Source: Lachnospiraceae bacterium (GTDB lineage Bacteria > Bacillota > Clostridia > Lachnospirales > Lachnospiraceae). Taken from it: a stretch of DNA of 38,627 nucleotides. The stretch is from the NCBI GenBank assembly GCA_017539565.1, contig JAFYCS010000089.1, positions 1 to 38,627 of the forward strand, in the 5' to 3' direction. Each line of letters begins with the position of its first letter. Within the stretch, counting starts at the first letter, position 1. Positions 1-38,627 of this stretch are shown in pieces. A model generated the notes under the pieces. It was not told the origin of the DNA. It made no database searches and saw only the letters and a program-made list of their open reading frames with translations. The position numbers and the translations under genes were made by a program.

Positions 1-407
1 CCGTCATAATCCACCAGCACACCGGGATCGAAGCCAAGCTTGGTCTCTACAGGGTTTTCAAAGGGCCCCCAGGGAGTTTTGGAAGATGCTACAACTACCA
101 GGCTTCCGCATTTTTCTGCGGCATACATATAATAGGTATCGCCTTTTTTTACAACATCGGGAGCATAGAGTATTGAATCATAATGTGTTTCATAAGCCAC
201 ACCGTGATATTTCCAGTTGGTCAGGTCATCGACGGGAGCGGACCATACCACATAATTGCGGCCGCAGTACTTATCGCGCTCTATATCGTGGGATCCGTAA
301 ACGTAAACACGCTTTTCACCGTTGTGTTCAAAGACTCTGGGTTCACCGTCGGGAACATGTTCCCACAGCGGCATATAAGGATTGGCACCTTTGATAAATT
401 CTTTCAT
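1..407 (-). CDS. GH43 family glycoside hydrolase (beta-xylosidase / arabinofuranosidase type), 5' part only
   Basis: Reading the minus strand from an ATG at 407 gives an open frame of 135 codons that runs off the left edge of the window. The N-terminus reads PYMPLWEHVPDGEPRVF, then VYVYGSHD, VVWSAPVDDLTNW, SILYAPDVV and TYYMYAA. This set is typical of the five-bladed beta-propeller GH43 enzymes that remove xylose or arabinose from plant polysaccharides. The Asp in YGSHD or APDVV would be among the catalytic acids of the family, but the exact assignment needs the full protein. No signal peptide is visible, which suggests a cytoplasmic enzyme acting on imported oligosaccharides. A strong AGGAGG site lies at about 413-418. 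A copy of the dispersed repeat (428-455) lies in its leader. Confidence 0.85.
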   Translation of the reverse strand, partial: MKEFIKGANPYMPLWEHVPDGEPRVFEHNGEKRVYVYGSHDIERDKYCGRNYVVWSAPVDDLTNWKYHGVAYETHYDSILYAPDVVKKGDTYYMYAAEKCGSLVVVASSKTPWGPFENPVETKLGFDPGVLVDYD

Positions 408-427
408 GGGGATTCCTCCTTTGATAA

Positions 428-478
428 AGATCCTTCGCTGCGCTCAGGATGACATGCCGAATGCCTGGCTCAGGATGG
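428..478 (-). repeat. Dispersed short repeat, copy A (plus a partial second copy)
   Basis: On the minus strand 428-455 reads TGTCATCCTGAGCGCAGCGA followed by AGGATCTT. It is the same element as at 9345, 12138 and 25209. A partial second copy (GGCTCAGGATGG) follows at 467-478. The ends ATCCT and AGGAT are complementary, so the element can form a small hairpin. It sits in the leader of the GH43 gene. Confidence 0.75.
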
Positions 479-484
479 AGTGTT

Positions 485-517
485 AAAAAAATCCCCGGCT
501 GACTTGACAGCCGGGGA
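485..517 (-). terminator. Rho-independent terminator of the VirD4-like operon
   Basis: A perfect 10-bp stem (TCCCCGGCTG at 492-501 with CAGCCGGGGA at 508-517, six-base loop) is followed on the minus strand by a run of seven T. It lies just past the stop codon of the VirD4-like gene. Confidence 0.92.
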
Positions 518-524
518 ATGTTTG

Positions 525-2021
525 TTAATCGGGATTTGAGAAAGGCACACCGTCGGCGATGAACGCAAACTTCGTTGTGAACTTGATTACGTCGAACGTA
601 GGCGGATGAGGGATCTCAATGGGCGGGATGGGTACCACCTTGTAGTTGGAGAATGCAGGATACTGGTCGATATCCGCCATGTATGTAATGAACGGATACT
701 CACGGCCGTGGAGTATCAGACACTCACCTTTCTCCTTACTGAATCGCTGAAGCTCGGTAACAGAGATCAGACGGCGTTTTTCTGCTCCGCCGGGTCCCCA
801 TGCATCGATCTCACCGCAGAGGAAGCTCATTTCATTGAGCAGGTCGCGCTCACGGGAGGTAAGGAAGATCCAGTTATCGCAGTTACCCTTGATGGTATCG
901 GCGTCCTCACCGTAACGGCCCTTAAGCTGATGCAGTGACTGTACAACCAGATAGAAGCGCATGTTACGGGAACGTGCTGCAGATATCATGGAAGGCATAT
1001 CAGGCACCTTGGGGATGTTACAGAACTCGTCCAGTACGAAGTTAACACGAACGGGCAGTGAGAGGGAAGCCTGGCGCTGTGCCTCACCGATAAGGATTTC
1101 GTATACCTGCTTGATGAACATGGTAACCAGGAAGTGGCAGGTGGTCTTCTCATCGGGAACGATAACGTATACGGCTGTCTTTTCATGACCGAACATACGG
1201 ATATCGAATGTATTGTGACAGAGCATATCGGTAAGTCTCTTGTTCAGGTTGAAGATGGATACCATACCGTAAAGCACTGACATGATGGAAGCGATGGTCT
1301 TTTCGTTCTCACCAAGCAGTGTACCCTTGAACAACATACCGATGGTGTTCTGGGTACTCATCTTACCGGCCAGAGTCTTAAGGGACTCCAGAGCTGCCTG
1401 TGAGCAGAGAGCGGTGAGGCTTCGCATGTTAACTGCGTTCTCAGCAGCAGCTGCTTCGAAGAGCAGGTACATATTTGCGGTAAGCAGTGTCTCTGCCATC
1501 AGGGGGTACAGAAGGTCGGTAGTGTTTTCCTTCTGTCTTGCGGAAAGTGTAGCCGCAAGGTCGTTTACCAGGTTGTTTGCCTCATCCTTACGTCCGGTAC
1601 GATAGTACTCATAAGGAAGTGCCAGGGGATCCCACATGTCGCCGTAACCGATATCACGGAAGTTGAGCACAACGGTCTTGTAACCGTGCTCTTTCGCGAA
1701 ACCGCCGGTACGAACATAAAGCTCTGCCTTAGGGTCGGTAACGACGAAGGATTCACCTGAACGGATGAACATATTCAAAGTAGGCATACAGAAGATACGG
1801 GTCTTCTTTGAACCGGTGGCACCGAAGATCAGTGTGTGGGTGTCACGGCCGTCCAGATAAGCCGTATGTCCGTCTGACATGATGGGCACGCCGCCGATGG
1901 GATAGGTGGGTGCATCAATGTCTACCTTTGTTGCGCTGCGCTGTATCTCCTCAACTGTAGCCCAGCGGGTTGTACCCATATTACTTTTATATCTTGTATT
2001 TTTTATCTGAGTGCTGCTCAT
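525..2021 (-). CDS. Soluble VirD4/TraG-like ATPase with altered Walker A motif
   Basis: This 498-residue protein resembles the cytoplasmic ATPase part of type IV coupling proteins (VirD4/TraG), which in conjugation deliver DNA to the secretion channel. Visible marks are the P-loop GATGSKKT (67-74), the TraG-like stretch FVVTDPKAELY (92-102), Walker B VNFVLDEF (326-333) followed by a PKVPDMPSMISAARSRNMR region, and VVQSLHQL (359-366). Two features are odd. There is no N-terminal transmembrane hairpin, which coupling proteins of about 600 residues normally carry. The sixth P-loop position, normally Gly (GxxxxGKT), is Lys (TCA AAG AAG ACC). No relaxase, VirB4, VirB6 or integrase is nearby. It lies 12 bases after the 287-residue gene, so the two are one operon ending at the terminator at 485-517. 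Family assignment is secure; a conjugative role is not, and it may be a domesticated motor. Confidence 0.85.
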   Translation of the reverse strand: MSSTQIKNTRYKSNMGTTRWATVEEIQRSATKVDIDAPTYPIGGVPIMSDGHTAYLDGRDTHTLIFGATGSKKTRIFCMPTLNMFIRSGESFVVTDPKAELYVRTGGFAKEHGYKTVVLNFRDIGYGDMWDPLALPYEYYRTGRKDEANNLVNDLAATLSARQKENTTDLLYPLMAETLLTANMYLLFEAAAAENAVNMRSLTALCSQAALESLKTLAGKMSTQNTIGMLFKGTLLGENEKTIASIMSVLYGMVSIFNLNKRLTDMLCHNTFDIRMFGHEKTAVYVIVPDEKTTCHFLVTMFIKQVYEILIGEAQRQASLSLPVRVNFVLDEFCNIPKVPDMPSMISAARSRNMRFYLVVQSLHQLKGRYGEDADTIKGNCDNWIFLTSRERDLLNEMSFLCGEIDAWGPGGAEKRRLISVTELQRFSKEKGECLILHGREYPFITYMADIDQYPAFSNYKVVPIPPIEIPHPPTFDVIKFTTKFAFIADGVPFSNPD

Positions 2022-2033
2022 CTTGCCCCCTCC

Positions 2034-2897
2034 TTAATAATTAAACTGCGCCGTGAATACTTTGGCGTTGTTTTCGATCAGCTCGGAAACGTAGATACCG
2101 TCCGGTGCAAATGCGCTGATCATACTCTTTGTCACGATGCCGTCATAAGGCGGAGTAGATGTGTATACGGAATAAACAATATCAGATGCCAGACGGTCCA
2201 GCATATCATAACCTGCAAAATACTTGTCTTCACGCAGGCGGTTAACGGATGCGATTATCATCTCCTCAGCATCCGTTGCCAGATTAAGGCCGTATTCGTT
2301 GATCTCCTGGCAGATGTAACTGCAAAGATCAGCAGAATCGGGCAGCTTCATATTGATGAGCTGTATACGGAAGAAGAGTACCAGGAGCTGTGTCAGTTCC
2401 TGTACAGACTGTTGATTGTAGTTGGGTAACTGGAAGATGTAGCAGATATCATCATCCATAGTCGCAAGATATTTCATGATATCAATGAAATGTGCGTCTT
2501 CAAAGTGTCCTGTCCATTCGCTTACATCGACGGAGAGGAGCCCGCGGTATTCGGAACGGAAGCCTGCTGCGTCACGGATCTTTTCGCCGATCTTTTCAAT
2601 CTCGTGGCATTCCTTGTCTGCGGGAACGTAGTCCACGAAACACTCGAGACAGCGGACATTTCCGTAGAACTCCAACAGATTGCCGGAGGTATACATGAAA
2701 CTGGTAAGCAGCATGAGCAGGTTCTCACGGTCGATACCGTTATCAGCGGCCCATAAGAGGTTGGGAACCACAAGCTTCGGTTTTGCGTGGAACTTTTCAA
2801 CGTTTTCGCTCAGACGCTGCCATTGATCGATGACTTCCTTGAACTCATCCAGACCGTGGAGAGCCATGATCTCTTTGTAGTACGCATTTTCTGCCAT
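2034..2897 (-). CDS. Unknown 287-residue protein, possibly a degenerate P-loop (AAA-like) partner of the VirD4-like ATPase
   Basis: I do not recognise a named family. The order of elements is suggestive of a worn AAA-type core: a strand ending in PNLLWAADNGIDREN (45-59), where a P-loop would be expected but Gly-Lys-Thr is absent, then a helix; LLSVDVSEW (120-128), which resembles a Walker B strand; and ICYIFQLPN (151-159), which resembles a sensor-1 strand. The remaining C-terminal half looks helical. No signal peptide or membrane segment is visible. It is the first gene of the operon and has an AAGGTGG site before the ATG at 2897. The 12-base gap to the VirD4-like gene suggests the two proteins work together. 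The pseudo-ATPase reading is inference. Confidence 0.8.
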   Translation of the reverse strand: MAENAYYKEIMALHGLDEFKEVIDQWQRLSENVEKFHAKPKLVVPNLLWAADNGIDRENLLMLLTSFMYTSGNLLEFYGNVRCLECFVDYVPADKECHEIEKIGEKIRDAAGFRSEYRGLLSVDVSEWTGHFEDAHFIDIMKYLATMDDDICYIFQLPNYNQQSVQELTQLLVLFFRIQLINMKLPDSADLCSYICQEINEYGLNLATDAEEMIIASVNRLREDKYFAGYDMLDRLASDIVYSVYTSTPPYDGIVTKSMISAFAPDGIYVSELIENNAKVFTAQFNY

Positions 2898-2956
2898 AGA
2901 ACAAATCCACCTTTCCTGTTTTGTGCTCTGTAATCGTTTACAGGCATCCGCGTAAA

Positions 2957-2985
2957 ATTATATCAGATAAGGTAGGATTTTACCA
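2957..2985 (-). promoter_or_regulatory. Promoter of the two-gene VirD4-like operon
   Basis: On the minus strand an extended -10 (TG-A-TATAAT, TATAAT at 2957-2962) lies about 60 bases ahead of the ATG at 2897. The -35 region (TGGTAA at 2980-2985, 17-base spacer) is weak, which fits an extended -10 promoter. Confidence 0.6.
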
Positions 2986-3056
2986 TAATAATGTAGAGTT
3001 CATAATGAGATTTGGCAGATTTACACAAAAAAGAGGCTTATCTTTTTAAGTTGAAT

Positions 3057-3902
3057 TTAAGGAACGATAGCAAAATCAGAGACTGCCGATCCTTTTTCTA
3101 TCTCGTCGGCTGTATGAACGGTGGAAATGAAGCTTATGCCGTTATTGAAAAAGCTTCCGCTCTGGATGGCGGCGTTATATACGTCATGCCCGAATCCTTC
3201 ATAATCATCACTTCCGGTGTATGCCAGGATGGAGCGGATAGCGGCTTTGACATAATCGGAAGATGAAGCATCCTCACCCTGTTCGATGGTGAGCCTGTCC
3301 TTGTCGGCGGTACCGGCACTTATCTTGAATTTGATGTGTGTATCATTTCCGCCGCTTAACAAAGTATATTCGCCGCTTTTGTTAGCTACGGGATTTAAGC
3401 TCATATTATCTGCTGCCAGATTGCTGTTAAGTGCATTGAGCAAAGCCTCACCGGTTAGGGAGCCGGGGGCTGATGCGGTAGGAGCGGCAGTAGGTGCTGC
3501 ACCCGCGGTGGGAGTGGCAGCGGGCTGGGATGTGCCCTGCTCATAACGCGAGATATTGATATCGCCCGTGGCCGGCTTGGGTACGGGAGTGCCCGAAGGT
3601 GCTTCGGTAGGTTTGCCGTAATCGGGATTGAGAGGGGAATCCGCAGGGTATTCAAGGGATCCGTCCTCGTATTTTTCCGAATATGTACGGACCATATTGC
3701 CGGATATGGCGATACGGGGATCGTTTAAACAGTCATTACAGATATGGCGTTCGATGCCGACTATATCGAACTTCTTGCAGAACCTGGTCTTGCCGCAGAA
3801 GTCGCAGGCCACCGGACCGCATCCGCACAGTAAAAGAGCGCACCATAAAAAAGCTATTACCGGCCTTATGTTTAGATTTTTAAATCTGTTTAATCTTTTC
3901 AT
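3057..3902 (-). CDS. Predicted lipoprotein with Cys4 zinc-ribbon-like head and Ala/Thr/Pro linker
   Basis: The chosen ATG at 3902 gives 281 residues. A longer frame to 3986 would start upstream of the likely promoter at 3957 and is rejected. The N-terminus (MKRLNRF, then a hydrophobic stretch ending LLLCGC) looks like a lipoprotein signal peptide. Just after it comes CDFCGKTRFC and HICNDC, a CxxC...CxxC arrangement like a small zinc ribbon. A low-complexity linker rich in Pro, Ala and Thr follows, then a C-terminal domain of about 130 residues with no recognised family. A cytoplasmic-style zinc ribbon placed immediately after a lipobox is unusual. The gene stands alone between the tRNA terminator and the VirD4-like operon. 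Function unknown; it is probably anchored outside the membrane. Confidence 0.8.
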   Translation of the reverse strand: MKRLNRFKNLNIRPVIAFLWCALLLCGCGPVACDFCGKTRFCKKFDIVGIERHICNDCLNDPRIAISGNMVRTYSEKYEDGSLEYPADSPLNPDYGKPTEAPSGTPVPKPATGDINISRYEQGTSQPAATPTAGAAPTAAPTASAPGSLTGEALLNALNSNLAADNMSLNPVANKSGEYTLLSGGNDTHIKFKISAGTADKDRLTIEQGEDASSSDYVKAAIRSILAYTGSDDYEGFGHDVYNAAIQSGSFFNNGISFISTVHTADEIEKGSAVSDFAIVP

Positions 3903-3956
3903 TAAAGAACTCTTCGTGTTAGTGCAAACCGGGTAGTCCGATATTATGTAAACAAG

Positions 3957-3962
3957 ATTATA
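3957..3962 (-). promoter_or_regulatory. Extended -10 promoter of the lipoprotein gene
   Basis: The minus strand reads TGC-TATAAT, an extended -10, about 55 bases ahead of the ATG at 3902. Its place decides the start codon of the lipoprotein gene, since the longer frame would begin before it. Confidence 0.6.
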
Positions 3963-3991
3963 GCACAGCATATTTCTAAAGTCCATAATGC

Positions 3992-4020
3992 AAAAAAAAA
4001 GACCGCCTTCAAAGGCGGTC
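3992..4020 (-). terminator. Terminator of tRNA-Arg
   Basis: GACCGCCT pairs with AGGCGGTC around a four-base loop, followed on the minus strand by nine T. It lies ten bases past the tRNA 3' end and isolates the tRNA from the lipoprotein gene. Confidence 0.92.
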
Positions 4021-4029
4021 CATGTTCAG

Positions 4030-4103
4030 CGTGCGCGACAGGATTCGAACCCACGACCTTCTGGTCCGTAGCCAGACGCTCTATCCAGCTGAGCTACGCG
4101 CAC
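4030..4103 (-). tRNA. tRNA-Arg (anticodon ACG)
   Basis: The minus strand folds into a standard cloverleaf. The acceptor stem is GTGCGCG with CGCGCAC (7 bp). The D arm holds AGCTGGATA, the anticodon stem TCTGG/CCAGA encloses CTACGGA with anticodon ACG, and the T loop is TTCGAAT. The T stem has three G-U pairs. The discriminator base is G and CCA is not encoded. Confidence 0.97.
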
Positions 4104-4203
4104 CCGGCAGTTGAAAGCATCCTTTCAACGTCCGCAGAATACAATATCACATGCACAGTAAAAAGTCAAATGATTTTTTCAATGACTTTTCAGCCATATA
4201 TGA

Positions 4204-4233
4204 TTGGACTTATAAAGAAAATTGTTGTACAAT
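4204..4233 (+). promoter_or_regulatory. Promoter of the Pro-rich membrane protein gene
   Basis: TTGGAC (4204-4209) and TACAAT (4228-4233) are 18 bases apart, 57 bases ahead of the ATG at 4291. Confidence 0.55.
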
Positions 4234-4290
4234 GTTTACGACTATGTTCTTAAAGTCATTGAAGACTATTTAATGAGGAGGAACAGGACA

Positions 4291-5166
4291 ATGGACGAAG
4301 AGATCAAGAACGACCAGGCAACGGATGATCGCAAATTTGTGGATGCATTGAGCGATGAGAACGGTGCCGCAGCAGCACCTGCGCAGGATCAGGGTGCAGC
4401 ACCGGAACAGCAGAGCGCTGCTCCCAACCCGCTGCCGCCGGTCAACAACCAGCAGTCAACACCGCTGCCGCCGGTCAACAACCAGCAGTCAACACCGCTG
4501 CCGCCGGTCAACAATCAGCAGGCAAATCCCATGCCGCCGATAAACAATCAGCAGGCAAATCCCATGCCGCCGATAAACAATCAGCAGGCAAACCCCATGC
4601 CGCCGGTCAACAATCAGCAGGCAAATCCTATGCCGCCGATCAATAACCAGCCCATGAATCAGGGACCTATGGGTCAGCCTATGAATCAGCCGCCGATGGG
4701 ACAGCCCATGAACCAGGGACCCATGGGACAGCCCCCGATGGGAGCACCTGTACAGCAGCCTAACCCGCTGTTTTCCGGACCGCCCCAGCAGGAGCCTCCG
4801 AAGAAAAAGAAAGGCGGCGGAGCTGTTATCATCATCCTTGTGGTAGTACTTCTGCTTCTTCTGGGAGCCGGTATTGCAGTACTTTTCGGAACAGGCATTT
4901 TAGGCCCCAAGAAGGAGATACAGCTTTCAAAGACCAGCGTAAAGATCGATAAGGGCGAAGAGATCGTCATTATGATAGAAAACTATGAAGATGATCTGAA
5001 CGGCGTATACCTTAATTATGAGAGCGAAGATCCAAAGATCGCAAAGATCAGTGAAGAGTATGATGATGCTTTCGTGATACAGGGCAAGAAGAAAGGCAAG
5101 ACCACGGTCACTGTCAGCGGCAAAGGCTGCGAGACCATAACAATAAATGTAACAGTTAAGGATTGA
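4291..5166 (+). CDS. Pro/Gln/Asn-repeat membrane protein with C-terminal Ig-like (Big-type) domain
   Basis: The start at 4291 (MDEEIKND) is chosen because GAGGAGGA at 4275-4282 precedes it and the promoter at 4204-4233 excludes most of the longer frame. The 291-residue product has an acidic N-terminus, seven 11-residue repeats of the type NPMPPINNQQA, then MNQGPMGQP-type repeats. A basic patch KKKKGGG is followed by one membrane helix (VIIILVVVLLLLLGAGIAVL), so the N-terminus should face the cytoplasm. The last 80 residues (LSKTSVKIDKGEE ... TTVTVSGKGCETITINV) resemble a bacterial Ig-like fold and would lie outside. Such proteins are common in Lachnospiraceae but the job is unknown. It is followed after 7 bases by the NdpA-like gene. 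Confidence 0.85.
   Translation: MDEEIKNDQATDDRKFVDALSDENGAAAAPAQDQGAAPEQQSAAPNPLPPVNNQQSTPLPPVNNQQSTPLPPVNNQQANPMPPINNQQANPMPPINNQQANPMPPVNNQQANPMPPINNQPMNQGPMGQPMNQPPMGQPMNQGPMGQPPMGAPVQQPNPLFSGPPQQEPPKKKKGGGAVIIILVVVLLLLLGAGIAVLFGTGILGPKKEIQLSKTSVKIDKGEEIVIMIENYEDDLNGVYLNYESEDPKIAKISEEYDDAFVIQGKKKGKTTVTVSGKGCETITINVTVKD
4426..4650 (+). repeat. 33-bp tandem coding repeat (about 7 units)
   Basis: Seven tandem 33-base units encode 11-residue repeats (NPLPPVNNQQS, TPLPPVNNQQS and NPMPPINNQQA forms; the last unit is short). Units within the array are nearly identical in DNA, so copy number could vary by slippage or recombination. Confidence 0.92.
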
Positions 5167-5173
5167 TAAAAAG

Positions 5174-6163
5174 ATGAACAAGTCCGCTATTGAAATAGAA
5201 CGTGTTTTCTTAAGTACGATCGATGCGTCCAAGGCATTCGTGGAATATAATGAATGGACTATCGATCCCGACGGAGAGATATATCAGTATATACTTCAGT
5301 TGTTTGCACATAATTTTTCGCAGGCGGCTGCAAAGAAGGCGCGTTTCGCGGAGGATTCGTTCTTAGCGCAGATCACACCCACGGAGGCAGAAGGCTTTGA
5401 TGCCTTCGTGGATGTGATAGGCGATGAAATGCATGAACTCTTAAAGGATGCATATGGCATGCAGCCCGGCAGCGGGCTGTTTATATTTGCCTCGGCTGAT
5501 GAACAGCCGGTGATAGCATTTTTCAAGCTCAACTACCAGAGCCGTTTTGCATGCGAGAAGCGGGACGGCAAGGTGGTATGGCAGAAAGATGCCAGGCTGC
5601 TTCCGGCACATACCCAGAAGGAATATGATTATTTCTATATAAATGTTTTTGAACGCAGGGTATGGATGTCGGATATGCGCTGTGTGATCGACGGCGAGAG
5701 CATCAATTATATGGAAGAGCGCATCTTAAAGGTGAATCTTGATAAGTCCGAGAAGGAGACCGTACAGGTATTCCAGGCAGCAGTGATGGACACCATTAAA
5801 GAGTGCTATGAGGATGAAGCACCCAAAAAGCTTTTTGAATACCGTAAGGAAGTGGCGGAGGATGCAAAAGAGAAGGGTGAGATCAATCCTGTACGCATAC
5901 CGCAGCGTATATTTGCGGACAATGAAAAGGCTGCTCAGCGCTACGAGGAGAAGACACGGGATCTTGAGATAAAGGATACTCCTGTTTTCGTCAGTCCCCA
6001 GACCAGAAGAAGCCTTACTAAAAAACAGAAAATAGTTACGGAGAACGGCATTGAGATACTGGTTCCCATTGAGTATCTTGATGACAAGACCGTATTTGAA
6101 TATAAGCAGGAAAACGGCATGGTCAATATCTATATCCATGACGTTAACGGGACGCTGAAATAA
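5174..6163 (+). CDS. NdpA-like (37 kDa nucleoid-associated family) protein
   Basis: The 329-residue product starts with a pattern typical of the nucleoid-associated NdpA/YejK family: an N-terminal strand region (IEIERVFLSTID), a long helical segment and GLFIFASADEQPVIAFFKLNY, and the length fits (family about 335). The middle contains ARLLPAHTQKEYDYFYINVFERRVW and the end ENGIEILVPIEYL. Proteins of this family bind the nucleoid, but their function is poorly known, and I assign the family from general layout rather than a diagnostic motif. No membrane segment is seen. It follows the Pro-rich membrane protein by 7 bases and its AAGGA site (5158-5162) lies inside the end of that gene, so the two are probably translated from one mRNA. 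Confidence 0.6.
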   Translation: MNKSAIEIERVFLSTIDASKAFVEYNEWTIDPDGEIYQYILQLFAHNFSQAAAKKARFAEDSFLAQITPTEAEGFDAFVDVIGDEMHELLKDAYGMQPGSGLFIFASADEQPVIAFFKLNYQSRFACEKRDGKVVWQKDARLLPAHTQKEYDYFYINVFERRVWMSDMRCVIDGESINYMEERILKVNLDKSEKETVQVFQAAVMDTIKECYEDEAPKKLFEYRKEVAEDAKEKGEINPVRIPQRIFADNEKAAQRYEEKTRDLEIKDTPVFVSPQTRRSLTKKQKIVTENGIEILVPIEYLDDKTVFEYKQENGMVNIYIHDVNGTLK

Positions 6164-6202
6164 AACTTCTAAAGTTCGTCGGTAGAAATCCGCATTCTTA
6201 CA

Positions 6203-6211
6203 TGGTATAAT
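6203..6211 (+). promoter_or_regulatory. Extended -10 promoter of the membrane diguanylate cyclase
   Basis: CATGGTATAAT (TG-G-TATAAT, TATAAT at 6206-6211) lies 45 bases before the ATG at 6257, without a clear -35. The same CATGGTATAAT string precedes the second GGDEF gene at 33837-33847. Confidence 0.6.
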
Positions 6212-6256
6212 TATAGTGTGTGTATATATCCGAAGGGTGTTTCGCAGGGGGGGAGA

Positions 6257-7360
6257 ATGAGAGTTTCCAAAAACATCCAACGCTATATAGATGAACAGAA
6301 GAGTCTCGAAGACAGATTATTCGGTGCCGTTCTGGTTGCCGGTGTGGTCATTGTCTGGATCTCAATGATCGTTACTTTCATAGAGAAACTCAGCGATACA
6401 TCAAATATAGGACCCATTGCATCAGCTATAATGCTGCTGGTTGTTCTTTATGTGGCATACGGACTCAAGAAGATGGACCTGGCACGGCTGATGCTGTGTT
6501 ATGTCCTTAACTGCCTGGTCATACCCCTGGCCTTCTTTTCCTGCGGAGGTATAGATTCGGGTATGCCGCTTTATATGCTGGCCGGGCTCTTCCTGGTAGT
6601 GCCGGTATTAAAAGGGGCAAAAAGGATCATCTGTCTGATAGTTTCTTATATTACGGATATAGCCTGTATAATAGTTTCATATTATTTCATGCCGTCGGGA
6701 TTTGTTGAGGAGCAGGAAGTTAAGCTGGTCGCACATTTGAGTCTTGAGGCAAGGGTGATCGATATGATAAGCTCGCTTATACTTATCGGTCTTTATATCA
6801 TCATTACGACCACCATCATCATGGATGCATACCAGAAAGAAAGAGAGAGTACCGCGGAGCTGCTTATGAAGCTGGACGAGCTCTCCTCAAAGGATGAGCT
6901 GACGGGGCTTTATAACAGAAGGGAGCTTTTCCGTTTCCTGGAGGATAAGCCGGTAAAGGATGATGAGAGATACTATCTGTGTATGATAGATATAGATCAT
7001 TTTAAGAAGCTTAACGATACCTACGGACACTTTTTCGGAAATGTGGTATTAAAACAGCTTGCTGCCATAATGATGCAGGAGGCATGCGATGAGAATAACG
7101 AGCTTGTTGTCAGATACGGTGGTGAGGAATTCCTGATAATCATCAAAGCTGACAGACAGGAAGACGCATACAGAAGAATGGACAGGATGAGAGCGAATTT
7201 CGTTGATGTCAGATGGGACAAGGATCCTGATCTGGTAACATCCTTCAGCGGCGGGCTGGTACGCTTTGCACGCTTCGGATCCACCGCTGAGGCTATAGAT
7301 TATGCGGATAAGCTGCTGTATGCCGCCAAGGAAGGCGGAAGAAACCGCATAAGCATGTAA
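6257..7360 (+). CDS. Membrane-bound diguanylate cyclase (GGEEF)
   Basis: The start at 6257 (MRVSKNI) is chosen over the longer frame at 6218 because a GGGGGAG tract lies just before it and the extended -10 at 6206 would put the longer start close to +1. The 367-residue product has about six membrane segments between residues 22 and 190 and then a complete GGDEF domain: DELTGLYNRRELF (213-225), MIDIDHFKKLNDTYGH (243-258) and the active site GGEEF (288-292). It should make cyclic di-GMP from two GTP. No RxxD inhibitory site is seen upstream of GGEEF, so product inhibition may be absent. The membrane part probably senses an unknown signal. It is convergent with the gene ending at 7370, only 9 bases away. 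Confidence 0.92.
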   Translation: MRVSKNIQRYIDEQKSLEDRLFGAVLVAGVVIVWISMIVTFIEKLSDTSNIGPIASAIMLLVVLYVAYGLKKMDLARLMLCYVLNCLVIPLAFFSCGGIDSGMPLYMLAGLFLVVPVLKGAKRIICLIVSYITDIACIIVSYYFMPSGFVEEQEVKLVAHLSLEARVIDMISSLILIGLYIIITTTIIMDAYQKERESTAELLMKLDELSSKDELTGLYNRRELFRFLEDKPVKDDERYYLCMIDIDHFKKLNDTYGHFFGNVVLKQLAAIMMQEACDENNELVVRYGGEEFLIIIKADRQEDAYRRMDRMRANFVDVRWDKDPDLVTSFSGGLVRFARFGSTAEAIDYADKLLYAAKEGGRNRISM

Positions 7361-7369
7361 TCTTTAGGG

Positions 7370-8140
7370 CTAGTCCAGAATATCCCTTGGATTGTTTCCG
7401 CTGTTTTGAAACTCTGCCTTTGAAAGATCATCTTTCAGGGGCAGTCTTTTTTGTCCTTTCGGAGCGAAAGCACTCATGTCAGCATGAAGGTCGGAGGCCT
7501 TCTGCGCGCAGTCATACAGATTACCGTCCAGCCAGGAGAAATCTATTATCCCGCGGGAAAATATCTTATCCATAGCTGTGGGAGTCAGCTTAAAAGTCCT
7601 GTTTATACCGGGAATCTTGATGCTGCCACTTTTTCCCAGATCATCGGAATAACCGTGTGTAACGATGCTCATCTCAAAATAGGTGGCACCTGACGGATTG
7701 TGCTTTTCCTCAACTTTGATATCAAGGGAGCCGTGGTAGCGTGCATAGGTTTCCTGCAGTATATTTGATATCTCAACGTAATTCTTTATCTCGTTGAGTT
7801 CTTCTATAAGATCCTTTAGTTCCTTATCCTTCTGCATAAGAGCGCCCATCTCATTTTTGATGGCGTTCTGGCGTATGGCACCGATTATACCCCGCTTTGA
7901 CATAAGGCTGTAAAAGAACATCAAAACTCCGCCGAACAGGAAAGCATAAAGAGGGAGTATATGCAGCCTGATGCCTAAAAATCCAAGGCATACGATAAGG
8001 CCACTAATGAAAACGTCAAGAAAACGGTAATCGCCGCTTTCGAACATCGAGACATACTGCGCACGGAAGCGGTCTATCTCAACGATGGCGTTTTCGATAT
8101 CTTCATATTTATTTTTACTGTAGATGAGTTCTGTTTTCAT
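7370..8140 (-). CDS. Unknown membrane protein with coiled coil, 256 residues
   Basis: I do not recognise a family. Two hydrophobic segments (FLDVFISGLIVCLGFLGI and LPLYAFLFGGVLMFFYSLM, about residues 40-80) form a membrane hairpin. A charged helical stretch follows (ALMQKDKELKDLIEELNEIKNYVEIS, about 100-130), likely a short coiled coil. A soluble C-terminal domain of about 110 residues follows and both ends should be cytoplasmic. It lies 45 bases after the 89-residue gene on the same strand and probably shares its promoter. Confidence 0.75.
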   Translation of the reverse strand: MKTELIYSKNKYEDIENAIVEIDRFRAQYVSMFESGDYRFLDVFISGLIVCLGFLGIRLHILPLYAFLFGGVLMFFYSLMSKRGIIGAIRQNAIKNEMGALMQKDKELKDLIEELNEIKNYVEISNILQETYARYHGSLDIKVEEKHNPSGATYFEMSIVTHGYSDDLGKSGSIKIPGINRTFKLTPTAMDKIFSRGIIDFSWLDGNLYDCAQKASDLHADMSAFAPKGQKRLPLKDDLSKAEFQNSGNNPRDILD

Positions 8141-8185
8141 AATAAGTACGCTAAGCGTTTAAAGCAAATAATGCTTTATCCTTTC

Positions 8186-8455
8186 TCAGGTTTCCTGGCT
8201 GGATTCCAGTCTGCGCAGCAGTACAACGGCGTCAAAAAGCGGCTGCTTCATCATATGTTCGGCACCTACACGCTGTACCATCTCGTTTATCATATCTTCG
8301 ATATACTCGTCGGTAAATTTACCGTCCGGACGGATATAATCGATGGACGGAACATTGGATACCAGGCCGCTGTCGGACAGGCATCTTTTGAGTTTTACGA
8401 CGATATCGTCATATTCCTTTGGGGTTTCGTTTTCTCTTATCATCAAAAGTTTCAT
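8186..8455 (-). CDS. Unknown small protein, 89 residues
   Basis: The product starts MKLLMIRENETPKEYDDIV and is predicted to be small, charged and soluble, with no metal-binding or DNA-binding motif that I can see. The start is well supported: GGAGG lies seven bases before the ATG, and a good promoter (8480-8508) lies just above. It heads an operon with the membrane protein at 7370-8140. No function is assigned. Confidence 0.75.
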   Translation of the reverse strand: MKLLMIRENETPKEYDDIVVKLKRCLSDSGLVSNVPSIDYIRPDGKFTDEYIEDMINEMVQRVGAEHMMKQPLFDAVVLLRRLESSQET

Positions 8456-8479
8456 AGTTCTGATCCTCCATTTTTTTAA

Positions 8480-8508
8480 ATTATATTATATCCGTGCATA
8501 ACCTGCAA
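8480..8508 (-). promoter_or_regulatory. Promoter of the 8186-8455 / 7370-8140 operon
   Basis: The minus strand carries TTGCAG (8503-8508) and TATAAT (8480-8485) separated by 17 bases. A second overlapping TATAAT lies at 8485-8490. Confidence 0.75.
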
Positions 8509-8511
8509 GCA

Positions 8512-8535
8512 CGGTGCGGGCGCACATCCGCACCG
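8512..8535. other. Perfect 8-bp inverted repeat between divergent promoters
   Basis: CGGTGCGG (8512-8519) and CCGCACCG (8528-8535) form an 8-bp GC-rich palindrome with an 8-base gap. There is no T run on either side. It lies between the -35 boxes of two divergent promoters (8503-8508 minus and 8559-8564 plus), so it may be a regulator site. Confidence 0.5.
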
Positions 8536-8558
8536 AACAGGCGCGCATCTTCACCCCC

Positions 8559-8586
8559 TTGACATGCCTGACAGCACAGGTATACT
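8559..8586 (+). promoter_or_regulatory. Promoter of the two-component system
   Basis: Consensus TTGACA (8559-8564) and TATACT (8581-8586) are 16 bases apart, 32 bases before the chosen ATG at 8618. This excludes the longer frame that would start at 8564. Confidence 0.85.
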
Positions 8587-8617
8587 TAAATGCAGCGTAA
8601 TATGGGAGGCAGAAAGA

Positions 8618-9328
8618 ATGTCAATACGGGCATTGTTGATCGAAGATGACAGTGAAATAAGAAAGCTTCTTGCGGATTTCCTGACAGGAAAGGGCTATAG
8701 TGTTACTGAAGCTGAGGATGGACGTGAGGCATCGGCTGTAATGCTGGCAGAAAAATTCGATATTATCCTGATGGATATGATGCTGCCGTATAAATCAGGG
8801 GAGACACTTATCGAAGAGCTTAAAGGAGATACCTCTTCAGAACGCAGTAAGACCCCTGTGATAGTGATATCGGCCAAGTCAAAACTTGATACCCGGCTGG
8901 AAGTACTGCGCATGGGAGCAGACGATTATATTATCAAGCCCTTCGATCTGGAAGAAGTTCTGGTGCGTATAGAGGTGGTAATGCGCCGGCTGCATGAACA
9001 GGAAGAATCGACAGAGGTTTTAAGCTGCGGTGAACTGATCTATGACGTTCGCAATAACAGCGTGAAAGTTAAGGATACAGAGGTAAAGCTTACATCAAAA
9101 GAGCTGCAGCTTCTTAAACTCTTTATGAAAAATCCTAAGAAAACCTTTACCAAGGCTAATCTATATGAATCTGTATGGGATGATATGTATTATTGTGAGG
9201 ATAATACCATTAATGTACATATCAGTAATCTCAGAAACAAATTAAAGAAGGCGGCAGGAGAAGACGTGATCGAGACTGTCTGGGGCATAGGCTACAGGCT
9301 GAAAGACAGCGGTGAGGTATCATCCTGA
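8618..9328 (+). CDS. OmpR-family response regulator
   Basis: The 236-residue product begins MSIRALLIEDDSEIRKLL, with the acidic pair of a receiver domain, then the phosphoacceptor region DIILMDMMLP and the conserved Lys in DDYIIKPF. The C-terminal winged helix is of OmpR type, ending in TINVHISNLRNKLKKA and TVWGIGYRL. The start at 8618 follows GGGAGG and lies below the promoter. It should be phosphorylated by the histidine kinase encoded next and bind DNA near the ABC transporter genes, as in peptide-antibiotic resistance loci. A dispersed repeat lies between it and the kinase gene. Confidence 0.95.
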   Translation: MSIRALLIEDDSEIRKLLADFLTGKGYSVTEAEDGREASAVMLAEKFDIILMDMMLPYKSGETLIEELKGDTSSERSKTPVIVISAKSKLDTRLEVLRMGADDYIIKPFDLEEVLVRIEVVMRRLHEQEESTEVLSCGELIYDVRNNSVKVKDTEVKLTSKELQLLKLFMKNPKKTFTKANLYESVWDDMYYCEDNTINVHISNLRNKLKKAAGEDVIETVWGIGYRLKDSGEVSS

Positions 9329-9344
9329 AGGCAGAATTACAGTA

Positions 9345-9378
9345 GTGTCATCCTGAGGGCTTTAGCCCGAAGGATCTT
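9345..9378 (+). repeat. Dispersed short repeat, copy B
   Basis: GTGTCATCCTGAG, then GGGCTTTAGCCC, then GAAGGATCTT. It shares the ends of copies A, C and D, but the centre is a longer perfect stem (GGGC/GCCC). It lies between the response regulator and kinase genes. Confidence 0.75.
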
Positions 9379-9390
9379 GAATTAGGTAAA

Positions 9391-10308
9391 TTGATATTGG
9401 AAACTACATTATTGATAACAAGTATCATATTATCAGTTTTATGTCTGACTCTTTTCATCATCCTTCTGGTGATAAAGCGGAATATAAGGAATATCACTAC
9501 CGAGCTTAAGAAGAACCGTGATATCGGCTATGACAGGCAGATAGAAGTCACGCTGATCGATAAGGACATAGAACAGCTGGCAGCGGAGCTTAATCGTAAC
9601 CTGGATCATCAGAAAGAGCTTAAGCTTAAGGAGGAGGCTGCAAAGAAGCAGCTGGAACGCTCCATATCCGATATAGCCCATGACTTAAGAACTCCGCTTA
9701 CGGTTGTTAAGGGGAATCTTCAGCTGCTTTCCGCGGAGAACTTAAGCACTGAAGGCCGACAGTATCTGGAAGTCAGTAAGAGAAAGGCTGAAGCCTTAAA
9801 GGGAATGGTAGATGAGTTCTTTGAACTGTCAGTACTTGAGAGTGATACGCAGGAGGTCACATTAGGGCAGCTGGATATTGTGAGCTTTCTGGCACAGTTT
9901 ATTATAGATCATGAAACCCTGATAAGGGAAAAGGGATTGACGCCTGATATCAGCTTTCCTGAAAAATCGGTATTTGTAGAAGCAAACGAAGAAATGATGA
10001 ACCGCGTTTTTTCGAATCTCCTGGCAAATATCTGCAAATATGCAAAAGACAGCTTCAGCATCAGCATTTCGCCTGAGGATGGGACGGTTACCGCAGGCAA
10101 TAAAATAGCATCTTCGGATGAGATAGATGTCGATCACATCTTTGACCGCACCTATCGTGCAGATAAAGCCCGCCGCGAAGGCAGTGCGGGCCTGGGACTT
10201 TATATAGCAAAACTGCTGATGGAAAAGCAGAAGGGGAACATCAGTGCTGATGTGGAGGACGGCCGGATATTATTTACCTTGTGTTTCTGCAGAAAATGGA
10301 TACTGTAA
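9391..10308 (+). CDS. Sensor histidine kinase
   Basis: One N-terminal membrane helix (LLITSIILSVLCLTLFIILLVI) is followed by a linker and the H-box ISDIAHDLRTPLTVV (phosphorylated His near residue 97). The ATPase part has the N-box NRVFSNLLANICKYA and the G-box GSAGLGLYIAKLL. With 305 residues and no extracellular loop, it cannot sense a ligand through a large outer domain, and may sense through the membrane or through the ABC transporter. No ATG exists near the 5' end. TTG at 9391 or TTG at 9397 is the likely start, with AGG at 9384-9386 as a weak binding site. It pairs with the response regulator upstream. A terminator follows directly after the stop codon. Confidence 0.92.
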   Translation: MILETTLLITSIILSVLCLTLFIILLVIKRNIRNITTELKKNRDIGYDRQIEVTLIDKDIEQLAAELNRNLDHQKELKLKEEAAKKQLERSISDIAHDLRTPLTVVKGNLQLLSAENLSTEGRQYLEVSKRKAEALKGMVDEFFELSVLESDTQEVTLGQLDIVSFLAQFIIDHETLIREKGLTPDISFPEKSVFVEANEEMMNRVFSNLLANICKYAKDSFSISISPEDGTVTAGNKIASSDEIDVDHIFDRTYRADKARREGSAGLGLYIAKLLMEKQKGNISADVEDGRILFTLCFCRKWIL

Positions 10309-10337
10309 AGACGGGAAAACTTTCCTGTCTTTTTTTA
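10307..10337 (+). terminator. Terminator after the histidine kinase
   Basis: AAAGACGGGAAA pairs with TTTCCTGTCTTT (one G-T pair) and is followed by a T run. It overlaps the kinase stop codon and separates the regulator genes from the transporter genes. Confidence 0.85.
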
Positions 10338-10341
10338 TTTC

Positions 10342-10373
10342 TTAAGAAATTCTTTAAACTTTCCCTTTATACT
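10342..10373 (+). promoter_or_regulatory. Possible promoter and operator of the ABC transporter operon
   Basis: A -10-like TATACT (10368-10373) lies 34 bases before the ATG at 10408 but has no good -35. In its place is a near-palindrome AAGAAATTCTT (10344-10354). This is where an activating response regulator would be expected to bind. The role is inferred. Confidence 0.4.
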
Positions 10374-10407
10374 CTGAAATATCAAATCCGGAAAAGAGGA
10401 GGAGTAT

Positions 10408-11325
10408 ATGTCAGAGAATATCGTAGATGTAAAGAATATGACGAAGCAGTACGGCAGGCAGCTGGCGCTGGATGAAGTGTCTTTCGGTATAAAGAAGGGG
10501 AGCATTGTAGGGCTGATCGGTCCCAACGGTGCAGGCAAGTCTACCATAATGAAGATAATGGGCGGGCTGGTATTCCCTACATCGGGTAGCCTTAAGATGT
10601 TCGGGGAGAGCAGCGAAAAGGGACTCAATCATTCCAGGAGCCGCACAAGCTTCATGATAGAAACGCCGTATGCAAAGGCTGATATGTCTGCCAGGGAGAA
10701 TCTGGAAAAGCAACGCAGGCAGAAAGGTATACCTGATAAGGGCAGGATCGATGAAGTCCTTAAGATCGTTAAGCTGGAAGATACCGGCAGGAAGGAAGTA
10801 AAGAAATTTTCACTTGGTATGAAGCAGAGGCTTGGCATAGCAAATGCATTACTTGGAAAGCCTGAGCTGATGGTGCTTGACGAGCCCATAAACGGCCTTG
10901 ATCCCGAGGGTATCGTTGAGATAAGAGAGCTTCTCAGAAACCTCAATAAAGAGGAAAAAGTGACGATAATAATCTCCTCACATATCTTAAGTGAGCTTTC
11001 ACAGCTTTGCACGGATTATATCTTTATCAATCACGGGAAGATAACTGATACGCTTACGGCTGAAGAACTCTCACAGGAGTGCAGTGAGTTTTACCATATA
11101 GATACGGACAATAATGAGCTGGCAAGCTCGATACTGACAAAGGATTGCGGTATCAATAAGCTGGAAGTGCTGGAAGACGGAAGCATGAGGATATATGAGG
11201 GCTTTGATGACATGCGAGGGATATCGAAGGCTCTTTATGAAGGCGGAGTGATCCCCATTCAGCTGGCGCGTAATGAAGTGAACCTGGAAGATTATTATAT
11301 GAAGAAGGTGCAGGCGGATGTATAA
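10408..11325 (+). CDS. ABC transporter ATP-binding protein (lantibiotic-immunity / ABC-2 type)
   Basis: The 305-residue ATPase has Walker A GPNGAGKST (38-46), the signature FSLGMKQRLG (about 133-142), Walker B LMVLDEP (about 153-159) and the H-loop SSHILSEL. A C-terminal extension of about 90 residues is typical of LanF/BcrA-type subunits. It should power the two permeases encoded next. The gene starts with a strong GAGGAGG site and overlaps the first permease by 8 bases (11318-11325). Confidence 0.92.
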   Translation: MSENIVDVKNMTKQYGRQLALDEVSFGIKKGSIVGLIGPNGAGKSTIMKIMGGLVFPTSGSLKMFGESSEKGLNHSRSRTSFMIETPYAKADMSARENLEKQRRQKGIPDKGRIDEVLKIVKLEDTGRKEVKKFSLGMKQRLGIANALLGKPELMVLDEPINGLDPEGIVEIRELLRNLNKEEKVTIIISSHILSELSQLCTDYIFINHGKITDTLTAEELSQECSEFYHIDTDNNELASSILTKDCGINKLEVLEDGSMRIYEGFDDMRGISKALYEGGVIPIQLARNEVNLEDYYMKKVQADV

Positions 11326-12112
11326 CATAATCAGATCTCTTAATTTCACAAACCGCAGGAACATGGCAATATTGTTGACCATAATATCCATGATAGCCAT
11401 GCCTCTGCTGATACCGATGTTCGTATTGAATGTTCCTTTTGAGGATATCACCGGTGGTGCCTATTTAACCAATCTGTGCGGGGAACTGTTTGCGGTATGG
11501 ATATTCCCGATAATGATAATCAGCTGCATCGCGGCATCGGCGGATGCAGGGGATAAGACCATTTATTATGAGATAATGGCAGGCCACAGCCGCAGCCGTA
11601 TCTTTTTTGCCAGGATAATAAGCGCATTGGCTTGGGGGGTGCTGTTATGCGCGGTGACCTTTTATCTGCCGCTTGTATATTACGGTCTTATAAACGGCTG
11701 GCCTGTAGAAGGGATTAAGATAAGCGATATAATACTGCGCTGCCTGTTAAGCCTTTTGCCCATGTTCCGTATCGCAGCCTTCTGCATAATGGTGTCGGTA
11801 CTGTTCAGGAGCGCCGGGAAGGGCATAGGCTTTTCATACCTGTTTATCGAAGTTGAGGTCATGATAATAGAGATCATCAGCGAATTCTATAAAAAGCTTG
11901 ATAAGACTTATCTTTCGGGAATGTATAACGTGATAGACCTGCTTACTCTTGATAACAGCCGAAACTACGTTATCAATGGAGAAAAAGTGGATGTCTATGA
12001 AACTGCGGTTAGCGGAAAATATGCGTTGATGACTATAGCTGTATCACTCATCATCGGTGGGATATATCTGGCTGCCGCATACCTGGATTTCACAAAGCGG
12101 GACAGGAATTAA
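11318..12112 (+). CDS. ABC-2 type permease 1
   Basis: This 264-residue protein has about six membrane helices. The stretch DKTIYYEIMAGHSRSRIFFARI, near residue 75, is repeated in similar form in the second permease (DKDIYYEIMSGHSRLDIFF), so the two are paralogs and probably form a heterodimeric channel like LanE/LanG. Its start overlaps the ATPase gene, which suggests coupled translation. The substrate is unknown; in similar loci it is a peptide antibiotic. Confidence 0.88.
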   Translation: MYNIIRSLNFTNRRNMAILLTIISMIAMPLLIPMFVLNVPFEDITGGAYLTNLCGELFAVWIFPIMIISCIAASADAGDKTIYYEIMAGHSRSRIFFARIISALAWGVLLCAVTFYLPLVYYGLINGWPVEGIKISDIILRCLLSLLPMFRIAAFCIMVSVLFRSAGKGIGFSYLFIEVEVMIIEIISEFYKKLDKTYLSGMYNVIDLLTLDNSRNYVINGEKVDVYETAVSGKYALMTIAVSLIIGGIYLAAAYLDFTKRDRN

Positions 12113-12137
12113 AGTGTCATAAGGAGCAATCCCGCCG

Positions 12138-12166
12138 TGTCATCCTGAGCGTAGCGAAGGATCTTT
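12138..12166 (+). repeat. Dispersed short repeat, copy C
   Basis: The 29 bases 12138-12166 are identical to those at 25209-25237 (TGTCATCCTGAGC, then GTAGCGAAGGATCTTT). It lies between the two permease genes. Confidence 0.8.
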
Positions 12167-12192
12167 TTAAAGAGAATATTTTGGAGGATATA

Positions 12193-12981
12193 ATGAAGAA
12201 ATTACTTTCATCACTTTCATACCAGTCGCTCCGGAACGGGGCGTTTTACAGGCTGACAGCCTTATTCATAGTTGCTCTGGCAGTGTTCGGAGTTGTGCTT
12301 GGCATGACATCGGATGAAACACCCGGCGCGGGAAGACTCATTGTAGATTCACCTTCGATACTGTGGCTGTTTCAGTCTATGATAATAGCGATCATTGTCG
12401 GAACTGTATGTGCCGGGGATTTTAAGGACAAAGATATTTATTATGAGATCATGTCGGGACATTCCCGTCTGGATATATTTTTCTCAAAGGCAATACCGGC
12501 AACGGTTTTTACAGCTTTGCTGGCGACGTTGTTTTCAGTCGTGCCTGTTATCAGTAACTGTATCTTCTTCGGCTGGGGGGATGTGATAGAAGTTAAAGGT
12601 GCGGTAATAAGGATAGTGCTTTGCTTTTTCCCTTTTTTCAGGCTGGCTGCGTTCTTTACGTTGATAGCATTCTTAAGTAAAAGCAGGATGCTGGTGACAG
12701 CGCTGGGATATATAGCAATGTGTTTTGGAGTGGTGCTGTTGAATATCATAGGCAGTCACACCAGCTTCCTGCTTAGCTTCTTTAATCTGCAGGATCTGCT
12801 GGAATTCGGTACCTGGTCAATATATAACCTGGATCCGGCGGGCGGGATAGTAATGCATACAGCATATGACAGCAGCATAAGCGGCAGTATGATAAGCGGA
12901 ACCATAATAATATCGGTACTTGTCAGTGCAGTTTATCTTATAGCCGGCTACGGGTTCTTCCGTAAAAATGATCTGGATTAG
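12193..12981 (+). CDS. ABC-2 type permease 2
   Basis: The ATG at 12193 (MKKLLSS) is chosen because GGAGG (12183-12187) is well spaced from it; a TTG at 12181 would overlap that site. The 262-residue protein has about six membrane helices and shares the YYEIMxGHSR motif with permease 1. It follows permease 1 by 80 bases, which hold dispersed repeat copy C, and precedes the S41 protease by 15 bases. Confidence 0.88.
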   Translation: MKKLLSSLSYQSLRNGAFYRLTALFIVALAVFGVVLGMTSDETPGAGRLIVDSPSILWLFQSMIIAIIVGTVCAGDFKDKDIYYEIMSGHSRLDIFFSKAIPATVFTALLATLFSVVPVISNCIFFGWGDVIEVKGAVIRIVLCFFPFFRLAAFFTLIAFLSKSRMLVTALGYIAMCFGVVLLNIIGSHTSFLLSFFNLQDLLEFGTWSIYNLDPAGGIVMHTAYDSSISGSMISGTIIISVLVSAVYLIAGYGFFRKNDLD

Positions 12982-12996
12982 AAGGGAGTCAGTATT

Positions 12997-14700
12997 ATGG
13001 ATATGTTAATGTTCTTGATCCTTGCGATATGTATCTTCTGTTTTTTCCTTCAGTCAATAAGGAAAAAGTATGATTCATCTATATGGCGGCTTGTATATGT
13101 TGCTCCGCTGATGCTGGCAGTGCTGATCAGCCCTTTTATAGATTGGAACATCGGATATGCCGGTATGTATATCGCGGTGGTATTGATGCTGCTTCAACTG
13201 TTTACTGAAAAGCAGGGACTGAAAAAACTGATCTCCGGCGGGGCTGCGCTGTCGGTCATGATATCGATCATATGCATCATGGTCCTTAACATGGGGGTGG
13301 GCGGCAGTTACACCAAAGATTTTGAAGATGCCTTTGCTGTAATGAAGGAACATTATGTACTCACTGAAGAGAAGGGCATAGACTGGGACAGCCTGTATGC
13401 AAAGTATCATCCGCTTTTTGAAAAAGCGGAGAGAGAAAGCGATGAGATACTGGATCACAAGAGCTGGCTTCAGTTTACCCAGGAATTTCATGACGGGCAT
13501 GTGGGATACATAGCGTCGGATTACCGGATAGCGGAGAGAGCAGAATGCGAGATATTCGGAAAGGACTACGGTCTTTCGCTGCTCAGGCTCACAAGCGGTG
13601 AGTATGTGGCAGTGAACGTTGAGGGCTGCGAGAAATCCATGAGCATCCTGGATTATGGTGAAGATTATGAATATGCCGATGATTATCTTTCAGACAATGC
13701 TGAGTCTGACCGGCTGCAGCTTTTAAATGCCGGCCTTCATAACGGGAGTGTGCTCACTTCCTGGGATGGGAAGAGCATTGAAGAAATTGAAAAGGAAGTG
13801 GATGTTTATGCTGAAACCTTTCCTTCGAAAGATAATGAGGAATTCTATCTGCCTATGTATGCTGCGGGCAAGGGCGGTGACAGCGTTGAGATCGGTTTTA
13901 TAGATGATGCCGGTATGGAGAAGACCGTGACGGCTAAAGCGCTTGGAGCATACTATCCCAGGATGATAAGTACAGTGAAAAAACTTGATGATGGCGTGAA
14001 CATATCTAATCTTGATTTTCAGCCTGTTAACAGTGATGCCGCAGTCCTTCGTATCTATCAGATGGCCTATGATTTAAAGAGCTATGAAGGTTCGGATTAC
14101 ACCGCCATGACAGAGGAAGTAAGACAAAAAGTACTTGAATACCGTGACAAAGGGTATAAGAGGCTTATCATCGACCTCAGAAAGAACGGCGGCGGCAGCC
14201 CCTTCATGGTAGGCGGTGTGGTGCAGCTCTTTGCGCCGGAAGGGGAGCATCTTATCAGCTACAGCGCAGTAATAAATGAAAAGACTGCGACCTATGAGCG
14301 CGGCGCGGATGGAAAATATGTTAAGGATCAAAAGATGAGTTATATGGGTGAAAACCTTTGGAGTCAGGGAGACATCATAATCCTTGTAAACTATGAAACA
14401 GTCAGCGCCGGTGATATGATGACCTACCTGATGTCAGAGTATCCCAATGTGACCATCATGGGCTTTACAGGAAGCAACTCTTCCTGCCAGGCTGTGACAT
14501 CTTATGACACGGCAAGCGGAGGTATATCCTTCTCTGCTGTTCCGAATCTTGGCGAAGACGGGGAGATGATCATCGATACGCGTACGGACCGCGTACGAGG
14601 CGTGCCCATCGATCATGTGATCCCGCTGACTGAAGAAGCGATAGCTGCGATCTATGACAAAGGCGAAGATTATCTTCTTGATTATGCCGTGAATTACTAA
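12997..14700 (+). CDS. Membrane-anchored S41 family peptidase
   Basis: The first 102 residues carry four membrane helices, and the rest (about 465 residues) should face the outside. The protease region has DLRKNGGGS (about 391-399), a strand-turn typical of the C-terminal-processing and tricorn-type S41 family, and the likely nucleophile in ETVSAGDMM (Ser470). FTGSNSS follows, where the family usually has a TxG-type loop. A PDZ domain is not obvious. It is the last gene of the response regulator-kinase-ABC locus, 15 bases after permease 2. A membrane-bound protease next to an ABC exporter could cut a peptide antibiotic outside the cell or process an exported peptide; this is inference. Confidence 0.85.
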   Translation: MDMLMFLILAICIFCFFLQSIRKKYDSSIWRLVYVAPLMLAVLISPFIDWNIGYAGMYIAVVLMLLQLFTEKQGLKKLISGGAALSVMISIICIMVLNMGVGGSYTKDFEDAFAVMKEHYVLTEEKGIDWDSLYAKYHPLFEKAERESDEILDHKSWLQFTQEFHDGHVGYIASDYRIAERAECEIFGKDYGLSLLRLTSGEYVAVNVEGCEKSMSILDYGEDYEYADDYLSDNAESDRLQLLNAGLHNGSVLTSWDGKSIEEIEKEVDVYAETFPSKDNEEFYLPMYAAGKGGDSVEIGFIDDAGMEKTVTAKALGAYYPRMISTVKKLDDGVNISNLDFQPVNSDAAVLRIYQMAYDLKSYEGSDYTAMTEEVRQKVLEYRDKGYKRLIIDLRKNGGGSPFMVGGVVQLFAPEGEHLISYSAVINEKTATYERGADGKYVKDQKMSYMGENLWSQGDIIILVNYETVSAGDMMTYLMSEYPNVTIMGFTGSNSSCQAVTSYDTASGGISFSAVPNLGEDGEMIIDTRTDRVRGVPIDHVIPLTEEAIAAIYDKGEDYLLDYAVNY

Positions 14701-14712
14701 AAATGGCACCGA

Positions 14713-15858
14713 TCAGAAGAAGTTCCAGAAACTGAGGAAATATCCGGGAATAACTACGATGATAAAGAATGCCCAGCTGATAAGGGTGAAGACTTTGATA
14801 AAGTCTTTGCCCTTTCCGGGATAGTCTCTTACGTAAAGTCTGTAATTGATCACCGAAGCCAGGGAGCCTATGAGTGAGCAAAGGCCTGCGGTATCAAGAC
14901 CGTAGATAAGCCCTGCAAAGTTTTCGGTAAAAGGATACAGTACTATAGAGGCAGGCACGTTGGATATGATCTGGCTTAAGCCTATAGCCCAGAAGTATTC
15001 ATTGCCGGCTACGGCCTTCTTTAAAAAGCCTCCGATAGCGGGATTGGCCGATATCGATGAGGAAAATACAAAGAAGCATAAAAAGGTGAGCAGCAGTATA
15101 TAGTCTACCGAACTGAACAGCTTTATATTCACGGCACATACAGTAACGATCACGATGATAATGGCAACGGGCCAGAATTTAGTACGGCTTACTATGGTGC
15201 CCAGTATCATAACAAAGAGGGTAAGATAGGCAATGCGGCGTATCTTTTTATCCTGCTCCCATTCGCCGCAGATGTTTTCAGCATCGAGGTTGATCTTAGT
15301 GCCCTTTTCCTTTCGGTACATTACCAGTACAAAGATGATCAGCAGTATGCCGGATCCTACGCACAGCGGTGACATATGCAGCATGAAATTAAGAGCTGCC
15401 GTACCGGACTGCTGGTAAAGGAAAAGATTCTGGGGGCTGCCGAAGGGCATCAGAAGAGACCCGCGGATAGCAGCTATGTTTTCCATGGAGATAACGGGAA
15501 GAATACATTCTTCACGCTTAACGCCCCTGAAAAGCATTATGGTAAGCGGTACGAAGATTATCAGGGACACGTCGTTGGTAACGAACATGGAACTGAAGAA
15601 AACGCCGAATATAAGGAAAAGTGAAAGTCCGGCCATGGACCTGAAGTTTGCACTCAGTTTTATCAGGGGATTAAACAGCTTTTCCTGCTTAAAACCCTCC
15701 AATACGGTGAGCATCATAAAAAGAGTCCCCAGGGTATGCCAGTCGATCTTTTTGATCAGGCTTATATCCGGCGGAGTTATAAAAAGCGATATGAGAGCCG
15801 CGGCCAGCGAAACTAAAAGCATGGGCTCTTTTTTAATTATGTCGGTTATTTTTTTCAC
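14713..15858 (-). CDS. SLC13/ArsB-type anion permease (ion transporter superfamily)
   Basis: The protein has about ten membrane helices. Motifs typical of the CitMHS/SLC13/ArsB superfamily are FVTNDVSLIIFVPLT and GSPQNLFLYQQSG, where the NDVS and SPQN loops enter the membrane near the substrate site. The substrate (dicarboxylate, sulfate, arsenite or other) cannot be told. The frame extends upstream to a TTG at 15909, but a consensus promoter lies inside that extension. I therefore place the start at the GTG at 15858, which gives 381 residues and the usual VKKITDIIKKEPMLL N-terminus. This mRNA would have nearly no leader. An ATG at 15822 is the alternative. The gene is convergent with the S41 protease gene, 12 bases apart. 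Confidence 0.85.
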   Translation of the reverse strand: MKKITDIIKKEPMLLVSLAAALISLFITPPDISLIKKIDWHTLGTLFMMLTVLEGFKQEKLFNPLIKLSANFRSMAGLSLFLIFGVFFSSMFVTNDVSLIIFVPLTIMLFRGVKREECILPVISMENIAAIRGSLLMPFGSPQNLFLYQQSGTAALNFMLHMSPLCVGSGILLIIFVLVMYRKEKGTKINLDAENICGEWEQDKKIRRIAYLTLFVMILGTIVSRTKFWPVAIIIVIVTVCAVNIKLFSSVDYILLLTFLCFFVFSSSISANPAIGGFLKKAVAGNEYFWAIGLSQIISNVPASIVLYPFTENFAGLIYGLDTAGLCSLIGSLASVINYRLYVRDYPGKGKDFIKVFTLISWAFFIIVVIPGYFLSFWNFF

Positions 15859-15866
15859 GAGGGGTA

Positions 15867-15896
15867 ATTCTATCACAGAGGTATTGTGAGTGTCAA
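15867..15896 (-). promoter_or_regulatory. Promoter giving a near-leaderless permease mRNA
   Basis: The minus strand carries TTGACA (15891-15896) and TAGAAT (15867-15872), 18 bases apart. The expected transcript start is near 15860, about two bases before the GTG at 15858. Confidence 0.8.
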
Positions 15897-15918
15897 GAAC
15901 AGCCTGCAATTGCTTTTC

Positions 15919-15947
15919 TTGAAAAGAACAGTCCGGTTTGATATTAT
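15919..15947 (+). promoter_or_regulatory. Promoter of the GNAT gene
   Basis: TTGAAA (15919-15924) and TATTAT (15942-15947) are 17 bases apart. It rules out the TTG start at 15938 in favour of the ATG at 15983. Confidence 0.82.
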
Positions 15948-15982
15948 ATTTACCGGAAATAAAGGATAAAGAGAGTGATGAT

Positions 15983-16498
15983 ATGAATGGGCTTATTGTA
16001 AGGGATGCCGTTATTGAAGATGCCGGGCGTCTGGTTGAGATTTATTCATATTATATTAAGGAGACTGCGGTTTCTTTTGAATATGAAGTACCGTCGGTCC
16101 GTGAGTTTGAGGACAGGATAAGGCATATCAGTGAGAAATATCCGTATCTGGTCTGCGAAAAGGACGGTAAGATCGTGGGATATGTATATGCCAGTGCATA
16201 TGGCACACGGGCAGCATTTGACTGGACTGTTCAGACATCGATCTATCTGGATAGGGATTTAAGAAGACAGGGGATAGGCAGCCTGCTATATAAAGAGCTG
16301 GAAAAAAGATTGAAGGATATGGGGATAATTAATCTCCTGGCAGGTGTAGCATATTGTGAAGAAGAGGAGGAGCATCTCTCACACGATAGCTATAAGTTCC
16401 ATCTCAAAGAGGGGTATATCAAGGTGGCACATATGCCCGGCGTCGGAAAGAAATTCGACAGATGGTACGATCTTTTATGGCTGCAGAAGAAGATATAG
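15983..16498 (+). CDS. GNAT N-acetyltransferase, phosphinothricin acetyltransferase-like
   Basis: The 171-residue protein starts LIVRDAVIEDAGRLVEIY and has the acetyl-CoA binding loop RRQGIGS (about residues 95-101), SIYLDRDL before it and GYVYASAYGTRAAFDWTVQTS, a stretch typical of the Pat/YwnH branch. It transfers acetyl groups to a small amine. The family detoxifies phosphinothricin or methionine sulfoximine in some species, but the substrate here is unknown. It has its own promoter at 15919-15947 and is divergent from the permease gene. Confidence 0.88.
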   Translation: MNGLIVRDAVIEDAGRLVEIYSYYIKETAVSFEYEVPSVREFEDRIRHISEKYPYLVCEKDGKIVGYVYASAYGTRAAFDWTVQTSIYLDRDLRRQGIGSLLYKELEKRLKDMGIINLLAGVAYCEEEEEHLSHDSYKFHLKEGYIKVAHMPGVGKKFDRWYDLLWLQKKI

Positions 16499-16580
16499 TT
16501 TAAGCCCTGCCTGATTGAAAAAATAGGCATTTTATGATAAACTGATGCAGGTAATAATATAGAAAAAGGAGACTTTTCTT

Positions 16581-16958
16581 ATGGCTTTACAGGAATCAGG
16601 AGAAATGTATCTCGAGACGATATACGTTCTTTCACAGGAATCTAATTCCGTGCGTGCTATAGATATAGGGGATTATATGGGCTTTTCAAAGCCTTCGGTC
16701 AGTCGTGCTCTCGGTCTTTTAAAAGATGAAGGGCTGATCAAAAAAGATGCCGACAGCCATATTACGCTTACCCAGGCAGGAGAGATACTGGCAAAACGTA
16801 TCTATGAGCGTCATACTGTCCTGACTAAACTGTTTATCAATCTTGGGGTTGATGAGAAGACAGCAGTAGAAGATGCCTGCCGTATAGAGCATTATATCAG
16901 TGATACAACCTTTGATGCCGTTAAGGCACATATGAAGAAATACTCAAAAAATCCCTGA
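16581..16958 (+). CDS. DtxR/MntR-family metal-dependent regulator 1
   Basis: The 125-residue protein has an N-terminal winged helix (recognition helix in GFSKPSVSRALGLL, 34-47) and a dimerisation domain. It lacks the C-terminal SH3-like domain of DtxR, as MntR does. The primary metal site looks like that of iron-type DtxR: Met9 in GEMYLETIY, His78 in YERH, and Cys100, Glu103 and His104 in DACRIEH. It lies directly ahead of feoA1-feoB1, which it probably represses when Fe(II) is present. It has a GGAG site ten bases before the ATG and a plausible promoter (TTGAAA 16515-16520, TAAACT 16538-16543). It is a paralog of the regulator at 22524. Confidence 0.9.
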   Translation: MALQESGEMYLETIYVLSQESNSVRAIDIGDYMGFSKPSVSRALGLLKDEGLIKKDADSHITLTQAGEILAKRIYERHTVLTKLFINLGVDEKTAVEDACRIEHYISDTTFDAVKAHMKKYSKNP

Positions 16959-17035
16959 GGGTTTGTATAACGCTTTTTTACATTCTGTTTTTCATTTATA
17001 AAAACCCTTATTAAAGATATTATTCAAAAAAGGTC

Positions 17036-17063
17036 TTGACTTTTTCTCTGATAGTATTATTAT
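17036..17063 (+). promoter_or_regulatory. Promoter of feoA1
   Basis: TTGACT (17036-17041) and TATTAT (17058-17063) are 16 bases apart. The transcript should start near 17070, directly at the inverted repeat 17071-17098. Confidence 0.75.
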
Positions 17064-17070
17064 ATCCGTG

Positions 17071-17098
17071 TAAGCGGTGACTAACTAACACCTGCTTA
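17071..17098 (+). promoter_or_regulatory. Inverted repeat at the feoA1 transcription start, with CTAAC half-sites
   Basis: TAAGCGGTG (17071-17079) pairs with CACCTGCTTA (17089-17098) with one bulged base. The nine-base centre ACTAACTAA contains two tandem CTAA units resembling the half-site of the DtxR-like boxes. It begins seven bases after the -10 box. It could be an operator, an mRNA hairpin that stabilises the 5' end, or both. Confidence 0.6.
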
Positions 17099-17133
17099 GT
17101 CGGAAATTAATAAATATACTGAAGGAGACACAG

Positions 17134-17346
17134 ATGACACTGAATGAGGCCGAGCTCGGGAAAGAGTACGAGATAAAAGAACTGATCCTTGACGGTGATG
17201 AGGAGCTGGAGAACTTTCTCTTTACGCTGGGATGCTACAGCGGAGAGAAGATCACGGTTGTCGATAAGAAGAAGAACCTGGTTGTATCAATAAAAGACGC
17301 ACGTTATAACATAGATCCGGATCTGGCAGAAGTTATAAGGATCTGA
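17134..17346 (+). CDS. feoA: FeoA-like SH3 protein 1
   Basis: The 70-residue product has the FeoA small barrel pattern: a basic-acidic N-terminal strand, FLFTLGCYSGEKITVVDK and LVVSIKDARYNIDPDLAEVIRI, the usual end with the conserved turn before the last strand. FeoA assists FeoB in Fe(II) uptake at the inner face of the membrane. GAAGGAGA precedes the ATG. It lies 109 bases ahead of feoB1, and this gap holds a hairpin and a DtxR-like box, so feoB1 may have its own control. Confidence 0.88.
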   Translation: MTLNEAELGKEYEIKELILDGDEELENFLFTLGCYSGEKITVVDKKKNLVVSIKDARYNIDPDLAEVIRI

Positions 17347-17352
17347 TGTCTT

Positions 17353-17380
17353 AATGCCTTTGAAAAGAAGGCATTTATTT
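17353..17380 (+). terminator. Hairpin between feoA1 and feoB1, possible weak terminator
   Basis: AATGCCTT (17353-17360) pairs with AAGGCATT (17368-17375) around a seven-base loop, followed by TATTT. The T tract is short, so this may be a partial terminator or a processing site. Confidence 0.5.
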
Positions 17381-17390
17381 AGGACTATAG

Positions 17391-17406
17391 GTTAGCGAAT
17401 GCTAAT
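17391..17406. promoter_or_regulatory. DtxR-like box 1, ahead of feoB1
   Basis: GTTAGCGAATGCTAAT: half-sites TTAGC and GCTAA around four bases. It is one of five such palindromes in the window and lies 50 bases ahead of the feoB1 ATG. Confidence 0.72.
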
Positions 17407-17455
17407 TATAGTATATAGATTGCAATGATAATGTATCAAAAGGGAGGAGAAAAAC

Positions 17456-19453
17456 ATGAGGATCGCATTAACGGGTAATCCGAACAGCGGAAAAACAACA
17501 ATGTTCAATGCCCTGACCGGTCGCAGCGAAAAGATCGGTAACTGGGCGGGTGTAACAGTTGACAAGAAGGAAAGCCCAATCAAAAAGAATTACAATCAGA
17601 AAGGTACGGAACTGATAGCGGTAGACCTGCCGGGAGCATATTCCATGTCACCTTTCACATCAGAAGAGAGCATCACAAGCGGCTATGTAAAGCATGAGCA
17701 TCCCGATGCGATAATCAATATCGTTGATGCCAGCAACTTAAGCCGAAGCCTGTTCTTTACCACACAGCTTCTGGAACTGGGCATACCCGTTGTAGTGGCG
17801 CTTAACAAGAGCGATGTAAATGATAAGAAAGGTAATAAGATAGATATCAAGAAGCTTTCAGAGAAGCTGGGCTGCCCTGTAATAGAAACCGTATCTACAG
17901 AAGGAAAGGGCCTGGCTGAAGTGGTGAGCGCGGCTGTAGATCTTAAAGGGAAAGGACAGAAGGCACCTTATGATGAAGGAAATGTAGATCTTACAGATAA
18001 GGCTGCAGTTGAAGCTTCCGACCGCCTGCGTTTTGAATTTGTTAAAAAGATAGTGAAGGATGTTGAGGATCGTAAAGTACTCACGAAAGATAAGACAAAA
18101 GGAGATGCGATAGATAAGGTCCTGACACATCCCATATTCGGACTTGTTATTTTTGCAGGCATCATGTTCCTGGTATTCTATATTTCCCAGACTACCGTAG
18201 GTACCTGGGTGGCAGATATCCTGGCAGGTGCTATCGAGTCTTTCCAGGGCTGGGTAGGCGATCAGATGGCAGATGCAAATCCCCTGTTATATGCGCTTCT
18301 GGTAGATGGTATCATCGGCGGCGTGGGTGCAGTGGTAGGCTTCCTGCCTCTGGTAATGGTAATGTACTTCCTGATCGCGCTTTTAGAGGATTGCGGATAT
18401 ATGTCACGTGCGACTGTTGTGCTGGATCCCATCTTTAAACGCGTGGGACTTTCCGGTAAATCAGTTATCCCCATGGTCATCGGTACCGGCTGCGGTATTC
18501 CTGCGATCATGGCCTGCCGTACGATCCGTAATGAAAGAGAAAGAAGAGCAACTGCCATGCTGGCAACATTCATGCCCTGCGGTGCCAAGCTTCCCGTAAT
18601 CGCACTGTTTGCAGGTGCATTCTTCCCTGAAGCTACATGGGTAAGTTTTGTATGCTATATGCTGGGCATAGTGCTGATACTTCTCGGCGCGCTGCTTATC
18701 AAGGCTATCACCGGTATGAAATACAGAAAGAGTTTCTTTATAATAGAGCTTCCCGAATACAAAGCACCCAGCCTGCTCTTTGCACTTAAGTCCATGCTGG
18801 AGCGTGGTAAAGCATATATCGTTAAGGCAGGTACCGTTATCCTTGTCTGCAACACCATAGTCCAGATCATGCAGGCATTCAACTGGAATTTTGAAGAAGT
18901 TGAAGAAGGAATGGAGGATACTTCCATACTGGCATCCGTTGCAGGACCCTTCTCTGTACTGCTGGTACCGATCGTAGGTGTTGCAGCATGGCAGCTTGCA
19001 GCAGCAGCTATCACCGGCTTTATTGCTAAAGAAAACGTTGTAGGTACTATTGCAACGGTATATGCTATCACCAATCTTGTAGATCCCGAGGAAATGGAAC
19101 TTGTGGGAGAAGGTACTACGGTAGCAGCGATCATTGGAATCACCAAGGTTGCAGCACTTGCATATCTTATGTTCAATCTTTACACACCTCCCTGCTTTGC
19201 AGCACTTGGAGCAATGAATTCCGAGATGAAATCCGCCAAGTGGCTCTGGGGAGCTATAGGCCTTCAGCTGGCAACCGGCTTTACGGTAGGCTTCCTGGTA
19301 TATCAGTTCGGAACCCTCTTTACCACCGGCAGCTTTGGTGCAGGATTTGCAGGCGGTCTGATAGCCGTGCTTGTATTTGCAGCAGTGATCGCCGGAATCA
19401 TAATCTCTAATAATAAGAAGATGGTTGCAGAGTACCGGTTAAAGACGAACTGA
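17456..19453 (+). CDS. feoB: Ferrous iron transporter FeoB 1
   Basis: The 665-residue protein has an N-terminal G domain with G1 GNPNSGKTT, G3 DLPGAYS and G4 NKSD, a helical spacer, and a membrane part with the paired Gate motifs (IPMVIGTGCGIPAIMACRTIRNERERR and the second near AITGFIAKENVVGTIATVYAI). FeoB imports Fe(II) across the cytoplasmic membrane. The ATG follows GGGAGGAG. It is followed after 27 bases by the small Cys-rich protein usually found with clostridial FeoB. The protein is distinct from the second FeoB (23191-25203) and the two are not recent duplicates. Confidence 0.96.
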   Translation: MRIALTGNPNSGKTTMFNALTGRSEKIGNWAGVTVDKKESPIKKNYNQKGTELIAVDLPGAYSMSPFTSEESITSGYVKHEHPDAIINIVDASNLSRSLFFTTQLLELGIPVVVALNKSDVNDKKGNKIDIKKLSEKLGCPVIETVSTEGKGLAEVVSAAVDLKGKGQKAPYDEGNVDLTDKAAVEASDRLRFEFVKKIVKDVEDRKVLTKDKTKGDAIDKVLTHPIFGLVIFAGIMFLVFYISQTTVGTWVADILAGAIESFQGWVGDQMADANPLLYALLVDGIIGGVGAVVGFLPLVMVMYFLIALLEDCGYMSRATVVLDPIFKRVGLSGKSVIPMVIGTGCGIPAIMACRTIRNERERRATAMLATFMPCGAKLPVIALFAGAFFPEATWVSFVCYMLGIVLILLGALLIKAITGMKYRKSFFIIELPEYKAPSLLFALKSMLERGKAYIVKAGTVILVCNTIVQIMQAFNWNFEEVEEGMEDTSILASVAGPFSVLLVPIVGVAAWQLAAAAITGFIAKENVVGTIATVYAITNLVDPEEMELVGEGTTVAAIIGITKVAALAYLMFNLYTPPCFAALGAMNSEMKSAKWLWGAIGLQLATGFTVGFLVYQFGTLFTTGSFGAGFAGGLIAVLVFAAVIAGIIISNNKKMVAEYRLKTN

Positions 19454-19480
19454 CGAAGGGGCTTATATGAGGTAAATACT

Positions 19481-19654
19481 ATGGTAAATATAATCTCAGC
19501 CGCGATCATCATACTTCTCGTTGCAGGAGCCTCCTGCTACATATACAAAGAAAAGAAAAAGGGGCGCCACTGCATAGGGTGCCCCATGGCAGGAGAGTGT
19601 GCCAAGGCGAAGGCGGCACAATGTGCAGCAAAGAAAAGCAAAGCATGTCAATGA
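19481..19654 (+). CDS. FeoB-associated Cys-rich membrane protein (P12-like), 57 residues
   Basis: The product begins MVNIISAAIIILLVAGASCY, one membrane helix, then a short tail KEKKKGRHCIGCPMAGEC and further Cys residues (Cys19, 31, 34, 40, 48 and 56). Such tiny proteins commonly follow feoB in Clostridia. They are annotated as FeoB-associated Cys-rich proteins, with an unproved role in iron transfer or as a FeoC substitute. GAGG at 19469-19472 precedes the ATG. It lies 27 bases after feoB1 and 11 bases ahead of the HMA protein gene. It was found by reading the gap directly. Confidence 0.85.
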   Translation: MVNIISAAIIILLVAGASCYIYKEKKKGRHCIGCPMAGECAKAKAAQCAAKKSKACQ

Positions 19655-19665
19655 GCAGGTGATGT

Positions 19666-20034
19666 ATGGACCAGTTTACTTCAAATTGTGTGTTACTTGT
19701 TGTCATAGCAGGCATATTGTTCCTTGCGGTAAAGTATTCGATACCGCATTTTAAGGGCGAAGGATCCTGCTGCGGTGGCGGCAGCAAGATGAAACTTATA
19801 AAACCGGCAAAGCTGGATACAGTGATAGCTGAAAAAAACATATTGATAGAAGGTATGGTATGTGAACACTGTTCCGGCAGGATACAGAATGCGCTGAATT
19901 CTGTTGAAGGGATAAACGCAAAGGTTATAAGAAGTAAAGGAAAAGCAGTGGTTAAGCTTGGAAAACAGATCGGTGATGAAGAGTTGAAAAAGATCATTAC
20001 GGATCTGGGTTATAAGGTGACGGATATCAGCTGA
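19666..20034 (+). CDS. Membrane-anchored heavy-metal-associated (HMA) domain protein
   Basis: The 122-residue product has one N-terminal membrane helix (CVLLVVIAGILFLAVKY), a Gly/Cys patch (GSCCGGG), and a C-terminal HMA ferredoxin-like fold with the metal site GMVCEHCSGRI (Cys pair about 66 and 69). HMA domains bind soft metals such as Cu(I) or Zn(II) and pass them to P1B-type ATPases. It lies in the operon between feoB1 and the P-type ATPase, so it may be the metal donor for that pump. The Cys-Cys patch next to the helix may be a second binding site. Confidence 0.88.
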   Translation: MDQFTSNCVLLVVIAGILFLAVKYSIPHFKGEGSCCGGGSKMKLIKPAKLDTVIAEKNILIEGMVCEHCSGRIQNALNSVEGINAKVIRSKGKAVVKLGKQIGDEELKKIITDLGYKVTDIS

Positions 20035-20080
20035 GTGTATGTAAAAGCTGATAAATATAATTTATGAAAGGAGCTTTATC

Positions 20081-20341
20081 ATGAGATGGGGTAAATTATT
20101 GCTTTTTGCGGGTGGCGTTCTCTTCGGAACGGCAGGGATAAAAGTACTTTCAAGCAGAGATGCAAAGAAAGTATACACACATTGCACTGCAGCTGTTTTG
20201 CGTGCAAAGGATGCCATAGTGGATCAGGCTACTGTTCTTCAGGAAAACTGCAGTGACATCTATGAAGAGGCAAAGCAGATAAACGAAAAAAGAGCGGAAG
20301 CAGAAGATGACAGGATCATCGAGAGCACGGAAGAGGCTTAA
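20081..20341 (+). CDS. DUF6110-like small membrane-associated protein
   Basis: The 86-residue protein starts MRWGKLLLFAGGVLFGTAGIKVLSS, a short hydrophobic anchor, followed by DAKKVYTHCTAAVLRAKDAIVDQ and an acidic helical tail. This pattern matches the small family that I recall as DUF6110, found beside P-type ATPases in Clostridia. It has no metal motif beyond two Cys (THC and ENC). GAAAGGAGC precedes the ATG. It is 14 bases ahead of the P-type ATPase gene and probably assists that pump. Confidence 0.7.
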   Translation: MRWGKLLLFAGGVLFGTAGIKVLSSRDAKKVYTHCTAAVLRAKDAIVDQATVLQENCSDIYEEAKQINEKRAEAEDDRIIESTEEA

Positions 20342-20355
20342 GCGGAGTACTGAAA

Positions 20356-22437
20356 ATGAATGCTGTAATAAGACATGAGATACCGGGCAGGATGCGTGTT
20401 CATTTTGACAGGGCACGTTTTACGATGCGTGAGGCAGATACACTTCAGTATTATCTGCAGGAATCTGATGCTGTTCAAAAGGCTGTGGTATATGAAAGAA
20501 CTGCGGATGCAGTAATATACTACAGCTGTGAACGGGATGAGATCATCAGTATTATCCGCAGATACGCTCCGGAAAAGCTTGAGGTACCGGAGAGCTATTA
20601 TGAGTCGTCTTCGCGGGAACTTAATGCGGGATATCATGAAAAGATAGTTATGTCTGTTGTATGGCATTATACAAAGAAACTGCTCATTCCGCATTCGATA
20701 AGGACGTTACTGACATGTCTTAAGACAATGAAATATGTATGGCGCGGACTTAAGACCATACCCGAAAAGAAACTGAAAGTGGAATTGCTGGATGCAGTTG
20801 CCATAAGTGCATCCATGCTTGTAAAAGATCATAACACTGCATCATCAGTAATGTTCTTATTAGACATAGGTGATACGCTTGAAGAGTGGACCCACAAACA
20901 ATGTGTTGATGACCTGGCCAGACAGATGGCCTTAAATATCAGTAAGGTATGGAAGGTGCAGGACGGAGAGGAAATCCTGACTGATGCACAGCTTATAGAA
21001 ACAGGCGATAATGTTGTGATCCGTATGGGTAATATCATTCCTTTTGACGGAGTTGTGGTAAGCGGAGATGCGCTGGTAAATCAGGCGTCCATGACAGGGG
21101 AAGCGATCCCTGTAAGAAAAGAAGAAGGCGGCTGTGTTTTTGCAGGGACTGTTGTTGAAGAAGGAGAGATAACGATACGTGTCACTGCTGTGGGCGGAAG
21201 CGGAAGATATGATAAGATAGTCCGCATGATAGAAGAATCCGAGAAATTAAAATCTGCGCTTGAAAGCAAGGCGGAGGGACTGGCAGACAAGCTTGTTCCT
21301 TATACATTTGCAGGAGCAGCTTTAGCTTATCTGTTAAGCAGAAATGTAATGAAAGCAGTGTCGGTCCTTATGGTCGATTATTCCTGTGCGCTTAAACTGG
21401 CCATGCCTCTATCCGTGTTATCGGCAATAAGGGAAGCAGGTGATAACGGTATAACTGTTAAGGGCGGTAAGTTCCTGGAAGCTGTTTCGGAAGCGGAAGT
21501 AATAGTATTTGATAAAACGGGGACACTTACAAAAGCGCAGCCTGCAGTAAGGGATGTGATCTCTTTTAATGGTGAGAGTCCGGATGAGCTTTTGAGAGAG
21601 GCAGCATGTCTGGAAGAGCATTTTCCGCATTCCATTGCCAATGCAGTGGTTAAGGCAGCGGAGGATAAAGGTCTTAACCATGAAGAAATGCATACTAAAG
21701 TGGAATATGTTGTGGCACATGGTATCTCTTCGACGATAGACGGAAGCCGGGCATTGATCGGCAGTTATCATTTTATATTTGAGGATGAAGGGATAATCAT
21801 CGATGACAGCAGAAAAGAAAAATTTGAGGCTCTGCCGGATGAATACTCGCATCTATATTATGCAAAGGACGGAAAGCTTGCTGCGGTTATCCTGATAGAG
21901 GATCCCATACGTGAAGATGCATGTGATACGCTGTCTGCATTAAGACGGCATGGGATATCTCATATTGTCATGATGACAGGAGACAGCGAAAGAACGGCAC
22001 GTAAGATAGCCGGGATCGTCGGTGTGGACGAATACCATGCTGAGGTCCTTCCGGAAGATAAAGCAGGTTATGTAGAAGAGCAGAAACAAAAAGGATATCG
22101 TGTGATAATGATCGGTGACGGGATAAATGATTCACCGGCGTTATCGGCAGCCGACGCCGGTATTGCCATAAGTGAAGGTGCAGAGATCGCAAGGCAGATA
22201 GCTGATATAACTATAGCTGCGGATGAATTATCATCTATCGTGAGTCTAAAGGAATTAAGCGATCTGCTGATGAAGAGGATACGATTTAATTACAGGACCA
22301 TAGTAGGTTTCAATTCTGCGTTGATAGCACTTGGATTAATGGGTGTACTTACACCGGCGGCATCGGCACTTTTGCATAACGCTTCTACCATAGCACTGGG
22401 ACTTAACAGTACAACAAAGCTTCTTAAGGCAGAATAA
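20356..22437 (+). CDS. P1B-type metal ATPase with non-canonical SC motif
   Basis: The 693-residue pump has an N-terminal HMA-like fold without the CxxC (IRHEIPGRMRVHF), the actuator loop ASMTGEAIPV, the phosphorylated Asp in DKTGTLT, and MTGDSE and GDGINDSPALS. The membrane metal motif is unusual: where most P1B pumps have CPC or SPC, this has DYSCALKLAMPL, with Ser for Pro. In the nucleotide domain the usual HP pair is in the form EHFPHSIANAVV. The metal is not certain; since the genes ahead are feoA and feoB, iron or manganese export is plausible, as for FrvA- or CtpC-like pumps. Terminator follows at 22452. The operon is feoB1, Cys-rich protein, HMA protein, DUF6110-like protein, ATPase. 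Confidence 0.92.
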   Translation: MNAVIRHEIPGRMRVHFDRARFTMREADTLQYYLQESDAVQKAVVYERTADAVIYYSCERDEIISIIRRYAPEKLEVPESYYESSSRELNAGYHEKIVMSVVWHYTKKLLIPHSIRTLLTCLKTMKYVWRGLKTIPEKKLKVELLDAVAISASMLVKDHNTASSVMFLLDIGDTLEEWTHKQCVDDLARQMALNISKVWKVQDGEEILTDAQLIETGDNVVIRMGNIIPFDGVVVSGDALVNQASMTGEAIPVRKEEGGCVFAGTVVEEGEITIRVTAVGGSGRYDKIVRMIEESEKLKSALESKAEGLADKLVPYTFAGAALAYLLSRNVMKAVSVLMVDYSCALKLAMPLSVLSAIREAGDNGITVKGGKFLEAVSEAEVIVFDKTGTLTKAQPAVRDVISFNGESPDELLREAACLEEHFPHSIANAVVKAAEDKGLNHEEMHTKVEYVVAHGISSTIDGSRALIGSYHFIFEDEGIIIDDSRKEKFEALPDEYSHLYYAKDGKLAAVILIEDPIREDACDTLSALRRHGISHIVMMTGDSERTARKIAGIVGVDEYHAEVLPEDKAGYVEEQKQKGYRVIMIGDGINDSPALSAADAGIAISEGAEIARQIADITIAADELSSIVSLKELSDLLMKRIRFNYRTIVGFNSALIALGLMGVLTPAASALLHNASTIALGLNSTTKLLKAE

Positions 22438-22451
22438 GCCGGAAAGAGGCT

Positions 22452-22477
22452 AAAAAGCCGCGTACAGCGGCTTTTTT
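22452..22477 (+). terminator. Terminator of the feoB1-P1B ATPase operon
   Basis: AAAAAGCCGC pairs with GCGGCTTTTT around a five-base loop (GTACA), ending in T. It separates the first Feo operon from the second. Confidence 0.9.
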
Positions 22478-22488
22478 CAGGGACGATA

Positions 22489-22504
22489 GTTAGCATATGC
22501 TAAT
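22489..22504. promoter_or_regulatory. DtxR-like box 2, ahead of dtxR2-feoA2-feoB2
   Basis: GTTAGCATATGCTAAT contains a perfect 14-base palindrome (TTAGCATATGCTAA, 22490-22503). It lies 20 bases ahead of the ATG of the second DtxR-type regulator, which fits autoregulation. A standard promoter is not obvious here. Confidence 0.75.
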
Positions 22505-22523
22505 CATGAGCGGGTGATCAGAG

Positions 22524-22922
22524 ATGAATGAATCAGCTGAAAACTATATTAAAACTATTTATGCATTAAAGAAGAAGCTTAAAAGTGTGCGGTCTATCGA
22601 TATAGCTAACGAAATGGGATTTTCACGTGCGAGCGTTTCAGCTGCCGTGGCTAACCTTAAAAAGAAAGACCTGATCATAGTAAAGAATAACGGTGCGATA
22701 GAATTTACTGTACAGGGAGAGAAGATAGCGGGGGATATATATGAAAGACACGCGACCTTAAGCGGTTTTCTTATGGATGTGGCTGGCGTAGATGAAAAAA
22801 CAGCTAAGGAAGATGCCTGCAGGATAGAGCATTTTATCAGTCCGTCAACGCTTGAAGGGATAAAGAAGTTTATAAAAGGGCATCATAAAGATGAGCTGTC
22901 CGGATCCTTCAATGAGAGCTGA
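22524..22922 (+). CDS. DtxR/MntR-family metal-dependent regulator 2
   Basis: The 132-residue protein is a paralog of the one at 16581 (shared VDEKTA.EDACRIEH and IYERH motifs), without the SH3-like domain. The recognition helix is FSRASVSAAVANL. Metal ligands His76, Cys99, Glu102 and His103 are kept, but the position that is Met9 in regulator 1 is Asn7 (AENYIKTIY), so metal preference may differ. A DtxR-like box lies 20 bases ahead of its ATG. It heads the second Feo operon, 44 bases before feoA2. The ribosome site (GGGTGATCAGAG) is weak, which would keep the level low. Confidence 0.9.
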   Translation: MNESAENYIKTIYALKKKLKSVRSIDIANEMGFSRASVSAAVANLKKKDLIIVKNNGAIEFTVQGEKIAGDIYERHATLSGFLMDVAGVDEKTAKEDACRIEHFISPSTLEGIKKFIKGHHKDELSGSFNES

Positions 22923-22966
22923 CAGGGATAAGATGATATAAAGAAAGGGTTAAAGGGAGGGAAAAA

Positions 22967-23194
22967 ATGAGTTTAAGTGAAGTAAAAGAAAGCGGGGAGG
23001 CAGTAGTGTCTTCGATCGAAGGTGATACCAGGTTTGTAAGCCGTATCACTTCGATAGGACTTACCCCGGGATGCAGGGTAAGCGTTATCAAGAATGATAA
23101 GAATCGTCCTATGCTGGTGTACTCCAGAGATACGATGATAGCACTTAACAGGAAAGAATGCGAAGGTGTTAGAGTTGAGGAGGTATCGGCATGA
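22967..23194 (+). CDS. feoA: FeoA-like SH3 protein 2
   Basis: The 75-residue product has the FeoA pattern MSLSEVKESGEAVVSSI, then RFVSRITSIGLTPGCRVSVI and the end strand MIALNRKECEGVRVEEV. GGGAGGGA precedes the ATG. The stop overlaps the feoB2 start by 4 bases (ATGA, 23191-23194), so the two are tightly coupled, unlike feoA1 and feoB1. Confidence 0.92.
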   Translation: MSLSEVKESGEAVVSSIEGDTRFVSRITSIGLTPGCRVSVIKNDKNRPMLVYSRDTMIALNRKECEGVRVEEVSA

Positions 23195-25203
23195 ATTCAG
23201 CAACTATAGCTCTTCTGGGACAGCCCAATTCAGGCAAGTCTACATTATTCAATGCATTAACGGGCCTCCGCCAGCATGTAGGTAACTGGCCGGGAAAAAC
23301 CGTCGAGAAAAAGGAAGGTTCTTTTTTTCATAAAGGGAAGGAATACCTGGTGGCGGATCTGCCGGGATCATACAGTCTTTCTGCTAATTCGGATGAAGAG
23401 GTGATAACAAGGGATTTTATCGCATCGGGAAAGGCGGATGTGGTATGCATACTTGCGGACAGCTCGCAGCTGCAGAGAAGTCTTTTCATGCTGGCCGATT
23501 ATGCCGGGATCGATGTGCCTTGCTTTTTGCTTCTTAATATGGCCGATGTGGCTAAGGACCAGGGTAAACAGATAGATGCAAAAGCTATTTCACAGAAACT
23601 CGGAATCCCTGTCATTCCTTTTTCGGCTACGGATGTAAAATCCTATGATGGTTTTTATAAAACACTGGAAGAAGCTATAAAAAAAGGATCAAAGCTGGAT
23701 GTTGACAGCCTGAAAAAGCAGTATGACGGTATAAAGGGATATCAGGAGATCTTAAGTCTTATTCCCGAAAATACCGTTCCGGGCTATTCTTCCATGTGGC
23801 TTGCAGTGAAGCTTATGGAGAATGACAAGGTAGTATGTGAAAAGCTTAAATCTGCATTGGACAGTGAAACGTACAAAAAGCTTATCAGTGCTGCAAAGGA
23901 AACGCAGGGGGCTGTTGCAACAGGAGGCTGTAAATTTGCATGGATAGATGATGTGCTCTCAGGTGCTGTAAACAGCAGCGGTAAAAAGGTAAGTTTAAGT
24001 AAGCTTGATAAGATATATACCAGCAGGATATGGGGCAAGCCGGCGGTCATACTTACTGTTCTTCTCGGACTGATCGGTTCATTTATTCCTGCGATCCCTC
24101 TTATGATAGTAGGATCTCTGATCCTGATGCTTAAAGTTCCTGTGGCGTCAGCACTTGCGGCTGTCGGTGCTCCGGAAGTCCTGACACTGGTCATCAATGA
24201 TATTATCATTCAGTCATTCTCATATATCTTTAAGATGCTTGGTTTTGTGTTTGGTGTGACTCTTGTTTTCGGGCTTTTGGAAGAAGTGGGAGTAATGGCC
24301 AGGATCTCATACGTGTTTGATAACACCATGGGAAAGCTGGGACTTCAGGGTAAATCTGTGATGCCCTTCCTTATCAGCTTCGGCTGCACTATGGGTGGGG
24401 CTGCAGGCGCAAGAGTCATAGATAACTGGGGGCAGAAAGTACTTACGATAGCTCTTGCCTGGGCAGTGCCCTGCGGAGCAGCCTGGGCTACGATTCCCAT
24501 GCTATCGACTATCTTTTTCGGCCCCGGAGCAGTGGGCGTGATAGTAGCGATATTGCTGACCATGCTCGTGCATATGTGGATCACGGCTAAGGTGTTCGGA
24601 GGACATCTGGTTAAGAAAGAAGACCGTTACGGTATGATAATGGAGCTGCCGCCTTATCATAAACCCAAGTGGGGAGCATTATTCAGATACGTGTTCGGCC
24701 GTACAAAGGAAACCTTCTTCCGTGTAGCAAAGGTTGTGTTGCTGGTATGCAGTATATTCTGGCTGCTGAGCTATTCACCTTCCGGAAACGGCGGCATTCT
24801 TTATGCAATAGGTGTGGCGATAGAGCCGGTAACAAAGATATTTGGTATGCCCTGGCAGCTGTTTCTTTCTTATATAGCATCAGCAGTTGGTAAGGAAGGT
24901 GCTATAGGAGTTATCAGTGCGCTTTATAACGGCGGTTCATACTCGGCAGCGTTTACAGAGGCTATGAGTGGCGCAGCTGCTGCAACCAACTTAAACGAGA
25001 TACTTCTTGCTAATGTCAGCAGGCCTGAAGCACTGGCATTCATTTTCGCCATGACCTTTAATATGCCCTGTGTTGTTGCACTGGCAGCTACATATCAGGA
25101 AACGCATTCTGCTAAGTGGACCGGATTGATAGTACTTTACTATACTGCCATATCCCTGCTGCTGGCATTCCTTGCATATCATATAGGTATGCTTATCTGG
25201 TAG
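23191..25203 (+). CDS. feoB: Ferrous iron transporter FeoB 2
   Basis: The 670-residue protein has a G domain (G1 GQPNSGKST, G3 DLPGSYS, G4 NMAD) and a membrane part with the two Gate regions (SFGCTMGGAAGARVIDNWGQKVL and SAVGKEGAIGVISALYNGG). In Gate 1 Cys is kept (FGCTMGG). It differs from FeoB 1 in the linker (residues about 165-270, longer and charged) and in the Gate motifs, so the two copies are of different origin. It is preceded by feoA2 and followed by a FeoC-like gene after 46 bases. Confidence 0.95.
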   Translation: MNSATIALLGQPNSGKSTLFNALTGLRQHVGNWPGKTVEKKEGSFFHKGKEYLVADLPGSYSLSANSDEEVITRDFIASGKADVVCILADSSQLQRSLFMLADYAGIDVPCFLLLNMADVAKDQGKQIDAKAISQKLGIPVIPFSATDVKSYDGFYKTLEEAIKKGSKLDVDSLKKQYDGIKGYQEILSLIPENTVPGYSSMWLAVKLMENDKVVCEKLKSALDSETYKKLISAAKETQGAVATGGCKFAWIDDVLSGAVNSSGKKVSLSKLDKIYTSRIWGKPAVILTVLLGLIGSFIPAIPLMIVGSLILMLKVPVASALAAVGAPEVLTLVINDIIIQSFSYIFKMLGFVFGVTLVFGLLEEVGVMARISYVFDNTMGKLGLQGKSVMPFLISFGCTMGGAAGARVIDNWGQKVLTIALAWAVPCGAAWATIPMLSTIFFGPGAVGVIVAILLTMLVHMWITAKVFGGHLVKKEDRYGMIMELPPYHKPKWGALFRYVFGRTKETFFRVAKVVLLVCSIFWLLSYSPSGNGGILYAIGVAIEPVTKIFGMPWQLFLSYIASAVGKEGAIGVISALYNGGSYSAAFTEAMSGAAAATNLNEILLANVSRPEALAFIFAMTFNMPCVVALAATYQETHSAKWTGLIVLYYTAISLLLAFLAYHIGMLIW

Positions 25204-25208
25204 CGCCA

Positions 25209-25237
25209 TGTCATCCTGAGCGTAGCGAAGGATCTTT
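25209..25237 (+). repeat. Dispersed short repeat, copy D
   Basis: Identical over 29 bases to copy C at 12138-12166. It lies between feoB2 and the FeoC-like gene. Confidence 0.8.
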
Positions 25238-25249
25238 AGTGAGGAAATT

Positions 25250-25519
25250 ATGGAAAAACTACTGTCTCTGCTTAAGGACGGCCATGCCAGAACCCTGGAA
25301 ATGCTGGCGTATGAGCTTAACACCGATGTGGATGATATAAAGCGGAAGCTGGAATATCTGGAAATGGTAGGCGCTGTCAAAAAAGTTTCATTCAATGCAT
25401 GCAGCGGTAATAAGTGCTCGGAGTGCGCCCTTCATTCGCACTCCGACACCACACCCTGCAAAGGCTGCCTTCCCGATGGCGGCTTTAAAAACATGGGTGA
25501 AATGTGGGAAGTCATATAG
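25250..25519 (+). CDS. FeoC-like winged-helix protein with Cys cluster
   Basis: The 89-residue protein has a winged helix (MEKLLSLLKDGHARTLEMLAYELNTDVDDIKRKL, split by turns) followed by ACSGNKCSEC and TPCKGC, five or six Cys that could hold an iron-sulfur cluster. FeoC proteins bind to FeoB or act as iron-responsive regulators. GAGG (25240-25243) precedes the ATG. It is the last gene of the second Feo operon, and its stop is followed by a bidirectional terminator. Confidence 0.82.
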   Translation: MEKLLSLLKDGHARTLEMLAYELNTDVDDIKRKLEYLEMVGAVKKVSFNACSGNKCSECALHSHSDTTPCKGCLPDGGFKNMGEMWEVI

Positions 25520-25527
25520 ATCTGCCG

Positions 25528-25567
25528 GGATGGGGTACTGACTATTTACAGGCCCCATCCTTCATTT
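25528..25567. terminator. Bidirectional-type hairpin between feoC-like and MATE genes
   Basis: GGATGGGG (25528-25535) pairs with CCCCATCC (25553-25560) around a 17-base loop; TTCATTTTT follows on the plus strand. The loop holds the stop codon of the MATE gene. Confidence 0.65.
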
Positions 25568-26909
25568 TTATATATACTGGAAGCGCAAGAACAAGTCCGC
25601 ATATGAAAGATAACAGATCGGCTGCGGGCTGAACGAGATATATGCCAAGAGGATCACCTGCACCGCATATGGCCGGAAGTATATATAAGAGCGGGATATA
25701 GAAGAGCCCCTGCCTTGAAACAGATATGATGAGTGCAGTATAGTACCTGCCGATATTCTGCATAAACATTGATGATAGCGCGTATATGCCCATAAGAGGC
25801 AGGCTTAAACACTGCAGATGAAGTATTGTTACCGACGGTGCGGCTACTTCAGGATTCTTTGTAAGAAGTGAAACAAGCTCCGGTGCGAATATATAGACTG
25901 CTATATCAGTTATGATAAGAAAGACTGTTCCGATAACGGCAGACAGGGTTAAAGCTTTTTTGACCCTGTCGTATTTTTTTGCCCCGTAATTCATAGCGCA
26001 TATGGGCTGAAATCCCTGTCCCCAGCCTATTACTATCATATAACACATGGCTGCTATCCTGCCTGAGACGGTCATGGCAGCGATGGTTTCCTCACCGTAT
26101 GCTGATGCCGCTATGTTGAGCAGTATCGCAGCAACGCTGGTGATACCCTGTCTGGAGAAATTGGGGGCTCCCCCTACCAGGATATGATAAAGATTGTTCT
26201 TACTTAAGATTGCTTTAGTAAAACTTACGTGTATATTTCCGTTTTTGAAAGAAAGAAAAGTAAGCAGGGCAGCACCGGTAAGCTGGCCTGCAAATGTAGC
26301 CCATCCTGCGCCGATAAATCCCATACGAAAGGAAAATATTAAAACCGGATCCAGTATCATGTTCAGCAGCATGCCTGACATAAGCCCCAGCATGGCATCT
26401 TTGGCATTACCGCAAAGTCTTAACTGGTTGTAAAGAGCGGTTGCATATATGGATACAGGGACAGAATAAAGGATTATCCTTATATAATCCGTACTGTATT
26501 TCAGAAGGTCATCGGATGCATTGCCTCCAAGGAATCCGGCCAGACGATCGCAAAAAGGCAGTAATGATAAAGTAAGTATTATGCCGGAAAGCATCGCCAG
26601 CAGCAATCCGGTGGAAGATATGACTTCAGCCTGTTTTTCATCCTTTGCACCTAATGCTCTGGACATGGTGTTTCCGCTGCCGTATCCGAACCAGAAGCCC
26701 AGCGCCTGTATAAAGCTTACTAAACTGAAAGCTATACCGATAGCCGCTGTCATGCTCTTATTACCCAGCAGTCCGATAAAATAAGTATCGGTCAGATTAT
26801 ATACGGTCATGATCAGCATACCGATGATAGTCGGTATTGACATACGTATCAGCAGCGGCAGTACAGGCTTTGTCAGTATCTGTTCTCTTCTGGATTCTTT
26901 GCTTGTCAT
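25542..26909 (-). CDS. MATE-family multidrug/Na+ antiporter
   Basis: The 455-residue protein has about 12 membrane helices in two repeats, beginning KPVLPLLIRMSIPTIIGMLIMTVYNLTDTYFIGLLG. This is the typical start of MATE pumps, which expel cationic drugs with Na+ or H+. It begins 13 bases after the stop of the phosphotransferase-like gene with AAGGAAAA as binding site, so it is the third gene of the tetR-enzyme-pump operon. The pairing of an enzyme and an efflux pump points to drug resistance, but the substrate is unknown. Confidence 0.93.
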   Translation of the reverse strand: MTSKESRREQILTKPVLPLLIRMSIPTIIGMLIMTVYNLTDTYFIGLLGNKSMTAAIGIAFSLVSFIQALGFWFGYGSGNTMSRALGAKDEKQAEVISSTGLLLAMLSGIILTLSLLPFCDRLAGFLGGNASDDLLKYSTDYIRIILYSVPVSIYATALYNQLRLCGNAKDAMLGLMSGMLLNMILDPVLIFSFRMGFIGAGWATFAGQLTGAALLTFLSFKNGNIHVSFTKAILSKNNLYHILVGGAPNFSRQGITSVAAILLNIAASAYGEETIAAMTVSGRIAAMCYMIVIGWGQGFQPICAMNYGAKKYDRVKKALTLSAVIGTVFLIITDIAVYIFAPELVSLLTKNPEVAAPSVTILHLQCLSLPLMGIYALSSMFMQNIGRYYTALIISVSRQGLFYIPLLYILPAICGAGDPLGIYLVQPAADLLSFICGLVLALPVYIKMKDGACK

Positions 26910-26922
26910 CTTTGTTTTCCTT

Positions 26923-29403
26923 TCAGCACGCGCTTACGATACCTTTATCCCCGTCAACACGTATCATATCGCCGTCCTTGAATTTTGATGTGGCGAAGCC
27001 TACACCGAGCACGGCAGGAATGCCGAATTCCCTGGCTACTATGGCGGCGTGGCTTAAGGATGATCCGGTATCGGCCACAACACCTCCTGCCAGTCTGAAA
27101 AGAGGTGTCCATTCGGGATCTGTCAGTTCGCAGACCAGGATATCCCCGCTTTTCATTTTGTAAAATTCAGAAGGAGAATGTATAACGCAAACATTGCCGA
27201 CAACAACTCCGTTGCTTCCGCTGATACCCTTAAGAGTATCACCGTCGGAATCAAAGACTAGAAGCTTTGATGCATCCCAGACTTTCTGGGAAAGGCTATG
27301 CTTGTTATCCCTGCGGAGTATTTTTTCTTTATCGGTATCATAGAGCTTTTCGCGTGAACAGACATCAATAAGTTCTTTGTAAAACAGATTGGATATACCG
27401 TGAATATAGTCATCATTGCCGGTCAGTAATATGCTCAGGCGTGTAAGTATCCTTCGGATATAGTAGAAGAGTGTTTCCCAGAGATACTGGCTTTCCTCAC
27501 GGACCAGATGAAAAGTCCTGAAGGCCTCAATACGTTTTTTGAGTTTGGGAAACTTTGATCCGTATATATTCTTTAAACGGTCCAGCATGTCCTCATAACT
27601 CAGCTGATCGGCTGTGACCGGACTATCATTTGAATTAAGAAGAGGCTTTATAATATTAAGTAACCTGTCGGGATCTTCTATCAGGGTTTTGGCTTCTACG
27701 CAGTAGCAATTGAAATCTGATTTAAAGCCGTTTTTCTTCATAAAGTCTTCTGTAATTTCGATCAGTGAAGGATAAGCGGTTGATATGGATGCATAGTTAC
27801 GACCTGAAAGGATAGCGGATGTAAGCTCATTATCTGCTGAGATATGTTTTGCCAATTCTGCGACTTCTTTTGTTATCACACTGGTTTTGTTATCAAGGCC
27901 GTTATACAGATCATAGTTTGTATATTTTTTATCTATCTTTTGGACTGCTTTTGTAAGATCTCCGGACAGTGCGGAAGGGAAGAGTGCATACTTAAAACGG
28001 TCATAGCACAGCCTTCCGAGAAGCTCATAAGACTTTTCCAGTAATGATGAACATTCTCTTATCGTGAGTGAGTCATATTTTATATCGGCATAGTCTGAAA
28101 GCTCCTTTTCATATCCCTGCATGAATTTTTTACATACTTCGGCACAGTGTTCAAAATCTTTAACTTCTTTTATAACAGAAGGCAGTTTAAAGATATTCCG
28201 GCTTATGCCCTTATGAGGGCTTGGCAGGGTCATTATACCGTCATCATCCATCTGGGGATCGCTCGTTAGTATAAGGCCGGCTTCTTCAAAGATTTTTGAT
28301 TTCTGATGATTGATCTGCATGATGAGATCGTAGTCAAGAGGCCGGTATGCATAGGGCATCTTCTCCAACTGGAAAGCCATATTGCTTTTTGCGGCGCCGG
28401 AAATCCGGCTGTCTGCAATGTAAGACTTAATAAGGTCGGTATCATCGTCCGGGACATTATTATTAATCGTGGTTATAGGTCTTGCCTGCAGGATGTATAC
28501 TGTCCCGCCGCAGATCGCCCATTCTATATCCATGGGACGGGCGTAATGTTTTTCAATGCGAGCGCCTTCCGTACATAACAGCTTTATCTCGCCTTCGGAT
28601 AAAGAAGGTTTATCCTGCAGATCCGGATCAACGGGGATCTCTTTCGTGGCGTTTTCATCATATATTATCTGCGTCATTTTTGAACCGCAGTCGTAGGATA
28701 TTATATTACCTTTTTTATCACACAGGATTGAGTCGGCAGTCACCCGCCCGCTGACCACGCTTTCCCCCAGGCCGAAACTGGAATTGATCCGCATGGTATC
28801 AGGTTTTGTATCTATGGGATCTTCTGTAAAAAGAACACCGGCTTTTTCCGATTCAACCATTAACTGGATAACAACAGCAAGCGCTACTTCATTCTGATCA
28901 AAGCCCAGATTGTTACGATAGATCGTTGCACGGTTACCCCATAATGAGGCGTAACACTTTCTGACAGCCTCAGTCACATCTTCAAGACCGTGAATGCCAA
29001 GATAGGTTTCCTGTTGTCCGGCAAAACTTGCTTCAGCCAGGTCTTCGGCAGTGGCAGAGGATCTGACGGCGACCCTGGTGGCAGAGTTGCTGCAGAGCTT
29101 TTGGTATTTATCATTAAGTTCAGTCATCACTGCATCGGGGATCTTTCCGCTTAAGATGTATTCGCGCAGTCTGGCAGAAGCAGCCGACAGTCTGCTTTCA
29201 TCGTTGCCGGCTTCAGACAGGATCTCCCTGAATATTTCATTGTATCCGTTTTCCTTTATGAAAAGCCTGTACGCATCTGCCGTGATCACAAAACCTCCTG
29301 GGATATTCAGGCCTGCAGCTGTCATTTCACCCAGGTTGGCGCCTTTTCCGCCTGCCACGGGAATATCATTTTTGCAGATTTCATTAAAACTTTTGATATA
29401 CAT
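26923..29403 (-). CDS. Rifampin phosphotransferase-like / PEP-utilising enzyme
   Basis: The 826-residue protein has an N-terminal pyruvate-phosphate-dikinase ATP-grasp domain (GGKGANLGEM, AVRSSATAEDLAEASFAGQ, DIEWAI...ILQARPIT, about 1-320), a large helical middle (about 330-720), and a C-terminal swivelling phosphohistidine domain (DTGSSLSHAAIVAREFGIPAV). The PEP/pyruvate TIM barrel of PEP synthase is absent. This order and length match rifampin phosphotransferase (RPH, about 865), in which the His carries phosphate from ATP to a bound drug. A PEP synthase name is therefore doubtful. The middle domain sets the substrate and cannot be read here. Start ATG lies one base after the tetR stop, and MATE follows in the same operon. 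Confidence 0.85.
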   Translation of the reverse strand: MYIKSFNEICKNDIPVAGGKGANLGEMTAAGLNIPGGFVITADAYRLFIKENGYNEIFREILSEAGNDESRLSAASARLREYILSGKIPDAVMTELNDKYQKLCSNSATRVAVRSSATAEDLAEASFAGQQETYLGIHGLEDVTEAVRKCYASLWGNRATIYRNNLGFDQNEVALAVVIQLMVESEKAGVLFTEDPIDTKPDTMRINSSFGLGESVVSGRVTADSILCDKKGNIISYDCGSKMTQIIYDENATKEIPVDPDLQDKPSLSEGEIKLLCTEGARIEKHYARPMDIEWAICGGTVYILQARPITTINNNVPDDDTDLIKSYIADSRISGAAKSNMAFQLEKMPYAYRPLDYDLIMQINHQKSKIFEEAGLILTSDPQMDDDGIMTLPSPHKGISRNIFKLPSVIKEVKDFEHCAEVCKKFMQGYEKELSDYADIKYDSLTIRECSSLLEKSYELLGRLCYDRFKYALFPSALSGDLTKAVQKIDKKYTNYDLYNGLDNKTSVITKEVAELAKHISADNELTSAILSGRNYASISTAYPSLIEITEDFMKKNGFKSDFNCYCVEAKTLIEDPDRLLNIIKPLLNSNDSPVTADQLSYEDMLDRLKNIYGSKFPKLKKRIEAFRTFHLVREESQYLWETLFYYIRRILTRLSILLTGNDDYIHGISNLFYKELIDVCSREKLYDTDKEKILRRDNKHSLSQKVWDASKLLVFDSDGDTLKGISGSNGVVVGNVCVIHSPSEFYKMKSGDILVCELTDPEWTPLFRLAGGVVADTGSSLSHAAIVAREFGIPAVLGVGFATSKFKDGDMIRVDGDKGIVSAC

Positions 29404-29404
29404 A

Positions 29405-30010
29405 TCAGTGCTCCTTTACTTTTATATACAGATGAAGACCGGCAGAAATGTAACTGTTTATCAGATCTTCAAAATATGCAGCGTCCAATTTTGGAGAGTT
29501 GGAAAGCAGTATTGAAACAGAAATGATAACATTGGTAACACCGGTTATATCCATTGATTCTATGGTATCTGCTTTGATCCAATGGTCACGGATATCCTCC
29601 AGATAACCGGAGTATAAAGCGAGAAACCTGTTGCTTTTATCATTGGATGTATTCTGCAGAAAAGTCATGCCTTCCCGATAGATAGGTCTGGTATCAAGCT
29701 TATATTTCATATCAGTGAACCATGAACTGATCTGGGATGACAGAAAGCCTATAGGATCGTCATAGGAATCTTTGATCAGAGGGCGCATCATATCAAGCTT
29801 TTGGGAAGTACGATATTTCATGATATCAAGTATCAGACTGTCCTTATCGGGCCAGAAATTATAAAAGCCGCCGGGGGATATGCCGGTTCTTTTCGCAAGC
29901 TCACGTATATTAAGTGTTTTAGCCCCGTTTTCGTGATAAAGATCAAGAGCAGCTTCCATAATACGCACCTTTATATCGGCTCTTTCATCGGAAGTGTAAG
30001 CTTTACCCAT
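29405..30010 (-). CDS. TetR-family regulator of the phosphotransferase-MATE operon
   Basis: The 201-residue protein has an N-terminal helix-turn-helix (LNIRELAKRTGISPGGFYNFWPDKDSLI, about residues 33-60, two short helices) and a helical C-terminal domain that would bind a ligand. The ATG at 30010 follows CAGGAGGCC. It is the first gene of its operon, one base ahead of the phosphotransferase-like gene. A perfect 14-bp inverted repeat lies between its promoter and the gene, the likely autorepressor site. A DtxR-like box overlaps its promoter. Confidence 0.9.
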   Translation of the reverse strand: MGKAYTSDERADIKVRIMEAALDLYHENGAKTLNIRELAKRTGISPGGFYNFWPDKDSLILDIMKYRTSQKLDMMRPLIKDSYDDPIGFLSSQISSWFTDMKYKLDTRPIYREGMTFLQNTSNDKSNRFLALYSGYLEDIRDHWIKADTIESMDITGVTNVIISVSILLSNSPKLDAAYFEDLINSYISAGLHLYIKVKEH

Positions 30011-30039
30011 TTATGTGGCCTCCTGAAAAGATGTATGAA

Positions 30040-30073
30040 TAGCTGTGAACAATTACCTGATTGTTCACAGCTA
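30040..30073. promoter_or_regulatory. 14-bp inverted repeat, probable TetR operator
   Basis: TAGCTGTGAACAAT (30040-30053) and its exact complement (30060-30073) are separated by six bases. It lies in the tetR leader, just below the -10 box at 30075-30080. Confidence 0.8.
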
Positions 30074-30074
30074 A

Positions 30075-30103
30075 AAGTTAGCACACACTAACGACTTTGT
30101 CAA
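30075..30103 (-). promoter_or_regulatory. Promoter of the tetR-phosphotransferase-MATE operon
   Basis: The minus strand reads TTGACA (30098-30103) and TAACTT (30075-30080), 17 bases apart. The DtxR-like box 30077-30092 fills the spacer and overlaps the -10. Confidence 0.72.
30077..30092. promoter_or_regulatory. DtxR-like box 3, within the tetR promoter
   Basis: GTTAGCACACACTAAC: outer half-sites GTTAG and CTAAC are perfect, but the inner G/C pair is kept only on one side. It lies between the -35 and -10 of the tetR promoter. Confidence 0.65.
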
Positions 30104-30133
30104 TAGAAACGGATAAAAAAACAAAAAAAGTTG

Positions 30134-30162
30134 TTGACAAATAACTGGAGGTAGTATATACT
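30134..30162 (+). promoter_or_regulatory. Promoter of enolase
   Basis: TTGACA (30134-30139) and TATACT (30157-30162) are 17 bases apart. DtxR-like box 4 begins eight bases below. Confidence 0.9.
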
Positions 30163-30170
30163 AACCTACA

Positions 30171-30186
30171 GTTAGCGAGAGCTAAC
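30171..30186. promoter_or_regulatory. DtxR-like box 4, at the enolase transcription start
   Basis: GTTAGCGAGAGCTAAC is a perfect 6-4-6 inverted repeat that begins eight bases after the -10 box, the same distance as at xylA. A bound repressor would block the start of transcription. Confidence 0.82.
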
Positions 30187-30193
30187 TGGATAG

Positions 30194-31573
<1,380 letters not shown>

Positions 31574-31603
31574 TCCATATACCTCTTTTCATAGTGTGTC
31601 CGG

Positions 31604-31640
31604 CGCCGCTTCTCCCCAAGAAGCGGCGTTGACTCGTTTA
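31604..31640 (+). terminator. Hairpin after enolase, probable terminator
   Basis: CGCCGCTTCT (31604-31613) pairs with AGAAGCGGCG (31619-31628) around a five-base loop, followed by TTGACTCGTTT. The stem is strong but the T tract is interrupted. Confidence 0.65.
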
Positions 31641-31662
31641 TATGGCTGAAGGAGAAATAAAG

Positions 31663-32946
31663 ATGTCAGTAAAGATAAGTTCGCTCAACGATGAAGAAAT
31701 ACGCAAGATAGGAGACGCTTTTGCCGGTCATGAATATGCTGAGGCAGAATGGGGCATGGGCTACCTGGCCAAAAACAGACGGGCGATAAGTGACTATATA
31801 TGTGCTTATGTAAGGATGACGATCAATGAGAGAACCTTGTATTCCACAAGCGACAGGCATGAAGCATTTATCGCATTTCACAGTTCGGACCACAGGATGA
31901 GTATATCTTCAGCAAAAGAAGTGTTAGGAGCTATACCCGGGAATCTTGATATATCACATGCTGTAGTCATGGCAAAGGGATTATCGCAAGCAGGCAGTGG
32001 ATATGGCTCTATACTTTCTAAACTTAAGATACCTCATATCTACGTCAGTCTGGTGGCAGTGACTAAAGAGTATCAGGGGCAGGGGTATATGCGTAAGCTC
32101 CTTGAAATTGCTTTTGAGGAAGGCAGGAGGCATGCGGTTCCTGTGGTGCTTGATACTGATGCTATGCTAAAAAGAGATAAGTATGCTCATCTTGGGATGA
32201 AGTGTGTGACAACACAGCATTTTACCGATGGTGTTGAAATGTACGGTATGGTATATGAACCTGATAATATGCCAAAAGAATGGAAAAGTGAAACAGTACT
32301 TGAAGATGAGAGGATACTTAAGGAGAGCAGCAATGATATATGGGATCGGTTTGCTCCTGTTTACAGCGGTTTTGTTACCGGTACACCGGGGAACAGAAAA
32401 GCATATGAAGCAATGTATAAGCGCATTAAAAAGGTCGTAAAGGATAAAGAGGTGCTTGAGATAGCTACAGGGCCGGGAGTAATAGCCAAGCAGGTTGCTT
32501 CGGAGTGTGAAAGAATGGTAGCTACGGATTACTCCGAAAAGATGCTGGCTGTAGCAAGGCAAGGAAACAATCCGGGTAATCTTTCGTTTGAACGTGCAGA
32601 TGCCTGCGATCTTCCCTATGATGATAAAAGTTTTGATGTTGTGATCATAGCAAATGCCCTTCATATAATACCTGACAGTGAAATAGTATTATCGGAGATA
32701 CGTCGTGTGCTGCGTCACGATGGATTGCTTATTGCACCTAACTTTGTACATGACAACAGTAATAAGATCAGCAATTTCTTCAGTAAGGCACTGTCGCTTG
32801 CAGGTGTTGTATTTGAGGCAGAGTGGGATGCAAAAGGATATGTATCCTTTATTAATGAGAACGGGTTTGAAGTAAAACGTGCAAAACAGCTTCCATCTAC
32901 TATACCGTTAGTGTATACTGAATGTAAAATTGCTGACGGAAGGTGA
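31663..32946 (+). CDS. GNAT acetyltransferase - SAM methyltransferase fusion protein
   Basis: The ATG at 31663 (MSVKISS) is chosen because AAGGAG (31649-31654) is well spaced; the ATG at 31642 has no site. Residues about 1-200 look like a GNAT fold: HIYVSLVAVTKEYQGQGYMRKLLEIAFEEG, where QGQGY is the acetyl-CoA loop, and a following AHLGMKCVTT. Residues about 220-427 are a class I methyltransferase: VLEIATGPGVIAKQVA (SAM-binding loop), MVATDYSEKML, ADACDLPYDDKSFDVVIIANALHII and IRRVLRHDGLLIAPN, of the Methyltransf_11 type. Such a fusion suggests one substrate that is both acetylated and methylated, or a switch between the two. Function unknown. It ends 7 bases ahead of the ZIP gene. Confidence 0.88.
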   Translation: MSVKISSLNDEEIRKIGDAFAGHEYAEAEWGMGYLAKNRRAISDYICAYVRMTINERTLYSTSDRHEAFIAFHSSDHRMSISSAKEVLGAIPGNLDISHAVVMAKGLSQAGSGYGSILSKLKIPHIYVSLVAVTKEYQGQGYMRKLLEIAFEEGRRHAVPVVLDTDAMLKRDKYAHLGMKCVTTQHFTDGVEMYGMVYEPDNMPKEWKSETVLEDERILKESSNDIWDRFAPVYSGFVTGTPGNRKAYEAMYKRIKKVVKDKEVLEIATGPGVIAKQVASECERMVATDYSEKMLAVARQGNNPGNLSFERADACDLPYDDKSFDVVIIANALHIIPDSEIVLSEIRRVLRHDGLLIAPNFVHDNSNKISNFFSKALSLAGVVFEAEWDAKGYVSFINENGFEVKRAKQLPSTIPLVYTECKIADGR

Positions 32947-32952
32947 AATATA

Positions 32953-33735
32953 ATGACAGGTGAATTATTGTCGGGACTTCTTATACCTTTTATAGGAACT
33001 TCGCTTGGATCGGCCTGTGTGCTGTTTATGAAGAAAGAGCTGAACACCATGGTGCAGCGTGCACTGACCGGTTTTGCGGCAGGAGTCATGGTGGCAGCAT
33101 CGGTCTGGAGTCTGATAATCCCGGCGATGGAGCAATCGGAAGGAATGGGAAAATTCGCTTTTGTACCGGCAGTGATCGGTTTCTGGCTGGGTATCCTGTT
33201 CCTTCTTTTTTTGGATTCGGTGATACCGCATCTGCATATGCATGCAGACAAGGCGGAAGGACCTGCTTCGAAATTGAAGAGGACCACGATGATGGTACTG
33301 GCTGTGACCCTGCATAATCTTCCTGAAGGCATGGCTGTGGGCGTGGTATATGCAGGACTGTTATCTGGCAAGGCATCTGTTACCAGCGGCGGAGCATTGG
33401 CGCTGGCGCTTGGTATTGCTATACAAAACTTCCCTGAAGGAGCTATCATATCGATGCCTCTGCATGCCGAGGGAAAGAGCAGGCTGGGAGCCTTTTGGGA
33501 TGGCGTGTTATCCGGAGCTGTGGAGCCGGTAGGCGCATTGCTGACTATCTTTGCAGCTGGCTTCTTTCTGCCGTCTATGCCGTATCTGCTAAGCTTTGCG
33601 GCAGGAGCCATGATGTATGTTGTGGTAGAAGAACTGATCCCCGAAATGTCGGAAGGCGAGCATTCCAATATAGGGGTACTTATGTTTGCTCTGGGCTTTA
33701 CGCTGATGATGGCGCTGGATGTGGCGCTGGGATGA
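32953..33735 (+). CDS. ZIP-family divalent metal transporter (GufA/ZupT type)
   Basis: The 260-residue protein has about eight membrane helices and the two metal-binding helices of ZIP transporters: HNLPEGMAVG (helix 4) and QNFPEGAIISM (helix 5). The loop after helix 3 is HLHMHADKAEGP, a His-rich metal loop. It would import Zn(II) or other divalent metals. It starts 7 bases after the GNAT-methyltransferase gene with GGAAGGTGA as binding site, so the two are cotranscribed. Confidence 0.93.
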   Translation: MTGELLSGLLIPFIGTSLGSACVLFMKKELNTMVQRALTGFAAGVMVAASVWSLIIPAMEQSEGMGKFAFVPAVIGFWLGILFLLFLDSVIPHLHMHADKAEGPASKLKRTTMMVLAVTLHNLPEGMAVGVVYAGLLSGKASVTSGGALALALGIAIQNFPEGAIISMPLHAEGKSRLGAFWDGVLSGAVEPVGALLTIFAAGFFLPSMPYLLSFAAGAMMYVVVEELIPEMSEGEHSNIGVLMFALGFTLMMALDVALG

Positions 33736-33780
33736 CCATGAAATAGCTCGGGGCAGGTATAGTGTATAAGATGATCAGGT

Positions 33781-33820
33781 ATTACGGACGGAATGATCCG
33801 ACCGTAATGCCGGTTTTTTT
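33781..33820 (+). terminator. Terminator after the ZIP gene
   Basis: ATTACGG (33781-33787) pairs with CCGTAAT (33802-33808), and a run of seven T follows at 33814-33820. The remaining 100 bases before the next gene hold only the promoter at 33839. Confidence 0.75.
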
Positions 33821-33838
33821 GTCAGAGGCTGGATTTCA

Positions 33839-33847
33839 TGGTATAAT
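33839..33847 (+). promoter_or_regulatory. Extended -10 promoter of the PAS-GGDEF gene
   Basis: CATGGTATAAT (TG-G-TATAAT, TATAAT 33842-33847), the same 11 bases as ahead of the other GGDEF gene (6201-6211). No clear -35. Confidence 0.55.
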
Positions 33848-33934
33848 GCAAAAGTGTTGGGAAACAGGGCAGGATGCTTATTTCAGGATAAAGCATGGCG
33901 CAGGTGATATGGGCGAAAGAGGCGGTAACATCTT

Positions 33935-35359
33935 ATGAAGATGACGGTAGAATTATTTGACAGTATAATAAATACTTCGCAGGACTGTGTGTTCTGGAAG
34001 GATAAGGAACGGCGTTTTTTGGGAGTAAATCAGGCATTCCTGGATTATTACGGATTTGAATCTGCGGATGTGCTTATCGGCAAGACCGATGAGGATATGG
34101 GATGGCACTCGGATCCGGAACCTTTTAAACAGGATGAATTGCGCGTTCTTTCAGGAAGAAGCACATATAAGGTTCAGGGAAAATGCATGATCCGGGGTGA
34201 GGAGAGGGATATTATTGCATCCAAACGTCCGCTTTATGATGGTGACAGCATCGTAGGACTCGTAGGCAGCTTTGTGGATATAACCGATGTGTTAAGGCGC
34301 AGAAACGGGCTGGATAGCGCACAGATAGTATATACGATAGATAAGCTCAGAAAGTTCAGTTATTTCGACAGGATAATAGACGAGATCAGCCTGGACGAGA
34401 TACTGGATCCGCTGACAGGAGTTCTTTCACGCAGTTATTCGATGAAGTTTGTCCATCATCTTATAGCGGAGCAGATCCCGTTTACATTTACAATGATAGA
34501 CCTGGATAATTTCAAATATATCAATGACAGCTTCGGACATACGGCAGGAGATGAAGTTCTTAAATTCGTTTCGAAGAGTATCGCAGAGGTGGTGGAAGAT
34601 TCCGGACTTGTAGGACGCTTCGGCGGTGATGAACTCCTGCTGGTAGATATCAGGAATATCGAACAGGATAAGAAGGAATCATTCTTTGAAAAACTGTATA
34701 CGCAATCGGGAGCGTTAAGGACAAGGATGGATTTTGATACAGGTTCATCACTGATAACAGCTACTTCAGGTTCTGCATCCTACCCTGCTGATGCGGAAAT
34801 TTTTGATGAGCTATTCGGCATCGTTGATAAGATGCTTTATCTCGGGAAGGGAAGAGGACGTGACTGCTATACGGTATATAATGCATCTGCACATAAAGAT
34901 ATTGAAATAGTGCATATTTCAAGAAAAGGGATGTTCCGTGAGATGCAGAACATCAAGGCGATGATGAACATGAAGAATGGATTACGGGACAAGCTGACAG
35001 CGGTGACGCCGGAACTCAGGGATCTGCTGCAGATCAAAGATCTGTATTATGTTGAGGCAGACGGACGGATGAAATCTGTTATGGAGCCATCATTTGACGG
35101 AGATGCAGCTGATATTTCGGATCTTATGAAGGAGGATATATTTACCGACAGGACAATGGATCGTGTTGAGAAAGATTCCCCTGTATTCTATCGTACATTA
35201 AAGGAAAAAGGACTGGAATCTGCCCTTATCATGCGATTTGGAAGCAACGCTTCAGTCCCCCGTTATCTTGTGTGCGCAGTCGAGCGCACCTTCCGCATAT
35301 GGCAGGATAACGAATGTGCGATCCTTTATTATCTCACCGGATTACTGGAACAGGAATAA
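33935..35359 (+). CDS. PAS-GGDEF diguanylate cyclase
   Basis: The 474-residue cytoplasmic protein has an N-terminal PAS domain (about 5-120; DCVFWKDKERRFLGVNQAF and SFVDITDV), a GGDEF domain (about 157-310; DPLTGVLSRSYSM, TMIDLDNFKYINDSFGH, and GRFGGDEL as active site at 230-234) and a C-terminal domain of about 150 residues that looks GAF-like. It should make cyclic di-GMP in response to a small ligand or redox signal. The site is GGDEL, not GGDEF, which is still compatible with activity. No RxxD inhibitory site is seen. It is a single gene between ZIP and xylA. Confidence 0.9.
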   Translation: MKMTVELFDSIINTSQDCVFWKDKERRFLGVNQAFLDYYGFESADVLIGKTDEDMGWHSDPEPFKQDELRVLSGRSTYKVQGKCMIRGEERDIIASKRPLYDGDSIVGLVGSFVDITDVLRRRNGLDSAQIVYTIDKLRKFSYFDRIIDEISLDEILDPLTGVLSRSYSMKFVHHLIAEQIPFTFTMIDLDNFKYINDSFGHTAGDEVLKFVSKSIAEVVEDSGLVGRFGGDELLLVDIRNIEQDKKESFFEKLYTQSGALRTRMDFDTGSSLITATSGSASYPADAEIFDELFGIVDKMLYLGKGRGRDCYTVYNASAHKDIEIVHISRKGMFREMQNIKAMMNMKNGLRDKLTAVTPELRDLLQIKDLYYVEADGRMKSVMEPSFDGDAADISDLMKEDIFTDRTMDRVEKDSPVFYRTLKEKGLESALIMRFGSNASVPRYLVCAVERTFRIWQDNECAILYYLTGLLEQE

Positions 35360-35405
35360 ACAGATAATAGTATATCTTTGGTAATCATTACATGCAAAAT
35401 TTGAG

Positions 35406-35434
35406 TTGACAGAGTTCGGCATGTGTGATATTTT
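35406..35434 (+). promoter_or_regulatory. Promoter of xylose isomerase
   Basis: TTGACA (35406-35411) and TATTTT (35429-35434) are 17 bases apart. DtxR-like box 5 begins eight bases below. Confidence 0.82.
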
Positions 35435-35442
35435 ATTATAGG

Positions 35443-35458
35443 GTTAGCAAGTGCTAAC
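35443..35458. promoter_or_regulatory. DtxR-like box 5, at the xylA transcription start
   Basis: GTTAGCAAGTGCTAAC is a perfect 6-4-6 inverted repeat, placed exactly as box 4 at enolase. Confidence 0.82.
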
Positions 35459-35513
35459 TGCGATTATACATAACAAACAAGCGTATTAAAACAAAAAAAA
35501 GAAGGGGTAAAAA

Positions 35514-36839
35514 ATGGCAGAAATTTTTAAGGGAATCCCTCAGATAAAGTACGAGGGACCGGACAGTAAGAATCCGTTTGCGTTCAAATATTATGACGCA
35601 GACAAAGTGGTAATGGGAAAAAAAATGAGCGAGCATTTACCGTTTGCTATGGCATGGTGGCATAATCTGTGTGCAAACGGAGTTGACATGTTCGGACGCG
35701 GTACTGCAGACAAGCGTTTCGGTGCGGCAGAAGAAGGTACAATGGAGCATGCGAAAGCTAAAGTGGATGCAGGCATTGAGTTCATGCAGAAACTTGGTAT
35801 TAAGTATTACTGCTTCCATGATGCGGATATTGTACCGGAGGCGGATGATATCAATGAGACAAACAGAAGACTGGATGAGATAACAGATTATATCCTGGAA
35901 AAAACCAAAGGTACTGATATTAAGCTGCTTTGGGGAACTGCAAATATGTTCTCTAATCCCCGTTTTATGAACGGAGCCGGAAGCACTAATGATCTGGATG
36001 TATACTGTTTTGCAGCAGCCCAGGTTAAGAAAGCTCTGGAACTCACTGTAAAGCTTGGCGGTAAGGGATATGTTTTCTGGGGCGGAAGAGAAGGGTATGA
36101 AACACTTCTGAATACAAAAGTTAAGTTTGAGCAGGAAAACATTGCAAATCTGATGCGTATGGCAAGAGACTACGGACGTAAGATCGGATTTACGGGAACA
36201 TTCCTGATAGAGCCCAAGCCGAAGGAGCCGATGAAGCATCAATATGATTATGATGCTGCCACAGCTATCGGTTTCCTGAAGGAATACGGACTTGATAAAG
36301 ATTTCAAGATGAATATCGAAGCAAATCACGCAACGCTTGCAGGTCACACATTCCAGCATGAGCTGCGTATCAGCCGTATTAACAATATGCTGGGTTCCAT
36401 TGATGCTAATCAGGGCGATGTGATGCTTGGATGGGATACGGACTGCTTCCCCAGCAATGTATATGATACTACACTGGCTATGTATGAGATCGTAAAGAAT
36501 GGAGGACTTCCGGTTGGTATAAACTTTGATTCGAAGAACAGGCGTCCCAGCAATACCTATGAAGATATGTTCCACGCATTTATACTTGGTATGGATTCAT
36601 TTGCATACGGATTGCTTAAGGCAGTGGAGATGATAGAGGACGGAAGGCTGGAGAAGAATGTGGAAGAGCGTTATGCTTCCTTTGACTCTGAGCTTGGTAA
36701 GAAAGTAAGAAACGGGGAAGCAACTTTGGAAGAGTTGGCACAGAGAGCGGCAGATCTTAAAGCGCCCGCTATCCCTGTTTCCGGCAGACAGGAATATCTG
36801 GAATCTGTTCTGAATAATATAATCCTGTCAAATAACTAA
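35514..36839 (+). CDS. xylA: Xylose isomerase
   Basis: Xylose isomerase converts D-xylose to D-xylulose with two divalent metals (Mg, Mn or Co). The 441-residue product is of the long (class II) type. Visible motifs are YCFHDADIVPE (catalytic His region), FWGGREGYETLLNT, IEPKPKEPMKHQYDYDAAT, IEANHATLAGHTFQHEL and GSIDANQGDVMLGWDTD, which hold the metal ligands. AAGGGG precedes the ATG. There is no xylulokinase or xylose transporter next to it, so the gene stands alone with its own promoter and terminator. A DtxR-like box at the promoter is unexpected for a sugar gene. Confidence 0.98.
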   Translation: MAEIFKGIPQIKYEGPDSKNPFAFKYYDADKVVMGKKMSEHLPFAMAWWHNLCANGVDMFGRGTADKRFGAAEEGTMEHAKAKVDAGIEFMQKLGIKYYCFHDADIVPEADDINETNRRLDEITDYILEKTKGTDIKLLWGTANMFSNPRFMNGAGSTNDLDVYCFAAAQVKKALELTVKLGGKGYVFWGGREGYETLLNTKVKFEQENIANLMRMARDYGRKIGFTGTFLIEPKPKEPMKHQYDYDAATAIGFLKEYGLDKDFKMNIEANHATLAGHTFQHELRISRINNMLGSIDANQGDVMLGWDTDCFPSNVYDTTLAMYEIVKNGGLPVGINFDSKNRRPSNTYEDMFHAFILGMDSFAYGLLKAVEMIEDGRLEKNVEERYASFDSELGKKVRNGEATLEELAQRAADLKAPAIPVSGRQEYLESVLNNIILSNN

Positions 36840-36872
36840 TCCTGGTTACAAGTTTACCTTTTTGTTTTGCAT

Positions 36873-36910
36873 TTTTAAAACGGCGGTGTTAAACACCGTC
36901 GTTTTAAATT
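36873..36910 (+). terminator. Terminator of xylA
   Basis: AAAACGGCGGTGTT pairs with AACACCGTCGTTTT (one G-T pair), flanked by TTTTT and AAATTT, 37 bases past the xylA stop. Confidence 0.82.
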
Positions 36911-36971
36911 TGTGATAAGCCTGTATAGCGGGCAGAAAAAGTTTTTTTTGATATACACAATAAAGTATATA

Positions 36972-37000
36972 TTGACAAGTAAAAGGATATACGTTATTCT
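36972..37000 (+). promoter_or_regulatory. Promoter of the tetR2-ABC operon
   Basis: TTGACA (36972-36977) and TATTCT (36995-37000) are 17 bases apart. The -10 overlaps the left arm of the inverted repeat 36997-37036. Confidence 0.85.
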
Positions 37001-37036
37001 TTAAATGACCAAATTGCAAAACGGTCATTTAAAGAA
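36997..37036. promoter_or_regulatory. Perfect 14-bp inverted repeat, probable TetR2 operator
   Basis: TTCTTTAAATGACC (36997-37010) and its exact complement GGTCATTTAAAGAA (37023-37036) are separated by 12 bases. It covers the -10 box, the transcription start and the first bases of the ribosome site, so a bound repressor would block transcription. Confidence 0.82.
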
Positions 37037-37049
37037 GGAGGAGTCGAAC

Positions 37050-37631
37050 ATGCCTGTAATATTTACCGAAGATCAGCGTGAGGAAATAAAGCAGCAGATC
37101 AGGGAAAATGCGATCAAATGCTTTGAAAAAAAGGGAGTGAGAAAAACTACGGTTGCAGAACTTGCCGACAGTGTAGGGATCGCAAAGGGGACATTTTATA
37201 ATTTTTATCAGTCTAAAGGAGAACTTGTTGCTGATATATTGTCGGAGTTCAGCAAAGCTTCCGAAATGCAACTTAGGAAGAAATTAAATAAAACTGGAAG
37301 GATACATATCGATAAGCTGTTTAAAGTATATCAGAATGTATTCCGGCCGGAGACAGCGTTTTCGTATCATTTTTCCAATGACGATATCGCATGGATGCAG
37401 GAGACTGAGGAAACAAAGATCTTCTTTGCGCCGGAATACGGTATCCGTACAGCAAAGCTTTTGTTTGAGCATGTGGACGGTATCCGGAGCGATATTGATT
37501 ACGAATATATTGTGAATTTTGCCAAGCTCATCAATCTGATGATAGAGAACCGGAAGGCATTTTGTGAAGACGCCTTTGACCGTAATATTAAATCAATTAT
37601 GCAGATGATGATGGATGATCTGAAATCGTAG
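37050..37631 (+). CDS. TetR-family regulator 2
   Basis: The ATG at 37050 (MPVIFTEDQR) is chosen because AAGGAGGAG (37035-37043) precedes it; the longer frame from 37005 would start before the transcript. The 193-residue protein has a helix-turn-helix (TVAELADSVGIAKGTFYNFYQSKGELV) at about residues 30-57 and a helical ligand domain. It is the first gene of an operon with an ABC exporter and probably represses it through the inverted repeat at 36997-37036. It is a distant relative of the TetR at 29405. Confidence 0.92.
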   Translation: MPVIFTEDQREEIKQQIRENAIKCFEKKGVRKTTVAELADSVGIAKGTFYNFYQSKGELVADILSEFSKASEMQLRKKLNKTGRIHIDKLFKVYQNVFRPETAFSYHFSNDDIAWMQETEETKIFFAPEYGIRTAKLLFEHVDGIRSDIDYEYIVNFAKLINLMIENRKAFCEDAFDRNIKSIMQMMMDDLKS

Positions 37632-37648
37632 GGAGGAAGGAACACAAC

Positions 37649-38344
37649 ATGTTTATTGAAATGGAGCATATAGTAAAAAAATACGGAAGCGGAGAGAATA
37701 CACTGTACGCGTTGAACGATGCGTCTTTGTCACTGAATAAAGGAGAGTTTTGTGTGATCCTGGGGCCTTCCGGATCAGGGAAGAGCACACTGCTTAATAT
37801 CTTAGGCGGCCTGGACAGGGCAGATGAAGGCAGGCTGACAGTAGGAAATGATGAGCTGTCTAAGATGAGCAAAAAAGAGTTGTCTGTGTATCGCAGGGAA
37901 AAGATAGGGATCGTTTTCCAGACCTATAATCTTATCGGTGAACTTACAGTCCGAGAGAATGTTAAGGTGGTATCCGATATATCAAAAAAGCCATTGGATG
38001 CAGATGTATTGCTGGGAGAACTTGGTCTTAAGGATCATAAAACACATTTCCCTTCGGAAATATCGGGTGGCCAGCAGCAGAGATGTGCGATAGCCAGAGC
38101 TGTTGTTAAGAATCCGGACCTGCTGCTTTGCGATGAACCTACCGGTGCCCTGGATTCGGCATCCTCGAGGGATGTATTACAGCTGCTTCAGGCAGTAAAC
38201 AGAAAATACAATACAACTCTTGTACTTATTACGCATAATGAAGCGATCGCTGAAATGGCAGACCGTGTTGTACGCATCCGTGACGGCAGGATCATCGAGA
38301 ACCGGATGGGAGAAAAAAAATCAGTAGAGGAGCTGGTGTTCTGA
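37649..38344 (+). CDS. ABC transporter ATP-binding protein (MacB/LolD type)
   Basis: The 231-residue ATPase has Walker A GPSGSGKST (39-47), Q-loop QTYNLIGELTVREN, signature ISGGQQQR (about 137-144), Walker B LLLCDEPTGALD and H-loop LITHNEAIAEMADR. This is the MacB/LolD/BceA class, which works with FtsX-type permeases to extrude peptides or drugs. GGAGGAAGG precedes the ATG. It overlaps the permease gene by one base. Confidence 0.95.
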   Translation: MFIEMEHIVKKYGSGENTLYALNDASLSLNKGEFCVILGPSGSGKSTLLNILGGLDRADEGRLTVGNDELSKMSKKELSVYRREKIGIVFQTYNLIGELTVRENVKVVSDISKKPLDADVLLGELGLKDHKTHFPSEISGGQQQRCAIARAVVKNPDLLLCDEPTGALDSASSRDVLQLLQAVNRKYNTTLVLITHNEAIAEMADRVVRIRDGRIIENRMGEKKSVEELVF

Positions 38345-38627
38345 TGACTTTGAATAAAAAACTGCTGCGCAGTACAAAGAAGAATATTTCCTTTTATATC
38401 ACAGCATCCCTGCTTACCGCATTAACTATCATGTTGTGGGTAGGAGCCTTTACGGTTGCGGAAACTATGACAGCTACATATAACGGGCTGTTTGAGGAAG
38501 TGTCATTGGAAGATGCCTGCTTTACCGTTTCGCGGGAGATCCCGGAGCAGGATGTTTCTATGCTTGAAAGTGAATACGGTGTGCTTCTGGAGAAACAGAT
38601 GTATATAAATGAAACATTTGGTGAGAC
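38344..38627 (+). CDS. FtsX-type ABC permease, 5' part only
   Basis: The gene begins with ATG 38344 inside the stop codon of the ATPase gene (TGATG) and is open to the window edge (94 codons). It starts MTLNKKLLRSTKKNISFYI, then a first membrane helix (ITASLLTALTIMLWVGAFTV), then an extracytoplasmic part. This is the typical N-terminus of FtsX/MacB-like permeases with large outer domains. It would form the channel of the exporter with the ATPase before it. Confidence 0.85.
   Translation, partial: MTLNKKLLRSTKKNISFYITASLLTALTIMLWVGAFTVAETMTATYNGLFEEVSLEDACFTVSREIPEQDVSMLESEYGVLLEKQMYINETFGE

Follow-up and report, generated by a model that had tools for sequence, protein, structure and literature searches.

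Conserved palindromes suggest iron-type control of enolase and xylose isomerase in Lachnospiraceae

Results

Gene content and palindromes of the window

The window, that is, the whole stretch of 38,627 nucleotides (a single 38.6-kb contig) that was analyzed, encodes on its plus strand two sets of ferrous iron uptake genes, each preceded by a gene for a DtxR-family regulator. The first set comprises dtxR1 (16581..16958), whose 125-aa product has two domains and no third, feoA1 (17134..17346), a 70-aa ORF assigned from its similarity to FeoA-like proteins in relatives and its position ahead of feoB1, and the ferrous iron transporter gene feoB1 itself (17456..19453; PF02421, PF07670, PF07664). 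These are followed by genes for a small HMA-domain protein (19666..20034; PF00403), a DUF6110 protein (20081..20341; PF19605) and an adjoining P1B-type heavy-metal ATPase (20356..22437; PF00122, PF00702, TIGR01525); the latter two are fezA-like and fezB-like by position only, and a ferrosome role for the DUF6110 protein is putative. The second set consists of dtxR2 (22524..22922; 132 aa), feoA2 (22967..23194), a 75-aa ORF assigned by its likeness to FeoA-like proteins and by preceding feoB2, feoB2 (23191..25203; PF02421, PF07670) and a feoC-like gene (25250..25519; PF09012, 21.6 bits against a cut-off of 21). A divergent run on the minus strand contains tetR (29405..30010; PF00440), a gene for a PEP-utilizing protein resembling PEP synthase and rifampin phosphotransferase (26923..29403) and, as its final gene, a MATE transporter (25542..26909; PF01554). 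The identification of the second of these as a rifampin phosphotransferase was rejected (NF041857, 365 bits against a cut-off of 999). The plus strand continues with eno (30272..31573; TIGR01060, 663 bits against a cut-off of 300), the sole enolase gene found in the genome (a single PF00113 match), a ZIP metal transporter (32953..33735; PF02535) and a single-copy xylose isomerase gene, xylA (35514..36839; TIGR02630, 668 bits against a cut-off of 533). Translation of eno probably starts at 30272 rather than 30197, since 32 of 80 enolases from relatives align from query residue 26.

A sequence-only reading had described five palindromes of the GTTAGC-N4-GCTAAC type outside coding regions, and all five are present. 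They are predicted operators located upstream of feoB1 (GTTAGCGAATGCTAAT, 17391..17406), upstream of dtxR2 (GTTAGCATATGCTAAT, 22489..22504), from the spacer into the -10 box of the divergent tetR promoter (GTTAGCACACACTAAC, 30077..30092; promoter read by eye on the minus strand as TTGACA-N17-TAACTT), 8 bases past the eno -10 box (GTTAGCGAGAGCTAAC, 30171..30186) and 8 bases past the xylA -10 box (GTTAGCAAGTGCTAAC, 35443..35458). The sites at 30171 and 35443 are exact 6-4-6 repeats and the other three carry one mismatch each, with the perfect 14-base core described at 22490; according to the gene calls, none of the five lies in a coding region. Their shared core is GTTAG-N6-CTAAC. Two further likely sites lie in the window: a probable sixth operator with two mismatches (GTAAGCGGTGACTAAC, 17070..17085), positioned 6 bases past the feoA1 -10 box, a location from which its role is deduced, and an imperfect palindrome with three mismatches (30150..30165), which covers the -10 box of eno and precedes the 30171 site by 21 bp. 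Such tandem pairs, 20-21 bp apart, recur at two relatives' loci (L088, L090) and in one genus genome (G022). The predicted eno leader RNA (30186..30237, plus strand) contains a GAUAGAUCAU element and a hairpin with CCUAUG in its loop.

Occurrence and conservation of the palindrome

Across the 3.37-Mb genome, GTTAGC-N4-GCTAAC was found at eight sites with at most one mismatch (four exact, four with one mismatch), five of which fall in the window. Relaxing the search to three mismatches yielded 12 sites in the window versus 13.2 expected from shuffles; hence there is no excess at that level, and the signal depends on the sites with zero or one mismatch. Together, 35 genus genomes contain 38 exact sites, compared with seven matches to a reversed control pattern, six of them from a single genome; 15 of the 35 genomes contain no exact site. 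Occurrence in coding regions, which had been named as grounds for abandoning the regulon, was seen for just one of the 38 exact sites, using ORFs of at least 150 aa. No gene labelled iron, eno or xylA adjoins 16 of the 38, and some of the labels in use (ABC, DUF3793) were themselves taken from site neighbours. Ten genomes that were reached by way of named loci contain 126 exact sites, against 18 for the control. The palindrome thus combines the fixed spacing, promoter position and avoidance of coding regions of an operator; these sites, their spacing, position and conservation, and the adjoining genes are all computed from the genomes.

Upstream of eno, GTTAG-N6-CTAAC is present in 46 of 80 relatives' loci, while spacings of N4, N5, N7 and N8 occur in 1, 1, 0 and 0 loci, respectively. 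A promoter search permitting offsets of -2 to 14 between the -10 box and the palindrome recognized a promoter for 33 of 50 eno sites, and in all 33 the palindrome begins 6-8 bases past the -10 box; no promoter was recognized for the other 17. Of the 80 loci, 28 have no site in any accepted form (one of them with just 56 bases upstream), including those of a five-member clade (L091, L093-L096) with eno 94-96% identical to that of the window, and the full site is absent from four of 14 close eno orthologs within the genus.

Dyads were also enumerated de novo in upstream regions of loci picked by protein matches, where shuffles reached maxima of 2-3. GTTAG-N6-CTAAC was the top dyad for flavodoxin and DUF3793 (fld/DUF3793; 10 of 11 non-redundant regions), eno (39 of 76), ABC pairs (7 of 30) and, weakly, feo (3 of 17, shuffle maximum 2), and dtxR regions returned the core TTAGC-N4-GCTAA (8 of 32). 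The dyad did not exceed shuffles for DUF6110/P1B (2 of 20 regions) and only equalled the shuffle maximum for ZIP (2 of 11; L104 and AC2028 are the relatives with a site). Sites thus precede both flavodoxin and ferrous uptake genes, as expected of an iron-starvation regulon, the latter only just. For xylA, the site is present in all five readable genus orthologs with at least 95% identity, this genome included, and absent from that of G029 (78% identity), for a genus total of five out of six readable cases. Several operon-like runs place eno directly among iron-related genes: site-fld-eno (G001), site-feoA-feoB2-eno-DUF6110-P1B (G024), site-fld-DUF3793-eno (Eubacterium MSJ-21) and site-DUF3793-fld-dPGM-eno-dtxR (RUG12602, where xylA has its own sites). 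Recovery of the same dyad de novo, upstream of xylA as well, together with runs joining eno to flavodoxin, feoAB or dtxR, supports the earlier proposal of a single metal-type regulon spanning feo, eno and xylA. The evidence for the tetR-phosphotransferase-MATE arm of that proposal comes from this one genome, and its phosphotransferase is better described as a PEP-utilizing protein that scores below every NCBIfam cut-off.

DtxR-family regulators

Both dtxR1 and dtxR2 match PF01325 (N-terminal HTH) and PF02742 (metal/dimer) over the Pfam cut-offs, in agreement with the two DtxR-family proteins reported in the sequence-only reading. When aligned to DtxR (1g3y), DtxR1 keeps all the Fe-type ligands, Met10, Cys102, Glu105 and His106; DtxR2 has Asn at the Met10 position and keeps the other three, falling short of the Fe-type set. 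Of the ancillary-site residues His79, Glu83 and His98, His79 alone is retained in both. With 125 and 132 aa, the proteins were rejected as DtxR/IdeR sensu stricto (third SH3-like domain, about 225 aa), and MntR equivalog identity was likewise rejected (94.7 and 83.7 bits against an NCBIfam cut-off of 153). The genome contains three DtxR-family genes and no match to the Fur-family model PF01475. The protein binding the sites would probably be of the DtxR family, with DtxR1, DtxR2 and the third member as equal candidates. Two genus genomes encode Fur-family proteins and have no PF02742 match; G033 (97% complete) carries an exact site at feoA, and the exact site of G034 (72% complete) is not at feoA.

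Apparent loss of enolase within the genus

Full-length enolase was not found in 13 of the 35 genus genomes, or in eight of the 23 good-quality ones. Most genus genomes are drafts. Ten of the 13 have no PF00113 match, five of these being below 90% completeness (G004, G005, G020, G021) or otherwise not of good quality, and three (G006, G018, G031) retain only an internal C-terminal piece, which in G006 is flanked by dtxR on one side and an exact operator on the other. Phosphoglycerate mutase is retained in every one of the 13, with partial matches in two (G005, G031), so 2-phosphoglycerate (2-PG) should still be made, which suggests that these organisms have a consumer for it. Genus-wide, iPGM is present in 29 of 35 genomes and dPGM in exactly five, each lacking iPGM. 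No genome among the 35 has two separate enolase genes; in four, a single divergent gene appears as two stretches.

Discussion

We consider it likely, on sequence grounds, that a DtxR-family repressor, most likely Fe(II)-responsive, acts through the operator GTTAG-N6-CTAAC on an iron-starvation regulon to which enolase and xylose isomerase belong. In the presence of iron, the metal-loaded repressor would occupy the -10 box or the region just past it and block target promoters; as iron drops, it would be released and the targets expressed. Predicted members are feoAB, dtxR, eno and xylA, joined in relatives by importer- or exporter-like ABC pairs, flavodoxin and DUF3793 and, in some, by metal-free phosphoglycerate mutase. 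The binding protein, its metal, the direction of repression and the iron-sparing purpose are what we infer from this arrangement, which suggests that in a group of rumen bacteria eno and xylA may be turned on when iron runs short, like iron-uptake genes. Weighing against the model are the two genus genomes with an exact site and Fur-family genes but no PF02742 match, the eno loci and the G029 xylA that lack a site, the exact genus sites with no labelled neighbour, and the marginal or absent excess over shuffles at feo, DUF6110/P1B and ZIP. The sequence-only reading had appealed to the divalent-metal requirement of both enzymes; the regulon link stands, but its likely logic is iron sparing, as flavodoxin and ferrous uptake indicate. 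These results point to direct control of central sugar enzymes through a DtxR-type operator in a gut bacterium that gave no Fur-family match.

The DtxR/IdeR operator is the 19-bp TTAGGTTAGSCTAACCTAA, and the core of the E. coli MntR box is TAGC-N4-GCTA. The system described here shares with DtxR/IdeR the protein-family domains, the TTAG-N6-CTAA spacing, the iron-uptake targets and, in DtxR1, the four metal ligands, but its regulators are shorter, two-domain proteins, its operator is a single palindrome rather than a 19-bp double site, and its regulon includes enolase and xylose isomerase. It resembles MntR in two-domain size and core palindrome, yet both proteins have Cys where E. coli MntR has Glu and score below the MntR equivalog cut-offs. 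In the available portions of PMC12574912, Clostridioides difficile fezA/fezB likewise pair an iron regulator with iron-handling genes, although that regulator is Fur, whereas here a DtxR-type palindrome is found and eno and xylA are added.

The apparent enolase losses bear on what iron control of eno would be for. Rumen Butyrivibrio, related Lachnospiraceae, show patchy and truncated eno (PMC2914790, PMC6912079, PMC6118326), and the missing-enolase puzzle has already been published (the same reports, PMC11187502 and PMC3558957); how glycolysis proceeds in such bacteria has been a question since 2010 (PMC2914790), persisting in PMC11187502 and PMC11026938. In their available portions, the three Butyrivibrio reports say nothing of eno being controlled by iron, and that of PMC6912079 does not contain the word iron. 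Iron-type control may help to explain relatives living without any known enolase. It is possible, though we lean against it, that Eno is an ordinary, always-expressed enolase merely tuned by the iron repressor, with low iron raising flux through lower glycolysis at times when pyruvate:ferredoxin oxidoreductase and other Fe-S enzymes run short, and eno-less relatives using a bypass. The lack of a second enolase gene in any of the 35 genomes agrees with this, as does dPGM lying beside sites or in the operon (AC2028, RUG12602); enolase activity is also reported, in what is available of PMC2914790, for cultures of eno-positive Butyrivibrio and Pseudobutyrivibrio, so that repression of eno cannot be complete there. 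Tuning leaves unexplained, however, the loss of eno with mutase retained and the location of the operator at the transcription start, and the methylglyoxal bypass appears incompletely encoded in B. proteoclasticus (available portions of PMC11187502, PMC11026938).

More doubtful, as an extension of the preferred model, is that an enzyme still to be discovered, such as an Fe-S or Fe(II) hydro-lyase, makes PEP from 2-PG in an iron-dependent manner, and that Eno, which needs no iron, stands in for it chiefly under iron starvation, much as ferredoxin gives way to flavodoxin; where iron is rarely scarce, strains could then lose eno. To our knowledge, no iron-dependent enolase is known, and no candidate enzyme was found. 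Mutase retention in all 13 eno-less genomes, the linkage of eno to flavodoxin and feo, and the eno remnant of G006 beside dtxR and an operator fit such a substitution; draft genomes, the five no-match genomes not of good quality and the two partial mutases weigh against it, as do the very low enolase activity of B. proteoclasticus B316 (PMC2914790, available portions) and a Hungate1000 comparison of enolase-positive and enolase-negative Butyrivibrio for which the available text of PMC6118326 reports no substantial insight. Staphylococcus GpmA and FdaB similarly sustain glycolytic steps in metal starvation with enzymes avoiding the scarce metal (PMC9973326, available portions), but here the usual enolase, a DtxR-type regulator and a direct operator are proposed, and the enzyme to be replaced is hypothetical. 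In its full form, which we hold a shade more doubtful again, rumen clostridia would use this iron-dependent enolase, Eno would be a horizontally mobile iron-starvation backup under a DtxR-type repressor together with flavodoxin, xylose isomerase and some species' metal-free mutase, and eno loss in Butyrivibrio and relatives would be loss of the backup, not of glycolysis. The frequent membership of eno, where present, in an iron-type regulon makes an iron-dependent, possibly oxygen-sensitive 2-PG dehydratase a testable idea; were it true, there may also be a xylose isomerase that depends on iron.

Sensing of Mn(II) by an MntR-like regulator, with metal-free dPGM replacing Mn-dependent iPGM and additional Eno and XylA offsetting lost Mn, is unlikely: the best NCBIfam matches of both regulators are MntR models, albeit far below cut-off, and Staphylococcus is known to use metal-free glycolytic isozymes when starved of Mn (PMC9973326, in part), but Cys occupies the DtxR Cys102 position, flavodoxin and FeoAB point to iron, and in three of five genus maps, the three showing dPGM, it is not beside a site. 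Binding by a TetR-family protein, brought to mind by tetR-like genes adjoining sites at 30077, on contig C115 and at relatives' ABC pairs, is very unlikely, given that the TetRs encoded near sites often show no more than about 25-38% likeness to one another and that tetR is missing next to many of the feo, fld, dtxR and eno sites. We give slightly less credence still to a 5' RNA hairpin in place of a DNA operator; with its start at about +1, the eno palindrome would pair into a stem of 5-6 bp at the 5' end of the mRNA, but the one at 30077 would not be transcribed from the tetR promoter whose -10 box it enters, and the middle letters vary freely although the spacing is constant. A genomic link of eno different from iron is described in the available portions of PMC6118326, where eno adjoins L-lactate dehydrogenase in seven Hungate1000 strains.

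Near-perfect palindromes across the genome and genus

The sequence-only reading had placed five GTTAGC-N4-GCTAAC palindromes in the window, and all were recovered, as exact matches at 30171 and 35443 and with one mismatch at 17391, 22489 and 30077. When up to three mismatches are tolerated, the window holds no surplus of sites over shuffled sequences (12 found versus 13.2 expected), and hence the case for the motif rests on near-perfect instances. At higher stringency, the whole source assembly (G000; 3,368,556 bases, 120 contigs) yields eight sites, four of them exact and four with one mismatch. The window contig holds five, contig C47 two, between genes for an FtsX-like permease and an ABC ATPase, and contig C115 one, flanked by genes for a TetR-like protein and an ABC transporter. 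With up to two mismatches, 34 sites were found versus 23 for the control. Among 35 genus genomes, 20 contain the exact pattern, with 38 occurrences in total, versus seven of the reversed pattern used as control, six of them from a single genome. Placement in coding regions had been named as a refuting outcome; one of these 38 exact sites lies inside an ORF of at least 150 aa. The exact core GTTAG-N6-CTAAC was also enriched (126 versus 18 for the control) in ten genomes reached via named loci, which include Ruminococcus flavefaciens MC2020, R. albus KH2T6, Pseudobutyrivibrio xylanivorans DSM 14809, Butyrivibrio hungatei NK4A153 and Lachnospiraceae AC2028.

Weaker candidates were noted beside some of these genes. 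A two-mismatch site at 17070 lies 6 bases past the -10 element of a good feoA1 promoter (TTGACT-N16-TATTAT), a weaker palindrome at 30150, 21 bp ahead of the 30171 site, overlaps the eno -10 box, and similar tandem pairs, 20-21 bp apart, occur at two relatives' loci (L088, L090) and in genus genome G022. The third dtxR gene of G000 (contig C105) has only a two-mismatch site, ending 6 bases before the first possible start.

The putative operator and leader upstream of enolase

Among the best 80 of at least 584 eno relatives in named genomes, GTTAG-N6-CTAAC lies within 350 bp upstream of eno in 46, versus 1, 1, 0 and 0 for spacings N4, N5, N7 and N8, and none for each of three unrelated half-sites. 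Four more of these loci carry a looser form, and in L156 and L164 the site stands at the head of a gene run including eno; the remaining 28 of the best 80 have no site, one of them (L133) offering only 56 bases of upstream sequence. A promoter was recognized at 33 of 50 eno sites, each time with the palindrome beginning 6-8 bases beyond the -10 element. Within the genus, 14 genomes encode a close Eno (at least 85% identity): the strict site precedes the gene in seven, G011 has a form one base shorter, G001 and G024 carry the site before a run containing eno, and a full site is missing from G014, G016, G019 and G017. In a clade of relatives (L091, L093-L096), Eno is 94-96% identical to that of the window and the promoter region differs, with neither operator nor leader.

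That leader, present in many eno transcripts, consists of GAAUAAAUCAU and a long hairpin directly 3' of the operator (30186-30237 in the window; also at L103, L111, L124, L141, L158, L162-L164 and others). The longest eno ORF, starting at 30197, begins 25 codons too early and inside this leader; the start common to many relatives lies at about 30272. Trimmed to the hairpin, 26 selected leaders gave z-scores of -2.7 to -6.7 relative to mononucleotide shuffles. Stems vary in sequence and loops are clade-specific: CCUAUG in the Butyrivibrio group and the window's genus, GCUACC in Pseudobutyrivibrio and Eubacterium, GUGCGA in Ruminococcus. The element follows 34 of 314 site orientations scanned, 31 at eno, two at flavodoxin (fld) runs containing eno and one elsewhere, and it is retained in G014, G016 and G019, where the palindrome is not. 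A known riboswitch in the leader was rejected, a single tRNA being the only Rfam family to reach the gathering score in the window; positions 5700-6100 of locus L118 returned only two weak, chance-level Rfam matches (E 0.12 and 2.3). RNAalifold found no structure in the mixed leader alignment A1, probably owing to unequal stem lengths. A narrower leader model, R1, matched four times in 35 genomes, always on eno transcripts and twice on its own training sequences, and in the same scan missed the window's own eno leader.

De novo dyads and membership of the probable regulon

In order to assess regulon membership, all 5-base inverted dyads with spacings of 0-12 were enumerated in 300-bp upstream regions after removal of near-duplicates. 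The input loci (L067-L217) were obtained from protein matches (eno, DtxR-family genes and enolase pieces), and a few overlap known site regions. Bearing in mind that a single site may fall in the upstream regions of adjacent genes, GTTAG-N6-CTAAC ranked first at fld/DUF3793 (10/11 regions), eno (39/76), ABC pairs (7/30), feo (3/17) and xylA (2/2), and its core TTAGC-N4-GCTAA at dtxR (8/32); shuffled regions reach 1-3. For ZIP genes the dyad occurred in 2 of 11 regions, equal to the shuffle maximum, and for DUF6110/P1B genes in 2 of 20, tied with other dyads. An earlier run on all loci (feo 11/32) was set aside, since some of those loci had been chosen by the motif itself.

The xylose isomerase gene is present, in single copy, in only seven of the 35 genus genomes. 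All five copies with at least 95% identity and a readable upstream region (G000, G014, G016, G019, G024) carry the site; in G022 this region is cut by the contig, and the G029 gene (78% identity) has no upstream site. The site at xylA recurs in L141, RUG12602 and AC2028.

Gene order, on which alone runs are called operon-like, places eno among iron-related genes. The arrangement is site-fld-eno in G001, site-feoA-feoB2-eno-DUF6110-P1B in G024, sites-fld-DUF3793-eno in Eubacterium MSJ-21, and site-DUF3793-fld-dPGM-eno-dtxR in RUG12602, where xylA is convergent behind its own site. A dtxR gene adjoins eno in G002, G014 and G016, and feo, DUF6110/P1B or ZIP genes lie near it in G000, G011, G019, G022 and G028. 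In AC2028, all nine exact sites cluster in a stretch of about 20 kb on a single contig, where fld and xylA share two sites; the stretch also contains ZIP, eno with dPGM opposite, another dPGM, two copies of dtxR, and feoAB. In B. hungatei NK4A153, 13 of 17 sites share a contig with feoAB, DUF6110/P1B, ABC pairs, DUF3793, fld and eno. Taken together, enolase and xylose isomerase probably belong to an iron regulon of the DtxR type, and the sequence-only reading emerges confirmed and strengthened. No open-access paper was found that places eno or xylA of these bacteria under the control of DtxR or iron.

Within the genus, dPGM, one of two phosphoglycerate mutase types, was rejected as a member: three of five maps show the gene, and none of the three has a site beside it. 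In E. coli, gpmA may be linked to Fur. DUF3793 often adjoins flavodoxin under the same operator (L059, L140, L156, L164, L251), which suggests a role in iron sparing. The window's DUF6110 protein and P1B ATPase (20081-22437) lie within iron loci and resemble the ferrosome genes fezA/fezB by position. Assignment of 26923-29403 as a rifampin phosphotransferase was rejected, its score falling below the cut-off.

Candidate regulators and proposed mode of action

G000 encodes three DtxR-family proteins. Aligned with diphtheria DtxR, DtxR1 keeps Met10, Cys102, Glu105 and His106. In DtxR2, position 10 is Asn and the remaining three ligands are conserved; neither protein retains the DtxR residues at 83 and 98, and both score far below the MntR equivalog cut-offs. 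In DtxR/MntR proteins, Met/Cys ligands point to iron selectivity. Fur was rejected as the binder in G000, which has no Fur-family match. Counting against DtxR, two genomes with the site, G033 (97% complete; at feoA) and G034 (72% complete), have Fur-family genes and no PF02742 match. Binding by a TetR-family protein, such as those encoded beside some sites, has become less likely, since the neighboring TetRs are unlike each other and tetR is absent from many sites; so has action of the palindrome as an RNA hairpin, given that the 30077 site sits inside the tetR promoter. Just upstream of tetR, a separate 14-bp perfect inverted repeat (TAGCTGTGAACAAT..ATTGTTCACAGCTA, 30040-30073) may serve as a TetR operator or as a leader hairpin. 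The palindromic sites overlap the transcription start or the promoter itself, consistent with a repressor. In the simplest mechanism, Fe(II)-loaded DtxR would repress its targets and would be released upon iron starvation.

Genomes lacking a full-length enolase

No full-length enolase was found in 13 of the 35 genus genomes (8 of the 23 with at least 90% completeness and at most 5% contamination), ten of them without any PF00113 match. The other three retain only a C-terminal piece, 51-84 residues long and over 7 kb inside its contig (G006, contig C66, 17840-17971; G018, C19, 135510-135755; G031, C8, 26130-26270). The G006 and G031 pieces adjoin dtxR, that of G006 lying between dtxR and an exact, intact operator. 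G032, whose piece is cut by a contig end and 100% identical to the window eno, was not counted as lacking enolase. Phosphoglycerate mutase is kept in all 13 (partial matches in G005 and G031), and formation of 2-phosphoglycerate should thus continue in genomes with no known enolase to use it. Of the two mutase types, iPGM occurs in 29 of the 35 genomes and dPGM in five of the six without it, with no co-occurrence; only G017 (72% complete) shows neither. Pyruvate kinase was found in 15 of the 35, G000 not among them.

With eno placed in a flavodoxin-type regulon and 2-phosphoglycerate probably made without a known enolase, a bold but testable corollary of the iron regulon is that a hidden iron-dependent enzyme performs this step, Eno being its replacement in iron starvation; we consider this rather unlikely. 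The portions consulted of PMC2914790, PMC6912079, PMC6118326, PMC11187502, PMC11026938 and PMC3558957 describe rumen and clostridial bacteria whose enolase is absent or truncated, and give no explanation. The word 'iron' is absent from the enolase-loss paper PMC6912079, and the section consulted of PMC2914790 gives B. proteoclasticus enolase activity as very low, not zero. Metal-independent glycolytic isozymes serve Staphylococcus under Mn starvation, according to the part consulted of PMC9973326.

Six genomes (G007, G008, G025, G026, G033, G034) encode a divergent enolase (53-58% identity) a few kb from iPGM on the same contig; no site lies upstream of it, nor upstream of the G009 gene (73%). 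In an eno tree placing 91 of 97 rows, the 13 that belong to the genus require 10 changes versus a shuffled mean of 12.4, with bootstrap unsettled; their scatter fits transfer between lineages.
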